Source: Lachnospiraceae bacterium
GTDB lineage: Bacteria > Bacillota > Clostridia > Lachnospirales > Lachnospiraceae
DNA: 64,000 nucleotides
Reading direction: 5' to 3'
Assembly: GCA_017542245.1 (NCBI GenBank)
Contig: JAFXXN010000175.1
Coordinates: 26,488-90,487 of the forward strand
The translations under genes and the position numbers were made by a program. Position 1 is the first letter of the stretch. Each line of letters begins with the position of its first letter. The notes under the pieces are model-generated. The model made no database searches and was not told the DNA's origin. It was given only the letters and a program-made list of their open reading frames with translations. Shown here in pieces: positions 1-64,000 of the stretch.

Positions 1-567
1 CACGGTATACTTGATGTTCTTACCGGAAAGATTTCTCCTTCCGGAAGACTGCCGGTAAGTTTCCCTTATACCGTTGGGCAGGAACCCCTGCATTATGACA
101 TGTATCCTACAGGACGTCCCAGGCCGGAAAACGGACCTTCTGCATTCACATCAAGTTATCTTGACTGTGAAAATGGTGCACTCTATCCTTTCGGATATGG
201 ATTGTCATATACTTCATTTGAATTCATTAATCCGAAACTGAGTTCACAAAAGATGTCAGCCTTTGAAAATATCACTGCTTCCGTAACCGTCAGAAACACC
301 GGTAATATGAAAGGAAGTGTGACGGTTCAGCTTTATATAAGAGATGTTACATCAAGCCGTGTACGTCCCGTTAGGGAACTCGCAGATTTTAAAAAGATTT
401 TCTTAGATAAGGGAGAAGAAGAGGAAGTGAGCTTCGTCATAAATGAAGAAATGCTGCGCTTTTGGACTGCGGAAGAAAAATGGGAAAGCGAAGCAGGAAA
501 GTTCCTGGTATGGATCTGTAACAGCAGCAGTGATGGGCAACCGCTTGAATTCCGATTGATGATTTAA
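1..567 (+). CDS. Glycoside hydrolase family 3 beta-glucosidase, C-terminal part (5' truncated by window)
   Basis: The reading frame is open from base 1, so the gene starts outside the window. What is visible is the end of the GH3 C-terminal alpha/beta domain (SPSGRLPVSFP, then GQEPLHY), the conserved ALYPFGYGLSYTSF linker and a C-terminal fibronectin-III-like domain of about 110 residues. This arrangement is typical of cytoplasmic or secreted beta-glucosidases and beta-xylosidases that release sugar from the non-reducing end of oligosaccharides. The nucleophile and acid/base residues lie upstream and cannot be checked, so substrate specificity is open. It stops with TAA 11 nt before the next gene, suggesting co-transcription with the MATE exporter. 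Confidence 0.9.
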   Translation, partial: HGILDVLTGKISPSGRLPVSFPYTVGQEPLHYDMYPTGRPRPENGPSAFTSSYLDCENGALYPFGYGLSYTSFEFINPKLSSQKMSAFENITASVTVRNTGNMKGSVTVQLYIRDVTSSRVRPVRELADFKKIFLDKGEEEEVSFVINEEMLRFWTAEEKWESEAGKFLVWICNSSSDGQPLEFRLMI

Positions 568-578
568 AAAATACTAAA

Positions 579-1949
579 ATGGATAAATTAGATTTTTTGA
601 GAAACGGTGGAGAACTAAGCCGTAAAAATCAGATATCACTGGTTCTGATGCTTAGTTTTCCGGCAATTATGTCCATGATTTCTACTATAATCATGGAATA
701 TATAGATGCCTCCATGGTGGGCAGTCTGGGGTCGGATTGTTCTGCAGCCATAGGTGTAGTTTCTACTACAACATGGCTTATCTCAGGATTATGCTCTAGT
801 GTTGGCACAGGCTTTACTGTAGGATTGGCTCACAGGATAGGAGCCGGAGAAGAAGCAGAAGCCAGAAAGTATGTTAAAACCGGTTTTATAATTGTTGTTT
901 TATTTTCTATGGCACTAATGGGGTTATCTTTGCTTATACATAGGCAGTTACCTGCATGGATGGGTGCGGAAGAAAAAATATTAGATGATGCAGCGGATTA
1001 CTTTTTTATATTTGCGCTTTCTCTGCCTTTGATGCAGATAAATCATACAGGGGCAGGAATGTTAGAATGCAGCGGAAACATGAAGTTACCGGCTATACTT
1101 AATGTTGGTCTTTGTTTTCTTGATGTTCTTTTCAACTCATTTTTCATCTATGAAGCAGGTTTAGGCGTAAAAGGAGCCGCACTGGGTACATTCTGTGCAA
1201 ATGCAGTTGGTACAATATGTATCTTACTTGCTGTTCTTGTTTTTTCAAAGAAACTTCATATCAGGAAAAATGAGCGTGGATTTCTAACGCGTGAAAAAGT
1301 TATAAATGCGGTTAAGATTTCTCTGCCTGTAATGCTAAGTTCTCTTATCATGGGTTTTGCTTATGTACTTTCAACTAAAATAGTAGCTCCGCTTGGCAAT
1401 GTTGCTATAACTGCGAATTCATTTTCAATAACTGCAGAAAGTCTTTGCTATATGCCAGGATACGGCATCTCACATGCGGCGGTTACTCTGGTTGGTCAGA
1501 TGAAAGGTGCCGGAAATAAGAAACAGGAAAAGAACTTTGCATATATGACCGTAATAATAGGTATGATGTTTATGGCATTGTCTGCAATTCTGTTATATAT
1601 ATTTGCACCGCAAATGATAGGTATAATGTCTGCTGAAGAAGAAGTACGGTTACTTGGTACAAAGATACTGAGAATAGAAGCATTTGCGGAGCCAATGTTT
1701 GGCGCCTCAATTGTGGTTGAAGGTGTATTCAGGGGTATAGGAAAAACCAGAATTCCTACAATTCTTAATCTTATAAGTATGTGGTGTATAAGACTTCCGG
1801 CATCTTTCTTCGCTGCCGAAAAATTTGGACTAGTCGGAGTCTGGGTTGTCATGTGCCTTGAGTTATGTTTTAGAGGTATAATATTTCTTTTTTCTATGTG
1901 GAAAGAATATAACAAAACTGAAGATGCGAAGCACCGTTTTGTTACCTAG
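579..1949 (+). CDS. MATE-family multidrug/Na+ (or H+) antiporter
   Basis: A 456-residue polytopic membrane protein with about 12 hydrophobic segments in two related halves, the length and layout of MATE (MatE) exporters. These use a cation gradient to expel organic cations or metabolites. Segments such as GVKGAALGTFCANAVGT and the C-terminal pattern RGIGKTRIP agree with the family; the substrate cannot be inferred. The start at 579 has no good Shine-Dalgarno site and lies only 11 nt after the upstream stop, so translational coupling is likely. The last codons (DAKHRFVT) and the stop are encoded inside the start of a dispersed repeat (1905-1984), so this C-terminus appears to be repeat-derived. 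Confidence 0.9.
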   Translation: MDKLDFLRNGGELSRKNQISLVLMLSFPAIMSMISTIIMEYIDASMVGSLGSDCSAAIGVVSTTTWLISGLCSSVGTGFTVGLAHRIGAGEEAEARKYVKTGFIIVVLFSMALMGLSLLIHRQLPAWMGAEEKILDDAADYFFIFALSLPLMQINHTGAGMLECSGNMKLPAILNVGLCFLDVLFNSFFIYEAGLGVKGAALGTFCANAVGTICILLAVLVFSKKLHIRKNERGFLTREKVINAVKISLPVMLSSLIMGFAYVLSTKIVAPLGNVAITANSFSITAESLCYMPGYGISHAAVTLVGQMKGAGNKKQEKNFAYMTVIIGMMFMALSAILLYIFAPQMIGIMSAEEEVRLLGTKILRIEAFAEPMFGASIVVEGVFRGIGKTRIPTILNLISMWCIRLPASFFAAEKFGLVGVWVVMCLELCFRGIIFLFSMWKEYNKTEDAKHRFVT

Positions 1950-1984
1950 GAAACGCAGAAAGCGTTTTCGGGGTTACATTGACA
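1905..1984 (+). repeat. Double-hairpin leader repeat, copy A
   Basis: 80-nt copy of the window's dispersed repeat. It starts with an A/T hexamer followed by AACAAAA, makes hairpin 1 (GATGC/GCACC arms flanked by AACAAAA/TTTTGTT) and hairpin 2 (GGAAACGC/GCGTTTTC), and ends in ACATTGACA. It overlaps the 3' end of the MATE gene and ends 45 nt before the next start codon. Confidence 0.85.
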
Positions 1985-2029
1985 AAAAATGAAAATACTC
2001 TTGATAAATATTTTAATTGAGGTAATCGG

Positions 2030-2878
2030 ATGACGAAAAAAGATGATTATAATAATCATTTAAAAAATGATTCACGAAATAGAGAATATACACAGGAAGA
2101 ATATGAACTATTGCTTCAGGATGCTAATAATCTTCTGAATGATACAGAAAGAATGATAGCCAGGACAGAAGCGAAAATGACTGTAAGCAAAAAGAAAAAA
2201 TATATGTTTATGATATCTTTCCAAATGATGGTATTTCTAATGATCATAGGTGGATTTATTCTTCTGTTTGCTGTTGTTTATGCAAGTGACTGTATTTCTT
2301 TAAGACATAATACAAAAGCTGCGGTCATAGCAGTTGGGTTTGCAGTTGCTGTTGAAGGACTATTCATTTTCTGGATTCTTAAATCATTAAAGCTTAAGAA
2401 AGAATTTGACAGTGATGTTGAGAGAACATTAATATCCGGTGATTATGAACATATCATATCATCGCATACTCAAAAAAAGTCAAAGAATGTTGAACTTAAA
2501 TATAGAATTGAACTCTTAGAAAAATTATCAAAAAATGAGCTTTTTGAGGCCGAAGATGAATGGGATTCTTTATATAATACTATAACAGACTCATTTTACA
2601 GATTTTCATCGGATTATTATACCTGTATAAAAAATAATAAACTATATAAATATTTTATAGAAATACGATATGAAAACGGATACCCGGACAGTGAAAAAAT
2701 AAAACTTCTCGAAGAAAAAGTAAGTAAAGAAATTGAATCTATAGAGGATTTTGATCTTTCAAGGCAGATGTATCCATTCAAAGAAAAGATAAAGGAAATA
2801 GTTTCGCGGTATTATTCACAGTATGTTTCAGATATCAAACTTAAGGAAGTTTGTGTAGCTGTAGTGCCTGTCAACTGA
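2030..2878 (+). CDS. Hypothetical membrane protein with coiled-coil flanks
   Basis: I do not recognise a family. The 282-residue protein has a charged N-terminal region likely to form a coiled coil (about residues 20-55), two hydrophobic membrane segments (about 60-85 and 97-118) separated by a short loop, and a long charged C-terminal region of about 165 residues rich in Glu, Lys, Tyr and Asp. The likely topology puts both ends on the same side, probably the cytoplasm. Start ATG 2030 follows a GAGGT ribosome-binding sequence. Repeat copy A lies directly upstream. The gene is in the same direction as its neighbours; the function is unknown. Confidence 0.7.
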   Translation: MTKKDDYNNHLKNDSRNREYTQEEYELLLQDANNLLNDTERMIARTEAKMTVSKKKKYMFMISFQMMVFLMIIGGFILLFAVVYASDCISLRHNTKAAVIAVGFAVAVEGLFIFWILKSLKLKKEFDSDVERTLISGDYEHIISSHTQKKSKNVELKYRIELLEKLSKNELFEAEDEWDSLYNTITDSFYRFSSDYYTCIKNNKLYKYFIEIRYENGYPDSEKIKLLEEKVSKEIESIEDFDLSRQMYPFKEKIKEIVSRYYSQYVSDIKLKEVCVAVVPVN

Positions 2879-2936
2879 ATTTGGAGGCATGATTAGGTTT
2901 TTAAAAAATTTAATAATATAAAACAGGAGGTGTTCT

Positions 2937-3992
2937 ATGAAACGTATTCTTTCTTTCATTCTCTGTATTGCTTTAATGCTTAGCATTGCACCAGTCAATG
3001 CCAATGCCGCTGCTAAGTCTGGCAACAAGGGAAAAATTATTGTTCTTGCTACGGGAGGAACAATAGCAGGTGTTGGTGATGTCGGAAAAACAGCCGGATA
3101 TAAGCCCGGTTCATTGACTGCCGATGAGCTGCTTTCTGCAGTACCTCAGCTTGCCGATATTGCAGAAATAGAGGCAGTACAGATATGTAATGTTAATTCT
3201 GATGATATTACTGCAGAAACGTGGCTTACAATTGTAAATACCATTAATGAAAAAGCTGCAGATCCTGAAGTAAAAGGTTTTGTTATTACTCATGGAACAG
3301 ATACTTTGGAAGAAACCGCATATTTTCTAAATCTTACTGTAAAAACAGACAAGCCCGTTGTTCTTACCGGTTCAATGAGACCTTCTACATCAATTTCAGC
3401 CGACGGGCCTATGAACCTTTATGAGGCTGTTTGTGTTGCTGCTTCAGAAGAAGCTGTCGGGCAGGGAGTTCTTGTAGTCTTTTCAGACAGAATATTTGCT
3501 GCAAGAACGGTTACTAAAACAAGTACTTATCATGTAACTGCAATCAGTTCCGGTGAAACAGGAGCAATCGGCATAGTACGTGACGGTGAAGTATTTTTGT
3601 ATGAGAGTCCGGTTAAGAAACATACGACTGAGACGGAATTTGATGTAAGCGGTTTAAAAAATCTTCCTAAAGTTTCAATCCTTTATTTTTCTGTTGATGC
3701 AAGTCCTAAGCTTGTTAAATACGCAGCAAAATATTCGGACGGATTGGTTATTGCCGGGGCCGGGGCAGGAGAGTTCAGTAAGAAATGGATAAAAGCCATT
3801 AAGAAACTTAAAATTCCTGTAGTTATCAGTTCAAGAATTGATGACGGTATTATAACAAAGGAAAATCTGCTTTGCAAGAATACTGTTGCAGCCAATAATC
3901 TTTCACCTCAAAAGGCAGCAATACTTTTAAGGCTTGCATTAATAAATAATGCTGATCAAAAGACTCTTGAAAAAATGTTCCTTGAATATTGA
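2937..3992 (+). CDS. ansB: Secreted L-asparaginase
   Basis: Hydrolyses asparagine to aspartate and ammonia. Both active-site signatures are present: TGGTIAG (about residues 39-45, with the nucleophilic Thr42) and HGTDT (119-123). The N-terminus is a clear signal peptide (positive start, hydrophobic core, cleavage expected near the Ala run at residues 24-26), which points to an exported type-II-like enzyme; 351 residues is normal for that group including the signal. A strong GGAGGTG site precedes ATG 2937. The gene converges on the minus-strand dehydrogenase genes, with a perfect palindrome between them acting as a possible shared terminator. The gene symbol follows the exported form; substrate affinity class is inference. 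Confidence 0.88.
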   Translation: MKRILSFILCIALMLSIAPVNANAAAKSGNKGKIIVLATGGTIAGVGDVGKTAGYKPGSLTADELLSAVPQLADIAEIEAVQICNVNSDDITAETWLTIVNTINEKAADPEVKGFVITHGTDTLEETAYFLNLTVKTDKPVVLTGSMRPSTSISADGPMNLYEAVCVAASEEAVGQGVLVVFSDRIFAARTVTKTSTYHVTAISSGETGAIGIVRDGEVFLYESPVKKHTTETEFDVSGLKNLPKVSILYFSVDASPKLVKYAAKYSDGLVIAGAGAGEFSKKWIKAIKKLKIPVVISSRIDDGIITKENLLCKNTVAANNLSPQKAAILLRLALINNADQKTLEKMFLEY

Positions 3993-4007
3993 CAAATGAT
4001 AACTGAC

Positions 4008-4037
4008 GACAGGGGACGGTTCGAACCGTCCCCTGTC
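4008..4037. terminator. 30-nt perfect palindrome containing GGGGACGG, bidirectional terminator candidate
   Basis: The sequence is an exact inverted repeat with no unpaired loop (left arm GACAGGGGACGGTTC). It lies between the converging asparaginase and aldehyde dehydrogenase genes, 16 nt from one stop and 7 nt from the other. A short T-rich tract follows on the + strand. A related GGGGACGG hairpin occurs at 6823-6860, so this also belongs to a repeat type common in Clostridia. Confidence 0.75.
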
Positions 4038-4043
4038 TTTACA

Positions 4044-5423
4044 TTATTTCAAAAACATTTTGAGCATCATACCATATAGTTTTTTGTAAGGCTGGTATCT
4101 CATAGGAAGATCGATCCAGCGTTTCTTGTCAAGAATGCTCTTTTTATGAGAGAAAGTTTCAAAGCCTGCTTTACCATGGTAAGCGCCCATGCCTGACTCA
4201 CCGAATCCGCCAAAGCCCATATTGTTTGTAGCCAGATGTACAACACAATCATTAATACATCCACCGCCAAATGCAAGTTCAGTGGTTACATATTTTATCT
4301 TCTGTTTGTTTTTGCCAAAGTAGTAACCGGCGAGAGGATGAGGCTTTGTATTAAGAAAGCTTACTAACTCACGTAAGTTCGTGAATGTGAGTATCGGCAT
4401 TATAGGGCCGAATATTTCTTCACCCATGATTTTATCATCCCAAGTAACATTATCCATAACAGTGGGCTCTATTTGGAGCTTTTTGATGTCATGATATCCA
4501 CCGTATACAATCTTTTCTTCATCAAGAAGACCTATAAGACGATTGAAATGTTTTTCATTTATGATTTTGCCGTAACTAGGATTACTTAATGCAGAATCGG
4601 TATACTGTCTGGATATCTCATGTTTTACAGCTTTGATAAACAGGTCTTTTATGCTTTCTTCAACATATATATAGTCTGGAGCAACACATGTCTGACCGCA
4701 ATTTAAGAATTTACCGAATACTATACGTCTTGCTGCCAGTTTTATATTTGCCTCTTTGTCAACTATGCAGGGACTTTTGCCGCCGAGTTCCAGCGTTACA
4801 GGAGTAAGGTTGGGTGCAGCGGATTTCAATACTTCTCGGCCTACATTTTTGCTACCTGTAAAGAAAATATAGTCAAAATTTTGAGCGAGCAGACTCTTGT
4901 TTTCTTCGCGTCCACCTGTAATACATGTTACATATTCAGGTGCAAAAACAGCTTCTATCATTTTGCGAATAGCTTCAGAGGTGTTAGGAGAGTATGCACT
5001 GGGTTTAACTATACAGGTATTTCCCGCAGCGATAGCATCTACTAAAGGTTCGATCGTTAGAAGAAAAGGATAGTTCCAGGGGCTCATAATGAGTACTGTA
5101 CCGTAGGGGACAGATTTTATAAAGCTTGAACTGTGAAACTGAACAAGAGCAGTCAACACATGTTTGTCTCGGGCAAAGCGGGGAGTGTTTTTGATCATAT
5201 ATGAAATCTCCGAAAGTGTGAGTCCTGTCTCGCACATATAACTTTCAAATTCACTCTTGCCTAAGTCTGCCTTTATGGCAGCATTTAACTCATCCATATG
5301 CTCATGGATATAGCGTCGTAATCTTTTTAATGCGGTTATTCTATATGAAACATCATATGTATGCCCTTCTGCAAAGAATTTGCGCTGGGCATCTATTTTT
5401 TTTCTGATTTCTGATTCTGTCAT
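4044..5423 (-). CDS. Aldehyde dehydrogenase, NAD(P)+-dependent (ALDH3-like)
   Basis: Oxidises aldehydes to carboxylates. The 459-residue length is that of class 3 ALDHs, which lack the N-terminal extension of other classes. The general base Glu212 lies in LELGGKSP and the catalytic Cys246 in NCGQTC; the cofactor-binding TGS motif is at about 189-191. The C-terminus is basic and hydrophobic (YGMMLKMFLK), which could associate with the membrane, as seen in some ALDH3 enzymes. A GAAAGG site precedes the start. It lies 62 nt downstream of the alcohol dehydrogenase on the same strand, and the pair probably interconverts an alcohol, its aldehyde and the acid. The true substrate is not evident. Confidence 0.9.
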   Translation of the reverse strand: MTESEIRKKIDAQRKFFAEGHTYDVSYRITALKRLRRYIHEHMDELNAAIKADLGKSEFESYMCETGLTLSEISYMIKNTPRFARDKHVLTALVQFHSSSFIKSVPYGTVLIMSPWNYPFLLTIEPLVDAIAAGNTCIVKPSAYSPNTSEAIRKMIEAVFAPEYVTCITGGREENKSLLAQNFDYIFFTGSKNVGREVLKSAAPNLTPVTLELGGKSPCIVDKEANIKLAARRIVFGKFLNCGQTCVAPDYIYVEESIKDLFIKAVKHEISRQYTDSALSNPSYGKIINEKHFNRLIGLLDEEKIVYGGYHDIKKLQIEPTVMDNVTWDDKIMGEEIFGPIMPILTFTNLRELVSFLNTKPHPLAGYYFGKNKQKIKYVTTELAFGGGCINDCVVHLATNNMGFGGFGESGMGAYHGKAGFETFSHKKSILDKKRWIDLPMRYQPYKKLYGMMLKMFLK

Positions 5424-5485
5424 TTAAATGTGCCTTTCTGTATTTTTGTGGGGAATAGCTATTATCAAGCAAGTTTGAATGGCTT

Positions 5486-6694
5486 TTAGACATTTGTCCT
5501 AAGTATCATATAGTAGAACTTTTCAAGTTCTTTCGCTGTCATTAGCTTCGGTACAGGATATATTGGATTTCCTTCTTTTGCTGCAGTTTTTGCAAGTTCG
5601 GGGATGTCTTCTTCCTTGATACCTTCTATAGTATCCGGTATATTAAAATCACGTTTCATTTGCTTTACAGCTTCAATGAACTTTTTAGCACCTGCTTCGT
5701 GTGAGTCATTTATATCTGAGATACCGATGACACAAGCTAATTGATGGAGTTTTTTATAAGCATTTTTTCCATATTCTTCAAGTACAAAAGGAAGAAGAAC
5801 GGCATTGGCAAGTCCGTGAGGTGTATTGTATTTACCTCCAAGGGAATGCGCAACACAATGTACATATCCTACATATGAAGTTGTAAATGCACTGCCTGCC
5901 AGGTATGAAGCATGGAGCATTTTCCTACGTGCACGAAGATTAGTAGGATTATTGTATGCCTCATATATATTTTCAAAAATGAGTCTTACCGCATGCCTAG
6001 CATCACGCTTTGAACTTTTAACCAAAGAACGGCCAATATATGCCTCTACGGCATGAGTTAAGGCATCCATGCCCGTTGTAGCAGTGAGATGTTTAGGCAG
6101 ACTCACTGTGATCTTAGGATCGAGAACAGCATATCTCGGAATAAGAGGAAAATCGCTTATCTGGTATTTAAGTCTGGTTTCAGCATCAGTTACTATGGCA
6201 GCAACGGTTACCTCGCTACCTGTACCGGCAGTAGTAGGTATAGCGATAATTAAGGGTAATTTCTTAAGTACCTTAAGTATACCCTTCATCTTTATAAAAG
6301 GAGTATGCGGTCTTGCTATCCTGACTGCTGCGGCTTTTGCACAGTCCATGGAAGAGCCTCCGCCAAATCCGATAAAGGCTTCACATTCGTTTTCAAGATA
6401 AGCGGTAGCACATTCTTCAATGATGTCTGTAGTTGGATTAGGTACAGTTTTATCAAATATTATGCAGTTTATACCAGCTTTCTTGAGAGCTTTCTCAAGT
6501 TCTAAGGTAAGTCCGTGTGAACGGATATCCTTATCGGTAACTAAAAGTACGTTTTTAGCTTCTTTGTTTTTTAGCATTGCGGCCAATTCACGCATATTAT
6601 CCAGAATGGTAGGCTTCCTGTAAGGGAGCAGCGGTATAGCAGCATGCATAGCCTGCTGAAATGTTCTGCAATAAGCAGTTTTGATGATATTCAT
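5486..6694 (-). CDS. Iron-containing (type III) alcohol dehydrogenase
   Basis: Reversibly reduces aldehydes to alcohols with NAD(P)H. The 402-residue protein has the Rossmann-type cofactor motif GGGSSMD (111-117), the PTTAGTGSE signature (153-161) and all four metal ligands of the family: Asp210, His214, His283 and His293. The start follows an AAGGAAAAG site. It is the first gene of a two-gene minus-strand operon with the ALDH, transcribed from a good promoter at 6741-6768. An inverted repeat at the expected transcription start suggests control by a repressor. Substrate range cannot be predicted from the sequence alone. Confidence 0.93.
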   Translation of the reverse strand: MNIIKTAYCRTFQQAMHAAIPLLPYRKPTILDNMRELAAMLKNKEAKNVLLVTDKDIRSHGLTLELEKALKKAGINCIIFDKTVPNPTTDIIEECATAYLENECEAFIGFGGGSSMDCAKAAAVRIARPHTPFIKMKGILKVLKKLPLIIAIPTTAGTGSEVTVAAIVTDAETRLKYQISDFPLIPRYAVLDPKITVSLPKHLTATTGMDALTHAVEAYIGRSLVKSSKRDARHAVRLIFENIYEAYNNPTNLRARRKMLHASYLAGSAFTTSYVGYVHCVAHSLGGKYNTPHGLANAVLLPFVLEEYGKNAYKKLHQLACVIGISDINDSHEAGAKKFIEAVKQMKRDFNIPDTIEGIKEEDIPELAKTAAKEGNPIYPVPKLMTAKELEKFYYMILRTNV

Positions 6695-6717
6695 GATCTT
6701 TTCCTTTGTGTTAAATA

Positions 6718-6735
6718 TTTGGGATTATGCCCAAA
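6718..6735. promoter_or_regulatory. Inverted repeat TTTGGG-n6-CCCAAA at the adh transcription start, possible operator
   Basis: A perfect 6-bp inverted repeat with a 6-nt spacer lies directly downstream of the minus-strand promoter and covers the predicted transcription start of the dehydrogenase operon. It could be an operator or a 5'-end hairpin. It does not match the Rex consensus. Confidence 0.45.
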
Positions 6736-6740
6736 GCACT

Positions 6741-6768
6741 ATTTTATCAGTATTTTATAAAATGTCAA
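6741..6768 (-). promoter_or_regulatory. Promoter of the adh-aldh operon
   Basis: On the minus strand TTGACA (6763-6768), a 16-nt spacer and TAAAAT (6741-6746) give a near-consensus vegetative promoter about 45 nt upstream of the alcohol dehydrogenase start codon. Confidence 0.7.
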
Positions 6769-6822
6769 GCATGTATTAATGAAAACTACATTATGTGATT
6801 ATTAAAACTATATAAATAATAA

Positions 6823-6860
6823 AAAGGGGACGGTTTTGTCAACGTAAATCCGTCCCCTTT
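6823..6860. terminator. GGGGACGG-type stem-loop, probable terminator of the 8005-6980 gene
   Basis: Arms AAAGGGGACGG and CCGTCCCCTTT (11 bp) enclose a 16-nt loop. It follows the minus-strand secreted-protein gene by about 120 nt and shares its core with the palindrome at 4008. The rest of 6695-6979 holds the adh promoter and no gene. Confidence 0.6.
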
Positions 6861-6979
6861 CGCCATTTTAGCCCCCAATTATGGACAGGTGAAGATCATA
6901 TTTTACAAAATTATAGCAATATAAAACAGTCCATTATATACATATGAAGTTCATCCTTGAAAAAACAATAACTGTATCC

Positions 6980-8005
6980 TCAACCAATAATTGCATCAGT
7001 TACAACTTTCAGAATGGAATCTTTCATGTCCTGAGTGAGCGGAGTCTCTGAGTCATCCATTCCCAAAACCAAGATCATATATGTGTCATCAACAACTTTT
7101 AACGCAATATAACTATATGCAATATCTATCGTGACATAATAAGATCCCTTGCCATCAGAAATCATCTGAAATGCATTTTCAAGATCGACCTTGGCTGCAG
7201 CTTCTTTATTAATTGACATAAGTTCATATAAAGTATTTTTTAGCTTCTTGGCGTTTTTCTCTTTTTTGAGAAGAGAAGCTACTTTTTTTGTATCTTCATC
7301 TGCATCAATATAATCAGCACGGATATTTATGAATATATCTTCGCCAGCTTGGCAAAGAACATCATTAGCCTCATAATCGGATATGATTTTCCAGCTGCTG
7401 TCATAGGGTACTATAAGATCCTTGACCATTGTAAGAGTCATACCCATTTCGTCTGCAGCCATTTTTTTTGCATATCCGAGGATTAGCTTTTTCATACTTT
7501 TTTTGAGTGTACCGGGGTCTTCATTTTTAACACCGTATATCGCAAGGAATTTATCATCTATATTTCTGACTACAATATAATAAGCCTCTTTGTATTCAGA
7601 AAGAGTAAAGTCAAGGATTGCCATATACTTGCCACTTGAATCCTTCTGCAATTTAAGATTCTTTGAGTCAAAATCTGTATCCGGGGCAAGATTACTTGCT
7701 ACAAGTGCCTTCAGCACTATAGATTTCTTACTCTTTTTAGATAGAAGTTTAATTATTTTGTCGATTCCTTTATTTTCTCCGGCCGACTTAGCGCCTATAA
7801 TGAAGACTGTATCCTGATCTTCAATATCGTAGAAAAGCGTTGTGCCATTATTTTCCAAATCCTTAGCCCAATTTTCACTAATGGGTACAATTATACCGCC
7901 TGTCCTAAAATAAACTTCTGTCTGTTTTTTCTTTGCACTGGCAGGTGTCCAAACACTGCCGATGACCATAACAAGTACCATTAGAAATATTGATATTCTC
8001 TTCAT
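6980..8005 (-). CDS. Secreted protein of unknown function with two tandem homologous domains
   Basis: I do not recognise a family. The 341-residue product begins with a signal peptide (hydrophobic core to residue 21, probable cleavage after PASA). The mature part contains two similar halves, about residues 30-180 and 190-341. Each half has a VP-n4-W segment, a run of alternating hydrophobic residues, a GxYxxxxD strand, and a closing helix following xxDDxxxAIYG or xxDDTYMILVLG. This suggests an internal duplication of one alpha/beta domain. The ribosome-binding site is AAGGGGAACT. It is transcribed divergently from the AIM24-family gene. An extracellular or wall-associated role is inference from the signal only. 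Confidence 0.72.
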   Translation of the reverse strand: MKRISIFLMVLVMVIGSVWTPASAKKKQTEVYFRTGGIIVPISENWAKDLENNGTTLFYDIEDQDTVFIIGAKSAGENKGIDKIIKLLSKKSKKSIVLKALVASNLAPDTDFDSKNLKLQKDSSGKYMAILDFTLSEYKEAYYIVVRNIDDKFLAIYGVKNEDPGTLKKSMKKLILGYAKKMAADEMGMTLTMVKDLIVPYDSSWKIISDYEANDVLCQAGEDIFINIRADYIDADEDTKKVASLLKKEKNAKKLKNTLYELMSINKEAAAKVDLENAFQMISDGKGSYYVTIDIAYSYIALKVVDDTYMILVLGMDDSETPLTQDMKDSILKVVTDAIIG

Positions 8006-8033
8006 AGTTCCCCTTTCCTTATATATCCCAAGG

Positions 8034-8091
8034 TATCAAAACAGAAGATATTACCTACCTCTTAGCGGAGTATCATTTTGTTACCTTGACA
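8034..8091 (+). repeat. Leader repeat, copy B (lacks hairpin 2)
   Basis: Matches the first half of the repeat, with an enlarged hairpin-1 loop (insert CCTACCTCTTAGC) shared with copy C at 9125. It passes straight from TTTTGTTACC to TTGACA, so the second hairpin is deleted. It lies 245 nt before the next start codon, farther than other copies. Confidence 0.7.
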
Positions 8092-8237
8092 TATAGTAAA
8101 AAATATGGACATTTATGTGTAACATCTGTTATCAAAATAAAATTATACCATAATTTGCTAAGATTTGCTACAAATATATGAGACTTAAAAAAATATTTTA
8201 AAGTGTCTTAAAACATTGACTTTTTTAGGATTTTTTA

Positions 8238-8266
8238 TTGACAAATATGTTGCAAAAAAATATAAT
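8238..8266 (+). promoter_or_regulatory. Consensus sigma-A promoter of the AIM24-family gene
   Basis: TTGACA (8238-8243), 17-nt spacer and TATAAT (8261-8266): a perfect vegetative consensus. The predicted 5' leader is about 63 nt and AT-rich. Confidence 0.88.
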
Positions 8267-8335
8267 ATATTATAATTAATACAGAGAGAATAATACTGTG
8301 TTAATGCTTTTAATATTTTTAAGGAGGAAAATGTA

Positions 8336-9010
8336 ATGAGGTATTCTATTGAAGGAACTCCCATGCCTGTTGTTATCTGTGAGCTTAACAGCGGTGAAAC
8401 CATGATAACTGAGAAGGGTGCTATGGCATGGATGTCTCCTAATATGAAGATGGAAACTGTCGGAGGCGGTATAGGAAAGATGTTTGGACGTGCTTTTTCA
8501 GGTGAAGCTATGTTCCAGAACCGTTATACTGCTGAAGGTGACGGCATGATCGCTTTTGCATCAAGTATGCCCGGTGAAATAAGAGCTTTTGAGATTGCTC
8601 CCGGAAAAGATATGATCTGTCAGAAGTCAGCATTCTTAGCATCAACATCAGATGTTGAACTTTCTATTTTTGTTAATAAGAAAGTAACATCCGGTCTTTT
8701 CGGTGGTGAAGGTTTCATCATGCAGCGTCTTTCGGGTAATGGTGTTGCATTTGTAGAGCTTGACGGATATATCAAAGAGTATGATCTTCAGGCAGGTCAG
8801 TCTATGGTTATCGATACCGGTTATTTGGCAGCTATGGAACCCACAGTTAATATTGAAATCCAGACTGTAGCCGGAATAAAGAATAAGCTTTTCGGTGGTG
8901 AAGGATTCTTTAATACAGTTCTTACAGGCCCCGGAAAGATTTGGATCCAGTCTATGCCTGTTTCTTCACTTGCTGGTTCACTTATCCCGTTCTTACCCGG
9001 CCGTGGCTGA
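8336..9010 (+). CDS. AIM24/TIGR00266-family protein
   Basis: A 224-residue protein of the AIM24 (TIGR00266) family, rich in Gly and Met, with repeated beta-strand segments such as VTSGLFGGEGF and IKNKLFGGEGF, which reflect the internal pseudo-repeat of the fold. The family occurs widely in bacteria and, as AIM24, in mitochondria, where it supports inner-membrane organisation; the bacterial role is not established. There is no signal peptide. ATG 8336 has an ideal GGAGG site 8 nt upstream. An ATG-TAA pair at 8331-8336 sits between that site and the start, too close to GGAGG to be efficient. The perfect promoter suggests high expression. It is a single-gene unit ended by the hairpin at 9045. 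Confidence 0.88.
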   Translation: MRYSIEGTPMPVVICELNSGETMITEKGAMAWMSPNMKMETVGGGIGKMFGRAFSGEAMFQNRYTAEGDGMIAFASSMPGEIRAFEIAPGKDMICQKSAFLASTSDVELSIFVNKKVTSGLFGGEGFIMQRLSGNGVAFVELDGYIKEYDLQAGQSMVIDTGYLAAMEPTVNIEIQTVAGIKNKLFGGEGFFNTVLTGPGKIWIQSMPVSSLAGSLIPFLPGRG

Positions 9011-9044
9011 TATGTAACTCAACAATAAAGCACTATTTATCAAA

Positions 9045-9079
9045 GGCTTGCCATATATGGCAGGCTCTTTTTTATTTTT
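9045..9079 (+). terminator. Rho-independent terminator after the AIM24-family gene
   Basis: GCTTGCCATA/TATGGCAGGC stem (9046-9065) followed by a long T-rich tract (9066-9079). Confidence 0.88.
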
Positions 9080-9101
9080 CTTTTTCAAAACAACATAATC
9101 A

Positions 9102-9130
9102 GTGACAAAATATAAAATATATGGTAATAT
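9102..9130 (+). promoter_or_regulatory. Promoter of the GH31 gene, abutting the leader repeat
   Basis: GTGACA (9102-9107), 17-nt spacer and TAATAT (9125-9130). The -10 hexamer is the first hexamer of repeat copy C, so the transcript would begin within the repeat. Confidence 0.55.
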
Positions 9131-9219
9131 AACAAAATAGAAGATATCCCCCACCTCTTAGCAAAGCATCATTTTGTTAACGTGGAAACGTAGAAGGCGT
9201 TTTTGTGGTGACATTGACT
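9125..9219 (+). repeat. Leader repeat, copy C (expanded hairpin-1 loop)
   Basis: TAATAT-AACAAAA start, hairpin 1 with the CCACCTCTTAGC insertion also seen in copy B, hairpin 2 (GGAAACG.../GGCGTTTTT) and the ACATTGACT end. It ends 30 nt before the GH31 start codon. Confidence 0.85.
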
Positions 9220-9249
9220 AAAGATTATTAACGACAGGAGAAAAGATTT

Positions 9250-11616
9250 ATGCTTCCATGTATTCCTTACGATCAAAATGTGATAACAGATTTTGAAAAG
9301 AATAGCGATTATGTTATTCTTAAGCTGAAAGAAGGAAAGATCAAGTTAACGCCTGTTAATGAGAGAAGTATACGTATTATGTATACTAAAAAGGACTTCT
9401 TTTCTAATGAAGACTTGAATCCTGATAAGCAGGCAAAGCCCGGTCTCATAGACCTTGTTCCATATACAGACTTTGAGATTAATGATGGTACCGAAAAAGA
9501 TCTGATAGAATTTTCTTTACCTAAGCTTATCATAGAAATAGACAAAAAAACGAATTCATTTAATTACTATGACAGAAATGAAGATGGTTCTAAAGGAAAG
9601 CTTTTGCTTAAGGAAGGCAAAAGATCTAAAGAAATTGAAGAATTTCCTATTTACCGAATAGCTGAAAATTCGGGTAAAAAGGAATATATAGAAACAGCTG
9701 ACGGAAAGAAAGAAGTGTTTAGAGATGCCGGGAAGATACAGACCGGCTCTGCATACCATACCTGGTTAAGACTTAAATTTGATGAGGATGAAGCTTTATA
9801 TGGATTAGGTCAACATGAAGAAGGCTTTGGAAACTTAAGGGGTAAAAGGGTTTATCTTCATCAGGGTAACAGAAAGATAGCCATTCCGGTCCTTGTTTCA
9901 TTAAAAGGCTATGGAATCATGATTAATTCTTATAGTCCGTCAATCTTTAATGATACCGAAGAAGGAACATACTATTATACAGAAGCTGATGAAGAAATGG
10001 ACTTCTTCTTCATGAATGGCAACAGTCCTGACGGAGTAATAAAAGAATACAGAAAAATCACAGGAAAAGCTGCTATGCTTCCTAAGTGGGCATATGGATA
10101 TATTCAGTCCCAGGAAAGATATGAAACTCAGGAAGAAATACTGAATGTTGCAGAACAATATCGAAAAAGGAATATTGGCTTAGATTGTATAGTCCTTGAC
10201 TGGATTTCATGGGAAGATAACTGCTGGGGGCAGAAAAGTTTTGATCCGGCAAGATTTCCGAACACCGATATGATGACAAAAACACTGCATGACAACCATG
10301 TTCATTTTATGATTTCTATCTGGCCCAACATGGCTGAGATTACAGAAAATCATAAAGAGATGAAAGCTGCCGGATTAATGCTTCCGGGATACAGTTTGTA
10401 TGATCCTTTTAAAGCGGAAGCACGAAAGCTGTACTGGAAACAGGCAAATGAAGGTTTGTTTAAACATGGGATTGATGCTTGGTGGTGTGATAACAGTGAA
10501 CCCATAGCTCCGGAATGGATGAGACAGGTTAGGCCTGACAGTGCCAAAATGTTTGCAGATTATATTTCTGAAACATCATATATCATGCCTGCGACAAAAA
10601 CTAATGCTTACGGTCTTTATCATGCGCAAGGTATATATGAAGGCCAAAGATCCGTAACAGATGAAAAGAGAGTAATAAATCTTACACGAAGCGGATATAT
10701 AGGTCAGCAAAAATATGGAACAATTCTCTGGTCAGGAGATATCTCTGCTTCATGGGATACATTAAGAAAACAGGTTTCTGCCGGTACAGGCTTCTGTGCA
10801 TCAGGTATGCCTTACTGGACTGTTGATATAGGTGCTTTTTTCGTAAAGAACGGAATAAACTGGTACTGGGACGGAGAATATGATGAAGGTCCTAAGGATC
10901 CGGCATATTGTGAACTTTTTACAAGATGGTATCAATGGGCAGCATTTCTTCCGATTTTCCGAGGACACGGAACTGATTTCAGAAGGGAACTGTGGGAGTT
11001 TGACAATTCCGACGCTCCTTTCTATAAAGCATTATTAAAAGCAAACAGAGTAAGATATGAACTTATGCCGTATATTTACTCTTTAGCCGGTATGGTATGG
11101 CTTGAAGATAGTTTGATCATCAAACCTCTGGCATATTCTTTCGGTGATGACAAAAATACGTGGAACATAAAGAATCAATATATGTTCGGAGATTCCATGA
11201 TGGTCTGTCCTGTGACAGAACCGATGTATTTTAATACAGAAGTTGTTTCACACACGCGAAAGGTATACCTGCCTAAAGGCTGTGGGTGGTATGAATATTT
11301 TACCTCACGGTTCTATGAAGGCGGTCAGTGGATTGATGCAGATGCTGAACTTGATCATATTCCGGTATTTGTCCGCGAAGGGTCGATAATCCCTGTAACT
11401 GAGTTTGCGCTTTCTACGGAAGAACAGTCTAACGATATAGTATTTATTGTTTATCCCGGAAAAGATGCTTCATTTAAGCTTTATCAGGACAGTGGTGACG
11501 GATATGCTTATGAAAAGGGAGCATTTACGGTAACGGATATTGTCTGGGATGATAAAGAGCAGAAGCTTACTCCTGATGATATTAACTATAGAGTGATTAG
11601 TAATATAACAAAATAG
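9250..11616 (+). CDS. Glycoside hydrolase family 31 (alpha-glucosidase/alpha-xylosidase)
   Basis: A retaining exo-alpha-glycosidase of 788 residues without a signal peptide, so it probably acts on imported oligosaccharides. The catalytic nucleophile is Asp414 in DAWWCDNSEP, and the acid/base candidate is Asp497 in WSGDISASWD. The N-terminal beta-sandwich (about 1-270), the catalytic barrel (about 275-600) and C-terminal beta domains are all present. The WWxDxxEP form of the nucleophile motif resembles xyloglucan alpha-xylosidases and related enzymes more than classical maltases, but specificity is inference. A GGAG site precedes ATG 9250. The last codons (SNITK-stop) are read from the start of repeat copy D. 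It shares the glycan theme of the GH3 and GH94 genes. Confidence 0.92.
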   Translation: MLPCIPYDQNVITDFEKNSDYVILKLKEGKIKLTPVNERSIRIMYTKKDFFSNEDLNPDKQAKPGLIDLVPYTDFEINDGTEKDLIEFSLPKLIIEIDKKTNSFNYYDRNEDGSKGKLLLKEGKRSKEIEEFPIYRIAENSGKKEYIETADGKKEVFRDAGKIQTGSAYHTWLRLKFDEDEALYGLGQHEEGFGNLRGKRVYLHQGNRKIAIPVLVSLKGYGIMINSYSPSIFNDTEEGTYYYTEADEEMDFFFMNGNSPDGVIKEYRKITGKAAMLPKWAYGYIQSQERYETQEEILNVAEQYRKRNIGLDCIVLDWISWEDNCWGQKSFDPARFPNTDMMTKTLHDNHVHFMISIWPNMAEITENHKEMKAAGLMLPGYSLYDPFKAEARKLYWKQANEGLFKHGIDAWWCDNSEPIAPEWMRQVRPDSAKMFADYISETSYIMPATKTNAYGLYHAQGIYEGQRSVTDEKRVINLTRSGYIGQQKYGTILWSGDISASWDTLRKQVSAGTGFCASGMPYWTVDIGAFFVKNGINWYWDGEYDEGPKDPAYCELFTRWYQWAAFLPIFRGHGTDFRRELWEFDNSDAPFYKALLKANRVRYELMPYIYSLAGMVWLEDSLIIKPLAYSFGDDKNTWNIKNQYMFGDSMMVCPVTEPMYFNTEVVSHTRKVYLPKGCGWYEYFTSRFYEGGQWIDADAELDHIPVFVREGSIIPVTEFALSTEEQSNDIVFIVYPGKDASFKLYQDSGDGYAYEKGAFTVTDIVWDDKEQKLTPDDINYRVISNITK

Positions 11617-11680
11617 AAGATGCAGAGCATCGTTTTGTTACCGAGGAAACGCTGAAGGCGTTTTAGAGGTGACATTGACA
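11601..11680 (+). repeat. Leader repeat, copy D
   Basis: Full 80-nt copy: TAATAT-AACAAAA, hairpin 1 (GATGC-AGA-GCATC), hairpin 2 (GGAAACGC/GGCGTTTT), end GACATTGACA. It encodes the end of the GH31 gene and stops 53 nt before ilvB. Confidence 0.9.
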
Positions 11681-11733
11681 ATACGGAATATTTATAAAAA
11701 AATCCAATATACGTCAGTAATTTGAGGAATAAT

Positions 11734-13410
11734 ATGAAATCAAAGAAGATAACAGGAGCTGAAATACTTGTAAGAGTATTGATTGAACAGGGTACAGATA
11801 TAGTTTTCGGATATCCGGGCGGACAGGTCATGGATATATATGAAAGCCTGTTCCATCATCGAAAAGAAATAAAGCATATTTTAACTGCACATGAACAAGG
11901 AGCTGCACATGCTGCTGACGGATATGCCAGGGCTACCGGAAAAACCGGTGTAGTTATAGCAACATCCGGTCCGGGTGCAACCAATCTTGTTACAGGAATA
12001 GCTGCAGCATATATGGATTCAATACCCGTAGTGGCAATAACCGGAAATGTTCCTACATCACAGATAGGAACTGACAGCTTTCAGGAAGTTGATATTACAG
12101 GCATAACAATTCCTATAACAAAACATAACTTTTTCGTCGATGATGTGGCAAAACTTGCCGGTGTTCTCAGAAAAGCTTTTTTACTTGCCGCGTCAGGAAG
12201 ACCCGGACCTGTTCTGGTAGATATCCCAAAAGATGTTCAGGAAGCTTTGTTCCCTTATGAGCCCCAAGGTCCTGTAATGAAGGAAAGTCCTTTTGCCGCA
12301 AAAGATATACGGATAAAAGAAGCGGCGGCTATCATTAATCAGGCCAAAAGGCCATATATTTATTTTGGCGGTGGAATCATTTCATCGGATGCGGAAGAAG
12401 AGCTGCTTAAATTGTCGGAATTAACCGATGCACCAATGGGATGTTCAATGATGGGGATATCAGCAATACCGTCCGATTATCCACGTTTTCTTGGAATGCA
12501 GGGTATGCACGGACATTACTCAAGTACGGTTGCCATGAACAAAGCCGATGTAATAATTGCTTTAGGGGTTCGTTTTAATGACAGATCTACAAATGACAGG
12601 CTGAAATTTGAGCCAAACGCCAAAGTTGTCCATATAGATATTGATGGGTCCGAACTTTCTAAAACCGTTGAAGCATACTGTGGTTTGAGAGGAGAGCTTA
12701 AACAGACTCTTCAAAGTCTTCTTCCTCTGATAGAAAAAAGAGAAAATGAAATCTGGTGGAAAAATATTAAAAGTTTAAAGAATTCGGAAGCAGCCATGGC
12801 TGATAAGCGTGAAGGATTTACGCCGGCGAATCTTTATTCGATACTTAACAAATTCAAAAACGAGAATACACCGGTTGTAACTGATGTGGGGCAGCATCAG
12901 GTTTGGGCTTCTCAATATATGAATTTTTACAAAAAAAGAAAGTTTATTTCAAATTGCGGCTTAGGAGCAATGGGTTATGGTATGGGAGCCGCGATAGGTG
13001 CTTCCTTTGGACTTAACAGAAAAGAAAAAGTCTTGCTTATAACAGGTGACGGAAGTTTCGGAATGAATCTGAATGAACTTGCGACTGCTGTAACCTACAA
13101 TATCCCGATGACTATAGTTATCCTAAACAATCATACTCTGGGTATGGTTAGGCAGCTGCAGACCATGTTTTATCATAAGCATTATTCTGCAACAGATATT
13201 GACAGAAAGACTGATTTTGTACTTTTGGCAAATTCGTTTGGTCTCAAAGCAAGAAAAACTGAAAATTTAAGCGAACTTGAAAAGGCTCTTAAAGAAGCGG
13301 ATAATTGTAAGGGTCCGTTCCTTATAGAGTGTGTAATTGATAAAGACGAATCTGTACTCCCTATGTTTAAACCAGGAGGAAGTACAGAAGATATAATCAC
13401 AGAAATATAA
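11734..13410 (+). CDS. ilvB: Acetolactate synthase large (catalytic) subunit
   Basis: ThDP-dependent enzyme condensing two pyruvates, or pyruvate and 2-oxobutyrate, in valine/leucine/isoleucine synthesis. The N-terminal pyrimidine-binding part has HEQGAAHAADGYAR with the catalytic Glu (about residue 54). The central FAD/domain-2 region follows, and the ThDP/Mg motif GDGSFGMN...NN lies near 437-466. ATG 11734 is chosen because GAGG lies 6 nt upstream; the longer frame from TTG 11722 contains that site. The 558-residue length is normal for the biosynthetic enzyme. No regulatory small subunit (ilvN) is adjacent. No T-box or attenuator is seen; only repeat copy D precedes it. Confidence 0.95.
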   Translation: MKSKKITGAEILVRVLIEQGTDIVFGYPGGQVMDIYESLFHHRKEIKHILTAHEQGAAHAADGYARATGKTGVVIATSGPGATNLVTGIAAAYMDSIPVVAITGNVPTSQIGTDSFQEVDITGITIPITKHNFFVDDVAKLAGVLRKAFLLAASGRPGPVLVDIPKDVQEALFPYEPQGPVMKESPFAAKDIRIKEAAAIINQAKRPYIYFGGGIISSDAEEELLKLSELTDAPMGCSMMGISAIPSDYPRFLGMQGMHGHYSSTVAMNKADVIIALGVRFNDRSTNDRLKFEPNAKVVHIDIDGSELSKTVEAYCGLRGELKQTLQSLLPLIEKRENEIWWKNIKSLKNSEAAMADKREGFTPANLYSILNKFKNENTPVVTDVGQHQVWASQYMNFYKKRKFISNCGLGAMGYGMGAAIGASFGLNRKEKVLLITGDGSFGMNLNELATAVTYNIPMTIVILNNHTLGMVRQLQTMFYHKHYSATDIDRKTDFVLLANSFGLKARKTENLSELEKALKEADNCKGPFLIECVIDKDESVLPMFKPGGSTEDIITEI

Positions 13411-14650
13411 AATCCAGATTGTCTTTTGAATGATCAAGAAGAATATAATACGACAGTTTTTTTAATCTGTCTTCATCAAAATGCAGAAGATCGTTTACGG
13501 GAAGATAAAAGTCAGGTGACTCGTAATTTTCTTTATAACGGTTTTCTGCAGCTTTTTTATCGAATGTTATGAAACTTGACGGGATTTTTAAAAAACTTCC
13601 TTTTACTTTTATATAAGCTGTCTGAGGAGTGGCTTTTTTTCTGGAATCAGAAGAAGTAAAAGAAGCCACGGATTTATGAACGGCAGAATCTTCTTCAGGA
13701 AAATAAAAATAGTCTCTGTAGTTTGAGAAGAAGAGTTTCAAAGAAGCATCTTTAACGTCAAGTGATATTTTTAGAGTATATTTGCCTATACAGCCTATAT
13801 CATAATTAAATACGATACTTGATATTTCGCCATTTTCCTCCTGCTTATTTACAAAACAGGAAAAATCCCCTTTCTGCACAGAAAACAGAAGTCCCAGCCT
13901 GCATAAATAAATAACTGCCTCAAGATTATCCTGATTGCTTGAGAGCATATCCTGTAAAAAGCTGTCATTACTGATAGGGTAAAGATGAGCCAAATCGTCA
14001 CTTAAGGTTTTGGGTTCATAGTCAGGTATAAGCCCAACATTCTCAGAGAGACAGTTTATAGCCTTTAATCTGTTTATTTTATTTTCAGCAAGGAATTTTA
14101 CATAAAAATGACAGATGTTTTCTCCGGAAATCTTTTCTGTAAATTCCTGTCCCATAAGTTTTCTTAAATAGTTCAATTTAGTCGAAACAAAGCCTAACGG
14201 AGCTTTGATCGGCTTAATGAAGCTAAATATATCAGATGATTTTATCCTTAAGTGCTGTATTTTTTGAAATATTTCCGAAAACTCCGGACCGATATTGTTC
14301 TGTATTTGACCGTTTTTCCTTATTTGTTCAATCCTGCCTGAAATATAAGGTATATCAAAGTTTTCACCCTTATAACTAAGTACTTTTTCATAATTTTCAG
14401 CCATATCAAGGAAAGATTTAATCACTAAAAGCTCCTCTGTTATATCTTCTGAAAAAAACTGTCTCACTTTAAGCCTGCCACCTGACAGAAAGGCTGTCCC
14501 AATAAGAAAGATACATCCGTTTGCAGCCTCAAATGAAGTAGTTTCAATATCGAAGATAAGAAGCTTATCTATTGAAATGTCCTTATAGATCACATTGGCT
14601 GTTTTTATATATAATTTCGTCTTATCCGAATCACGCTCATATATTTTCAT
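13397..14650 (-). CDS. YprB-like RNase H-fold exonuclease
   Basis: A 417-residue protein whose first ~190 residues match the YprB ribonuclease-H-like (DEDD exonuclease) domain. Motif I is FDIETTSF, motif II is SYKGENFDIPYI, and a later conserved Asp lies in DNLEAVIYLCRLG. Such proteins are predicted metal-dependent 3'-5' nucleases acting on single-stranded nucleic acid; the cellular target is unknown. The C-terminal half is poorly conserved and likely accessory. GGAG precedes the start. Its stop codon lies inside the 3' end of ilvB, a 14-nt antiparallel overlap, so transcripts of the two genes converge without a separate terminator. Confidence 0.8.
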   Translation of the reverse strand: MKIYERDSDKTKLYIKTANVIYKDISIDKLLIFDIETTSFEAANGCIFLIGTAFLSGGRLKVRQFFSEDITEELLVIKSFLDMAENYEKVLSYKGENFDIPYISGRIEQIRKNGQIQNNIGPEFSEIFQKIQHLRIKSSDIFSFIKPIKAPLGFVSTKLNYLRKLMGQEFTEKISGENICHFYVKFLAENKINRLKAINCLSENVGLIPDYEPKTLSDDLAHLYPISNDSFLQDMLSSNQDNLEAVIYLCRLGLLFSVQKGDFSCFVNKQEENGEISSIVFNYDIGCIGKYTLKISLDVKDASLKLFFSNYRDYFYFPEEDSAVHKSVASFTSSDSRKKATPQTAYIKVKGSFLKIPSSFITFDKKAAENRYKENYESPDFYLPVNDLLHFDEDRLKKLSYYILLDHSKDNLDFIFL

Positions 14651-14814
14651 GTTTTGCTCCGATAAATATAATCTATTATTCGGGTGTGTTTCTAAATCAC
14701 CTACATTATCTGCTTAAGTTTATGTATTATTATATCATATTCCTATTTATTGTAAATATACTTGGTTGATTTGATTCTATTATCTTTGGCATCTTAAATA
14801 ATGCTTTTTTATTT

Positions 14815-14905
14815 GGGGGATGCTTTCACCTCATCCGGCTGCTTCGCAGCCATCTTCACTTCGCCAGTGAGGCATCTCAACCATTTCGTGGTAGAGATAA
14901 TATTT
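14815..14905. repeat. REP-like intergenic element with GGCTGC-TTC-GCAGCC hairpin
   Basis: In a 288-nt gap (14651-14938) lies a GC-richer segment. It contains CACCTCATCC, a perfect 6-bp hairpin with a TTC loop, a second stem (CTTCAC/GTGAGG) and flanking GATGC/GCATC. It resembles the CCTCATCCG...TTCGC... intergenic repeats common in gut Clostridia. No gene is seen in the rest of the gap. Confidence 0.6.
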
Positions 14906-14907
14906 AC

Positions 14908-14936
14908 TTGATTTTATAATTGAAATGTTGTAAAAT
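14908..14936 (+). promoter_or_regulatory. Promoter candidate immediately upstream of cls
   Basis: TTGATT (14908-14913), 17-nt spacer, TAAAAT (14931-14936). The predicted transcript start (about 14943) falls at the start codons, implying a leaderless message from ATG 14945, or that another promoter is used. Confidence 0.45.
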
Positions 14937-14938
14937 AT

Positions 14939-16615
14939 ATGTTTATGAAAGAAAATAAGAGCAGACACAAAAGAAAAGGTTATATAAAGACGTATGTGAG
15001 CGGTTTCATTCGTGCATTTGTAATCGCCCTTCTTCTTTTATTTCAGTTTGGGATTATATTTCTTTTATCTTATTATCTTATTTTTGGTGTATATATCTAT
15101 TTCGCAGTTGAAATTGTAAGTGTTTTTGTTGTTATCGGACTTGTTAATAAACGAACAAATGCTTCATTTAAAATCGGATGGCTTGTTACAATAACTCTGG
15201 TTCCTTTAGCAGGACTTGTAATGTATTTGTTATGGGGCGCAAACAGAAGTAACAGGATTAAAAGACGTAATCTGTATTACATCCGTTACGGAGAACAATT
15301 TTTAAAGTCGGATAAGACGGTACTCAGCAATTACATAGAACGTTATCAAAGAAGTTCAAATGCGGTAACATATCTTGAAAACTGCAATTTCCCTTTATTT
15401 GGGAATAACAGTTTTACGTATTATCCTATGGGCGAGGATGCTTTTGAAGCAATCATAGAAGATCTTGAAAAGGCAGAGAAGTTTATTTTCATTGATTTCT
15501 TTATCGTCGCAGACGGAATATTATGGAATAAGATAAAAGAGATACTGCTTGAAAAAGCAAAGATGAATGTTGAGATTAAATTTCTTTATGACGATTACGG
15601 CTCAATGTTCAGAACCAGCAAACAGTTATGGAATGAATTGAAGGAAAATGGTATTGAGGTCGCAGAGTTTAATTCAATAGGTAAATACATTGACAAACTT
15701 TATCTTAACTACAGAAGCCATCAGAAAATAGTTGTAATCGATGGCAAAGTAGGTTATACGGGCGGATTTAATCTTGCGGATGAATATGTAAATGCGGTTT
15801 CACGTTTCGGTATATGGAAGGACACCGGTGTGAGGATTGAAGGGGACGGTGTATTCGGATTGACCGCAACATTTCTTCAGATGTGGACCATGACAACCGA
15901 AAAGTTGATAGAGGATTATAATATTTATAAATATAATCCCAAAGACGATATCATAGATAAATCTGAATATGAAGAAGCATGCCAATCTGAAGATAAGAAT
16001 ATAGACCAATATGAAACCGTGACGTCAGAAATAAACGACAAAAATAAGCTTTCAAGCAAATCCGGAAAAGGTTTCTGTCAGATTATTTCAGACGGCCCTG
16101 CAAACAATCCGGAGAATCCTATTGCCGATACGTTGCTTCAGATAATATACAGTTCATCAGATTATATTTATATTACTACTCCGTATCTTATCCTTGATGA
16201 TGATATTATGGAAGCACTTGCAATATCAGCCAAAAGAGGTACTGATGTCAGAATAATAACTCCCGGTATTCCGGATAAAAAAATAATCTATCAGTTAACA
16301 AAATACAGTTATGGATATCTTTTAGAAAACGGTGTAAGGATATTCGAGTATACCCCCGGATTTATGCATGCCAAGACGATACTTACCGATGAATGCGCAC
16401 TTGTGGGAACGATAAATCTTGATTTCAGAAGCCTGTATATACATTATGAATGCGGTGCACTGATGTGGGACAAAAATATGAACACTGATATTATGAACGA
16501 TTTTAAAGAAACAATGGATGCCTCTAAGGAAATCACTTTGGAGGAATGGAAGAAGAGACCTGTCCCAATAAAGATTATCCAGAACTTTTTCAATCTTTTC
16601 TCAAGCCTGATGTAA
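14939..16615 (+). CDS. cls: Cardiolipin synthase (phospholipase D family)
   Basis: Condenses two phosphatidylglycerols into cardiolipin at the membrane. The 558-residue protein has two N-terminal membrane helices (about residues 20-45 and 50-66) followed by two PLD domains with complete HKD motifs: HQKIVVIDG (about 261) and HAKTILTDE (about 477). It is somewhat longer than the usual ~480-510 residues because of a charged linker between the PLD domains (about 320-385). The start is uncertain: ATG 14939 and ATG 14945 are in frame and neither has a clear Shine-Dalgarno site; the nearby promoter would favour leaderless initiation at 14945. Confidence 0.9.
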   Translation: MFMKENKSRHKRKGYIKTYVSGFIRAFVIALLLLFQFGIIFLLSYYLIFGVYIYFAVEIVSVFVVIGLVNKRTNASFKIGWLVTITLVPLAGLVMYLLWGANRSNRIKRRNLYYIRYGEQFLKSDKTVLSNYIERYQRSSNAVTYLENCNFPLFGNNSFTYYPMGEDAFEAIIEDLEKAEKFIFIDFFIVADGILWNKIKEILLEKAKMNVEIKFLYDDYGSMFRTSKQLWNELKENGIEVAEFNSIGKYIDKLYLNYRSHQKIVVIDGKVGYTGGFNLADEYVNAVSRFGIWKDTGVRIEGDGVFGLTATFLQMWTMTTEKLIEDYNIYKYNPKDDIIDKSEYEEACQSEDKNIDQYETVTSEINDKNKLSSKSGKGFCQIISDGPANNPENPIADTLLQIIYSSSDYIYITTPYLILDDDIMEALAISAKRGTDVRIITPGIPDKKIIYQLTKYSYGYLLENGVRIFEYTPGFMHAKTILTDECALVGTINLDFRSLYIHYECGALMWDKNMNTDIMNDFKETMDASKEITLEEWKKRPVPIKIIQNFFNLFSSLM

Positions 16616-16671
16616 CATTTAACTAAATTAATTTAAGTACTTTATTCAATATTCAAGAGGTGGATTGTCTT

Positions 16672-16932
16672 ATGAAAAAAAGATATAAGGAACTCTGCAC
16701 GTGCAAACATTGCGGTAAAACGTATGAAGGATATAAAAATACAAGTACCTGTGATGACTGCAAAGATATTGACAACATGATCTTCACACAGATACGAGTT
16801 TATCTTAGAAAATATCCAAACAGTAATGCAATCCAGATATCGGAAGCCCTTGGCATAAGTACAAACCTTATCATGAAATATATAGATGAGGGAAGGCTTT
16901 TCTTTGGAAAGGGAACATTTTCAAAATTATAA
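16672..16932 (+). CDS. YvyF/TIGR03826-like zinc-ribbon and HTH protein
   Basis: A short protein of 86 residues with two CxxC pairs near the N-terminus (CTCKHC and CDDC), consistent with a zinc ribbon. A helix-turn-helix-like segment follows (IQISEALGISTNLIMKYIDEG). This architecture matches the YvyF/TIGR03826 proteins often found in flagellar operons, but no flagellar gene is nearby. ATG 16672 is preferred because AGAGGTGG ends 8 nt upstream; the in-frame GTG at 16660 overlaps that site. It may be a small regulator. The stop codon overlaps the first bases of repeat copy E. Confidence 0.72.
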   Translation: MKKRYKELCTCKHCGKTYEGYKNTSTCDDCKDIDNMIFTQIRVYLRKYPNSNAIQISEALGISTNLIMKYIDEGRLFFGKGTFSKL

Positions 16933-17002
16933 CAAAACATAAGATAAAGCATCATTTTTTTTACATGGAAACGCTAAGGATGTTTCCGGAGCAATATTGA
17001 TA
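16925..17002 (+). repeat. Leader repeat, copy E (diverged)
   Basis: AATTAT-AACAAAA start, shortened hairpin 1, hairpin 2 with GGAAAC/GTTTCC arms (fully paired despite sequence change), and TTGATA at the end. It ends 19 nt before ruvA. Confidence 0.75.
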
Positions 17003-17021
17003 ATAAAAAACGGAGACCATC

Positions 17022-17639
17022 ATGATTTCATATTTACGAGGAAAATATCTGGACCGAACTGAAGACGGAAATATTATCATTCTGGTTAACGGTATCGGTT
17101 TTGAAGTTACTGTGACAACTGAAGTCCTTGGAATGATAGAACACAGAAAAGATGAAGAAATAGAAATATATACTTATATGCAGGTAAAAGAGGACGGTAT
17201 GGCTCTTTTCGGATTCAGTTCTCTTGATGAAATGTCTGTATTTAAGAAAATAATTGGAGTAAGCGGAATAGGACCCAAAGGCGGAATAAGCATACTTTCT
17301 ACTTTGTCAAGGGAACAACTTATTCTTGCTGTTATTGAAGAAAACAGCGACCTGATTTCCAAAGCACCGGGAATTGGTAAAAAAACTGCCGCAAAACTTG
17401 TACTTGAGTTAAAAGACAAATTTAAGCTTTCGGATGCATTAAACGGTAATTCCGGTGTCGAAAATACAAATGTTCTGTCTGATGCTTCTACAGACAATTC
17501 TATAGTAAACGATGCTATAGCCGCTCTTGTTTCTTTGGGATACAGTTCGCAGGAAAGCACAAAAGCTGTACGTGCAGTTGAGATTACCGAAGATATGACT
17601 GTTGATAAGCTCTTAAGCTTAAGTTTGAGAAATATTTGA
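17022..17639 (+). CDS. ruvA: Holliday junction DNA helicase subunit RuvA
   Basis: Binds four-way junctions as a tetramer and recruits RuvB for branch migration in recombinational repair. The 205 residues contain the N-terminal OB fold ([13 protein letters not shown]...), paired helix-hairpin-helix motifs ([11 protein letters not shown] and [14 protein letters not shown]) and the C-terminal RuvB-binding three-helix domain (about 155-205). A GGAG site precedes ATG 17022. It is followed by ruvB after 16 nt in the usual order. Repeat copy E occupies its leader. Confidence 0.97.
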
Positions 17640-17655
17640 TTCCCGGAGGTTAAAA

Positions 17656-18660
17656 TTGGCAAAAAGAATGATAACCACCGAGTTTACCGTTGAGGACAGT
17701 GCAGTCGAAGGAACACTTCGTCCGCAGCTTCTCAAGGATTACATCGGTCAGGAAAAAGTCAAAGATAATTTAAAAATATATATAGATGCAGCAAAACAAA
17801 GAAATGAATCATTAGATCATGTGCTTCTTTTCGGGCCTCCCGGACTCGGTAAAACGACTCTCGCAGGCATTATTGCAAATGAGATGGGGGTCAATATAAA
17901 GACAACTACTGGGCCTGCAATAGAAAAAGCAGGAGATATGGCAGCAATTCTAAACGGACTAAAAGAAGGAGATGTTCTTTTTATTGATGAGATCCACCGG
18001 CTTAACCGTCAGGTTGAAGAGCTTCTGTATCCTGCGATGGAAGATTTTTGTATTGATATTGTTATCGGACGCGGCGCAGCAGCCAAATCCATAAGACTTG
18101 ACCTTCCAAAGTTTACACTTGTCGGTGCTACAACAAGAGCAGGCATGCTTACGGCTCCGTTAAGAGACAGATTTGGAGTTGTAAGCAGACTGGAGTTTTA
18201 TACTATTTCTGAATTAAAGGATATAATTACCAGATCTGCAAATGTATTAAATGTTGAGATTGATTCCGAAGGAGCTGTTGAACTTGCCAGACGTTCCAGA
18301 GGAACTCCAAGACTTGCAAACAGGTTTTTAAAAAGAATCAGGGATTTTGCCCAGGTAAAATATGACGGCAAAATCACTCTTGAGGTTGCAAATTTTGCGC
18401 TCGATCTGATGGAAGTTGATAAACTTGGTCTGGACAATATTGACAGAGCTATCCTTAACACTATGATCAGTAAGTTTGACGGCGGTCCTGTAGGTATTGA
18501 TGCAATAGCTACCACAATAGGCGAGGATTCCGGTACAGTAGAAGATGTTTATGAGCCGTATCTTGTTCAATCGGGACTGATTGCAAGAACTCCACGTGGT
18601 AGAATAGTTACAAGAGAAGGCTATTTGCATTTGGGACTTGATAAGCCCGAAAAAAAGTGA
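17656..18660 (+). CDS. ruvB: Holliday junction DNA helicase subunit RuvB (TTG start)
   Basis: Hexameric AAA+ motor that drives branch migration with RuvA. Of 334 residues, the AAA+ core carries Walker A GPPGLGKT, Walker B/DEIH, sensor 1 (VGATTRAG) and the arginine-finger region (PLRDRFG), followed by the C-terminal winged helix (RTPRGR). The start is TTG 17656: GGAGG lies 7 nt upstream, while the next ATG (17668) is too far from it. Length and motif set are complete. Confidence 0.97.
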
Positions 18661-18682
18661 TATTCAAAAAGGTATTATATTT

Positions 18683-19468
18683 ATGGTTGATTTAAAAGAA
18701 CTTCGTAAGGATATAGATATAGTTGATGCCGAACTTCTCACCGCTTTCAGGAAAAGATTCGAAATTACGGAAAAAATCGGTGAATATAAAGCTGAAACAA
18801 ATGCAGAATTATTCTGCCCGGAAAGAGAAGAAGAAAAGCTGGATGATTTGAGAAAAAAACTTAATGATTCTGAATATGCGCCATATATAGTCGATCTTTA
18901 CAAATGTATTATGGATTACTCTAAATATCAACAGAGTAACAATATTTTCGGTACTAAAGATATATTTCTCATAGGAATGCCCGGATGTGGAAAGACAACT
19001 ATCGGGAGATTGCTTGCTGATAAAATGCAGAGGAATTTTATTGATATGGATATCCTCTTTGAAAATACGTATAAGATATCACCTGCGAAAATGATTGAGG
19101 ATAAAGGTGAGGCTTTTTTCAGAGACAGTGAAACTGAACTTTTAAAGAAAATTGTTTTAAAACCTCACAGCCAAAAGGATGGTGATACCATACATGCAAG
19201 GATTATCTCATGTGGTGGAGGAATTGTCTGCCGCGATGATAACAAAGAGCTTTTAAAAACTAATTCCATCGTCTGTTATATCAAAAGAGATTTAGCGAAA
19301 CTTACCGTAAAGGGAAGACCTCTTTCTCAGAAAAACGGTATTGCAGCATTGTATGATCAAAGAAAAGAAAAATATGAGAGTTGGTGTGATCATATTATTG
19401 AAAATGACCGAACACCGAATGAATGTGCTGACAGGATCATCAGTCATATAAAAGAAGATAATAAATAA
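18683..19468 (+). CDS. aroK: Chorismate mutase-shikimate kinase fusion
   Basis: A bifunctional aromatic amino-acid enzyme. Residues 1-90 are an AroQ-type (type II) chorismate mutase domain (LRKDIDIVDAELL, R-F-x-I-TEKIGEYK). Residues 94-261 are shikimate kinase with Walker A GMPGCGKT (99-106), the DMD shikimate/Mg motif (about 118-120), the CGGG motif and the RPLS lid. It would phosphorylate shikimate and also convert chorismate to prephenate. ATG 18683 is chosen with AGG upstream; an upstream in-frame TTG at 18638 overlaps ruvB. The symbol reflects the kinase half. Confidence 0.88.
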   Translation: MVDLKELRKDIDIVDAELLTAFRKRFEITEKIGEYKAETNAELFCPEREEEKLDDLRKKLNDSEYAPYIVDLYKCIMDYSKYQQSNNIFGTKDIFLIGMPGCGKTTIGRLLADKMQRNFIDMDILFENTYKISPAKMIEDKGEAFFRDSETELLKKIVLKPHSQKDGDTIHARIISCGGGIVCRDDNKELLKTNSIVCYIKRDLAKLTVKGRPLSQKNGIAALYDQRKEKYESWCDHIIENDRTPNECADRIISHIKEDNK

Positions 19469-19497
19469 AACCGGTTGTTTACGGTTTCGGAGGAAAA

Positions 19498-20862
19498 ATG
19501 AAAATCATTGTTGTTGGATGCGGTAAAGTAGGTATTGCCATTGTTGAACAGCTTGTTGCCGAAGGACATACGGTTACCGTTGTGGATAATAATAAAGAAA
19601 GGCTTGGAGCAAGACTCGGAGGTCTCGATGTTCTTACATACTGTGGTGACGGTTGCAGTTCAGCAACTCTTGACGGCGCAGGAATAAAGGATACGGATCT
19701 ATTTATTGCCGCAATGGATACGGATGAGACCAATCTTCTAAGCTGCGTTATAGCAAAAAAGAAAAGCAGTAACCGCTGCAAAACCATAGCAAGAGTAAGA
19801 AATCCCATCTACAGTATGGAAACAAATTTCCTTAAGCAGGAACTTGATATAGATATTGTTGTCAATCCTGAGCTTGCAACTGCTGACGAATTTGCACGTA
19901 TTTTTAAATTCCCATATGCAACACAGATAGATACATTTTATATTCAGCGTGCAGAACTTGTTCATTTTAAGATCAAATCGGATTCAAAGCTAAAAGATGT
20001 CAGTCTTATGGACATCAGAATGAAGTATAACTGCAAAGTTCTTATATGTATGGTTGAAAGAGGCGATGAAGTATTCATTCCGGATGGTCATTTTGTCCTA
20101 AAAGAAGGCGATATGGTCGGAGCCATGGGTAACCAGAAGGATATCTATTCATTTTTCCAGAAATTCGGATTCGCTACAAAAAAAGCCTCTAACGTTATCA
20201 TTGTAGGCGGGGGTAAAACCGGTTATTATGTGGCAAGGAACCTTATAAATTCCGGCATCACTGTTAAGATAATAGAAATAGACAGGAAAAGATGTGATTT
20301 TCTTTCGGAAAATCTTGAAGGTATTGATGTAATATGTGGTGACGGAACAACTAAAGATCTTTTAATAGAAGAAGGAATCCAAAATGCTGCCGGACTGGCC
20401 GCACTTACCGATATTGACGAAGAAAACCTGCTCCTTTCGCTTAACGCCAAGTCAATTACTGATGTAAAAACAGCTACTAAAGTAAGCAGGACCAATTTTG
20501 AAGATGTTATAGGAAAACTTAATCTTGATACAATAATATTCCCAAATAAAATAGTATCAGACAGGGTTTTACAGTTTGTAAGGTCACTTCAATATACATT
20601 GGGAAGTAATATAGAGTCTTTCAGACGTCTTGGCGGAGGAAAAGCCGAAGCTCTCGGTTTTAAAGTTACAGATCAGTCAAATATCACGGGAAAAGCTCTT
20701 ATGGATATTAAGATTAAGAAGAATGTACTGATCTGCCTGATTTCAAGAAACGGAAAAAATATTATCCCTTCAGGTTCAGATACCATAGAAGTAGATGACA
20801 GAGTTGTAATAGTTCATTCAAATGCCGATATCAAAAATATTGATGACATTCTTGAAAATTAA
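19498..20862 (+). CDS. trkA: Trk potassium uptake system NAD-binding protein TrkA
   Basis: Cytosolic regulatory subunit of the Trk/Ktr K+ channel. The 454 residues form two tandem RCK modules, each with a Rossmann motif (VVGCGKVG near residue 4; IVGGGKTG near 235) followed by a TrkA-C ligand domain. Acidic residues terminating strand 2 (VVDNN and IIEIDR) fit NAD(H) binding. GGAGG precedes the start. It lies directly upstream of trkH in the expected operon and gates that channel. Confidence 0.95.
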   Translation: MKIIVVGCGKVGIAIVEQLVAEGHTVTVVDNNKERLGARLGGLDVLTYCGDGCSSATLDGAGIKDTDLFIAAMDTDETNLLSCVIAKKKSSNRCKTIARVRNPIYSMETNFLKQELDIDIVVNPELATADEFARIFKFPYATQIDTFYIQRAELVHFKIKSDSKLKDVSLMDIRMKYNCKVLICMVERGDEVFIPDGHFVLKEGDMVGAMGNQKDIYSFFQKFGFATKKASNVIIVGGGKTGYYVARNLINSGITVKIIEIDRKRCDFLSENLEGIDVICGDGTTKDLLIEEGIQNAAGLAALTDIDEENLLLSLNAKSITDVKTATKVSRTNFEDVIGKLNLDTIIFPNKIVSDRVLQFVRSLQYTLGSNIESFRRLGGGKAEALGFKVTDQSNITGKALMDIKIKKNVLICLISRNGKNIIPSGSDTIEVDDRVVIVHSNADIKNIDDILEN

Positions 20863-20889
20863 AATATTTTTAATTTATGGGAGGAATTG

Positions 20890-20915
20890 CTTCTCTTATG
20901 AGAAGTAGGGAATAA
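20890..20915 (+). promoter_or_regulatory. Hairpin and five-codon mini-ORF overlapping the trkH start
   Basis: CTTCTC-TTAT-GAGAAG forms a small hairpin that contains ATG 20898. This ATG opens the mini-ORF MRSRE, whose TAA shares its last A with the trkH ATG. GGGAGG lies upstream of the mini-ORF. Termination-reinitiation could couple the two, or the hairpin could modulate trkH initiation. Confidence 0.35.
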
Positions 20916-22357
20916 TGAATTACGGAGTTGTTATTTATGTACTTGGCATGATCCTTAAGGCAGAGGCCGCTTTTATGTTTTTTCCGTTTATAGTTGGTAT
21001 TATTTATGGTGAAAACAGTGGCTTCAGCTATCTGATCACTGCCGGAATATGTCTTGCCTGCGGGCTTCTTATGAATATCAAAAAGCCTAAAAAAGGCGGA
21101 CTTTTCCTAAAAGAAGGCTTCTTTGTTGTTGCATTGGGCTGGATAGTTATGTCTTTATTCGGAGCACTTCCGTTTGTTCTGTCAGGTGATATTGAAAGAT
21201 ATATAGATGCAGTTTTTGAGACTGCCTCAGGTTTTTCTACAACAGGATCAACAATCCTTTCCGATGTTGAAGCAATGAGTCATGCAGGATTATTCTGGAG
21301 AAGCTTTACTCACCTTTTAGGCGGAATGGGAGTATTTGTGTTCCTATCGGCATTGCTTCCCATGCTTGGAGGTAATCCGATAAATCTGATGAAAGCAGAG
21401 AGTACCGGTCCTTCTGTAGACAAACTTGTTCCGAGAATGAAAGATACGGTTAAGATATTGTATTCGATATATCTTATAATGGCTGCTGTCGAATGCATAA
21501 TTCTTCTTATCTGCGGGCTGGATCTTTTTGAAAGTTTATGTACAACATTCGGTACTGTCGGAACCGGCGGATTCGGTATAAGAAATGACAGTCTTGCTTC
21601 ACTTTCACCTTCAGTACAGTGGGTAGTAACAATCTTTATGATACTGAGCGGTGTTAACTACAGTATGTATTTCCTAATACTCAGGAAAAAGCTTAAACAG
21701 GCTATTACATTAGAAGAAGTAAGGTTATATCTTATAGTAATCATACTTGCCGTTGCTGCGATTTCAATAAATATTTATTCATTGTATCCGTCTTTATCTG
21801 AAACGGTAAGGGCAGCATCATTCCAGGTAGGTACGCTTATTACTTCTACAGGATTTGCTACAGCGGATTTTGATATGTGGCCCGAATTCTCAAAGGCTGT
21901 GCTTATATTATGCATGTTCATGGGTGCCTGTGCGGGAAGTACCGGCGGCGGTCTTAAAATGAGCCGTGTACTGATCATGGTCAAGAGTATGAAGAAACAG
22001 ATAAAGACTCTTATACATCCGAGAGCAGTCGCAAAGATACGTATGGACGGCAGTGTGCTTGATGATGAAACGGTACATTCTACTGCAGTTTATGTTTTCA
22101 TATTTGTTGCTGTGTTTGCAGTTTCAACCCTTATAGTTTCTTTGGACGGACATGATTTTACAACTAACTTTACGGCAGTTCTGGCAACTTTAAACAATAT
22201 GGGACCGGGTCTTAATAAGGTAGGCCCAACATGTAATTTTGGATTCTTCTCAGATGTATCAAAGCTCGTATTGATTTTTGACATGCTTGCGGGACGTTTG
22301 GAACTGTTACCTATGCTTCTTATAATTACACCGAAGAGTTGGAGACGTAATTTATAA
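20915..22357 (+). CDS. trkH: Trk/Ktr-type potassium transporter TrkH
   Basis: Pore-forming K+ uptake subunit: 480 residues with 8-10 membrane helices and four pore-loop repeats. The selectivity-filter glycines appear in FSTTGST, GTVGTGGFG, ITSTGFATADF and TLNNMGPGLNKVG. The segment GSTGGGLKMSR is the conserved loop between repeats 3 and 4. GTAGGG precedes ATG 20915. It is paired with trkA 52 nt upstream and ends before a strong terminator. Confidence 0.95.
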   Translation: MNYGVVIYVLGMILKAEAAFMFFPFIVGIIYGENSGFSYLITAGICLACGLLMNIKKPKKGGLFLKEGFFVVALGWIVMSLFGALPFVLSGDIERYIDAVFETASGFSTTGSTILSDVEAMSHAGLFWRSFTHLLGGMGVFVFLSALLPMLGGNPINLMKAESTGPSVDKLVPRMKDTVKILYSIYLIMAAVECIILLICGLDLFESLCTTFGTVGTGGFGIRNDSLASLSPSVQWVVTIFMILSGVNYSMYFLILRKKLKQAITLEEVRLYLIVIILAVAAISINIYSLYPSLSETVRAASFQVGTLITSTGFATADFDMWPEFSKAVLILCMFMGACAGSTGGGLKMSRVLIMVKSMKKQIKTLIHPRAVAKIRMDGSVLDDETVHSTAVYVFIFVAVFAVSTLIVSLDGHDFTTNFTAVLATLNNMGPGLNKVGPTCNFGFFSDVSKLVLIFDMLAGRLELLPMLLIITPKSWRRNL

Positions 22358-22403
22358 GCTTAAAAATTTTTAAGTAAAAGATATATGTTAATCAGCATAA
22401 AAA

Positions 22404-22455
22404 GACCCGGAATCAGAGATTCCATAACGGAATTTCTTCTTCCGGGATTTTTTTA
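22404..22455 (+). terminator. Terminator after trkAH
   Basis: CCCGGAA (22406-22412) pairs with TTCCGGG (22440-22446); an inner GATTCC/GGAATT stem lies between them, and a T-run follows. It lies between converging trkH and araD, about 45 nt downstream of trkH. Confidence 0.88.
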
Positions 22456-22491
22456 TCTTAAAGAATTTACAAATAACGAAATCTTACATCA

Positions 22492-23190
22492 TTATTTCTG
22501 ACCGTAATATGCATTTGCACCGTGCTTGCGGAAATAATGCTTATCTAACAAACTCTGGGGCACGGGTGATATAGTGCAGCCCGAAAGAGAAAGATTATGC
22601 CAGGCCATAAATGAAACTTCTTCAAGAACGATGGCATTTTCCACAGCTTTTGCAGGATTCTTTCCCCATGTGAAAGGTCCGTGAGACTTAAGAAGAACAG
22701 CCGGAACATCCATGGGTTTAATCCCGCGTGTCATAAATGTTTCTATGATAAGTTTTCCAGTATTTCCCTCATAATCTTCATCAATCTCTTCCTGTGAAAG
22801 ACACCTTGCGCAGGGAACAGGACCATAAAAATAATCAGCATGGGTTGTTCCTAAAGCAGGTACATCCATACCTTGCTGAGCCATAACCGTAGCCCATCTT
22901 GAATGAGTATGGACTATGCCACCTAAATCTTTATATTCTCTGTAAAGAGCAAGATGAGTGGGCGTATCGGACGAAGGACGAAGATTGCCTTCAACAATTT
23001 TACCTTCAAGGTCAAGAACAACCATATCATCCGGCTTCATAGTGTCATATGAAACTCCTGAAGGTTTGATGACAACAAGACCCTTTTCGCGGTCAATTCC
23101 AGAAACATTACCCCAGGTAAGAGTTATCAGATTGTGTTTCGGGAGAAGCAGATTGGCCTCACAGACTTCTTTTTTTAATTCTTCTAACAT
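22492..23190 (-). CDS. araD: L-ribulose-5-phosphate 4-epimerase
   Basis: Zinc-dependent epimerase/aldolase converting L-ribulose-5-phosphate to D-xylulose-5-phosphate, linking arabinose or related pentoses to the pentose-phosphate pathway. The 232 residues contain GNVSGID, the phosphate-binding KPSGVSYD region, metal ligands in HTHSRW and a third His in KSHGPFTWG, and YFYGPVPCAR, all typical of AraD. AAGGTGG precedes the start. It is the second gene of a minus-strand pair, 26 nt downstream of the HAD phosphatase. No other arabinose gene is present, so use of another ribulose-type substrate (UlaF/SgbE-like) cannot be excluded. Confidence 0.9.
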   Translation of the reverse strand: MLEELKKEVCEANLLLPKHNLITLTWGNVSGIDREKGLVVIKPSGVSYDTMKPDDMVVLDLEGKIVEGNLRPSSDTPTHLALYREYKDLGGIVHTHSRWATVMAQQGMDVPALGTTHADYFYGPVPCARCLSQEEIDEDYEGNTGKLIIETFMTRGIKPMDVPAVLLKSHGPFTWGKNPAKAVENAIVLEEVSFMAWHNLSLSGCTISPVPQSLLDKHYFRKHGANAYYGQK

Positions 23191-23216
23191 GTTTCCACCT
23201 TTTCCGTTTTGACGGA

Positions 23217-23828
23217 TTACCTTTCTGTATTTTTCAATAATTTTTTCAGCTCTTCATGAGCCTGATCTTTTTCTTTATATTGAATCCCGTGTATGCCAAG
23301 TTTAACGGCTGCATCGATATTCTTTTTTGTATCATCAATAAAGACCGTTTCTTCAGCTTTTAATCCGTACTTTGAGAGGAGCAGAAGATAAATCTCGGGA
23401 TCCGGTTTTGTCATTTTTACTGTATATGAAAGAATCCCGCCATCAAGATAAGGAATAAAAGATGTTGCATCTTTACACTGATCTAAAGCTTTTTGGGAAT
23501 AGTTTGAAAGATAATAAAGCTTATAACCCCGGCTGTGAAGATCATTAATCCATTCCATAGTTTCAGGCTTAAGAATGACCATGCCTGAAACATTATCAAA
23601 ACCTTTGTGTATCTCAGAAGCTATTTCAGGATCGTTCTTAACAAAAAAATCAATGACTTCTTCGTCACTGTATACTCCTCTGTCAAATTCAACCCATGCA
23701 TCGGAAAGAACAGAAGCACGGCCGATACGTTCTACCATTTCATCACTAAATCCCTTTTCTGAAAGAAATTTTCTCCAACAGAAATCAGCCAGTACATTTC
23801 CTATGTCAAAAATAATATTTTTAATCAT
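23217..23828 (-). CDS. HAD-superfamily hydrolase (YihX-like sugar-phosphatase)
   Basis: A 203-residue HAD subfamily IA phosphatase. Motif I is FDIGNVLADF (nucleophile Asp8); the usual +2 Asp is replaced by Gly, as in YihX-type alpha-glucose-1-phosphatases. Motif II is YYLSNYS, the motif III Lys is in MTKPDPEIY, and motif IV is FIDDTKKN. It may dephosphorylate a sugar phosphate; the exact substrate is inferred only from family resemblance. AAGGG precedes the start. It is the promoter-proximal gene of the pair with araD, driven by a promoter at 23877-23906. Confidence 0.85.
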   Translation of the reverse strand: MIKNIIFDIGNVLADFCWRKFLSEKGFSDEMVERIGRASVLSDAWVEFDRGVYSDEEVIDFFVKNDPEIASEIHKGFDNVSGMVILKPETMEWINDLHSRGYKLYYLSNYSQKALDQCKDATSFIPYLDGGILSYTVKMTKPDPEIYLLLLSKYGLKAEETVFIDDTKKNIDAAVKLGIHGIQYKEKDQAHEELKKLLKNTER

Positions 23829-23876
23829 ATATTTAACCCTTTTGCTTTCTATTCCTACATTCGGAATACGATAGAA

Positions 23877-23906
23877 ATATTACCACATACTATATATTTG
23901 TGTCAA
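23877..23906 (-). promoter_or_regulatory. Promoter of the HAD-araD operon
   Basis: Minus-strand TTGACA (rc at 23901-23906), 18-nt spacer, TAATAT (rc at 23877-23882), about 50 nt upstream of the HAD start. Confidence 0.62.
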
Positions 23907-23925
23907 GTACTGACTATAGTGACAA

Positions 23926-23954
23926 TTGACATATCAGTATTCTGATGTTAAAAT
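23926..23954 (+). promoter_or_regulatory. Promoter of the hybrid-kinase operon with palindromic spacer
   Basis: TTGACA (23926-23931), 17-nt spacer, TAAAAT (23949-23954). The spacer contains the inverted repeat ATCAG-TATT-CTGAT (23933-23946), positioned as an operator would be. Transcription would start about 5 nt before leader repeat copy F. Confidence 0.7.
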
Positions 23955-23965
23955 ATTAAATTGGG

Positions 23966-24041
23966 TTATTATAAAAAATGATGCAGAGCATCGTTTTGTT
24001 ACTGAGGTAATGCTGAAGGCATTTTCGATGTAACATTGATG
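23966..24041 (+). repeat. Leader repeat, copy F
   Basis: Shortened left arm; hairpin 1 GATGC-AGA-GCATC with TTTTGTTAC; hairpin 2 with AATGC/GCATT, a compensated change from the usual AACGC/GCGTT. It ends ACATTGATG, 28 nt before the kinase start, and lies within the predicted 5' UTR. Confidence 0.85.
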
Positions 24042-24069
24042 TTTTTTAGGAACTTTAAGGAGTTTTATA

Positions 24070-26649
24070 ATGAAACAGAATGAAGACAGTAATGAGTTGT
24101 TTCAGGCAGCTCATTTAACCATACTTTTAACATATTCGGTGTTTTCAATAGTACTGATATTTGAATCACTGCTCATGAATTGGGAGATATGGCCGCTTTT
24201 TGTCATAGCCGGAGGAGTTGTATTTAGCTGGGTACTCCATATAAGCAATTCCATAAATGAGAAAAACAGAATCTGGATATATTCCTGCCTGACCATGTTC
24301 GCTTTTTTCTTCTATGGAAGTCATATTACCAGTGTTTTTGATACTGTTGCGGTTATGTCGGTCATTCTTATACTTTACACCATGACCGGTATGAAAAATC
24401 TGATCACATTTCTTCAGATCATATATTATATCACTCTTGCTTATGGTTTAGGCTTATTATGGCAGGAAGGTACTGCATTTGACAGTCTTATAATAAGCCG
24501 TTCCATCCTTCACTTTATAGTTGTAACCTTTATAAGCTGTATATCAAGGATAATAATAGACAAATGGACATTTGTTCTTAACCGTTCAAAGAATGAGATA
24601 GAAAATCTTACCGATGCCACAGACAGATTAAACGATTTTCTGGCTAATGTTTCTCATGAAATCCGTACTCCGGTAAATGCCGTAATAGGTCTGACAAGTA
24701 TCTGTATCGATGAAGAAAACGATGCCGAAAAGCTTGCAAACCTTAGTGCTGTCAGAGATGCCGGACGCCGTGTGGCTGAACAGATAGGCGATATACTTGA
24801 TTATTCTGAGATTGACAGAAATAAACTTACCAATAACATGGAGGATTATATCCTTTCTTCAGTTCTTAATGACCTTGTTTCAGAACTTAAGCCATACAGA
24901 ACAGAAAATATTGAGCTCATAATCGATGTGGATCCGACCATTCCGTCCGTTCTTCATTCAGACGTTACAAAGATTAAAAAAATCTTAAGACACCTTATAA
25001 TGAACGGTATAAAATATACCCGAGAGGGCGGAGTATACGTAAGGATATCCATGGAAAAGGAACCTTATGGCATAAATCTTCTGATAGAGGTTACCGATAC
25101 CGGTATCGGTATGACTGAAGCAGAGATAGAAAAAGTATTTGTCAGATTCTTCCAGGCTGATTCGGGAAGAACGAGGCAGGGCAGCGGGCTTGGAATCGGT
25201 ATGTCTATTGTTTACGGATTTGTATCATCGCTTGGCGGTTTTATGATGGTAAACAGTAAAATAAATGAAGGTACTACCGTAAAAGTAAGCATACCTCATA
25301 AGGTTATTGACCCTGCAAGCTGTATGTCTGTAAATTACAGGAATTCCTTATGTCTGGGCGCATACCTTCATTTTGACAAATTCGAGAATCCTTCTGTCAG
25401 GGAGTATTACAATAATGTGGTCCATAATATTGTAAACGGACTCGGCGTACAGATGCACCGTGTAGACAATGTAGAAAATCTGAAGAAATTAACAGAGACC
25501 GTTAGGCTTACACATCTTTTTGTTGGCGAAGAAGAGTACCTTGCTGCGAAAGACTATCTTGAGAACCTTTTATCAAACACAGTTATAATAGTCGTTGCGG
25601 GAAGTGATTTTGTTCTTCCTTCGAATTCCAGGGCAAGAATTATGGAAAAACCTTTCTATTGCTTCCCTGTCGTAACTATTTTAAATTCGGATGCTGACAG
25701 TGACGATACGATCGAGACTTCGATGTACTGCAGAGGTGTCAGGGCGCTTGTTGTAGATGATGAGCCTATGAATCTGACCGTTGCCAGAAATATCTTTAAC
25801 AGGTACGGAATGATAGTAACTACTGCAACATCAGGTCAGGAAGCGATCGATCTTTGCCGCGAAAAAGATTTTGATATAGTTTTCATGGATCATATGATGC
25901 CCGGTATGGACGGTGTTGAGGCAATGAAGAGAATAAGTGTTGAAAGGGCTAAAATGAGGAGTTATATTCCTATGGTAGCTCTTACTGCCAATGCCGTAAG
26001 TACAGCAAAAGAAATGTTTCTTTCCGAAGGCTTCGACGGTTTTGTAAGCAAGCCAATAGAACTTGTTGAACTTGAAAGAGTTATAAAGAAAGTTCTTCCT
26101 CATAATATGATTACATATGAAACGAACGAAATTGTAAGTGACGGTGATATAGGAACTGATATAACCACAGTTAATGATACAGTCAAAAACACTGCTGAAA
26201 ACTCTTCAGAAAACAATACATATGTCGTTGATTTCGAACCTGTTGATAAGCAAGGAGGAAAAGTACCTTGCGATCAGTATCAATCTTCAGATATGATAAC
26301 GAATCTTAAAAAGATTGGGATAGATACCGAAACAGGATTGAAATACTGTATGAATGAGGAAGACTTTTATAAAACTGTTATACTTGAATATGTTGCAGAC
26401 TCAGATAACAAGAGAAACAGTTTAAATAAATTCTTTAAAGAAGAAGATTTTAACAATTACAGGATTGTTATTCACGCGTTAAAGAGTACTTCTCAAATGA
26501 TCGGAGCACTTGATCTGTACAGTGAAGCAAAGATGCTGGAAGGTGCCGCAAAAGAGGGAAATTCGGATTATATAAAGAAAAATCATTTACGAGTTTACGA
26601 TATGTATGAAAAATTGACTTCTAATCTGTCAATATTACTTAAAGAGTGA
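24070..26649 (+). CDS. Hybrid sensor histidine kinase with receiver and Hpt domains
   Basis: An 859-residue phosphorelay protein. About six membrane helices fill residues 1-165 with almost no extracellular loop, so it probably senses within the membrane. HisKA follows with phospho-acceptor His196 (VSHEIRTPVN), then HATPase_c with DTGIGM and GSGLGIGM boxes (about 295-410). A pseudo-receiver-like segment (about 430-540) is followed by a true receiver with Asp607 (VFMDHMMPGMDG) and a C-terminal Hpt domain with His802 (VIHALKSTSQMIGA). GGAG precedes ATG 24070. It overlaps into a co-transcribed operon with the DegV-fused kinase, and its output partner is not identifiable here. Confidence 0.93.
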   Translation: MKQNEDSNELFQAAHLTILLTYSVFSIVLIFESLLMNWEIWPLFVIAGGVVFSWVLHISNSINEKNRIWIYSCLTMFAFFFYGSHITSVFDTVAVMSVILILYTMTGMKNLITFLQIIYYITLAYGLGLLWQEGTAFDSLIISRSILHFIVVTFISCISRIIIDKWTFVLNRSKNEIENLTDATDRLNDFLANVSHEIRTPVNAVIGLTSICIDEENDAEKLANLSAVRDAGRRVAEQIGDILDYSEIDRNKLTNNMEDYILSSVLNDLVSELKPYRTENIELIIDVDPTIPSVLHSDVTKIKKILRHLIMNGIKYTREGGVYVRISMEKEPYGINLLIEVTDTGIGMTEAEIEKVFVRFFQADSGRTRQGSGLGIGMSIVYGFVSSLGGFMMVNSKINEGTTVKVSIPHKVIDPASCMSVNYRNSLCLGAYLHFDKFENPSVREYYNNVVHNIVNGLGVQMHRVDNVENLKKLTETVRLTHLFVGEEEYLAAKDYLENLLSNTVIIVVAGSDFVLPSNSRARIMEKPFYCFPVVTILNSDADSDDTIETSMYCRGVRALVVDDEPMNLTVARNIFNRYGMIVTTATSGQEAIDLCREKDFDIVFMDHMMPGMDGVEAMKRISVERAKMRSYIPMVALTANAVSTAKEMFLSEGFDGFVSKPIELVELERVIKKVLPHNMITYETNEIVSDGDIGTDITTVNDTVKNTAENSSENNTYVVDFEPVDKQGGKVPCDQYQSSDMITNLKKIGIDTETGLKYCMNEEDFYKTVILEYVADSDNKRNSLNKFFKEEDFNNYRIVIHALKSTSQMIGALDLYSEAKMLEGAAKEGNSDYIKKNHLRVYDMYEKLTSNLSILLKE

Positions 26650-26666
26650 TTATCGAGGGACAAAGT

Positions 26667-29360
26667 ATGACGCTGAAAAAAATAAAAGATTTCATATTTA
26701 ACAATGAAACAGATCTGAAAGACAGATTATTTGTCCTGATAATGAGCAGTCTGGTTTTATCATGGGGTATCGCTCTTATCGAGATAATTATAACAGGAGC
26801 TGAATGGTTTACTATTGCTGCTCTTTCCGGCGGTGTAGTATCTGTCATTTTAATTGCAATCATCTCAATTAGAAAAAACAAGATAAAAATAGGATCGCTC
26901 TTAATTACAATCGGATACTGCTTTATATACGTTCCTTTGACATTTATTTGTGGCGGAGGAATATACGGTGATGCTCCCTTATGGTTTCTGTTTGGAATAA
27001 TCCTTATTAACCTATGCCTTGGAAGGCGTGTCAAAATTGCACTTCTTTTGCTGTATTGGGTTGAACTTAAAGCACTCTGGCACCTTGATTTAAGAAGACC
27101 GGATATAATTTTACAAAATGATGAAATGATGGCTCATGTTTATTCATTTATTGCCATGATCCTCATTGGACTCGCCTTAAGTATCATCATAAGCTTTTGG
27201 ATCATTCTTTATGATAAAGAAGTTGAACGTTCCAAAAAGCAAAAATCGGAAATTGAAATTCTTAACAAAGCTCAGAATACTTTCTTTTCAACTATGAGCC
27301 ATGAAATCCGTACTCCGATAAATACTATAATCGGTTTGAACGAGATGATATTAAAGGAGAATATCTCTGATGAAGTTGCAGAAGATGCCATAAATATTCA
27401 GTCGGCAAGCAAACTGTTGCTGAATCTTATAAATGATATTCTTGATATGTCTAAATTTGCATCGGGACAAATGGAACTTACTCCGGCAAATTACCAGACC
27501 GGAAATATGCTGTCGGAAATAGTGGGAATGCTTTGGCTAAAAGCTAAGGAAAAAGGGCTGGAATTCAAAGTGGATGTTTCTCCCGAAATACCTGCTGAAT
27601 TATTTGGCGATGAAATAAGAATAAAACAGATATTGATCAATATACTTAATAACGCTATTAAATACACAAAAGAAGGAAGTGTCTCACTGCATATTGAATG
27701 CGGTGACGCTCAAGACGGCATAACCAATATAATATATACCGTCACCGATACAGGTATAGGAATCAAAAAAGAAAGCCTTCCGTATCTGTTTGATGCTTTT
27801 AAGCGTGTTGATATTGATAAGAACAGATATATTGAAGGTACCGGACTCGGTCTTTCGATTGTTAAACAGTTTCTTGATCTAATGGGTGGAAAAATAACCG
27901 TCAACAGTGTTTATACCAAAGGATCGACTTTTATAGTAGAAATACCTCAAAAAATCATTAGCGATAAAAAAATCGGAGATGTAAATATTGACAACAGATC
28001 ATCCATCAGAAAGCAGATGACCAGAATGTCTAAATTTGTGGCTCCGGATGCACGTATTCTTGTTGTAGATGATAATGCTTCAAATCTTCTTGTTATTTCA
28101 AAGCTTTTAAGAGAAACAAACGTAAAAGTAGACACTGTATCTTCGGGTGAAGAAGCCTTAAAGAAAACTCTTAATTCTTTTTATCATGTTATTCTTATGG
28201 ATCATCTTATGCCTGAAATGGATGGTATTGAATGCTTTAAAAATATTAAAAACCAGACAGGCGGAAAATGTAAGGAATCAAAGATTGTTGCACTTACAGC
28301 AAATGCCGGGTCCGATAACCGTGAATTATATATGTCAGAAGGATTTGACGGATATCTTTCAAAGCCTGTTATGGGAGAAGACCTTGAACGCGAACTGTAC
28401 CGTCTTCTTCCAAGCGATCTCACTTTTGTTCAGGGAACCGATCAGCAGATATATGAAGAAACTATCTCTTGGATGAAAAATGAAAGGAAGAAAAAAGCGG
28501 TTATAATATCCACAGAAAGTGTAGCAGATCTTTCTCAGGAAATAATCGACAAATACCAGATAGCCGTTCTTCCTCATCTGGTATGTACAGCTGAAGGTAA
28601 TTTCCTTGATGGTGTTGAGATAGAAGCAAACGGTCTGTTGGATTATATGTCGGATGTTTCACATAAAGTTACTACTAAAGCACCTGATGTTTCATATATA
28701 GAAGCTTTCTTTGCTAAACAGCTTTCAACAGCAAATAATGTTATCCATCTATCCATTTCAAAAACGCTTGCAAACAGCGGGTGCATGGCCGCGATGGAGG
28801 CTGCAAAAGCATTTGATAATGTAACGGTTATAGATACCGGACATCTTTCAAGCGCCCAGGGACTTGTTGTTATAGAAGCATGCAGACTTGCTGAGCAGGG
28901 CAAAAGCCCTCAGGAAATCCTTAAACATATTGAAAAGGTTAAAAACAAGATACATTCAAGCTTTATAGTTGATAATATGGAATTTCTTGCGAGATATAAT
29001 CAAGTAAGCAGCCGTCTTGCAAACACAGCCAGATCTTTAATGGCACGACCGGTACTTATACTAAAAAAAGGAAAGATGAGAGTTGGAAAATTCTATTTCG
29101 GGTCCAGAGAACATGCCTGGAAAAAGTATATTGAATCAATTCTAAAGTTCCCTTCCGGTATTGATAAGAGGATACTTTTTGTTACTTATGTCGGGCTCAC
29201 GGGAAAGGATATGGAATGGATAAAGGAGCAGATAGAAAAAAATATGTCATTTGATAAGATTTATTTCCAGAAAGCTTCCCCTGTCATTGCAGTAAACTGT
29301 GGCCCCGGTACTTTCGGATTACTTACAAGAGATGCCGAAACAAAAGACAGACTAATTTAG
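26667..29360 (+). CDS. Hybrid histidine kinase with C-terminal DegV (fatty-acid-binding) domain
   Basis: An 897-residue fusion. Residues 1-185 hold six or so membrane helices. HisKA with His212 (MSHEIRTPIN) and HATPase_c (DTGIGI, GTGLGLS) follow, then a receiver with Asp512 (LMDHLMPEMDG). From about residue 612 to the end is a complete DegV/EDD domain (ISTESVADLS at its start, AGxxSSAQG-like HLSSAQGLVV, and the closing NCGPGTFGLL). DegV/FakB proteins bind long-chain fatty acids, so the kinase may report on lipid supply; this is inference. ATG 26667 is chosen because GAGGGA lies 6 nt upstream; an in-frame GTG at 26646 overlaps the previous stop. Tightly linked to both neighbours. Confidence 0.9.
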   Translation: MTLKKIKDFIFNNETDLKDRLFVLIMSSLVLSWGIALIEIIITGAEWFTIAALSGGVVSVILIAIISIRKNKIKIGSLLITIGYCFIYVPLTFICGGGIYGDAPLWFLFGIILINLCLGRRVKIALLLLYWVELKALWHLDLRRPDIILQNDEMMAHVYSFIAMILIGLALSIIISFWIILYDKEVERSKKQKSEIEILNKAQNTFFSTMSHEIRTPINTIIGLNEMILKENISDEVAEDAINIQSASKLLLNLINDILDMSKFASGQMELTPANYQTGNMLSEIVGMLWLKAKEKGLEFKVDVSPEIPAELFGDEIRIKQILINILNNAIKYTKEGSVSLHIECGDAQDGITNIIYTVTDTGIGIKKESLPYLFDAFKRVDIDKNRYIEGTGLGLSIVKQFLDLMGGKITVNSVYTKGSTFIVEIPQKIISDKKIGDVNIDNRSSIRKQMTRMSKFVAPDARILVVDDNASNLLVISKLLRETNVKVDTVSSGEEALKKTLNSFYHVILMDHLMPEMDGIECFKNIKNQTGGKCKESKIVALTANAGSDNRELYMSEGFDGYLSKPVMGEDLERELYRLLPSDLTFVQGTDQQIYEETISWMKNERKKKAVIISTESVADLSQEIIDKYQIAVLPHLVCTAEGNFLDGVEIEANGLLDYMSDVSHKVTTKAPDVSYIEAFFAKQLSTANNVIHLSISKTLANSGCMAAMEAAKAFDNVTVIDTGHLSSAQGLVVIEACRLAEQGKSPQEILKHIEKVKNKIHSSFIVDNMEFLARYNQVSSRLANTARSLMARPVLILKKGKMRVGKFYFGSREHAWKKYIESILKFPSGIDKRILFVTYVGLTGKDMEWIKEQIEKNMSFDKIYFQKASPVIAVNCGPGTFGLLTRDAETKDRLI

Positions 29361-29374
29361 AAGGAGCATATATT

Positions 29375-30544
29375 ATGAGTGAAATTGATTTTAAAAAACT
29401 TACAGAATTTCTTGACAGTATGGTTGAGGCAGGAATCCCTTCGGTAGACTGTATTGTTTGCCGGGATCATAAGGAAATTTACAGGCATATGTCAGGAACT
29501 GTAGATATTGAGAAAAAGAAACCCGTATCCTCAGATCAGAGATATCTTATGTTCTCCATGACAAAAGTTATGACTATGACGGCTGTACTTCAGCTTGTAG
29601 AGAAAGGACTTCTGTCTTTGGATGATGAAGTCGGACGATTTCTTCCGGCGTACAAAAATGTCAAAGTTAAAGTAAAACAAAACGATCCTTCTGATGGGAC
29701 AGTCAAGTCGGACGTTTTAGTCACGGATCTTAAAAGGCCAATGCTGATCAAACATCTGCTTTCTATGCAGTCAGGACTTGACTATAATCTTGAACGCGGC
29801 GGCATAAACAGGATTCTTAAAGAAAAAGGGAAAAACGCGACCACTCGTGAACTTGTTGATTCATTTGTCGAATCTCCCCTTGATTTTCAGCCGGGAGAAC
29901 ATTTTGCATACAGCCTAAGCCACGATGTTGTCGGAGCTGTTATAGAAGTTGTATCCGGAATCAGTTTTGGTGAATATCTGAAGAAAAACATTTGGGAACC
30001 ACTGGGACTAAAAGATACCTTCTTTGCCAAACCTATGAATGACGGCGTTGAAAGACTGGCTCAGCAGTTTACCAGTAACGAAAAAGGAGAGATTTCTCCC
30101 ATGGATCAGTCATGCTGCTATCAGCTTTCCGATTCTTATGAGAGCGGAGGAGCCGGGCTTATAAGTACTACGGAAGATTATATGCTGTTAGGTGACGCTT
30201 TGGCATGCAAAGGCATGGGAAAGACCGGAGTTCGCATTCTTAATCCTGAAACAGTTGAAATTATGAAAACAAATCTTCTATGCGAAAACTCCATGAAGGA
30301 AATTGCAACGAATATGGGACGTACCGGTTTTGGATATGGCTGCGGAGTACAGGTTCTCCTTGATCCGAAACTTATAGGAAGTAAGGCTCATGTAGGTGTT
30401 TTTGGCTGGGACGGTGCAGCCGGCAGTCTTGTACAAATGGATACTTCGACCGGAACAAGCGTTGTTTACACAATGCATGTCAGAAGCTGCGGCATGGCAT
30501 ACGGTACAATTCATCCTACAATACGCGAGATTGTTTTTATATAA
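29375..30544 (+). CDS. Serine hydrolase, class C beta-lactamase-like/EstB family
   Basis: A 389-residue beta-lactamase-fold hydrolase. SxxK is Ser61-MT-Lys64 (FSMTKVMT), the YxN-equivalent is Tyr-Ser-Leu in HFAYSLSHD (about 178), and a C-terminal GxxG region (FGWDGAAGS) replaces the KTG box. This points to an esterase or D-aminopeptidase-like enzyme rather than an antibiotic-resistance enzyme. There is no signal peptide, so it should be cytosolic. GAAGGAG precedes the start. It follows the DegV-fused kinase by 14 nt, so it belongs to that operon; an esterase beside a putative fatty-acid sensor is suggestive but unproven. Confidence 0.87.
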   Translation: MSEIDFKKLTEFLDSMVEAGIPSVDCIVCRDHKEIYRHMSGTVDIEKKKPVSSDQRYLMFSMTKVMTMTAVLQLVEKGLLSLDDEVGRFLPAYKNVKVKVKQNDPSDGTVKSDVLVTDLKRPMLIKHLLSMQSGLDYNLERGGINRILKEKGKNATTRELVDSFVESPLDFQPGEHFAYSLSHDVVGAVIEVVSGISFGEYLKKNIWEPLGLKDTFFAKPMNDGVERLAQQFTSNEKGEISPMDQSCCYQLSDSYESGGAGLISTTEDYMLLGDALACKGMGKTGVRILNPETVEIMKTNLLCENSMKEIATNMGRTGFGYGCGVQVLLDPKLIGSKAHVGVFGWDGAAGSLVQMDTSTGTSVVYTMHVRSCGMAYGTIHPTIREIVFI

Positions 30545-30551
30545 AAAAGAA

Positions 30552-30580
30552 TTTACTTTTTGGGTCTGTAAGAGTATAAT
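30552..30580 (+). promoter_or_regulatory. Promoter of the HD-GYP/GGDEF operon, abutting a leader repeat
   Basis: TTTACT (30552-30557), 17-nt spacer, TATAAT (30575-30580). The next base begins leader repeat copy G, so the transcript would start within the repeat. Confidence 0.6.
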
Positions 30581-30618
30581 GAAGGAAACACTAAAAGTGT
30601 TTCGATGTGACATTGACT
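30581..30618 (+). repeat. Leader repeat, copy G (hairpin 2 only)
   Basis: GGAAACAC/GTGTTTC hairpin, a compensated variant of GGAAACGC/GCGTTTTC, followed by GATGTGACATTGACT. It ends 56 nt before the start codon. Confidence 0.75.
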
Positions 30619-30674
30619 TCGAAGATTTAGATGACATTTGAATTCTCATATCTTGTTTATCAGGAGAAGAAAAT

Positions 30675-32888
30675 ATGGAATCAAACATTATGGAAGGAAA
30701 GCGTAAAACAGGTTTGCTCAGGGCTTTTTTACTTGTTCTGACAGGCCTTGTCATAAATTTATTATTCTCAAATATTGTAAAATTACTCGAATTGCCGCTA
30801 TATATTGATACTGTGGGTATCATATTTACCTCGGCCATGGGAGGATATATTCCCGGAGTTGCTGTAGGATATATCACTAACATTATTAATGGTATAAGCG
30901 ATTTAGAGAGTTATTATTACGGAACTTTAAGTGTATTTATTGCCGTTATTGCCGCCTATGGCTCCAGAAGAGGCTGGTTCAGAAAAATTACCGGTATTAT
31001 CAAATCCATAATTCTTTTTACTATTGCAGGCGGTGTACTCGGTTCGATTCTTACATGGATGCTCTATGGTTTTGATCCCGATTCCGCAAAACCTATCGCA
31101 GCCTCATTTTATGATAACGGAAACGGATTGAGTCCTTTCTGGGCACAGTTCTGGTCTGACGTAATATATGATCTGATAGATAAAACAATTACAGTTATTA
31201 TAGTTCTAGGCATTCTGATCGTTGTACGAAAACTTTTAAAAATACGAAAGGTGGATTTTTCCTTCTGGCATCAGAATGTACTTAGTGAAGAGAACCTGAA
31301 ACATGTAAAAAAGAGCAAGACAAGAAGTACGCCTCTAAGGACGAAAATACTTATTATTCTTGGTACCGTTATGGTCATCATAGCTTGTGCTACAACACTT
31401 ATCGGATTTATGATATTCCATTATAAACTGATAGATGATAACGAAGCAATGGGAACAGGTATCACCAATATTACAGCGTCACTTCTTGCAAGAGAAGAGA
31501 AATATATTACTCCTGAAAGTATAATTGTAGAGTCTGACCGGATAGATGAGATTATTGCCAAAGGAGAGGATGATCCTGAATTTAAAGCTATACAGGATCA
31601 AATGGAACGTATCGCTAAGAGTCACCCTGATATACAGAACATTTATGTTGTAAGAATGACCGAAAAAGGATACGAATGTATTATTGATGCAAATATAAAT
31701 GATGATTACTGGCATCCGGGACAGATCATTCCATATGAGGAACAGCCGGATTTTATACAATATAAAGAAGCAGCACTTAATGGCGAAGATATTCCTGCCA
31801 TTATCATGGATGATAAATACGGGTGGTTTCTTACAAAGTTCAGAGCTGTAAGAAATTCAGCCGGAGAGACAGTATGCTATTCATGTGTCGATATTCTTAT
31901 GAGCCATATACAGGAGGATGAGAATACATTCCTTGCGAAAATCATTTCGCTCTGTATCGGATTCTTTATACTTATAATGGTTATAGTCCTGTGGCTTACT
32001 GACTATTGTGTAGTTTATCCTCTTAATGCTTTGGCCTTATCGGCAAAGGATATGGCTTTCCATATTGAAGGAACTGAAAAAGACGAGGCTGCTAAGATAA
32101 AAAGTCTTGGTATTACAACAGGCGACGAGATAGAAACACTTTATGACGCTCTTGTAAAAACAAGCGATGATATAGTAAAGCATGTAAATGATATAGAAGA
32201 GCAGAAAGATACTATAAGCGAGATGCAGACCGCCTTGATCACTGTTCTCGCCAATATGGTTGAAAGCCGTGACAAGTTTACCGGAAACCATGTTAAAAAT
32301 ACTGCTAGTTACGCTAAGATCATACTTGATCGATTAAGAGAAGATGAAAATTACAAAGATATCATTACAGAGGATTATGAAAAGACAATAATCAATTCCG
32401 CTCCTTTGCATGATGTCGGTAAGATTCAGATTCCTGACTCTTTATTGAATAAAAACGGCCGATTAACCGATGAAGAGTTTTTAAAGATGCAGCATCATAC
32501 TCTTGCAGGTCAAAAGATTATTGATGAAGCTGCAAGCATGGTAAAGGATTCTTTATACTTATCTGAAGCAAGAAATCTTGCAGCGTATCATCATGAAAAA
32601 TGGAACGGAACAGGTTATCCTTATGGCCTAAAAGGAGAAGATATTCCTCTTTCTGCAAGGATTATGGCTGTAGCAGATGTATTTGATGCTCTTGTTTCAA
32701 AGCGAAGTTACAAACCCGGATTTCCTGTTGAAAAAGCTCTTGATATAATAAAAGAAGGGGCCGGAACACATTTCGATCCCGAGATAGCAAAAATATTCCT
32801 AGATGCAGAAGATGAAGTAAGAAAAGTTGCTGAAATAAATTATAAGCGTGATAATCCTGAAGAGAAAAAAGGAGATTTAAATGTCTGA
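30675..32888 (+). CDS. Membrane HD-GYP phosphodiesterase with ECF-S-like N-terminal domain
   Basis: A 737-residue predicted c-di-GMP phosphodiesterase. Residues 10-180 are polytopic, with LPLYIDTVGIIFTSAMGGY and GYITNIINGI, patterns of ECF-transporter S components. A further helix (about 220-245) leads to an extracellular region (about 245-415) resembling a Cache/sCache sensor, a helix (about 420-445), HAMP, a short coiled coil, and HD-GYP (about 520-725) with HDVGK, the HH metal site (AYHHEKWNGTGYP) and DVFDAL. GGAG precedes ATG 30675. The next gene overlaps by 8 nt and encodes a diguanylate cyclase, so the two likely set c-di-GMP together. Confidence 0.9.
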   Translation: MESNIMEGKRKTGLLRAFLLVLTGLVINLLFSNIVKLLELPLYIDTVGIIFTSAMGGYIPGVAVGYITNIINGISDLESYYYGTLSVFIAVIAAYGSRRGWFRKITGIIKSIILFTIAGGVLGSILTWMLYGFDPDSAKPIAASFYDNGNGLSPFWAQFWSDVIYDLIDKTITVIIVLGILIVVRKLLKIRKVDFSFWHQNVLSEENLKHVKKSKTRSTPLRTKILIILGTVMVIIACATTLIGFMIFHYKLIDDNEAMGTGITNITASLLAREEKYITPESIIVESDRIDEIIAKGEDDPEFKAIQDQMERIAKSHPDIQNIYVVRMTEKGYECIIDANINDDYWHPGQIIPYEEQPDFIQYKEAALNGEDIPAIIMDDKYGWFLTKFRAVRNSAGETVCYSCVDILMSHIQEDENTFLAKIISLCIGFFILIMVIVLWLTDYCVVYPLNALALSAKDMAFHIEGTEKDEAAKIKSLGITTGDEIETLYDALVKTSDDIVKHVNDIEEQKDTISEMQTALITVLANMVESRDKFTGNHVKNTASYAKIILDRLREDENYKDIITEDYEKTIINSAPLHDVGKIQIPDSLLNKNGRLTDEEFLKMQHHTLAGQKIIDEAASMVKDSLYLSEARNLAAYHHEKWNGTGYPYGLKGEDIPLSARIMAVADVFDALVSKRSYKPGFPVEKALDIIKEGAGTHFDPEIAKIFLDAEDEVRKVAEINYKRDNPEEKKGDLNV

Positions 32889-34827
32889 TTACAGAAAAAT
32901 CATAGCTGTATGCGGTGTATGGTTATATGAAGAAAAAGAATATGGATTTATTAAAGAATTGAATAAAATGTGCAGTGAAAAAGGCTATGTTGTAATGGCA
33001 TTTAACTTTTCAATCGACACTATGACTTTGGAAGATGACATCATAAGGGAAAAGAAGCTTCTTGAACTTATGAGTTATCTTGATTGTTCTGCCGTGATTA
33101 TCATGGGTGAAACAATCAAGAGCGAAAGAATGTTTGACTGCATCAAAAAAAATATAAAGAGCATGAATGTCCCGACATTTACTCTGGAATGCCCCATTGA
33201 GGGATGTATTAATATCTCTATGTGTTTCGGAGATGGATTCAGAAATATTGTTAATCATATTATTAAAGATCATGGCTGCCGCAAAGTAAACATGATCGCA
33301 GGAGTTAAGGATAATTCTTTTTCTGAAGACAGAATACAAGTCTATAAAGAAGTGCTTCAGGAAAACGGTATTCCTTTTGAAGAAAAAAGACTCGGATATG
33401 GTAACTTTTGGGACAGACCGGCAAGGCAGGTTACCGAACAATTTCTTGAAGAAGGAGATATCCCTGAAGCTATAATATGTGCGAATGATGTTATGGCAGT
33501 GGCAGCATGTAAAGTACTTGATGAAAGAGGTATACACGTTCCTGAAGACATTATTGTAACAGGCTTCGACGGAATTGAAAGCGCTAAGATCAACTATCCC
33601 TCAATCTCTACGGTTGCACCTGACTATGAAGAAGAAGTTAATCTGATTTTCCAAATGCTTGAAAAAATTGAAAAATGTGAAAAAGTTGATCTTGATAAAA
33701 CATATAAAATAAGTTTTAAAGTATTAAAAAATCAATCCTGCGGCTGCGGTAAAATTGATGAACGGGAAGCACGTGACCGGATAAGCACTTTTTCAGTTCT
33801 TGCAAATGATCAGAAGTGGCATATGATGGCTCTTAATAAAATGCTTCTTTATTCAAGCGAAAAAGATAAACTGTCCGATATGACTTCATTACTTGAAGAA
33901 AGTATAGGATTATGGGTAAATAATTTATATTTTGTCGCTGTTTATGAACAGTTTTATAATGGTTCAGATGAATTAGCCATTCAGGAAAAACCCGGGTATG
34001 CAAAAGAAGATTCCTGCGTGACATTACTAAATGAACAAAATTATGATATTAACAGGGACAGAACACCTTTTAAAGAAGAAATCCTCATGCCGGATATGAA
34101 GGAAATCTTTAGAACCGATAACGGCTATGATATGTTCATGGTCAGACTTATAAATACCAAGTCAGATCTTTATGGATATATTATCGAGGGATTCAGGGAT
34201 GTTGATGCCCGTTCCATGAGAAGATGCGAGGAATTCGGTCTATTCCTTTCAACTGCTATTACTGCAGTTCTTAAAAACCAGAAGCTCATACAGCTTAACG
34301 AAAAATTAAGGCGTATTAATAAAGAAATGGAACAGGCTTCTATCAGAGATTATCTTACTGAGCTGTATAACAGAAGAGGATTCTATGATGAACTTTATAA
34401 AATAGTTCATTCGAAAGATAATGAAGGAAAATACCTTACTTTTTGTTCAATTGATATGGATGGTCTCAAAATTATTAATGATACCTATGGTCATGACGAT
34501 GGGGATTTTGCCTTAAAAGCATTGGCTTCGGCTATAAAACATTTTGCTATAAGAAACGGAATCTGTGCCCGATACGGCGGTGACGAATTTGTATGTGCAT
34601 TGCTTACTGAAGTTGAGACAAATTTTAATGCAGATATTATAAGAGCACGTTTTAAATCTACTTTCGACAAAAACAAAGAACTTGCCGAAAAGCCTTATGA
34701 TGTATGTGCAAGTATCGGCTGCCGATGTGCAATGATAACTCCGGGACTTAATCTGGATGAGCTGATGAGAATAGCAGACGAAGAAATGTATCAGGATAAA
34801 CTTTCAAGAAGAAAATCCCGTGATTGA
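32881..34827 (+). CDS. Cytosolic LacI-type ligand-binding domain fused to GGDEF diguanylate cyclase
   Basis: A 648-residue protein without signal peptide or membrane helix. Residues 1-285 follow the periplasmic-binding-protein/LacI type I fold (IIAVCGVWL, AIICANDVMAVAACKVL, IIVTGFDGIESA) but lack a DNA-binding head. A cysteine-rich turn (CGCGK) and a linker domain follow, then a coiled coil and a GGDEF domain with an intact RYGGDEF (about 564-570). The RxxD inhibitory site is not present at the usual place (RNGI instead). It should make c-di-GMP in response to a small, probably sugar-like ligand. ATG 32881 has GGAG upstream and overlaps the HD-GYP gene by 8 nt. Confidence 0.88.
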   Translation: MSDYRKIIAVCGVWLYEEKEYGFIKELNKMCSEKGYVVMAFNFSIDTMTLEDDIIREKKLLELMSYLDCSAVIIMGETIKSERMFDCIKKNIKSMNVPTFTLECPIEGCINISMCFGDGFRNIVNHIIKDHGCRKVNMIAGVKDNSFSEDRIQVYKEVLQENGIPFEEKRLGYGNFWDRPARQVTEQFLEEGDIPEAIICANDVMAVAACKVLDERGIHVPEDIIVTGFDGIESAKINYPSISTVAPDYEEEVNLIFQMLEKIEKCEKVDLDKTYKISFKVLKNQSCGCGKIDEREARDRISTFSVLANDQKWHMMALNKMLLYSSEKDKLSDMTSLLEESIGLWVNNLYFVAVYEQFYNGSDELAIQEKPGYAKEDSCVTLLNEQNYDINRDRTPFKEEILMPDMKEIFRTDNGYDMFMVRLINTKSDLYGYIIEGFRDVDARSMRRCEEFGLFLSTAITAVLKNQKLIQLNEKLRRINKEMEQASIRDYLTELYNRRGFYDELYKIVHSKDNEGKYLTFCSIDMDGLKIINDTYGHDDGDFALKALASAIKHFAIRNGICARYGGDEFVCALLTEVETNFNADIIRARFKSTFDKNKELAEKPYDVCASIGCRCAMITPGLNLDELMRIADEEMYQDKLSRRKSRD

Positions 34828-34900
34828 ACATAATTTAATTAGTTTAAAAGACTTGCCCGATGTCTGAATTTTTTTGTAAATATATATAGAATCGTTATAC

Positions 34901-34929
34901 ATTCCACGTGTTTTCTACGCACGTGGAAT
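34901..34929. promoter_or_regulatory. Perfect 10-bp inverted repeat ATTCCACGTG/CACGTGGAAT
   Basis: A 10-bp stem with a 9-nt loop in the 234-nt gap between the GGDEF gene and the TraG-like gene. There is no T-run downstream on the + strand, so it is a weak terminator candidate; an operator with CACGTG core is possible. No gene is seen in the gap. Confidence 0.4.
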
Positions 34930-35061
34930 GCTTTGCAAAAAAGTGAATTTATTTCTGCAATTTATGTCAAAAAAATAATGCTTACATAAAAGGTAAAGTG
35001 TAGTAATATGATATCAACAGAAGAAGTATGGATATAATTCTGTACGGGGGGAGTTGATATT

Positions 35062-36357
35062 ATGGCTAGAGTAAAAGGACTTGAAGATTTAAAATGGGGG
35101 AGCATTAAAGCTTTTAACAAGAGTTACTCGCATCTTTCGGTAAAGAGGGAACCCGAGTCTAATGACTTCATTCTTTCCGAAAGTGTAAGATTACGTCTTA
35201 CACGTTATGGTGAGAATAACAGTTATAATAATAATGTTATTGTTATGGGAAGCTCCGGTTCAGGGAAGACAAAACTATATGTTAAGCCAAATATTCTTCA
35301 GAGAAACTGCAGCTATGTTGTTACTGATAAAGCCGGTCTTCTTTATAATGACCTTAACAGTCTTTTCAAAAGTTCAGGTTATACTGTAAAGATTATTAAC
35401 AGTCTGGATCCGGAACGCAGTGATTATTATAATCCTTTTGTATATATTCATGATGAAGACGATATCACAGATGTAGCTAATGCACTTCTTGCTTCAGACA
35501 CAAGCGATGTTGTTACCTTGAGCGAGAAGAAGATGCTTCTTGAAGCTCTTATCAGCTATGTAAAGAATTTTGCAGATGATTCTAACCGCAATTTCAAGAT
35601 GGTTAAGCAGATGCTTTCAGAGATGGAATACGGAGGATTCGGTGATAACGGAGATAACTGGAAGATTAAGCCTGCAGATGATCTTGACAGAAGATTCTTA
35701 GAGGTCGACAGTTCAAATCCCGATCATCCCTGCCTTACCAAATATGATAATTTCCGTATCATGGTCGGCACAGATAAAATGGAGATAGCAGAATCTATCA
35801 CCAAGATTGTTAATTCAATAACCGCAGGTGTTATTGACCGTTCAGGAGATCTTGATTCCGTTGAACTTGACAAGATCGGTGATTCAAAGAGAATCCTCTT
35901 TATTGTCCGTCCGAATACCGGTGTTAACTCTGAATTCCCTGCACTGCTTTATTTCCAGATTTTCTCAGCTCTCTTTAAGAAAGCTCAAAAGCAGGCATTA
36001 TATTATCCTGTACATCTGATGATGAGTGATTTTGGTGAGAACGGAAAGATTTATGATTTCCCCAGAATACTTATGACATCCAAAAAATATGACATTTCCT
36101 GTTCTATTATTATAAGAACTATTGATGACCTTAAGGATATGTATAAAGATTATCAGACAGTTATTAAGAACTGCTCCATGCAGGTATTTATGGGAAGTAA
36201 AGACAGGAATACAATGGAATATGTCGCCCAACAGGTTAATGAAACAGGTTCGAAAATTGCGGGAACGTTGTATACGGAAATGCTGAATGACATGGAAGAC
36301 GACGAATGCATTGTCATAGCCACGGGTGGCGAAGCATATTATGATAATAAATTCTAA
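35062..36357 (+). CDS. Orphan VirD4/TraG-like ATPase
   Basis: A 431-residue protein matching the soluble ATPase part of type IV coupling proteins. Walker A is GSSGSGKT (about 63-70), followed by the YVVTDKAGLLYNDL and YYNPFVYI segments. The C-terminal region (ISCSIIIRTIDDLKDMY, MQVFMGSKDRNTMEYV) aligns with TraG/VirD4. The usual N-terminal membrane helices are absent. The Walker B position reads LMMSDFGENGKI where the family has LLDEFANIGKI, so the Asp-Glu pair is altered to Ser-Asp. No relaxase, mating-pair or phage gene is near. It has a strong GGGGGAG site and its own terminator. Function unknown; ATP hydrolysis is doubtful. Confidence 0.8.
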   Translation: MARVKGLEDLKWGSIKAFNKSYSHLSVKREPESNDFILSESVRLRLTRYGENNSYNNNVIVMGSSGSGKTKLYVKPNILQRNCSYVVTDKAGLLYNDLNSLFKSSGYTVKIINSLDPERSDYYNPFVYIHDEDDITDVANALLASDTSDVVTLSEKKMLLEALISYVKNFADDSNRNFKMVKQMLSEMEYGGFGDNGDNWKIKPADDLDRRFLEVDSSNPDHPCLTKYDNFRIMVGTDKMEIAESITKIVNSITAGVIDRSGDLDSVELDKIGDSKRILFIVRPNTGVNSEFPALLYFQIFSALFKKAQKQALYYPVHLMMSDFGENGKIYDFPRILMTSKKYDISCSIIIRTIDDLKDMYKDYQTVIKNCSMQVFMGSKDRNTMEYVAQQVNETGSKIAGTLYTEMLNDMEDDECIVIATGGEAYYDNKF

Positions 36358-36369
36358 CACTTAAAATAT

Positions 36370-36405
36370 GCCCCCACGCATTTAATGCTGGTGGGGGCTG
36401 TTTTT
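36370..36405 (+). terminator. Terminator of the TraG-like gene
   Basis: GCCCCCAC (36370-36377) pairs with GTGGGGGC (36391-36398), with an inner GCAT/ATGC stem, then TGTTTTT. Confidence 0.92.
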
Positions 36406-36425
36406 AAATTGATTTTTGTTTCTTA

Positions 36426-36462
36426 AGAAAACACCGAAGGTATTTTTGTGGTGACATTGACA
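36426..36462 (+). repeat. Leader repeat, copy H (hairpin 2 only, diverged)
   Basis: AAAACACC/GGTATTTT hairpin followed by GTGGTGACATTGACA; it ends 37 nt before hpt. Confidence 0.65.
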
Positions 36463-36499
36463 AATTTTTAAAGAAAAATATTAATCGGAGGATAAGACC

Positions 36500-37060
36500 T
36501 TGTATAATTTAGACAATGATATTGAAAAAATACTTTTTTCACAGGATGTTTTAAAGAAAAGGTGCAAGGAATTAGGCGAAGAGTTAAGTGAAATATATAA
36601 AGATTCCTGCCCGATAGTCACCGGAGTATTAAAAGGTGCATCCGTATTCTTTGCCGATCTCGTAAGGGAACTGAAATGTGATCTTGTATTTGATTTTATT
36701 ACAGTTTCTAGTTACGGACTTAAAACAACATCTTCCGGTGTAATAAACATGAGAAAAGATTTTGATAACGATATTACCGGAAAAGATATTCTAATTGTTG
36801 AAGATATTGTTGATTCGGGATTTACATTAAAATACCTGAAAAATCTTCTTTATGAAAGAAAAGCAAATTCTGTAAGAACAGTAGCCCTTCTGAATAAATA
36901 TGAATGTCATCCGAGAGAACTGGATACAGACTTTTACGGATTTAAGATAGAAAATGAATTTGTAGTCGGTTATGGACTGGATTATGCCGGCAGATACCGT
37001 AATCTTCCGTATGTCGGCATATTAAAACGTTCGGTATATGAGAAGAAAGACGAAAAATGA
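36500..37060 (+). CDS. hpt: Hypoxanthine phosphoribosyltransferase (TTG start)
   Basis: Purine salvage enzyme that makes IMP or GMP from hypoxanthine or guanine and PRPP. The 186 residues include GVLKGASVF, the flexible-loop SSYG segment, and the PRPP-binding motif ILIVEDIVDSGFTL. The base-binding region near the C-terminus includes the VVGYGLDY motif. TTG 36500 is the likely start: CGGAGG lies 8 nt upstream and no alternative ATG precedes the conserved core. It stands between a terminator and the nusA operon promoter, so it is probably a single-gene unit preceded by a partial leader repeat. Confidence 0.95.
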   Translation: MYNLDNDIEKILFSQDVLKKRCKELGEELSEIYKDSCPIVTGVLKGASVFFADLVRELKCDLVFDFITVSSYGLKTTSSGVINMRKDFDNDITGKDILIVEDIVDSGFTLKYLKNLLYERKANSVRTVALLNKYECHPRELDTDFYGFKIENEFVVGYGLDYAGRYRNLPYVGILKRSVYEKKDEK

Positions 37061-37092
37061 TAAAAATTTTATTAATTTTTTTCAAATAATTG

Positions 37093-37121
37093 TTGCATTT
37101 TTTTTTATAGTGTGTTATTGT
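37093..37121 (+). promoter_or_regulatory. Promoter of the rimP-nusA-infB operon
   Basis: TTGCAT (37093-37098), 17-nt spacer, TATTGT (37116-37121), followed by a leader with a hairpin and the rimP gene. Confidence 0.6.
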
Positions 37122-37150
37122 CATATATGTAGCATATAGGATAAAGTACT

Positions 37151-37170
37151 GAGTGGGCGTGAGTCCACTC
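37151..37170 (+). ncRNA. rimP leader hairpin
   Basis: GAGTGG-GCGTGAGT-CCACTC followed by TTTCTTTT, 36 nt before rimP. A GAGTGGG...CCACTC hairpin is a recurrent feature of Firmicutes rimP leaders and may act as an attenuator or processing site; the function is inference. Confidence 0.6.
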
Positions 37171-37205
37171 TTTCTTTTGGCTATAAGATATTTTAAGAGG
37201 TATTA

Positions 37206-37670
37206 ATGAACATCAGAGAACAATATGAAGAAAGAACCGAAAAACTTCTTGAACCGATAGTAAATTCATTCGGTTTCAAAACTGTCGATGTTGAATATGT
37301 CAAAGAAGGATCCGATTTCTATTTGAGAGCCTATATCGACAAAGAAGGCGGAATAACAGTCGACGATTGTGAGAAAGTAAGCAGACGTTTGGAGGAACTT
37401 CTCGATAAAGAAGATTTCATTCCGAATGCCTACATTCTGGAGGTCAGTTCCCCCGGACTTGGAAGACAGTTAAAGAAAGAAAAACATTATCTTTCAAACA
37501 TCGGAGAAACTGTGGATGTTAAGCTTTATAAGCCTTTTGAAGGCAGAAAGGAGTTTACCGGAACACTCGTTTCTTATGCAGATGAAATGTTTGAATTTGA
37601 TATTGAAGGAAATATCATAAAGCTTGAAGCTTCAAAAATTTCAAAAATCTGTCTGCATTTTGAATTTTAG
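37206..37670 (+). CDS. rimP: Ribosome maturation factor RimP
   Basis: Needed for 30S subunit maturation. The 154 residues have the RimP N-terminal domain (LLEPIVNSFGFKTVDVEYVKEG, then LRAYIDKEGGITVDDCEKVSR) and the conserved SSPGLGRQL junction leading to the C-terminal SH3-like domain. AAGAGG precedes ATG 37206. First gene of the translation/transcription operon running to rbfA and beyond, 39 nt upstream of nusA. Confidence 0.96.
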   Translation: MNIREQYEERTEKLLEPIVNSFGFKTVDVEYVKEGSDFYLRAYIDKEGGITVDDCEKVSRRLEELLDKEDFIPNAYILEVSSPGLGRQLKKEKHYLSNIGETVDVKLYKPFEGRKEFTGTLVSYADEMFEFDIEGNIIKLEASKISKICLHFEF

Positions 37671-37709
37671 AAAATTTACATACATATATATAAAGGAGGA
37701 TAAAGGAAA

Positions 37710-38834
37710 ATGAATGGCAACAAAGAGCTTATCGAAGCTTTAAATCAGATTGAGAAAGAGAAGGATATCAGTAAAGACATTTTAATCAAAGCTATTAAGG
37801 ACTCGATACTTGCTGCTTGCAAGAATCAGTTTGAAAGGTCTGAAAACATTGAAGTAAACGTCGACAGTGAAACAGGAGCAGTTGATGTTTTCGCTAAAAA
37901 AACAATAGTTGAAGAAGTAATTGATAAAAATATGGAAATATCACTTGCTGAAGCTGAACAGAAATTTCCAAAGAAAAAACTCGCAATCGGCGATGTGGTC
38001 AACATTGTGGTTACTCCCAAAGATTTTATGCGAATTTCTGCTCAGAAAGCAAAACAGGCTGTTGTTCAGAAAATCCGAGAAGAAGAAAGAAAAGTTATCT
38101 ATAATCAGTTTATAAGCCGTGAACATGATGTTGTAACAGGAATCGTACAGCGTGCGAACGAAACTAATATTCCGATCAATCTCGGACGTACTGATGCGAT
38201 ACTTCCAAAGAATGAACAGATAGCTACAGAACATTTCAAAAACAATGACAGAATAAAGGTTTATGTTCTTGAAGTAAAGGAAACTACCAGGGGACCCAAG
38301 ATTACAGTTTCAAGAACAAATAAAGACCTGGTAAAGAGATTATTTGAGGAAGAAGTTACCGAAGTAAGAGACGGTCTTGTCGAGATAAAGGCTATAGCAA
38401 GAGAAGCAGGACAGCGTACAAAGATGGCAGTTGCTTCTTCTGATCCAGATATCGATCCCGTAGGAGCCTGCGTAGGAATGAACGGAGACAGAGTAAACGT
38501 CATTGTTGAAGAACTTCGCGGAGAAAAGATCGATATTATCAATTGGGATGATAATCCCGAAGTTCTCATAGAGAATGCACTTAGTCCCGCAAAGGTAATA
38601 TCGGTTGAAGCTTACCCTGAAGAAAAATGGGCAAGAGTTATTGTTCCCGATTTCCAACTTTCTCTTGCAATCGGCAGGGAAGGACAGAATGCAAGACTTG
38701 CTGCAAGACTTACAGGATATAAGATTGACATCAAACCTGAATCAATGGCTGATACAGAAGATGAAGAGTATTATTACTACGAAGAAAATTCTGATGATAA
38801 TGCTGATGTCGAAAATGATGGAAATAACGAATAA
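37710..38834 (+). CDS. nusA: Transcription elongation/termination factor NusA
   Basis: Binds RNA polymerase and modulates pausing, termination and antitermination. Of 374 residues, the N-terminal polymerase-binding domain (1-125), S1 domain (about 130-200) and two KH domains (about 200-345, with [10 protein letters not shown] and [16 protein letters not shown]) are present. A short acidic and Tyr-rich tail ([12 protein letters not shown]) replaces the C-terminal repeats of E. coli NusA, as usual in Firmicutes. A strong GGAGG site precedes the start. Confidence 0.97.
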
Positions 38835-38855
38835 TTTTAATACAAGGAGACATTA

Positions 38856-39134
38856 ATGGCAACAGCTCAAAGAAAGATCCCTTTGAGGAAATGCACCGGA
38901 TGTGGTGAGTTAAAAAACAAAAAAGAACTGATACGTATTCTGCTTGAAGCTGACGGACAGATAAGTGTCGATCCCACCGGAAAGAAAAACGGACGGGGAG
39001 CTTATATCTGCAACAAATTGTCCTGCCTTGAAAAATCAATCAAGACAAAAGGTCTTGAAAGATCTCTGAAGACTTCTATTCCCGATGAACTAATAAACAA
39101 ACTGAGGAACGAATATGAGTGGATTGCAGAATAA
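38856..39134 (+). CDS. rnpM: YlxR/RnpM family RNA-binding protein
   Basis: A 92-residue basic protein of the YlxR (DUF448) family, recently linked to modulation of RNase P in Firmicutes. The signature RKCTGCGELKNKKELIRI and the GRGAYIC segment are intact. AAGGAG precedes the start. It lies between nusA and the L7Ae-like gene, overlapping the latter by 20 nt, so translation is probably coupled. Confidence 0.93.
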   Translation: MATAQRKIPLRKCTGCGELKNKKELIRILLEADGQISVDPTGKKNGRGAYICNKLSCLEKSIKTKGLERSLKTSIPDELINKLRNEYEWIAE

Positions 39135-39441
39135 TATCAATGAAAAGAAGATATATTCCCTTATAGGTTTATGTCAAAAAGCCGGTGCTGTCGGAGCCGG
39201 AGAATTTCAGACAGAAAAATATATAAAATCAGGGATTGCAGAACTTGTTATTGTAGCTGAAGATTCATCTGAAAACACGAAGAAAAAATTCAGGAATTCT
39301 TCTGAATTCTATAAAGTTCCGTTCTATATTTTCGGTAACAAGGATAATCTTGGAGCCGCTATAGGATGTGAATTCAGAGCTTCTTTAGCAATAACCAATA
39401 ACGGACTTGCTCAAAGGATTATGGAAGAGCTTAATAAATGA
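39115..39441 (+). CDS. L7Ae-family RNA-binding protein (YlxQ-like)
   Basis: A 108-residue L7Ae/L30e-fold protein of the YlxQ type, expected to bind kink-turn RNA. It contains the LCQKAGAVGAGEF motif near residue 18, LVIVAEDSS, and a late hydrophobic strand (FRASLAITN). GAGG lies 7 nt before ATG 39115, inside the rnpM gene. The RNA target is not established. Confidence 0.9.
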   Translation: MSGLQNNINEKKIYSLIGLCQKAGAVGAGEFQTEKYIKSGIAELVIVAEDSSENTKKKFRNSSEFYKVPFYIFGNKDNLGAAIGCEFRASLAITNNGLAQRIMEELNK

Positions 39442-39506
39442 TGCTGTTAATGTTGATCGATATATGATCATATCAGAAGTTAATTAATTTGGAGGAAATT
39501 TACAGG

Positions 39507-42500
39507 ATGGCCAAAATGAGAATTTATGAACTGGCGAGAGAACTGGTAGAGAAAGGATTGGCAACCGAATCCAAAAACCTTAATACCGAGATAATCTATA
39601 TTCTTTCACAAAACGGTATTGAGGGAAAAAGTCATACAAGCGGTTTAAACGATAATGAAGCCGGCATAATCAGGAATTTTTATATGAAAAATTCCAAAAA
39701 TCAGAGATCTGACAAAACCGAAAAAGAAATGAATGCTTCAAAGAACATTGTTGAACCCAAAAAAGATAAATCAACCGAACAGGCAGTAAAGCCCGAAGAG
39801 AAAAAAGAAGCAGTAAAATCAAATGAAGATATAAAAACTTCTGAAGAACACTCAGAAATAAGAAAATCTGAGGAAAAGAAGCCCGAAATCAGAAAACCCG
39901 AGGAGCCTGACAAGATGCATGCTCCGAAGCCAGACGGTGCAAAAAACAAAAAAACTCCTCAGGGAAAGCTTATCGGAAAAGGCGGTAAAGAGATCCTTTA
40001 CTGGATAGCAAAAGACGGTCGTCTTGTAGGAATGGATGGGAAACCGCTTCCATTAAAAATGGGCGCTGACGGAAAGATTTTAAAAATGGATGGATCGCCT
40101 TTACAAAAAAGGCCCACATCTCAACCTGAAAAGAAACAGGAAGTTCATGAAAATATTAAGAAAGAACAACCTGCCAGCGTAAACGAACCGGAAGAAAAGA
40201 AAGTACAGGCAACCGAGCTTCCAAAAGAAAAGGAAGAAGCAGTCGCAGCAGCTCCTGTTGAACAACGGCCGGCTCCTGAGAAGACTATTACCGTTACAGA
40301 ACAGACCGGTCCTCAGCCAAGGATAGTTGGAAATATATTTGAAAGCCTTGCTGCTGCAAAAGATAAAGAGCAGGCTTTAAAAGAACGCCGTGCATCAGCT
40401 CAGCAGAATAAAAATGAACAGCGGAAGGACTACAGGTCTCAGGATTTCCGCAAAGATCAGAGACAGGAAAGATCCGACAGACCCGAAAGATCTGACAGAC
40501 CTTATCAGGGAAGAGACGGTAAGCCTTCATTTAAGGACGGACAGGATCGCAGACCTTCCGACGGAGCTCACAGGCCTTTCAAAGACAGACCCGGTCAGGG
40601 TCAAGGCCAGGGGCAGGGCCAAAATCAGGGCAGAAAACCTTTTGATTCCAAACCCGGTCAGAGCGGAAAGCCTTTTGATAAAAGGAATTCCATGAATCAG
40701 GGATTCGGTGATAAAGATAAAGATGAAGATACCAGAAGACAATTTCCTTCCAAACGTCCTTCTAAGCCTGTTGATGGACAGATAAAGAGTGAACTTGGTG
40801 CACAGATCGGCAAAAATGACCGTGCCGGAAAGCTCAAAAATAAGGGTAAGGATAAAAAGGATAAACGTGACTACGATGAGGAAGTAATCATTAAGAAAGA
40901 TCCCAACAGAAAGGGTGCTTTCCAGAAGCCTGTAAAAGTAGTCGTTGAAGAGAAGGAAGATATTAAAGTCATCACCATTCCGGAAGTTATCACTATTAAG
41001 GAACTGGCTGACAAGATGAAGCAGAATGCCGGAGCAATCGTTAAGAAGCTTTTCCTTGCCGGCAAGATGATCAATCAGAATTCCGAAATAAGTTTTGAAG
41101 AAGCTGAAGAGATTGCACTTGATTATGAGATCATGTGCGAAAAAGAAGCAAAAGTAAATATTATCGAGGAACTTCTTAAGGAAACCGAAGAAGATCCCGC
41201 AACATTAAAGAAACGTCCTCCTGTTGTTTGCGTTATGGGACATGTCGATCATGGTAAAACATCACTTCTTGACGCTATACGTTCTACAAATGTTACATCA
41301 CGTGAGGCAGGCGGTATCACACAGCATATCGGTGCCTACATGGTAGAGATCAATGGACAGAAGATAACCTTCCTTGATACTCCCGGTCACGAGGCATTTA
41401 CTTCCATGCGTATGCGTGGTGCTAAATCAACAGATATAGCAATTCTTGTTGTTGCTGCCGATGACGGTGTAATGCCTCAGACAATAGAGGCCATAAACCA
41501 TGCTAAAGCTGCAAATGTTTCTATTATCGTAGCAGTTAACAAAATCGATAAGCCCGGGGCAAATGTTGAAAGAGTTAAACAGGAGCTTACCGAATACGGT
41601 CTTGTTGCTGAGGACTGGGGCGGTGATACAGTATTTGTTCCTGTTTCGGCAAAGACACATGAAGGTATTGAAAATCTGCTTGAAATGGTACTTCTTACTG
41701 CTGACGTGCTTGAGCTTAAGGCTAATCCGGATCGTAAAGCAAGAGGTATCGTTATTGAAGCTGAACGTGACAGAGGTAAAGGATGTATCGCAACTGTTCT
41801 TGTTCAGAAAGGTACCTTAAATGTCGGTGATTATGTAGCTATCGGTGCAGCTCACGGCCGTATAAGAGCTATGATAGACGATAAGGGAAGCAGAGTTAAG
41901 ACTGCAACTCCTTCAACACCTGTTGAAATTCAGGGTCTTGATGAAGTTCCCAATGCAGGTGAAATCATGCTTTCAGTTACGGACGAGAAGGAAGCCAGAA
42001 ATATTGCACAGGCATTTATCGCTCAAAGTAAAGAACAGCTTATCGCTGAAACAAAAGCAAGGCTTTCACTTGATGGTCTGTTCTCACAGATTCAGGCAGG
42101 TAATGTTAAAGAACTTAACCTTATCATTAAGGCAGATGTTATGGGTTCTGTTGAAGCAGTTAAACAGAGTCTCATTAAGTTGAGCAATGAAGAAGTTGTT
42201 GTCCGCGTTATTCACGGCGGCGTAGGTAATATCAATGAATCCGATGTTAACCTTGCCGGTGCATCGAACGCGATTATTATCGGATTTAATGTTAAACCCG
42301 ATAATACCGCAAAAGATATTGCTGAACACGAAGGAGTAGAGATTAAACTTTATAAGGTTATTTATAATGCCATAGACGATATCGAGGCTGCAATGAAAGG
42401 TATGCTTAAACCTGTATATGAAGAAAAGATCATTGCTCATGCCGAAGTACGCCAGTTGTTTAAGGCCAGTCAGGTTGGTATCATAGCAGGTTCATTTGTA

Positions 42501-42716
42501 CTTGACGGAAAGATTGAACGCGGATGCAGTGCACGTATTACAAGAGACGGAAATCAGATTTACGACGGACCTCTTTCATCACTTAAGAGATTTAAAGATG
42601 ATGTTAAAGAAGTTGCTGCAGGATATGAATGCGGTCTTGTATTTGAAAAATTCAGTGATTTGGCTGAACTTGACCAGATTGAGTTCTACAAGATGGTTGA
42701 AGTTCCCAGAACTTGA
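39507..42716 (+). CDS. infB: Translation initiation factor IF-2
   Basis: GTPase that delivers initiator tRNA to the 30S subunit. 1069 residues from ATG 39507, the start matching the family's MAKxRxYELAREL; the in-frame TTG at 39489 overlaps the ribosome-binding site. The first ~500 residues are a long disordered Lys/Glu/Pro/Gly region, including a Gly-Gln repeat stretch near residues 365-375 and many RSD/PER units. The G domain has GHVDHGKT (about 577-584), DTPGHE and NKID, followed by domains II-IV. The N-terminal region is longer than in many bacteria. Confidence 0.97.
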
Positions 42717-42786
42717 TGCTAAGGACAATATTATAACAAAATTGACCGGCATTTAAGTATCACAAGAAAGAAGAAAAGGTAAATAT

Positions 42787-43194
42787 ATGCGTAAAAACAG
42801 CATAAAGAATATCAGGATCAATCAGGAAGTTCAAAAAGAACTCAGTAACCTGATAAGAATGGAAGTTAAGGATCCAAGAATTTCGCCCATGACAACAGTT
42901 GTAAATGTTGAGGTGGCTCCGGATCTGAAAACTGCAAAAGTTTATATCAGTGTTCTTGGTGACGAACAGGCTCAACAGGATACTATAAAAGGTTTAAAGA
43001 GCGCGGCTCCTTTCTTAAGGAGTCAGCTTGCTCATAACATGAACATGCGTAATACTCCAGAGCTTCACTTTATCGGAGATCAGTCAATAGAATACGGTGT
43101 AAATATGTCTCATCTGATCGATGAGGTTAACGCCGATCTTCATGATCGTGAAGAAGCTGATGGAGACTCATCTTTAGAAGCAGATGATGAATGA
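42787..43194 (+). CDS. rbfA: Ribosome-binding factor A
   Basis: KH-fold 16S maturation factor, 135 residues. It contains INQEVQKELSNLI, the conserved VKDPRISPMTTVVNVEVAPDL region (about residues 24-44), a central interrupted KH helix-kink-helix, and a C-terminal acidic tail. AAAAGG precedes the start. Positioned after infB as usual. Confidence 0.95.
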   Translation: MRKNSIKNIRINQEVQKELSNLIRMEVKDPRISPMTTVVNVEVAPDLKTAKVYISVLGDEQAQQDTIKGLKSAAPFLRSQLAHNMNMRNTPELHFIGDQSIEYGVNMSHLIDEVNADLHDREEADGDSSLEADDE

Positions 43195-43235
43195 TTGTTT
43201 TTGATCGAATTTAATTTATTTAAGAGGTATGATAA

Positions 43236-44189
43236 TTGGATTTAGAGAAATTTTGGGAAAATATAGAAAAAGCTGAATCTATCGGTATAACCGGACATGT
43301 TAATCCTGATGGGGATTGTATCGGCTCATGTCTTGCAATGTATAATTATATTTTAAACAAATATAATAAAAAAGCCGAGCTGTTCCTTGAAACCATCCCT
43401 GCAAAGTTTAGGTTCATTAACGGTGGGGAGGATGTTATTACCGATTATCCTGACAGGAATACTTTTGATGTATTTATCGCTATTGACAGCGGTGATCTGG
43501 ATAGGATCGGCATAGCAGAGAAATATCTTAATGCAGCTAAACACTCATATTGTTTTGATCATCACGGAACCAATACGGGTTACGCTCAGGAAAACCTTAT
43601 AGATCCCGGGGCTGCTGCAGCTGCCGAATTGCTTGCTTTATTGTTTGATGAAGAATATATCGATCTTAACACAGCAAAAGCGCTTTATCTCGGCATAGTT
43701 CATGATACCGGAGTTTTCAAGCATTCCAATACAACAAGGAAAACTATGGAAACAGCAGGTATGCTGCTCGAAAAAGGTGTTATTTCTTCTGAAATAATTG
43801 ATAAAACTTTTTACGAAAAGACATATATCCAGAATCAGGTACTTGGCCGTTGTCTTATGGAAAGTATTTTGCTCATGGACGGCAAAGTCATTGTTTCATA
43901 CGTCAGCGCTGAAGTCCAAAAGCTTTATGGAATCTCCACTACAGATATGTCCGGGATAATCGATCAGCTTCGTATAACCAAGGGCGTTGAAGTAGCGATT
44001 CTTCTTAAAGAATCAAAGAAGAGAGAATGGTTTGTAAGTATGCGTTCAAATGAAATTGTCGATGTCAGCCGTATTTCGGTAATGTTTGGCGGCGGCGGAC
44101 ATATCAGGGCGGCCGGATGTACCATGTATGGTTCTGCGCATGACTGTATCAATTCTTTAACAAAAGAAATAGAGAAACAGCTTATTTAA
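43236..44189 (+). CDS. nrnA: DHH-family oligoribonuclease/pAp phosphatase NrnA (TTG start)
   Basis: Degrades short RNA oligonucleotides and dephosphorylates pAp using Mn2+. The 317 residues have the DHH-domain motifs GHVNPDGDCIGS (about 20-31), IAIDSGD, and the DHHG triad (about 109-112), followed by DHHA1 with FGGGGHIRAAGC. TTG 43236 has AGAGG 8 nt upstream and gives the normal family start. In a c-di-GMP-rich genome it may also remove pGpG released by HD-GYP enzymes; this is inference. Confidence 0.93.
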   Translation: MDLEKFWENIEKAESIGITGHVNPDGDCIGSCLAMYNYILNKYNKKAELFLETIPAKFRFINGGEDVITDYPDRNTFDVFIAIDSGDLDRIGIAEKYLNAAKHSYCFDHHGTNTGYAQENLIDPGAAAAAELLALLFDEEYIDLNTAKALYLGIVHDTGVFKHSNTTRKTMETAGMLLEKGVISSEIIDKTFYEKTYIQNQVLGRCLMESILLMDGKVIVSYVSAEVQKLYGISTTDMSGIIDQLRITKGVEVAILLKESKKREWFVSMRSNEIVDVSRISVMFGGGGHIRAAGCTMYGSAHDCINSLTKEIEKQLI

Positions 44190-44195
44190 TAAAAT

Positions 44196-44219
44196 GGACG
44201 GTTCAGCCCGTCCTTTTTT
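44196..44219 (+). terminator. Terminator after nrnA
   Basis: GGACGG-TTCAGC-CCGTCC followed by six T. It separates the nusA-nrnA unit from truB-ribF, leaving only the repeat copy I before truB. Confidence 0.82.
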
Positions 44220-44220
44220 A

Positions 44221-44300
44221 AAATATAACAAAACATAAGATGCGGAGCATCGTATTGTTACCGAGGAAACGCAGAAGGCTTTTTCGAGGTAACATTGACA
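44221..44300 (+). repeat. Leader repeat, copy I
   Basis: Complete 80-nt copy: AAATAT-AACAAAA, hairpin 1 (GATGC-GGA-GCATC), hairpin 2 outer pair GTTACC/GGTAAC, end ACATTGACA. It lies between the nrnA terminator and truB, 25 nt before the start codon. Confidence 0.92.
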
Positions 44301-44325
44301 AGAAAATTTTTACTAGGATATATAT

Positions 44326-45420
44326 ATGGATGGAATAATCAATGTTTACAAAGAAAAAGGCTATACATCTCATGATGTGGTAGCAAGACTCAGGGGAATT
44401 ACAGGTGAAAGGCACATAGGTCATACCGGTACTTTAGACCCAGCCGCTGCGGGTGTACTTCCGTTATGCCTCGGAACTACGACAAAGGCCTGTGAACTTT
44501 TGACAGATAAGGGTAAATGTTACGAAACGATACTTCTTTTAGGTATAGAAACAGATACGGAAGATGCTACTGGTGAAATAGTTTCTAACGGTGACGTATC
44601 AAATATAACCGATGAAATGATAAAAGAGGCTGTAGCATCGTTTAAGGGTGAGATTCTTCAGGTTCCGCCGATGTTTTCCGCTACAAGGATAAACGGTCAG
44701 CGTTCATATTCACTTGCCCGTCAAGGTATTAATATTGAGAGAGAAGCAAAGAAGATAACTGTTAACGAAATAAGTATCGTTTCTGAAATACAAAGAGGAT
44801 CTGTAAAGGATAAAGAAAGCTTCGTGCCATATCCTGATTCAATGCTTGCAAGGTATCCTGAGGATGCCGAGGAAGAAGAAGGGCGTTGGAGATGGGAGAA
44901 TAATTCTTTAAACCGTGAGGAAAGCCTTAACTTAAGTGTTATACGTGTAGCATTACGAATCGACTGTGAAAAAGGCACTTATATAAGAACAATATGTGCC
45001 GATATAGGAAAAAAACTCGGATGCGGCGGCTGTATGGAAAGACTCCTAAGAACAAGATCCGGTGATTTTCATATTGAAGAAAGCCATTCTCTGGCTGAAC
45101 TTGAGGTTATATTCGAAGGATTCGACAAGAAAAATCCCGATAATACTCCGATTGAGACAAAAAACAGGATAAACAGCGTACTTCTTTCTGCTGACAGATG
45201 TTTTATGGAATATCCTGCATTGCATTCTAAAGAAAAATATGATAGTATATTATTAAATGGGAATCTTATGTGGATGCGGCATTTTAAGGAATATATCGAA
45301 ACACCCGATCCAATAAACAGAGTTTACGACAGTAAAAATGAATTTAAGGCTATCTATGAATGGGTAGAAAGCCGGAAGTTATATAAACCTTTAAAAGTTT
45401 TTATAAGTACAAAAGAATAA
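44326..45420 (+). CDS. truB: tRNA pseudouridine-55 synthase TruB with a family-atypical insertion
   Basis: Makes pseudouridine 55 in the T-loop of tRNAs. The catalytic motif GHTGTLDPAAAGVLP contains Asp38, and the KGTYIRTICADIG motif is intact. At 364 residues it is longer than the usual ~300: a charged, acidic segment (about residues 150-205, including DAEEEEGRWRW) is inserted before the ALRIDCEKGTYIR strand. The C-terminal region is also extended. AGGA precedes ATG 44326. ribF follows after 11 nt. Confidence 0.94.
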   Translation: MDGIINVYKEKGYTSHDVVARLRGITGERHIGHTGTLDPAAAGVLPLCLGTTTKACELLTDKGKCYETILLLGIETDTEDATGEIVSNGDVSNITDEMIKEAVASFKGEILQVPPMFSATRINGQRSYSLARQGINIEREAKKITVNEISIVSEIQRGSVKDKESFVPYPDSMLARYPEDAEEEEGRWRWENNSLNREESLNLSVIRVALRIDCEKGTYIRTICADIGKKLGCGGCMERLLRTRSGDFHIEESHSLAELEVIFEGFDKKNPDNTPIETKNRINSVLLSADRCFMEYPALHSKEKYDSILLNGNLMWMRHFKEYIETPDPINRVYDSKNEFKAIYEWVESRKLYKPLKVFISTKE

Positions 45421-45431
45421 TTGAGCTGGCC

Positions 45432-45971
45432 ATGAAAATCATTAAGGGAAAAGATTTTAGATTAAGAAATACATGTGTTACAATAGGAAAATTTGACGGG
45501 GTTCATCTCGGTCACAGACAAATATTAAAAGAAATGAAAAAAATCAAAGATAAAGAAGGACTTACAACTGTTGTACTTACGTTTGATTTTTCATATTTTA
45601 ATAACAGTTCCGAAGAACGTCTTAATTCCTATGATGAAAAGATCAGGATTCTGGAAGGTCTTGATGTAGATATAATGATAGATTATCCTTTTGATGAAGT
45701 AACCAAGGATTTAAGTGCCGAAGATTTTATAAGGATTGTCTTATTAAAAAGACTTGGAGCAAAAGCGGTTATAGTAGGCGACAATTTCAGATTCGGTAAA
45801 GGTGCTTGCGGAGATATTTCCACACTCGAGTCTTACGGAAAAATGTATGGCTTTTCGACTATTGTTGTTCCATGTGTTTGTTATGAAGGAGAAAATGTCA
45901 GCAGTACGAGAATACGTGACGAACTTAGCCGGGGTAATATCGAACAAGCTGAATATATGCTTGGTGAATGA
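45432..45971 (+). CDS. ribF: FAD synthetase half of RibF; riboflavin-kinase half missing
   Basis: A 179-residue protein containing only the FMN-adenylyltransferase domain: IGKFDGVHLGHRQI (about 17-30), VGDNFRFGKG, and VSSTRIRDELSRG near the end. Bifunctional RibF proteins are ~300 residues and continue with a riboflavin-kinase domain. Here TGA occurs right after YMLGE, the normal domain boundary. Just downstream, in the +1 frame, the codons for VVVKQFERGRN resemble the first strand and loop of a riboflavin kinase (VVxGxxxGR), suggesting deletion of that domain. It may still make FAD from FMN. Placed after truB as in other Firmicutes. Confidence 0.85.
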   Translation: MKIIKGKDFRLRNTCVTIGKFDGVHLGHRQILKEMKKIKDKEGLTTVVLTFDFSYFNNSSEERLNSYDEKIRILEGLDVDIMIDYPFDEVTKDLSAEDFIRIVLLKRLGAKAVIVGDNFRFGKGACGDISTLESYGKMYGFSTIVVPCVCYEGENVSSTRIRDELSRGNIEQAEYMLGE

Positions 45972-46008
45972 CAGGGTTGTGGTAAAACAGTTTGAAAGGG
46001 GCAGAAAC

Positions 46009-47901
46009 ATGGTAAAATGGGTTATAATCGTTGATTCTGATATCATTTTTTTAAAAACGGTAGGACAGATACTCAGCAAAAACAATTATCGTGTAACAGC
46101 TTTAAAAACAGGTGAAGCTTTGCTTAATTATCTTAAAGAAAATGATATTCCTGATATGATTCTCTTAGATGATAATTTAAAAGGTTTAAGCAGTGAAGAA
46201 ACCTTAAAGAATATCCGACTTTTTGAAGAACAGCATGATCTTCCCATTGTTCCTGTTATGTTTTTCACCCATGATACCAGCAGGGATTTTGAAATTAAGA
46301 TAGGTGAATTGGGAGTCGAGGGTACCATAAAAAAGCCCTGTGATGCTGAAGAATTATTACGGAAAGTAAAAAATGTACTATTTCCTGATGAGAATAAAGA
46401 AGAAGACAGCTTCATGGATAGACTTCAGGAAGATTATTCCCAGGAAGAGATTAAGCCTGAATCCATAGTATCCCTCAATAAATATTCCGGAATTTTAAGA
46501 GAAAGAAGTATGTCTAATCATGCTCTGCTGTTAGACAAAGAAATCTTTATACATGTATATCGTTTTATCATGCGATATATAAAACGCTATAATAAAAATG
46601 CATGCAATCTTCTTTTTACAGTCAATAATGTTTCTGCCGATGATGAATGGGAGTATAAAGAATTACGTGAAGAGTTTAAAAACCATGTGATCAATAAGCT
46701 GCGTAAGAGTGATATCCTTACCCAGCCTACGGATAACCAGATTATGGTTCTTCTTACGGACATCAAGGAAGTGTTTGTTGAACAGGTTATCGGAAGCATA
46801 ATAAGTTCGTGGTATATGAAATACCAGAACAAGATTTCCATATCCTATGAAGTGCACTTTGAAAGTTTTTCTGACAGTGAAGGCGGAAAGAAGGATGATC
46901 TTACTGTTTTTGTTGTAGATGATGACTTTATGAATCTTAAGATGGCTTCATTTATTCTTGAAAAAAACGGAATAAAAGTATTCACCTTAAAATCCGGTCA
47001 GGAACTTCTTGATGAAATTAAGAACTGTACCCCAGATCTTATTCTTTTGGACGTTAATATGCCCGAGATGGACGGATTTGAAGCACTTCAGAAATTAAGA
47101 TCACAGGAGGAAAGCTCTCTTGAAATCCCCGTCATATTCCTGACTGCTGAAGACAGCAACGAATCTGAAACAAAGGGGCTTTCATTAGGTGCTCACGATT
47201 TTATTAAAAAACCTTTTGTTCCGGATGTACTTATTTTAAGAGTAAGACACACCATAGAACTTACCAGGCTGCAAAAGAATCTTGAACTTGAAGTAAACAA
47301 GAAAAGCAAAGAGATGGAACTGCTTTTCCTTCATGTAGTGCAGTCCTTAGCAGACGCCATAGATGCAAAAGATACTTATACAAACGGACATTCAGCCAGA
47401 GTAGCAAAATATTCCAAAGAAATAGCAAAAAGATTCGGATATTCCGAGTCCGAGCTCGACAATATCTATATTATGGCACTTTTGCATGATGTTGGGAAAA
47501 TCGGTGTTCCAGATGCGGTCATCAATAAACCGGCCAAACTTACGGATGAAGAATTTGAAATGATAAAAAATCATCCTGTCATGGGCGCCAGAATCTTAAA
47601 GAATATCAAAGAATTACCCAAGCTTTCCATAGGAGCCAGATGGCATCATGAAAGATATGACGGCAAGGGCTATCCTGACGGACTTAACGGGAATGACATA
47701 CCTGAAGAAGCCCGGATAATTGCTGTAGCTGATGCTTATGATGCTATGACAAGCCGCAGAAGTTACAGAGGAACATTAACGCAGGAAAAAGTACGTTCTG
47801 AAATAGTTAACGGTATAGGAACACAGTTTGATCCCATCTTTGCAAAGATCATGCTTTCCATGATTGATGAAGATAATGATTATACCATGAAAGATAATTA
47901 A
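46009..47901 (+). CDS. Two-receiver HD-GYP response regulator with degenerate GGDEF-like middle
   Basis: A 630-residue cytosolic protein. Receiver 1 occupies residues 1-125 (IVDSD, ILLDDN). A middle region (about 155-290) resembles a GGDEF fold with the signature lost (TDNQIMVLLTDI). Receiver 2 is about residues 300-420 with FVVDDD and ILLDVNMPEMDG. A coiled-coil linker is followed by HD-GYP (about 440-620), with HDVGK, the HH metal site and ADAYDAM. It is a predicted c-di-GMP phosphodiesterase under phosphorelay control. ATG 46009 has AAAGGGG upstream; the frame extends farther upstream only by overlapping ribF out of frame. Confidence 0.9.
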   Translation: MVKWVIIVDSDIIFLKTVGQILSKNNYRVTALKTGEALLNYLKENDIPDMILLDDNLKGLSSEETLKNIRLFEEQHDLPIVPVMFFTHDTSRDFEIKIGELGVEGTIKKPCDAEELLRKVKNVLFPDENKEEDSFMDRLQEDYSQEEIKPESIVSLNKYSGILRERSMSNHALLLDKEIFIHVYRFIMRYIKRYNKNACNLLFTVNNVSADDEWEYKELREEFKNHVINKLRKSDILTQPTDNQIMVLLTDIKEVFVEQVIGSIISSWYMKYQNKISISYEVHFESFSDSEGGKKDDLTVFVVDDDFMNLKMASFILEKNGIKVFTLKSGQELLDEIKNCTPDLILLDVNMPEMDGFEALQKLRSQEESSLEIPVIFLTAEDSNESETKGLSLGAHDFIKKPFVPDVLILRVRHTIELTRLQKNLELEVNKKSKEMELLFLHVVQSLADAIDAKDTYTNGHSARVAKYSKEIAKRFGYSESELDNIYIMALLHDVGKIGVPDAVINKPAKLTDEEFEMIKNHPVMGARILKNIKELPKLSIGARWHHERYDGKGYPDGLNGNDIPEEARIIAVADAYDAMTSRRSYRGTLTQEKVRSEIVNGIGTQFDPIFAKIMLSMIDEDNDYTMKDN

Positions 47902-47935
47902 AGAAATAATTCCGATTTTTAGCCAAGAAATAACA

Positions 47936-47964
47936 TTGATTATAATATAGCAACATAATAAAAT
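47936..47964 (+). promoter_or_regulatory. Promoter of the cellobiose phosphorylase gene
   Basis: TTGATT (47936-47941), 17-nt spacer, TAAAAT (47959-47964), giving a ~57-nt leader. Confidence 0.55.
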
Positions 47965-48027
47965 AATAAACAGAAACTTAACAGCCGAAGAGTGCTGTAA
48001 AAAATATTATAACACGGAGGTTTATAA

Positions 48028-50424
48028 ATGAAGTACGGTTATTTTGATCTTGAGAACAAAGAGTATGTGATCACACGTCCGGATACTCCGGAGCCCTGGT
48101 GCAATTATCTGGGCTCACCTGCTTACGGTGCAATAATTTCAAACAATGCCGGTGGATACAGCTTTGTAAAGAGCGGAGCAAACGGAAGAATTACAAGATA
48201 TCGTTTTAATTCGAAAATGGCTCTTCCCGGAAGATATATCTATATCAGAGATGAGGAGAGTAAGGATTACTGGTCTGCATCATGGCAGCCCGTTGGTAAA
48301 TCTCTTGATGAATACAAAAATGTTGTAAGGCATGGAACAGGATATACCGTCATCACATCTGAATATTCGGGAATAAAGTCAGAGGTTACATATTATGTTC
48401 CCAAAGATGCAGAATATGAAGTGTGGTCAGCCGATATCACAAATAATTCTGATACCGAAAGAAAGCTTAATGTATTCGGATTTATAGAGTTTACAAACGA
48501 AAACAATTATGAACAGGACGGAGTAAATCTTCAGTATACTCTGTTTATTTCCAGAACTGAGCTTGCAGGCCGTAAGATTGTTCAGCACATAAATGAACTC
48601 ATCGGCAGAGACGAGAACGGATACAACGGTATGGAAAGATTCCTCGGACTTGCAAATCAGCCTGTAGCAGCCGGAGAGGGTGATTACAATAAATTTATCG
48701 GTCCCTACAGAACATTCAGTAATCCTTATGCTGTTGAGACAGGTCAGTGCGATGGTTCTATGAATTATAACAGCAACTCCTGCGGTGCTTTACAAAGCAA
48801 TGTTACTTTAGCTCCCGGTGAAACTAAGAAGTTTGTTTTTGTTCTAGGTCAAAAGAAGCCCAATGAGGCAGACGAAATACTTGACAGATATGCCGATGGA
48901 AGTGTAGTTAAAGAAGAAGTAGAAATACTTAAGAAATACTGGCATGAAAAACTTGAAAACTTCTCGGTAAAGACTCCTTCGGAAGAGTTTAATAATATGA
49001 TCAATGTATGGAATGCTTATCAGTGTTTCATTACATTTACATGGTCAAGAGCCGCTTCACTTATTTACTGCGGACTTCGTAACGGATACGGATACCGTGA
49101 TACGGTTCAGGATATCCAGGGTATTATCCACCTTGATCCTGAAATGGCCTGTGAAAAGATCCGTTTCATGCTCTCAGCACAGGTTAATAACGGCGGTGGA
49201 CTTCCTCTTGTTAAATTTAATCATAATGCAGGTCACGAGAATACACCCGATGATCCCAGCTATGTAAGAGAAACAGGACATCCTTCATACCGTGCAGACG
49301 ATGCTTTATGGCTGTTCCCTACTGTTTATAAATATGTAGGTGAAACAGGAAACAAAGAATTTTATGATGAAGTTATCGTTTACGCAAACGGCGGTGAGGC
49401 AACTGTTTACGATCACTTAAAGAAGGCTATTCAGTTCTCTATGGAAAGACTTGGCGATCATGATATGCCTGCTGGACTCCATGCTGACTGGAATGACTGC
49501 TTAAGACTTGGTGCTAAGGGCGAATCCACATTCGTTGCATTTCAGCTTTATTATGCGATGAATATGATGGAAGAGGTTGCTGCATTACGCGGTGATGATG
49601 CTTATATCACATATATAAAGGAAGTAAGATCCAAGCTTGCTGCATCTCTCGAGCAATGCTGGGATGAAGACCGTTTTATCCGCGGCATCCGCGAAAACGG
49701 CGTTATCGTTGGCGCCAAGAAAGATCCTGAAGCAAATATGTGGCTGAATCCTCAGAGCTGGGCAGTTATTTCGAAGTTTGCTTCAAAAGAGCAGGGTAAT
49801 ATAGCTATGGGTAAGGTAGAGGAAATCCTTAATACTCCTTATGGAGTTAAGATCATGGAACCTCCTTACAGATTCCACTGGTTCGAGGATGCTCTTATGA
49901 AGGTATTTAACCCCGACACAAAGGAAAACGGCGGTATCTTCTCACAGTCTCAGGGCTGGGCAATCCTTGCCGAATCATTACTTGGAAACGGTAACAGAGC
50001 ATTTAAATATTTCCTTGAAAGCTCACCTGCAAGCATGAATGATAAAGCTGAAATCCGCTGTATTGAGCCTTACGTTCATGGACAGTTTACTGAATCAAAA
50101 GCTTCGCCGTTTGAGGGCAGGTCACATGTTCACTGGCTGACAGGAACCGCTTCAACGGTAATGGTAGGATGTGTTGAAGGTATCCTCGGTATGAGACCTG
50201 ATGCAGAAGGCCTTATCATTGATCCCGCCATCCCTTCAGATTGGGAAGAATTCAGTATTGAGAAGAATTTCAGAGGTTCACATCTTTCAATCAAATTTGA
50301 GAATCCCGGACATGTTCAAAGCGGTGTTAAGGAAATTTTCTTAAACGGTGAAAAACTTCCGGGTAACAAGATTTCCGGAAACCTCTTAAAAGAAACAAAT
50401 GATGTGAGAGTAATATTAGGATAA
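48028..50424 (+). CDS. cbp: Cellobiose phosphorylase, GH94
   Basis: Phosphorolyses cellobiose to glucose and glucose-1-phosphate in the cytoplasm, conserving energy compared with hydrolysis. The 798-residue length and the N-terminal YGYFDLENKEYVITRPDTP-type signature match cellobiose phosphorylases closely. The general acid is Asp490 in DWNDCLRLG, and the phosphate-binding region near the C-terminus (VHWLTGTAST) is present. GGAGG precedes ATG 48028. It is a single-gene unit, between a promoter at 47936 and a strong terminator at 50430. A related beta-glucan phosphorylase is possible, but the N-terminal signature favours cellobiose. Confidence 0.93.
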   Translation: MKYGYFDLENKEYVITRPDTPEPWCNYLGSPAYGAIISNNAGGYSFVKSGANGRITRYRFNSKMALPGRYIYIRDEESKDYWSASWQPVGKSLDEYKNVVRHGTGYTVITSEYSGIKSEVTYYVPKDAEYEVWSADITNNSDTERKLNVFGFIEFTNENNYEQDGVNLQYTLFISRTELAGRKIVQHINELIGRDENGYNGMERFLGLANQPVAAGEGDYNKFIGPYRTFSNPYAVETGQCDGSMNYNSNSCGALQSNVTLAPGETKKFVFVLGQKKPNEADEILDRYADGSVVKEEVEILKKYWHEKLENFSVKTPSEEFNNMINVWNAYQCFITFTWSRAASLIYCGLRNGYGYRDTVQDIQGIIHLDPEMACEKIRFMLSAQVNNGGGLPLVKFNHNAGHENTPDDPSYVRETGHPSYRADDALWLFPTVYKYVGETGNKEFYDEVIVYANGGEATVYDHLKKAIQFSMERLGDHDMPAGLHADWNDCLRLGAKGESTFVAFQLYYAMNMMEEVAALRGDDAYITYIKEVRSKLAASLEQCWDEDRFIRGIRENGVIVGAKKDPEANMWLNPQSWAVISKFASKEQGNIAMGKVEEILNTPYGVKIMEPPYRFHWFEDALMKVFNPDTKENGGIFSQSQGWAILAESLLGNGNRAFKYFLESSPASMNDKAEIRCIEPYVHGQFTESKASPFEGRSHVHWLTGTASTVMVGCVEGILGMRPDAEGLIIDPAIPSDWEEFSIEKNFRGSHLSIKFENPGHVQSGVKEIFLNGEKLPGNKISGNLLKETNDVRVILG

Positions 50425-50429
50425 ATAGC

Positions 50430-50476
50430 AAAAACAAAAACAGACAAACGATATGGTTTGTCTGTTTTTGTTTTTT
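50430..50476. terminator. Strong A/T-flanked terminator after cellobiose phosphorylase
   Basis: CAAAAACAGACAAAC (50435-50449) pairs with GTTTGTCTGTTTTTG (50456-50470) across a 6-nt loop, flanked by A- and T-runs so it could act in both directions. Confidence 0.95.
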
Positions 50477-50535
50477 CTATAAATCGTTTTACTATAGAAA
50501 AATAGGGTTTTTTCATTAGAATTTAATCAAAACAC

Positions 50536-50564
50536 TTGAAAATTTTAATAAAATATATTAGTAT
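50536..50564 (+). promoter_or_regulatory. Promoter of the opp-type transporter genes
   Basis: TTGAAA (50536-50541), 17-nt spacer, TAGTAT (50559-50564), about 80 nt before the binding-protein gene. Confidence 0.6.
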
Positions 50565-50651
50565 ATGGTAAGGGTAATCCATACATTTTAAGTATTCTTT
50601 ACCTCAAAAAATATATTCCCAAATCTACTATGAAAGAAAGAAGGAGAATTT

Positions 50652-53483
50652 ATGAAGAAACTTTTAAGTATCCTGCTGGTTCTTGCCATGGTAGTAAGCC
50701 TTGCGGCTTGTGCAAAGGAAGAAGAGAAAAAGCCTGAAACACAGCCTACCGCAACAGAGGCTCCAGCTACTACAGATGAACCCGCTCAACCGACTCAGGA
50801 AGCTACAACAACACCTGAGCCCACCACAGAGCCTACAGCTGAACCCACACCCGAGATTCCTTGGGACGGTCAGTACATAGAAAAAGAAGACTTCTTAGCT
50901 TATATCGCTCATGATCTTGAGAATGTCTTTTCTTCTATCGAAGATCAGCTTGATGATGCTGAATATACTTCAGTTAAGAGCGTTGTAGATCTTGGTCTTG
51001 CTTCAATCAATGCATCAAACACTGTTTCAGAAGCAGAAGCAGCATATGATAATGCATTAAAGGGTATTCTTGATGCCATTCCCAAGGCTGACGGATTATT
51101 CTCATACAAGAAAGAAAGCAACGCTGAAAGAACCAATATCCTTGGTATCCTTGAACAGTTTGCTGTTTCAAAAGGTATGACAGGTATCTCACTTTTTGAG
51201 AACGGTTCATACAATATGTATAATGAGCGTATCACATTAGGTACTGAGAATTATATCGTTGGTTATGGTTTCGGTACTTTGGCACATGGTTCTATCAATG
51301 CTGACCTTGAGTATGAAACTGTTCCTGAATGGAAGAGATATTATCATACATTTGAGTCAAGTGATCCCGGTACTCTTAACTATCTTAACGATCAGGGTGC
51401 TCAGGTAGGAGATCTTTACGGCTATATCGGTGCAAGTTTTGTTACAAACTTCATGAATGCAACTAAAGACGGTTATGACTGGGTTCCTGAGCTTGCTAAG
51501 GAAAAGCCTCAGCCTGTAAATGATGATGACGGTGACGGAATGTGTACAACCTGGCGTATGGAAGTTAAAACCGGCGCTGACTGATTAAAGTATAAGACAG
51601 GTTCAGAGAAAGCAGACCGTAAAGCATTTGACGGACGTGAAGTAGAACTTAAGGATTATGAATATCCTTTCAAACTTCTTCTTACCCAGGCAAACGGTCT
51701 TTACCGTGGTTCAGAGCTTGCTAACCAGAACGGTGATTCTGCAATAGCAGGTGCTAAGGATTACTATGCAGCTACAGCTGACGGATATAAGGAAGATCTT
51801 TGGAAGAATGTAGGTATTAAGACATATGAAGAAAACGGCAAGAGCTATTTCGAGGTAACTTTTGCAGGTGATCAGACTCAGTTCTATGCTATGTATTATA
51901 TCTCTTCAAGTCTTTATATGCCTATTCCCGAAGATTTCGTAAACCTTGTAACAATTAAGAATTATTTAGGTTTCAATGCAGACGGCAGTGAAACACCTGT
52001 TGATAACAGCTTGTCTCTTGGTGCATACTATGTTGAAAGATATGATAACGAACAGCAGATAGTATTTAAGAAGAATCCTTATTATATCTATGCTGATAAG
52101 TATTATCAGATTGAAGGTGTTCATGTTAAGATCTTCCCTGCAGCAAAGACTGATACAACTGCAGCCATTAAAGAATTCTTAGCAGGACATTTTGATTCAG
52201 TTGGTATTCCTCAGGAATATTTAAATGATTATAAGAATGATCCCAGAACACGTTCGACTACCGGTGACACAAATGATAAGCTTAATGTAAATGCTTGTGA
52301 CGAGCAGACTTGGGAATATCTGTTCGGTGAAAACGGTACAGTTACACAGACAGCAAAGGCAGATTACTGGTCGGTTAAACCCGCACTTTCAAATGCTCAT
52401 TTCAGAAAAGCATTAAGCCTTTCAATTAACAGACAGCAGTATTCAGATGCTCGAGGAAGAATTGCTTCCGTAAATTATTTCTCATCAAATTATATGTCAG
52501 ATCCTGAGAACGGATTATCATATAATACAACCGAAGCTCATAAGAAAGCAGTTGAGCAGCTCCTTGAAGATACTGACGGATGCGGCTATTCATTAGAGCT
52601 TGCAAGAGATTATTTCAGAATGGCTATTACTGAACTTGAACAGTCCGGTGCTTATAAACCCGGTACAAAAGAGAATCCTACAGAAATAGTTATCGAAACT
52701 GCTTGGAGAGAGCCTGATGATGAAGAAAGATCATTTAAGGAACTCAAGAACTATATCGAGAATGCATTTAATGATGACAGTGTTACAGGCGGAAAATATA
52801 AGCTTACTGTAAACTTCTGGGTAGGAAATGTATGGACAGACGTTTACTACAATAAGATGATGATCGGTCAGTTTGATATCGGCAATGGATCAATTACCGG
52901 TAACTCACTTGATCCCATCGGATTCTTCAACGTTCTTTCAAGCGATATGTCGATTTCTAACAGCTTCACTCTTAACTGGGGTGTAAATACTAACGATCCT
53001 GATGTATATCCTCTGGTTTATGATGGAAAGAGATGGTCATTCGATGCTCTTTATAATGCTGTTAACGGACAGGCTATCGTTAAGGATGGTGCTAACCAGC
53101 CTCTCAGCACTATTGAATACACAGAGATTACAAAAAATGACGACGGTACCTACAGCGGTTCATTCAAGTTTGTTGCAACTCTTCCTGACATCACAAACTT
53201 CACACCTACAGCTATTATGTGCTGTAACTATGACAGATATTACAACGGTGATGCTCAGTATGTAGAGAAAGAAGTAGCATTCACTTCAGAGAAAGCTGCT
53301 GATGGTTCATACATCGTTAACTTTACTGTTCCTGTAGATGTTGTTGAAGAATTCACAAAGGGCGAAGGTTTACCTGATCCTGCTACCGGCTCTACCGGAT
53401 TTGATCTCTACTATGATCTTGAATTCGACGGTAGCACAAGCAATACCTATTATTCAGTAGAAGATATGTTTGTTATTGAATAA
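50652..53483 (+). pseudogene. oppA: Oligopeptide-type ABC transporter substrate-binding lipoprotein, interrupted by one in-frame TGA
   Basis: Two open frames in the same phase (50652-51584 and 51591 onward to 53483) form one 943-codon SBP_bac_5-type gene with a single TGA at 51582-51584 (codon 311). The N-terminus is a lipoprotein signal with lipobox LAAC (Cys20) and a Pro/Thr/Glu-rich linker (about 25-75). The stop occupies the place of the Trp expected in the family motif (LRxGxxWxDG): here MEVKTGAD-stop-LKYKTGSE. All sequence after it remains open and family-like (QTWEYLFGENG, HFRKALSLSINR, GSITGNSLDPIG). It is larger than usual OppA proteins (~550). Read-through, a very recent mutation or a sequencing error are all possible; the later frame has no obvious independent start. 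Confidence 0.85.
51582..51584 (+). other. In-frame TGA at a conserved Trp position
   Basis: TGA lies between GAC and TTA codons inside the binding-protein gene. One base change (TGG to TGA) explains it. TGA is a normal stop elsewhere here (for example infB, oppC, rnpM-region genes), so the code is standard. Confidence 0.9.
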
Positions 53484-53520
53484 TAAACTTTAAGGTAGAA
53501 ATACCTGAACAATAACATGG

Positions 53521-53556
53521 CAGACGATGGCGGTTTATGCTTTGCCATCGTCTGCA
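53521..53556 (+). terminator. Hairpin between oppA and oppB, attenuator or mRNA 3'-end stabiliser
   Basis: A 12-bp perfect stem (GCAGACGATGGC/GCCATCGTCTGC), followed by ATTATTTT, which is a weak T-run. Such hairpins after a binding-protein gene commonly raise its expression relative to the permease genes. Confidence 0.7.
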
Positions 53557-53621
53557 TTATTTTGAAAATCATAAATATCATAAGCAGACACATTTTTAGT
53601 TTGTAGAATGGTGGTTGTATA

Positions 53622-54659
53622 ATGGGTAAATACGTATTAAAACGACTTGCTCTTGCGGTAGTTACAGCATTTATTATCCTGTCACTAAGTTTTATACTTA
53701 TTAAACTCCTTCCTTTCGAGAGACCGTTGGGAGATGATAGTAAGCAGATAGCTTATTTTGACAGGCAGTATAACTTAGGATATGTTTATCGTTTTGATAA
53801 ACCTTCTGATCTTTACGGAGAACTTCTTTACAAATCTCCTGCAAACAAAGGTAAATCTAACTATTATTATCAGGTGCCTGTAATGACCCAGTATGTTAAC
53901 TGGCTTAAGAACATTATCACCAAATGGGATTGGGGAGACAGTAAGACATTCCAGCCCAATGTTAAGGCATCCGTTATTATCATGAATAGAATCGGATATT
54001 CTGTCCGTTTAAATATTTTTTCTGTTATTTTCTCTGTTCCTTTAGGTATTTTGCTCGGAATCTGGGCAGCATTAAAAAAGAATACCGCAACAGATCATAC
54101 CATTTCAACCTTAGTAATGGTATTTATTTCCATACCCAATTTTGTTCTTATAACCTTCGTTTTAAGTATATTTGCATATAATCTGAGATGGCTTCCGTCC
54201 ACATGGCCTCCGGATACGGCTCCACTGTCAGCTAAGATACAAGGGTATATAATTCCGGTTTTCTGCTTATCCTTTGGTTCAATATGCGGTTATTGTCGAT
54301 TCGTAAGAGCAGAGCTCTGTGACGTACTTGAGAGTGATTATCTGCTGCTGGCGCGTACCAAGGGGCTTACCAGAAGACAGGCTATAGTAAGACATGCATT
54401 AAAAAATGCTATGGTTCCGGTATTCCCGGCCATACTTTCAGAGTTTATCGCTATACTCGGCGGTTCAATGATACTTGAACAGTTATATGGTATTCCGGGT
54501 ATCGGCAAACTGTTTGTAGTCGCTATGAGTTACAAAGATTACGATATTCTTTTCGTAGATATGGCTTTGGTTACCATGATTTCTCTGCTTGCCGGAGTTG
54601 TAGTAGACCTGTCATACGGTTTCATTGATCCTAGAATAAGAATGGGGGCGAAAAAATAA
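53622..54659 (+). CDS. oppB: Oligopeptide ABC transporter permease OppB
   Basis: One of two membrane subunits of an Opp/Dpp-type importer, 345 residues with six membrane helices. The first extracellular loop (about residues 30-130) is longer than usual and rich in Tyr and Lys. The EAA loop that contacts the ATPases is RTKGLTRRQAIVRHALKNAM, and the closing EQLYGIPGIG and YGFIDPRIR motifs are typical. GGTGG precedes ATG 53622. The stop overlaps the oppC start by 1 nt. Confidence 0.94.
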   Translation: MGKYVLKRLALAVVTAFIILSLSFILIKLLPFERPLGDDSKQIAYFDRQYNLGYVYRFDKPSDLYGELLYKSPANKGKSNYYYQVPVMTQYVNWLKNIITKWDWGDSKTFQPNVKASVIIMNRIGYSVRLNIFSVIFSVPLGILLGIWAALKKNTATDHTISTLVMVFISIPNFVLITFVLSIFAYNLRWLPSTWPPDTAPLSAKIQGYIIPVFCLSFGSICGYCRFVRAELCDVLESDYLLLARTKGLTRRQAIVRHALKNAMVPVFPAILSEFIAILGGSMILEQLYGIPGIGKLFVVAMSYKDYDILFVDMALVTMISLLAGVVVDLSYGFIDPRIRMGAKK

Positions 54660-56554
54660 TGGCTGTTAAAAAAGAAGAATTTGATTTTAAAGCTGATGAC
54701 TTCGTCCTTGTTAATTCTGATACTGTTATTAAAGATAAAAAACTTGAGACTAAGCCTACCACATTCTTTAGAGACGCTTTAAAGCGCTTCAGGAAGAATA
54801 AATCATCTGTTGTCGGAGGTATAATCCTTCTTATACTTATCCTTCTGGCTATATTTGTTCCGATAATATCTCCATATGATATTGAAACCGTTAAAACTGA
54901 AGAGAAGTTTCTTGCACCTAAATTATTTGAGGCAGGAACCGGTTTTTGGGACGGAACCAGATCTGCCAAACATGTTATGTATGATTCCGTTAATGAAGTA
55001 CCGGCTATTTCAGACAAATATACCATCGCAGCTTTAAAGCAATCACTTGTTAAGCTCGATGTTGAAAAAGAAGTAACTTATATTGATACATATAACAAAT
55101 ACGGATTTGGCGGTCTTGTTGTTGCTGCTACTGATAACAAAGTTGCCGGCAGGGATATATTCTTTACATCCAAGCCCATATCATTTACCGACAAAGGTGC
55201 ATATACTATTGATATAGAGCTTGATAATGAAGAAAACTTCAATGAAGGAAAGCTCGGCGAATACAGAGTTTATTTAAAGATAAGTGAAAATGAAGAAGAC
55301 AATATCATAATAAGGGATTTCAGCCATGATTACAGTCCTATTTCATTTGATATAAGCTCTGCCATGAAAGAGAAAAAGATCAAAAATGCCGAAGCAACCA
55401 TAGTTTTTGATGTTAAATCTTCTTCATCGGCAATCCAGTATATTCTTATTAAGAGCATAAAGCTCAGTGGCGGTGAGAGAGCAAAGAATCTAGATGTGCT
55501 CGAAGAAGTTTCCTTTGACAATGCTACCGAGCTGATCGGTATAACCGATACTACAAGTAATTCATACTGGTCCTGTAACGGAAGAAAGGGTATTCATAAT
55601 TCCGAAGTTCGTTATTGTGATTATACCATTGATACTTATATGCTTGTTTACGGTGACGCAGATGCCGTTACTTATTCAGCCACAGAGCTTAGTTCGTGGA
55701 TAGATAAAGGCTGGTGTATGTATAATTACAAGGAAGGCCCGGAGTCATTCGTAAAACTTTCAAATGAATGTCCTATTGATGTTGTAGATTCCCAGACAGT
55801 TCTTTCTGTTACCAAAAAGCTTTCAAGTATCACCGGCCGCGGCTGGGGATATCACAGGTTGGGTTATGAATCCATGCCTAAATATATTATGGGAACCGAT
55901 GCATCCGGTATAGACATGTTTAAACGTGCATTTGCAGGTTTAAGGACTTCACTTGTACTCGGAGTTTTAGTAGCCGCATTCTGTTTCTGTTTCGGCCTTG
56001 TATGGGGTTCGATTTCAGGTTATTTCGGCGGTAATGTTGACCTGTTCATGGAGCGTTTTACCGATATCCTCGGCGGTGTTCCGTGGATCGTTGTTATGAC
56101 TCTCTGTATCCTGCATCTGGGAAATAATTTCTTTGTTTTCATACTTGCTCTTTGTATGACAGGCTGGATATCAACTTCCTCAAGAACAAGAACCCAGTTC
56201 TATCGTTTTAAAGGAAGAGAATATGTTCTTGCTTCAAGAACCCTGGGGGCTTCAGATGCAAGGCTTATTTTCAAGCATATCCTTCCGAATTCACTTGGTA
56301 CGATAGTTACAGCTTCAGTACTTATGATACCCGGTATCATATTCTCAGAGGCTTCACTTGCATATCTCAATCTTGGTTTACGTGGATCCACATCTTTTGG
56401 TGTTATGATGGCAAATAACCAGCAGTATCTGGAAGTATATCCTTTCCTGGTTATTTTCCCCGCAGTAGTAATGGCATTGATCATGATCACGTTTAACCTG
56501 TTTGGAAACGGTCTGAGAGATGCGCTTAATCCGACCTTGAAAGGAAGTGACTGA
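54659..56554 (+). CDS. oppC: Oligopeptide ABC transporter permease OppC with ~320-residue extracellular insertion
   Basis: Second permease subunit, 631 residues against ~300 for typical OppC. After the cytosolic N-terminus and first helix (about 55-75), the conserved SPYDIE is followed by a large extracellular segment (about 85-405). This segment is rich in beta-strand-like sequence, resembling a carbohydrate-binding-like jelly-roll in pattern only. The normal protein then resumes at GTDASGIDMFKRAFAG, with the EAA loop (SRTLGASDARLIFKHILPNSLG) and C-terminal NPTLKGSD intact. It overlaps oppB by one base and is followed 1 nt later by oppD, so the operon is tight. Confidence 0.92.
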   Translation: MAVKKEEFDFKADDFVLVNSDTVIKDKKLETKPTTFFRDALKRFRKNKSSVVGGIILLILILLAIFVPIISPYDIETVKTEEKFLAPKLFEAGTGFWDGTRSAKHVMYDSVNEVPAISDKYTIAALKQSLVKLDVEKEVTYIDTYNKYGFGGLVVAATDNKVAGRDIFFTSKPISFTDKGAYTIDIELDNEENFNEGKLGEYRVYLKISENEEDNIIIRDFSHDYSPISFDISSAMKEKKIKNAEATIVFDVKSSSSAIQYILIKSIKLSGGERAKNLDVLEEVSFDNATELIGITDTTSNSYWSCNGRKGIHNSEVRYCDYTIDTYMLVYGDADAVTYSATELSSWIDKGWCMYNYKEGPESFVKLSNECPIDVVDSQTVLSVTKKLSSITGRGWGYHRLGYESMPKYIMGTDASGIDMFKRAFAGLRTSLVLGVLVAAFCFCFGLVWGSISGYFGGNVDLFMERFTDILGGVPWIVVMTLCILHLGNNFFVFILALCMTGWISTSSRTRTQFYRFKGREYVLASRTLGASDARLIFKHILPNSLGTIVTASVLMIPGIIFSEASLAYLNLGLRGSTSFGVMMANNQQYLEVYPFLVIFPAVVMALIMITFNLFGNGLRDALNPTLKGSD

Positions 56555-56555
56555 T

Positions 56556-58151
56556 ATGGGTGAGGCAAAAGAAAAAGTTCTGTCTGTCAATAACCTTGTC
56601 GTAAATTTCCGTACTGACAACGGTTTGGTACATGCGGTAAGGGATGTTTCATTTGAGCTGTTCAGAGGCGAAACTCTTTGTATAGTCGGTGAATCCGGTT
56701 CAGGTAAATCTGTTACTTCGAAAGCGATAATGGGTATTCTTTCAAAAAATGCCATTATAGCCGGGGGAAACATTATGTATCGCGGTGAGAACCTCTTGGA
56801 AGTTTCCGAAGATGAGTTCTACAAAATCCGCGGTCATAAAATAGGAATGATTTTCCAGGATCCGCTTTCTTCACTGAATCCTATCGTAAGAATAGGAAAA
56901 CAGATTACTGAGGCAATGCTTCTTAACAATGACAAGTTAAAGCTTATGTATAACGATCTTATCAGCGATGACATGATTCGTTATAAAAATACTTTAGCCA
57001 AGATGAATATTGCCATTAATAACGAGAAAAAGATCATCGATGGTCTTGAATCAGCTCTGAAGGCAAACAATTATAAATCCGAAACAGAAAGAAAAGCAGA
57101 TGAGGATTTACTTAAACAGAAAAAAGCTTCTTTTAAGTCTTTTGAAAGAGAAACAAGAGCAAAATATACCGAAGATGCAAAAGCTTTAAAGATTAAGCTA
57201 AAAGATACAGAAAAGCAGGCTAAACAAAAGGTAAAAGAATATAAAAATTCTGTATCTGAAGAGTATAAGAAAAAAGTCGAAGCGATAAAATCTAAAAATC
57301 TTTCGGCAAGTGATGCTAAAGCTGCATTAAAAGAAGCCAAGGAAGAGTATCACGATAAGTTAAAGATTACAAAGGCAGAAGCAAAACGAAGAGCTCTTCA
57401 GATAATGAAAGAAGTCGGTATCCCTGAGCCTGAGAAAAGATACAAACAGTATCCGTTCGAATTTTCAGGAGGTATGAGACAGCGTATAGTAATTGCGATT
57501 GCACTTACCGCTTCACCTGAGATTCTTATCTGTGATGAACCGACTACAGCGCTAGATGTTACGATACAGGCACAGATACTTGAGCTTATAAACAGGATAA
57601 AGGCTGAAAGAAATCTTTCATGTATATTTATCACACATGATCTTGGTGTCGTTGCAAATATGGCAGACCGAGTAGCTGTAATGTATGCAGGAAAAATAGT
57701 TGAGTACGGAACTGCTGAAGATATTTTCTATGATCCCAAGCATCCTTATACCTGGGCACTGCTTTCAAGTATACCGGATGTTGATTCAAAGGAAAAACTT
57801 GAAGCAATTCCCGGAACACCTCCTAACATGATCTATCCGCCTGATGGAGATGCATTTGCTGCACGAAGCAAATATGCTATGAACATAGATTTCAGGAAGC
57901 AGCCTCCGTATTATAAGGTAAGTGATACTCATTATGCTGCCACATGGCTTCTTGATCCTAAAGCTCCTAAGGTTGAAATGCCTAAGATCGTAAGTGAACG
58001 TATCCGTATATCACTTGAAGCAGCCAAGGCAAACAGTGCGGCTAAGATCGATCCCAAAAAAGTTGATATCAATGATCCGGATCCTGACAAAAAGCCGAAG
58101 AAACCTGATGGTCCTGACTACGAGATTTCGGTTACACTTATTCCCGGATAA
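56556..58151 (+). CDS. oppD: Oligopeptide ABC transporter ATPase OppD with coiled-coil insertion
   Basis: ATP-binding subunit of 531 residues (typical 330-350). Walker A is GESGSGKS (about 46-53) and the Q-loop is MIFQDPLSSLNP. A highly charged Lys/Glu/Ala-rich coiled-coil insertion (about 125-270) follows before the signature FSGGMRQR (about 303-310), then Walker B ILICDEPTTALD, and the C-terminal oligopeptide-transporter domain (HPYTWALLSSIPDV, GTPPNMIYPP). ATG 56556 has AAGGAAG 8 nt upstream; the GTG at 56547 overlaps that site. Catalytic motifs are intact, so it should be active. Confidence 0.92.
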   Translation: MGEAKEKVLSVNNLVVNFRTDNGLVHAVRDVSFELFRGETLCIVGESGSGKSVTSKAIMGILSKNAIIAGGNIMYRGENLLEVSEDEFYKIRGHKIGMIFQDPLSSLNPIVRIGKQITEAMLLNNDKLKLMYNDLISDDMIRYKNTLAKMNIAINNEKKIIDGLESALKANNYKSETERKADEDLLKQKKASFKSFERETRAKYTEDAKALKIKLKDTEKQAKQKVKEYKNSVSEEYKKKVEAIKSKNLSASDAKAALKEAKEEYHDKLKITKAEAKRRALQIMKEVGIPEPEKRYKQYPFEFSGGMRQRIVIAIALTASPEILICDEPTTALDVTIQAQILELINRIKAERNLSCIFITHDLGVVANMADRVAVMYAGKIVEYGTAEDIFYDPKHPYTWALLSSIPDVDSKEKLEAIPGTPPNMIYPPDGDAFAARSKYAMNIDFRKQPPYYKVSDTHYAATWLLDPKAPKVEMPKIVSERIRISLEAAKANSAAKIDPKKVDINDPDPDKKPKKPDGPDYEISVTLIPG

Positions 58152-58228
58152 TATAACAAAATAGAAGATGCGGAGCATCATTTTGTTACCAAGGAAACAC
58201 AGAAGGCGTTTTCGAGATAACATTGACT
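58149..58228 (+). repeat. Leader repeat, copy J (inside the opp operon)
   Basis: TAATAT-AACAAAA start whose first bases are the oppD stop; hairpin 1 GATGC-GGA-GCATC; hairpin 2 GGAAACAC/GGCGTTTTC; end ACATTGACT. It ends 31 nt before oppF. Confidence 0.9.
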
Positions 58229-58259
58229 ATGACATTATGTAAAGGATATAGTACAGATT

Positions 58260-59651
58260 ATGTCAAATAAGAAAAATAACAATAATAAAAATAATAAGAA
58301 AAATATAAAGCGTTCTGATATTCCGAACGCACCCGGCAAACAGTTTGTACACGAGATTGATATGAATAATGATGAGCTTCGTGCTATGGAAGAGGCTCTT
58401 GAATCCGATACGCAGTTTTATCTGACCAGCAGTCAGAAGGAAAACCTTAAGAATTCAAAAAAGACTGAAAACATAGAAGAGTTCAATAAAAAATATCATG
58501 TAAATCCCAAGGTTAAGCAAAAACCCGAACTGAGAGATAAGCATATTCTGCTTTCAGTAAGACATTTAAAACAGTTTTTCTTCTTCGGCCATGGAGCAAA
58601 CAGGCAGAAGCTTAAGGCTGTATCAAACATTTCTTTTGATGTACATGAAGGAGAATGTGTAGGTATAGTAGGAGAGAGTGGCTGCGGAAAGACAACTACT
58701 GGCAGAAGTATAATAAGGCTGTATAACATTACATCCGGCTCAATCTATTACAGAGGTGTAAGAATCAGCGCCGGTGACCGTTGGAACAGGAAAGAAATCA
58801 AATGGTCAAAGATTAAAGGCAGGAAGAAAATTGACGAATTGAGACAAAGCGGTGCAGCTAACATTGACAGCCAGATCGCCGAAATAGAAAAAAATATCGA
58901 AAATACCTGCATCGAACAAAAAGAGAAGATCAAACAGATAAAGTTTGACAATAGTAATGTATCGAGAAAACTTTTAAATGAGATACAGATGATTTTTCAG
59001 GATCCCATCGATTCTCTTGACCCCAGAATGACGGTAGAAGATATCATTCAGGAAGGTTTAAGGATACAGGGATTAAAGAATAAAAAAGAAAATCACAAAA
59101 AAGTTGTCGAGATGCTGAATACCGTAGGTCTTGTAGAAGAACATGCTTCTCGTTATCCTCACGAGTTTTCGGGTGGTCAGCGTCAACGTATCGGTATTGC
59201 AAGGGCAATAGTTATGAATCCCAAGCTTCTCATTTGTGATGAGCCGATATCGGCACTTGACGTTTCCATCAGAGCTCAGGTAATCAACCTGCTCAACGAT
59301 CTTAAAAACAATCTTGGACTTTCTATAATATTCATTGCTCACGATCTGTCTGTAGTTAAGTATTTCTGCGATTCGATCGTAGTAATGTACTTTGGAAAAG
59401 TAGTTGAAAAAGCGTCCAGTGACGAGCTTTTTAAGAATCCGATGCATCCTTACACCAAGGCACTGCTTTCGGCTATACCGAAACCGGATCCTAAATCCGA
59501 GAAAGTCAGGAAAAGAATTATTTACGATCCTGCGACAGCCCACAATTACGAAGACGGAGATACTCCCGAGCTTCGTGAGATTAAAAAAGGTCATTTCGTA
59601 TATTGTAATGAGGCTGAATTTAAAGATTATGTAAAAAGAATTGAGGTTTAA
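58260..59651 (+). CDS. oppF: Oligopeptide ABC transporter ATPase OppF with insertion
   Basis: Second ATP-binding subunit, 463 residues (typical ~320). An Asn/Lys-rich start and a ~95-residue N-terminal extension precede the ABC domain. Walker A is GESGCGKT (about 138-145); an inserted charged helical segment (about 165-235, with repeated Ile/Glu/Lys heptad-like spacing) lies before the Q-loop MIFQDPIDSLDPR. The signature FSGGQRQR (about 303) and Walker B LLICDEPISALD follow. The C-terminal HPYTKALLSAIPKPDP motif is standard. No strong ribosome-binding site is seen. A leader repeat separates it from oppD. Confidence 0.92.
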   Translation: MSNKKNNNNKNNKKNIKRSDIPNAPGKQFVHEIDMNNDELRAMEEALESDTQFYLTSSQKENLKNSKKTENIEEFNKKYHVNPKVKQKPELRDKHILLSVRHLKQFFFFGHGANRQKLKAVSNISFDVHEGECVGIVGESGCGKTTTGRSIIRLYNITSGSIYYRGVRISAGDRWNRKEIKWSKIKGRKKIDELRQSGAANIDSQIAEIEKNIENTCIEQKEKIKQIKFDNSNVSRKLLNEIQMIFQDPIDSLDPRMTVEDIIQEGLRIQGLKNKKENHKKVVEMLNTVGLVEEHASRYPHEFSGGQRQRIGIARAIVMNPKLLICDEPISALDVSIRAQVINLLNDLKNNLGLSIIFIAHDLSVVKYFCDSIVVMYFGKVVEKASSDELFKNPMHPYTKALLSAIPKPDPKSEKVRKRIIYDPATAHNYEDGDTPELREIKKGHFVYCNEAEFKDYVKRIEV

Positions 59652-59653
59652 AG

Positions 59654-60034
59654 ATGTCTGTTATCAGAAAGCTCTTTTTACATTCACCCAAAAGTTATAT
59701 AATAGCATTGTCGATTGCCACAGTTATAGCCGTTATCAGACTTGCTACCACGGGCTTTGATTTATTGTTTTATTATATTGATGCACTTACTATAGCAGGA
59801 GCAATTGTCTTTCTTGTCGGGATGCTTGCTGTTGTATCCAGATTCGGTGCCTTTGATATGTTCAGGTATTCGTTTTCTTCATTAAGAAGATCAGGTAAGT
59901 ATAAGGATTATTACGAGTACGAAAGTAAAAAGCAGGAAACCCGGACCCGGACAGAGCTGACTTTTATGTGTTATTTTACTGTAGGAGCTGTTTTTTTAAT
60001 AGTAGGCTTCTCTTTATATATCTTCATGCCATAA
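59654..60034 (+). CDS. DUF3899-like small membrane protein
   Basis: A 126-residue membrane protein with about three hydrophobic segments (16-32, 38-65, 103-124). It has a central conserved-looking cytosolic stretch (FGAFDMFRYSF, then YYEYESKKQ) that resembles the DUF3899 family, whose function is unknown. It starts 2 nt after the oppF stop with GAGG overlapping the end of oppF, so it is co-translated with the transporter and may be an accessory subunit; this is inference from position. Confidence 0.72.
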   Translation: MSVIRKLFLHSPKSYIIALSIATVIAVIRLATTGFDLLFYYIDALTIAGAIVFLVGMLAVVSRFGAFDMFRYSFSSLRRSGKYKDYYEYESKKQETRTRTELTFMCYFTVGAVFLIVGFSLYIFMP

Positions 60035-60165
60035 TAAAATATATTTATATCCTGGTATTAAAAAAAATTTTTAAAAATATACTTGAAATTGAAACGGAAA
60101 TGTAGTAGTCTTATAAAGCGGTATTGGAGTTTATAATTGTTTAATCATAAAAGAGGCGGGATATA

Positions 60166-62043
60166 ATGAAAGAAAAAAACAATAGCGACAAGAAGTTACT
60201 GATCGCAGGCATACTTTCCATTGTGCTTGGATTGATAGCTTTGGGAATTATTCTCAAAGTGGCTATATTCAACAATGACAGTGATGGATCGACTTCACAG
60301 GTCAAAGCAAACGATACTCAGGTAACCGGCATTCCCGAAAGTGAGGTCAAAGTTACCGAAGGCGTCTCTCCGATTACAGAAGAGATGAAACAGGTTCTTG
60401 ATTCCGATAAGTTTTATCAGGGCATTACCATTGATGGCATAGATGTATCCGGTAAAACAAAAGAGGAAGTAAAGAGCCTTGTTCTTGCGAGCGAAGGAAC
60501 CGAATCCGAAAATATTCCACAGATTGACTTTAAATTCCAATTGGATTCAGATCAGATTTCCTTAAATTCTGATGGGTTAAAATTTGAAAGCAACATCGAT
60601 GAAATCATCGAAGAAGCATACAATCTCGGACGTACAAGCAACAAGGCAGGAGATGAGGGTCTTCTTGACAGATATGACAAGATAAACGCCTTAAAGCTTT
60701 CTCCTCAGTCATTTACCACCGAAAAAATTATCTCTGCCGAAAATATAGCAGAAGCTGTACATACCGCACTTGATCCGTATAATAAGAAGGCTGTGGATGC
60801 AACCGCAACAGGTTTTGATACCGAAAGCCTTACATTTATCATTTCGGATTCTGCACCCGGTTATGAAATAAATATCGATGAAGTTATTAATGAAGTTTCA
60901 ACAGCTATAGAAAACAAAGAATATAATAAGGTTATTTCGGTTACGGCAGAAGTTACTCAGCCTGAAATTACAGCTGAATTTTTAAGAGGATACCTTACAA
61001 AGGTTTCTTCCACAACATCTACTACAACAAGCAGTTCTAACAGAAATACAAATATCAGCCTGATCTGCCAGAAGATTAACGGACTTGTACTTCAGCACGG
61101 CGAATCATGGGATTTCAACAAATATATCGGAGAACGTACTCCTGAAGCAGGTTTTAAGGAAGCAGCCGGTATATATAACGGAAAGATCCGTCAGGAATAC
61201 GGCGGCGGTATCTGCCAAGCAAATGCCATGATATTCCACAGTGTAGTTAAAGCAGACCTTCAGGTTGACGAAAGAAATCCTCATACCTGGCCCAGTGATT
61301 ATGTAGAAATCGGAACCGATGCGACAGTTACATGGGGCGGTGCAAATTTCAGATTTACAAATAACTCCGGTTATCCCATGGCATTCCATGCATATTATTC
61401 CAATCAAAAGGTAACCGTTGAAGTATACGGTCGTCCTTTGGCTGACGGTATGCGCATAGAGCTTAAAGGAGAGGTTAATTCACGTACAGCTGCTAAAATA
61501 GAGTATGTAGGTGATACAGAGATGTCTGTTGGAAAGACTGTTACTGAAAGCAGTGGTCATGATTCCATAACAGCCTCAGCATATAAAGTATATTATGACA
61601 AAGACGGTAATGAGATAAAAAGAGAAAAGGCTTATTCAAGCAGTTATCCCATGATAAATAAGGTTGTCAGAGTCGGATTGCTTGCACCGGACGGAGAAAC
61701 AATATTTAAGCTGAACAAATCTACCGGTGAAGTTACAGCTCCCAGCGGTTATGTTCCTCCGGAGCCTACAGATGAACCTGAGCCTACTGACGAACCTGAA
61801 CCTACTGACGAACCTGAGCCTACTGATGAGCCCGAGACTACTCCGGATCCTACCGAGAAGCCTACAAAGACTCCAGATCCTACCGATGAGCCTGAACCTA
61901 CAGAACCTCCGGCAGATACTCCTGAACCTACTTCAGAACCAGAGCCTACAGATGTTTCTGAGCCCACACCAGAGCCTACGGTAACACCTGATCCGGAGCC
62001 TACAGAGGAGCCTGGACCTACAGAAACAGTACCTATGGGCTAA
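60166..62043 (+). CDS. VanW-family cell-wall protein with Pro/Thr/Glu-rich tail
   Basis: A 625-residue protein anchored by one N-terminal membrane helix (about 11-33) with the rest outside. A putative peptidoglycan-binding (PG4/YoaR) domain starts near residue 84 (FYQGITIDGIDVSGKTKEEV). A VanW domain lies at about 285-415 (LQHGESWDFN, GGGICQANAM, WPSDYVEIG). A beta-rich domain follows, then a ~95-residue tail of PTDEPE-type repeats. VanW proteins occur in wall-related and some glycopeptide-resistance loci, but biochemical function is not known. GAGGCGGG precedes ATG 60166. There is no LPXTG sorting signal; the tail probably spans the wall. Confidence 0.88.
   Translation: MKEKNNSDKKLLIAGILSIVLGLIALGIILKVAIFNNDSDGSTSQVKANDTQVTGIPESEVKVTEGVSPITEEMKQVLDSDKFYQGITIDGIDVSGKTKEEVKSLVLASEGTESENIPQIDFKFQLDSDQISLNSDGLKFESNIDEIIEEAYNLGRTSNKAGDEGLLDRYDKINALKLSPQSFTTEKIISAENIAEAVHTALDPYNKKAVDATATGFDTESLTFIISDSAPGYEINIDEVINEVSTAIENKEYNKVISVTAEVTQPEITAEFLRGYLTKVSSTTSTTTSSSNRNTNISLICQKINGLVLQHGESWDFNKYIGERTPEAGFKEAAGIYNGKIRQEYGGGICQANAMIFHSVVKADLQVDERNPHTWPSDYVEIGTDATVTWGGANFRFTNNSGYPMAFHAYYSNQKVTVEVYGRPLADGMRIELKGEVNSRTAAKIEYVGDTEMSVGKTVTESSGHDSITASAYKVYYDKDGNEIKREKAYSSSYPMINKVVRVGLLAPDGETIFKLNKSTGEVTAPSGYVPPEPTDEPEPTDEPEPTDEPEPTDEPETTPDPTEKPTKTPDPTDEPEPTEPPADTPEPTSEPEPTDVSEPTPEPTVTPDPEPTEEPGPTETVPMG
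61759..62030 (+). repeat. Coding tandem repeat, PTDEPE-type units
   Basis: The 3' end of the VanW gene consists of imperfect ~18-nt units (gag-cct-act-gat-gaa-cct pattern), becoming less regular downstream. Copy number could vary by slippage. Confidence 0.8.
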
Positions 62044-62089
62044 TTTTATTATATAATCTGCATAATATGGGCATTATTGCAGAAAAAAC

Positions 62090-62118
62090 TTGACAAGTTA
62101 TTGTACATAGGCTATAAT
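62090..62118 (+). promoter_or_regulatory. Consensus promoter of rpsO
   Basis: TTGACA (62090-62095), 17-nt spacer, TATAAT (62113-62118): a perfect vegetative consensus. Confidence 0.92.
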
Positions 62119-62124
62119 ACCTAT

Positions 62125-62229
62125 GCTTTAGGACTCTGACTCAGTTTCATGGCATCTCCGGCCTGTTACTTAGTTAAGCTGGTTTTAAACCGGCGTGAGT
62201 CGTCAATAATATTCTAGGAGGAAAAAAAC
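62125..62229 (+). ncRNA. Structured rpsO leader, probable S15 autoregulatory element
   Basis: About 105-nt leader in which GACTCA (62138-62143) pairs with TGAGTC (62196-62201) around an inner hairpin GCTGG/CCGGC (62178-62194). S15 leaders in Firmicutes repress translation by binding S15; this fold is consistent with that, but the S15-binding motif is not verified. The coding start follows with a GGAGG site. Confidence 0.62.
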
Positions 62230-62496
62230 ATGATTACAAAGGAAAAGAAAGCAGCAATCATTGCTGAATTCGGAAAAACACCGAACGATACCGGATCTAC
62301 TCAGGTTCAGGTAGCAATTCTTACAGCAAGGATTAACGAGTTAACAGAGCACTTAAAGGTTCATAAGAAGGATCATCATTCTAGACGTGGTCTTCTCATG
62401 ATGGTAGGACAAAGACGTGGTCTTCTTGAATACCTTAAAAAGACAGACATTACTGAATATCGTGCTCTTATCGAGAAGCTCGGTCTTAGAAAATAA
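62230..62496 (+). CDS. rpsO: 30S ribosomal protein S15
   Basis: Primary 16S-binding ribosomal protein, 88 residues, with [21 protein letters not shown]-type core and the conserved [12 protein letters not shown] and [10 protein letters not shown] segments. A GGAGG site precedes ATG 62230. It has its own consensus promoter, a structured leader and a terminator, so it forms an independent unit. The usual partner pnp is not next to it; folC follows. Confidence 0.98.
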
Positions 62497-62501
62497 TCAT
62501 G

Positions 62502-62530
62502 AAACGCCTGTCTTAAGACAGGCGTTTTTA
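62502..62530 (+). terminator. rpsO terminator
   Basis: AAACGCCTGTC-TTAA-GACAGGCGTTT with a short T-run. It ends about 15 nt before folC, so folC depends on read-through or an unseen promoter. Confidence 0.88.
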
Positions 62531-62544
62531 GTTGGTAAAAAACT

Positions 62545-63804
62545 ATGACATATGATGAATCGCAGGAATACATCCATACCACATGTACTGCCGGATCGGT
62601 ATATGATCTTGAATGCATAAAAACATTGCTGAAAATCCTTGACAATCCGGAAAAACATTTAAAGATAATACATATTTCCGGAACAAACGGAAAAGGCTCA
62701 GTTTCCAGGATGATCATGCATATCCTAAAAGAAGCAGGATATTCTGTCGGAATATTTAATTCACCTTTTCTTCAGAAAAGAAACGAATATCTCTGTATAA
62801 ATGGAAGAGATGCTTCAGACAGTGAGTATGCGCTTATTGCAGGTATAGTAAAAAATGCTGTTGAGAAAAATCTGACTTCTGTACATAACAAGGGGCAAGA
62901 AGAATGTATCTTAAAAAGAAGACCGACAGAATTTGAATTTTCCTTTGCAATGGCTATGGAATATTTCTGCAGAAGCAAATGTGATATTGCAATAGTAGAA
63001 TGCGGACTTGGCGGAACAAATGATGCTACAAATATTTTCACCAAAAAAGAACTCAGTATCATTACTAATATAGGCCTTGATCATGTAAGGCTTCTGGGTA
63101 CAACTTTAAAGGATATTGCAGGACAGAAGAGCGGTATCATAATCAATAACGATACCGTCATAGCTTATCCTTCAGATAAAGAAGCTATAAAAGTAATCAG
63201 CAGCTCCTGTAAAAAGAAATCTGCCAAGCTCATTATTCCTGAGGACATTCCTTTAAATATTTCCGAAATTGCACTTGACGGTGAATTTCAGAAAAAGAAT
63301 GCCATGGTTGCTCTTTCCGCAATCGAAGTTTTAAAGACAAAAGGCTATCATATAAGCCGTAATGATATTTCAAAAGGATTAATAAATGTTAAATGGCCCG
63401 GACGCTTTGAAACATTAAGTAAAAATCCCATTGTTATAGCTGACGGCGGGCATAATTTACAGTGTATAAAAGCCTTATGCGAATCTTTGGACGTAAAAGG
63501 TATAAAAAAAGCGATTTTTGTAATAGGAATTATGGCAGATAAGGACTATACCGCCGTATTTAATATTTTAAAAGAATATGCAGTATATGTTATAGCAACC
63601 GAACCAGAAAATCCAAGAAGTCTTGACTGCACTGAGATTGTTAAAATATTTAATAATTATGGTATACCGGGAAAATCAGTAAAACAACCGGCCGAAGCAG
63701 TATATTCAGCTTTAGATCTTATAAGAACCAAAGAATATGATTTACCTATTGTTATAACCGGTTCGCTCTATATGATGAATGAGATAAGAAAACCGTTTAT
63801 ATAA
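62545..63804 (+). CDS. folC: Folylpolyglutamate synthase/dihydrofolate synthase
   Basis: Mur-ligase-fold enzyme adding glutamate to dihydropteroate or folates, 419 residues. The ATP-binding loop is SGTNGKGSV (about 46-54), followed by SPFLQKRNEYLCING, the ECGLGGTNDATN motif (about 149-160), and the C-terminal domain with ADGGHNLQCI. Only a weak ribosome-binding sequence precedes ATG 62545, which fits low expression. Its start is 15 nt past the rpsO terminator. Confidence 0.93.
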   Translation: MTYDESQEYIHTTCTAGSVYDLECIKTLLKILDNPEKHLKIIHISGTNGKGSVSRMIMHILKEAGYSVGIFNSPFLQKRNEYLCINGRDASDSEYALIAGIVKNAVEKNLTSVHNKGQEECILKRRPTEFEFSFAMAMEYFCRSKCDIAIVECGLGGTNDATNIFTKKELSIITNIGLDHVRLLGTTLKDIAGQKSGIIINNDTVIAYPSDKEAIKVISSSCKKKSAKLIIPEDIPLNISEIALDGEFQKKNAMVALSAIEVLKTKGYHISRNDISKGLINVKWPGRFETLSKNPIVIADGGHNLQCIKALCESLDVKGIKKAIFVIGIMADKDYTAVFNILKEYAVYVIATEPENPRSLDCTEIVKIFNNYGIPGKSVKQPAEAVYSALDLIRTKEYDLPIVITGSLYMMNEIRKPFI

Positions 63805-63808
63805 CCAT

Positions 63809-63840
63809 TGAAACACTTAAAGGCGTTTTCGAGGTGACAA
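63809..63840 (+). repeat. Leader repeat, copy K (partial)
   Basis: Only the second hairpin region remains (AAACACTTAAAGGCGTTTTCGAGG, ending GTGACA); the TTGACA terminus is missing. It is 144 nt before the next gene. Confidence 0.6.
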
Positions 63841-63899
63841 AGTAACTAAAAAAAATTTTTTAGGAGCTTCCTGTATAATATAAACAGTGAAGGAAATCC

Positions 63900-63928
63900 T
63901 TGACATTGAAAAATACCTCAAGTAAAGT
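63900..63928 (+). promoter_or_regulatory. Promoter of the gene starting at 63985
   Basis: TTGACA (63900-63905), 17-nt spacer, TAAAGT (63923-63928). Confidence 0.68.
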
Positions 63929-63936
63929 TGGATTAT

Positions 63937-63956
63937 TACTGACTGGCCAGTTGGTA
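63937..63956. promoter_or_regulatory. Operator-like palindrome ACTGGCCAGT
   Basis: A perfect 10-bp core (63942-63951) extended imperfectly to 20 nt, lying just downstream of the promoter at the predicted transcription start. Its position suits a repressor site for the following gene, possibly autoregulation. Confidence 0.5.
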
Positions 63957-63984
63957 AAATCCAAAAATACGAGAGGTATCTAAA

Positions 63985-64000
63985 ATGAATCTTAAAACAA
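63985..64000 (+). CDS. Start of an unidentified gene (truncated by window end)
   Basis: ATG 63985 with GAGAGG 8 nt upstream opens a frame reading MNLKT before the window ends. The product cannot be named. The operator-like palindrome upstream would fit a self-regulated transcription factor, which is speculation. Confidence 0.6.

Follow-up and report, generated by a model that had tools for sequence, protein, structure and literature searches.

A folded, genus-specific repeat of Lachnospiraceae whose copies appear to insert, or survive, in sense orientation alone, within transcribed but untranslated DNA

Why should a sequence of some 80 nucleotides, able to fold into two hairpins, recur eleven times in one stretch of a bacterial chromosome, always on the same strand and in front of genes? 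The question is posed by a window of 64,000 nt (the whole stretch of DNA analysed; contig JAFXXN010000175.1 of assembly GCA_017542245.1), part of a 4.72 Mb genome which is probably a Lachnospiraceae MAG of rumen origin. A first-pass annotation had located the eleven places on the + strand and suggested for them a common post-transcriptional role rather than random repeat insertion. All eleven contain family sequence on that strand: a model search of the window returned them as its eleven top matches, with noise in twelfth place (E 0.86). The model was built from seven of the eleven copies, which therefore match by construction. Seven copies are full double hairpins (1906, 9126, 11602, 16926, 23966, 44222 and 58150; 73–103 bits, E ≤ 1.6e-15). 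The other four are half copies as judged by eye, 8034 retaining the first hairpin only and 30581, 36426 and 63809 the second only; they score 20.6–35.2 bits (E 4.6e-6 to 0.02). The copies are as follows.

1906 to 1983, + strand: full short-form copy, 99.5 bits; overlaps the final 44 nt of ORF 579–1949 and ends CATTGAC.
8032 to 8088, + strand: partial copy, hairpin 1 only, 26.8 bits; longer ATATTACCTACCTCTTAGC loop; in a divergent gap before ORF 8336.
9126 to 9218, + strand: full copy with a loop 15 nt longer, 87.9 bits; by eye a partly shortened long form; at its left edge -35 GTGACA, 17 nt, -10 TAATAT.
11602 to 11679, + strand: full short-form copy, 103.1 bits; contains the stop codon of ORF 9250–11616.
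16926 to 17001, + strand: older full copy, 73.1 bits; ruvA 20 nt downstream; no element at the G001 and G008 orthologs, whereas that of G013 has, by eye, a decayed remnant.
23966 to 24040, + strand: full copy in a divergent gap, 77.9 bits; hybrid histidine kinase gene 29 nt downstream; promoter-like TTGACA-17-TAAAAT upstream, its -10 box beginning 14 nt before the model start.
30583 to 30617, + strand: partial copy, hairpin 2 and tail, 26.8 bits; immediately behind TATAAT (by eye).
36426 to 36461, + strand: partial copy, hairpin 2 and tail, 35.2 bits; phosphoribosyltransferase gene 38 nt downstream.
44222 to 44299, + strand: full short-form copy, 100.8 bits; truB 26 nt downstream; three orthologs compared, none with a detectable element.
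58150 to 58227, + strand: full short-form copy between two genes, 102.4 bits; the downstream gene encodes an oligopeptide-type ABC protein; no element in G013, G008 or G022, and in G010 what by eye is a decayed hairpin 2.
63809 to 63840, + strand: partial decayed copy, hairpin 2, 20.6 bits, E 0.02; 4 nt past the stop of ORF 62545–63804.

A start codon lies 20–57 nt downstream in nine of the ten copies having one within the window, in keeping with the 19–56 nt reported earlier for nine copies, and the downstream genes share no common function. Three copies (1906, 11602, 58150) overlap the preceding gene at its end, the stop of that gene falling in the element or at its left edge; this overlap, like the long form described below, is absent from the first-pass annotation. 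Since the genes of the window are themselves mostly on the + strand, the uniform strand of the copies says little in the window, and the real test of orientation is the genome-wide count.

The family comprises two size classes, a short form of ~78 nt with two hairpins and a long form of ~157 nt with four. The short form consists of hairpin 1, hairpin 2 and a CATTGAC end; hairpins lie close to both ends of the element. The long form has a minimum free energy of -76.3 compared with a shuffled mean of -41.9 (z -8.66), a value equalled in none of 200 shuffles. It also contains a T-arm-like GGGGTTCAAGCCCC hairpin. Covariation in the main fold is modest (51 double-changed cells against 16.5 when shuffled, in an alignment fitted to the same fold). 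An alternative fold pairing GTTACC with GGTGAC and retaining the other two stems was rejected, having 34 such cells against 16.3 and inner pairs free of wobble bias (13 v 15). Comparison of one end with the complement of the other gave at best 4 of 8 nt, and thus no terminal inverted repeats. Target-site duplications of at least 4 nt were found at two of 23 long copies in two relatives, G007 and G013, against a shuffled mean of 1.3, where element boundaries may be off by a few bases and the data included no empty site from the same species. The family is small, strongly folding and multicopy, with empty sites, as are MITEs, but has neither terminal inverted repeats nor target duplication.

At least 141 matches with E ≤ 0.001 occur in the window's own genome, among 150 matches listed. 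Of 61 genomes searched, 13 (the own genome included) contain matches, all within one genus; G007 has 86, G013 128 and the others 0–24, and 11 of the 24 same-genus genomes have none. Across 299 genomes of 298 genera in the family, searched with stricter filters, matches were confined to the own genome and one doubtful case; this sole match outside the genus (G291, 49 bits), alike in layout and different in sequence, is not counted as a member. Rfam returned no match at gathering scores for the window and eight, all far below those scores, for one long form. Viral contigs gave no match to one exact 24-base pattern, nor did plasmids and phages give a BLAST match to one long form. The family appears to be new and specific to one genus of Lachnospiraceae.

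Within that genus the copies differ by lineage. The tail reads GAC-ATTGA rather than GAC-TTTGA in 67 v 4 copies of the own genome, 7 v 30 of G007 and 6 v 39 of G013. When 204 copies were tried, 18 had a usable ortholog in the sequence covered, and it is this comparison that supplies the denominator, since an earlier ortholog list took only shorter orthologs and yields no rate. For 16 of the 18 no ortholog has a detectable element, while the remaining two belong to a single gap, seen once from either side, in which the copies occupy different points; an insertion point common to copy and ortholog was found in none of the 18. By eye, a decayed remnant is present in two orthologs of the 16 copies and in one of nine at ruvA. 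The sequence at the left edge is TATAA in some element-free orthologs and TTTAA, GTAA or CTAA in others. Lineage-specific consensus letters together with unshared insertion points identify a mobile repeat and not an inherited leader. The copies are lineage-specific insertions, some of them between converging genes, and both forms have multiplied separately in each lineage; in this respect the earlier preference for a role over repeat insertion does not hold up.

The orientation and leader position claimed for the window do, by contrast, hold genome-wide and in two relatives. In gaps between same-strand genes the own genome has 99 sense copies and three antisense (p 7e-26), and G007 and G013 together 65 and one, the latter in G013, giving 164 to 4 for the three genomes; the random orientation that a comparison of strands might have uncovered is not seen. 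(Two of the 150 matches listed fall outside the sequence analysed, and one within a called gene.) Among copies of at least 85 bits, the youngest, 23 are sense and none antisense, and the long forms of the relatives divide 14 to 1. In divergent gaps 22 of 27 copies lie closer to their own gene's start. Copies between converging genes do exist (13 or 14, the larger count including one assigned by the caller to the inside of a gene); 11 of 14 have their own gene's stop within 10 nt, and two have the other gene's stop that near, these two lying next to their own stop as well.

Many copies begin at the upstream stop codon or right behind a -10 box. The best promoter-like site has a -10 starting 1–10 nt before the element in 21 of the 50 leader-type copies (against a mean of 4.6 and a maximum of 8 over 40 shuffles), bearing out the proposal that transcription begins at the element, and in three of 46 stop-abutting copies; this test omitted copies below 42 bits and most long forms, in which the model match starts after GCCCC. 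The simple caller behind the gene models misses short genes, for example the one preceding ruvA, and some of the copies counted as leader-type are misclassed as a result. Compared with uniform placement, nearness to stops is increased about twofold in wide gaps (9 v 4.7) and convergent gaps (11 v 6.0), and in narrow gaps it equals expectation (32 v 30.6).

The sense-only pattern suggests either that insertion is coupled to transcription or that the RNA produced is under strong selection. The best reading is that copies of the repeat enter, or persist in, untranslated transcribed DNA in sense orientation only, the position and orientation of the copies being observed and their transcription being what we infer. 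More specifically, we give a probability of roughly 0.5 to non-autonomous mobile repeats which spread in each lineage and enter transcribed, untranslated DNA in the sense direction. On this model the ~157 nt folded form and an internally deleted ~78 nt form multiply separately in each lineage; a new copy would enter sense-wise, either shortly past a stop codon or immediately downstream of a -10 box, become leader or intercistronic RNA of its host gene and then decay. The likeliest cause of the sense-only pattern would be a target in the exposed non-template strand, as it may occur in an open promoter, or in an R-loop where the ribosome does not follow the polymerase, with a putative enzyme supplied in trans. 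That the element targets the untranslated part of the transcription unit by reading transcription polarity directly, via the exposed non-template strand or the mRNA, is a tentative proposal, and rather doubtful as it stands. Any influence on host genes, for instance through a hairpin at the 5' end or between cistrons that changes mRNA decay, would be a secondary matter.

A serious though less than even prospect is that insertion occurs in random orientation and that selection follows, antisense copies in transcribed gaps presumably being harmful and lost, and sense copies being tolerated because they close open frames and spare ribosome binding sites. In the short consensus, forward stops at offsets 2, 10 and 66 cover all three frames, and reverse stops occur in one frame only; many copies are located where insertion would disrupt little. 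The weak or absent excess near stops, above all in narrow gaps, is compatible with sense-only survival in place of sense-only insertion. The youngest copies are however as biased as the rest, those of convergent gaps, which have no start or promoter to protect, are biased too (11 v 2 of 14), and forward stops count only where the insertion lies before the host stop. Nor is there any sign, on the sense strand, that the TTGACA-like tail acts as an outward promoter: 13 of 103 copies have a -10-like site at a spacing near 17 nt, and at ten other spacings the count is 3–14.

RNA-mediated copying in the manner of a SINE, whereby a transcript is reverse-transcribed from its 3' end to leave 5'-truncated copies with a fixed CATTGAC end, is unlikely, even though it would account for an asymmetry among truncated copies. 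A local profile search found 35 matches which keep the 3' end without the 5' half and six of the reverse kind; once three echoes from the strand opposite to listed copies, and a single long copy, are taken out, the counts are 32 v 5. Several truncated copies are 90–94% identical to the consensus; of the 35, 15 start 1–14 nt past the upstream stop and seven overlap it by up to 11 nt. A wobble bias in stem 1 (42 GU v 11 AC) would also fit a selected sense RNA. Quicker decay or deletion of hairpin 1 could however mimic truncation, and target duplication was not found. Reverse transcriptases occur in 14 of the 24 same-genus genomes with no clear relation to copy number, and none was matched in G007 (81% complete) despite its 86 copies.

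That the repeat is a conserved cis-regulatory RNA (a leader, or an RNase or protein site) maintained by selection on host genes is improbable. Placement at transcript starts and between cistrons, the modest covariation, and a hairpin 2 recognisable by eye in two decayed orthologs are all in its favour, but insertion points are shared in none of the 18 comparisons, the consensus is lineage-specific, the family is undetected in 11 of the 24 genomes of the genus, the downstream genes are unrelated and no Rfam family is reached at gathering scores. The strand-specific wobble signal is significant in stem 1 only, and not in the GATGC stem or stem 2. Of the original proposal, fixed position and orientation stand, and a common regulatory or post-transcriptional role for the repeats is possible.

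We also give a low probability to a single-strand element of REP or PATE type, mobilised by an IS200/IS605 or RAYT enzyme and inserting behind a TA-rich target. Such an element would explain the lack of terminal inverted repeats, the hairpins near both ends and the TATAA at the left edge of some element-free orthologs, and the sole Y1 gene of the genome has an old copy (C72:35942, 44 bits) 1.6 kb away. That gene is however RAYT-like and flanked by GGGGTCTGACCCC palindromes. Y1 matches occur in 12 of the 24 same-genus genomes, G013 having four such matches and G007 (81% complete) none; 20 Y1 loci of ~3 kb contain a single chance-level repeat match (E 0.22), and a Y1 partner is disfavoured. TATAA is rejected as the sole cause of orientation, since same-strand gaps lacking the element contain it almost equally on both strands (184 v 153), and truncated copies join at other sequences. 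The genes preceding 18 truncated copies look by eye like unrelated host genes with no evident transposase, and no autonomous parent element was found at these or at the 20 Y1 loci. The searches for Y1 transposases and reverse transcriptases likewise yielded no mobilising enzyme.

Orientation set by replication, whether the element targets the lagging-strand template or acts as a strand-polar motif of the chromosome, is very improbable: of 96 sense copies in same-strand gaps on clearly skewed contigs, 95 run with the leading strand, and divergent gaps lean with replication (22 v 5) as transcription alone does not predict, but genes are ~90% leading anyway (by base counts), convergent gaps divide 9 v 5, and of 12 copies counter to replication eight lie close to a gene and in its sense (one in a same-strand gap, four at 18–48 nt from their own start, three within 18 nt of their own stop), one antisense and three unclear.

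Known bacterial repeats offer parallels. YPAL lies just past stop codons, REP sequences with RAYT transposases are high-copy hairpins in gaps, and integron attC sites are folded, follow stop codons and have AAC/GTT ends, in which they may resemble the present repeat. The own genome's RAYT-like gene, by contrast with REP systems, adjoins a GGGGTC/GACCCC palindrome unrelated to the family. Further comparison draws on excerpts of the papers cited. Like pneumococcal BOX, RUP and SPRITE, which are held to be non-autonomous, the repeat is small, folded and intergenic, and like BOX it is size-modular and can contain the upstream stop codon (36 cases for BOX; PMC3049150). These elements mirror coding bias (60.8–63.3% leading strand) and occur in excess between convergent genes, whereas the present repeat is 99:3 sense in same-strand gaps, against 60.8% leading for BOX (PMC3049150); RUP, unlike it, has terminal inverted repeats (PMC2229807). 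Enterobacterial ERIC and YPAL are mobile hairpin repeats co-transcribed with their neighbours, YPAL having empty and filled sites and ERIC an orientation-dependent effect on mRNA decay; compared by description only, they are listed with target duplications, none of which was detected here (PMC2229807). CIR of Caulobacter and Brucella, whose mobility mechanism is unknown, likewise lacks terminal inverted repeats, and its RNA 5' and 3' halves form separate stem-loops as here, but it carries a GANTC methylation motif and the excerpt makes no mention of sense-only orientation (PMC2229807). The TAACTGA direct repeats of Beggiatoaceae mostly point, in one genome, forward to the start codon, and some overlap the upstream stop, their author naming forward-frame stops as a distribution factor; they are however tandem heptamers without predicted structure, where the present repeat is one folded element (PMC4679880). 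Finally, bcr1–bcr18 of the Bacillus cereus group are intergenic, in UTRs and operon gaps, with bcr1–3 MITE-like and bcr3 correlated with longer mRNA half-life; sense-only orientation is not mentioned for them in the excerpt (PMC3446304).

The repeat also carries a warning, that a covariance-supported repeat leading genes should not be called a regulatory RNA before element-free orthologs have been sought. The 164:4 sense bias, youngest copies included, makes transcription-steered transposition in bacteria a testable question, and a second is how operons acquire their leader and intercistronic hairpins. If the target is indeed untranslated transcribed DNA, the operons of these organisms would be seeded with ready-made 5' and intercistronic hairpins.

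The repeat family seen in the window takes a short form of about 78 nt with two hairpins and a long form of about 157 nt with four, both lengths being counted from a point two bases ahead of TATAAC. The sequence of a full short copy is TATAACAAAA(T/C)AGAA-GATGC-GGA-GCATC-G-TTTTGTTACC-GA-GGAAACGC-AGAAG-GCGTTTTC-GA-GGTGACATTGAC. Its first stem is AACAAAA:TTTTGTT enclosing GATGC:GCATC, its second is GGAAACGC:GCGTTTTC, and its 3' tail is CATTGAC. The first-pass annotation had described eleven double-hairpin copies. A covariance model (R1), built on seven of the eleven places, was run against the window; this search and the alignment found all eleven occupied, all on the + strand, but only seven copies are full and four are halves. 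Nine of the ten copies with a downstream start within the window lie 20-57 nt from it. The genes that follow include those for a GH31 protein, a TPP enzyme, RuvA, a hybrid kinase, an HD-domain protein, a phosphoribosyltransferase, TruB and an oligopeptide-type ABC protein, and no functional theme is common to them. Ahead of ruvA (window 16620-16930) the simple gene caller overlooked a short ORF that has relatives in other genomes; its TAA stop is part of the TATAA at the left edge of the ruvA element. Separately, within the ORF at 60166-62043 a 34-nt unit is repeated imperfectly, with nine copies at 61758-62025 (spaced 18-54 nt) that seem to encode a proline/glutamate/threonine-rich stretch.

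The long form, found in several copies, is a leftward extension to about 157 nt: TATAACAAAATAGAAGAT-ATCCCCCACCTCTTAGCGTAGCGAAGGTGGGGGG-AGATCTTC-GTTTCAGGCGGGGTTCAAGCCCCGACTGAAAT-GAGATGCGGAGCATCG-TTTTGTTACC, then the second stem. One long-form RNA is predicted to fold into four hairpins at -76.3 kcal/mol, against -41.9 for shuffled sequence (z -8.66; none of 200 shuffles equally good). Judged by eye, the short form is the long form minus its middle, with the copy at 9126 as an intermediate. Contig ends fall within the long form on four contigs (C146, C149, C68 and C169), and since several contigs start or stop there, long copies are probably under-counted. Two long copies, at loci L168 (C169) and L212 (C85), are cut on the left by an identical foreign end (..CTACTTGAGGGTATCATATCAT), which may belong to an insertion sequence within the repeat. 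In another (L216:3234-3393) one hairpin, GCGGGGTTCAAGCCCCG, has the sequence of the loop in a tRNA T-arm, which may be chance. In the relative G007 a long copy and a short one directly adjoin each other, head to tail (C172:74882-75026, L273 / L382).

The assembly containing the window (4.72 Mb, 203 contigs, 97% complete, 8.6% contaminated) holds at least 141 R1 matches at E≤0.001 among the 150 listed; its same-genus relatives G007 and G013 hold 86 and 128 at that threshold. Under stricter filters and at E≤1e-4, 13 of 61 genomes, this one included, gave matches, all within the genus; 11 of 24 same-genus genomes and all 37 genomes outside the genus gave none. Across 299 genomes of the family, from 298 genera, matches were confined to this genome and one doubtful single match in another genus (L417, G291), where TATAAT is followed by two hairpins, similar in layout and different in sequence.

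Orientation in the family is strongly biased. The first-pass annotation had proposed asking how often copies lie on the strand opposite to genes, and the frequencies proved strongly unequal: among the 150 listed matches of the window's genome, 99 are sense and 3 antisense between same-strand genes. Genes were called with a simple codon model, which placed 148 of the 150, one of them inside a called gene; the remaining placed copies comprise 27 in divergent gaps, 13 in convergent gaps and 5 at stretch ends. The relatives agree, with 35 sense against 0 antisense in G007 (52 copies examined) and 30 against 1 in G013 (62 examined), as do their long forms (14 against 1, of 25). Copies of at least 85 bits give 23 against 0, of 30. 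In divergent gaps, 22 of 27 copies point to the gene whose start is the nearer. In convergent gaps, counting the copy inside a called gene, the stop of the own-strand gene is at most 10 nt away in 11 of 14; the other gene's stop is as near in 2, which also abut their own. Replication polarity is clear from GC skew, and of the 12 copies that run counter to replication 8 are gene-sense at close range, 1 is antisense and 3 are ambiguous. Copies in divergent gaps lean to the leading orientation, 22 against 5, counter to an orientation set by transcription alone.

Many copies begin at or directly behind an upstream stop codon, often supplied in full copies by their own TATAAC, or close to a promoter. 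The expectation that transcription would begin at the element was borne out for leader-type copies (at least 42 bits, and either located in a divergent gap or over 60 nt past the upstream stop): in 21 of these 50 copies the -10 box of the best sigma-70-like site starts 1-10 nt ahead of the element, compared with 3 of 46 stop-abutting copies and a shuffled mean of 4.6 (maximum 8, 40 shuffles). Near-stop copies number 9 against 4.7 expected from uniform placement in wide gaps (40 copies), 11 against 6.0 in convergent gaps (16) and 32 against 30.6 in narrow gaps (58). In divergent gaps, 6.8 copies would be expected at 0-60 nt from their own start and 15 of 27 are seen there, with 2 equally near the other start. 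Promoter-edge copies apart, uniform expectation accounts for much of the placement; orientation is therefore the strong effect and position the weaker.

The family has been mobile. When 204 copies from three genomes were compared by their flanks with the sequence available, 18 had a usable ortholog, and for 16 of these the element was undetectable at every ortholog, although by eye decayed remnants stand at two such sites (in G010 for the copy at 58150; own-genome C146 against G013 L370). A further remnant, likewise judged by eye, stands at one of nine ruvA orthologs (G013). The other two copies represent a single gap viewed from both sides (own C53, G007 L268), with the copies at different points, so that none of the 18 shares an insertion point with an ortholog. 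At L272, G007 has a ribosome site directly after the stop codon and the window's genome a 96-nt copy; at the site of the G007 copy in L267 the window's genome has 20 nt. The letter after AACAAAA is T or C in 46 and 12 copies of the window's genome, 3 and 25 of G007, and 10 and 30 of G013; ATTGA and TTTGA tails number 67:4, 7:30 and 6:39. These lineage-specific letters indicate that amplification continued after the lineages split. Terminal inverted repeats are absent (best end-to-end match 4/8), and target duplication is not marked, reaching 4 nt or more in 2 of 23 long copies against a shuffled mean of 1.3. A second dispersed repeat, with core CATTCTGAGCGAAGCGAAGAA, adjoins several copies (G007 L273, L055 and L380; G013 L367).

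The comparison literature (PMC3049150, PMC4679880, PMC3446304, PMC2229807, PMC3110155) describes a BOX/RUP/SPRITE orientation that reflects coding bias, 60.8-63.3% leading (PMC3049150), and TAACTGA repeats that are predominantly forward (PMC4679880). CIR has two separate stem-loops without terminal inverted repeats, ERIC influences mRNA decay in one orientation (both PMC2229807), and bcr3 is associated with longer half-life (PMC3446304). The open-licence literature gave no recognisable account of such a repeat in Lachnospiraceae or with sense-only orientation.

What needs explaining is sense-only placement, youngest copies included, in DNA that should be transcribed yet untranslated. The chief rival to an insertional cause is that antisense copies were removed by selection. 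In the main fold, 91.5% of cells are paired across 141 copies against 89.6% when shuffled, with 51 double-changed cells against 16.5, figures that lean toward this fold because the alignment was fitted to it. Single changes in stem 1 keep G-U pairing in the sense RNA in 42 cases and only on the other strand in 11; the bias is not significant in the GATGC stem (22 against 20), stem 2 (36 against 26), the inner alternative stem (13 against 15) or the rare states (at most 3 copies) of stem 1 (8 against 4). The stem 1 bias allows some selection on the sense RNA, not necessarily after insertion.

Insertion via an RNA intermediate would account for 5' truncations: 35 matches lack the 5' half and 6 the 3' half (32 and 5 once echoes and a single long copy are taken out). 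Of the 35, 31 have an upstream gene on their own strand, 15 starting 1-14 nt past its stop and 7 overlapping it by at most 11 nt. The search for a mobilising enzyme, which covered Y1 transposase and reverse transcriptase, gave no match to either in G007 (86 copies; genome 81% complete). The window's genome has a lone RAYT-like Y1 transposase gene (L194, C72:32900-39000, about 4429-5136) with several GGGGTCTGACCCC palindromes around it, which looks like a REP/RAYT system of its own. About 1.6 kb from this gene lies an old copy of the hairpin repeat.

In the favoured reading, the orientation would be set at insertion, by machinery that would require single-stranded DNA. Such DNA would be available as the open non-template strand at promoters, and R-loops would expose the same strand where ribosomes do not shield the transcript. 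Both exposures would yield the sense orientation irrespective of the direction of replication.
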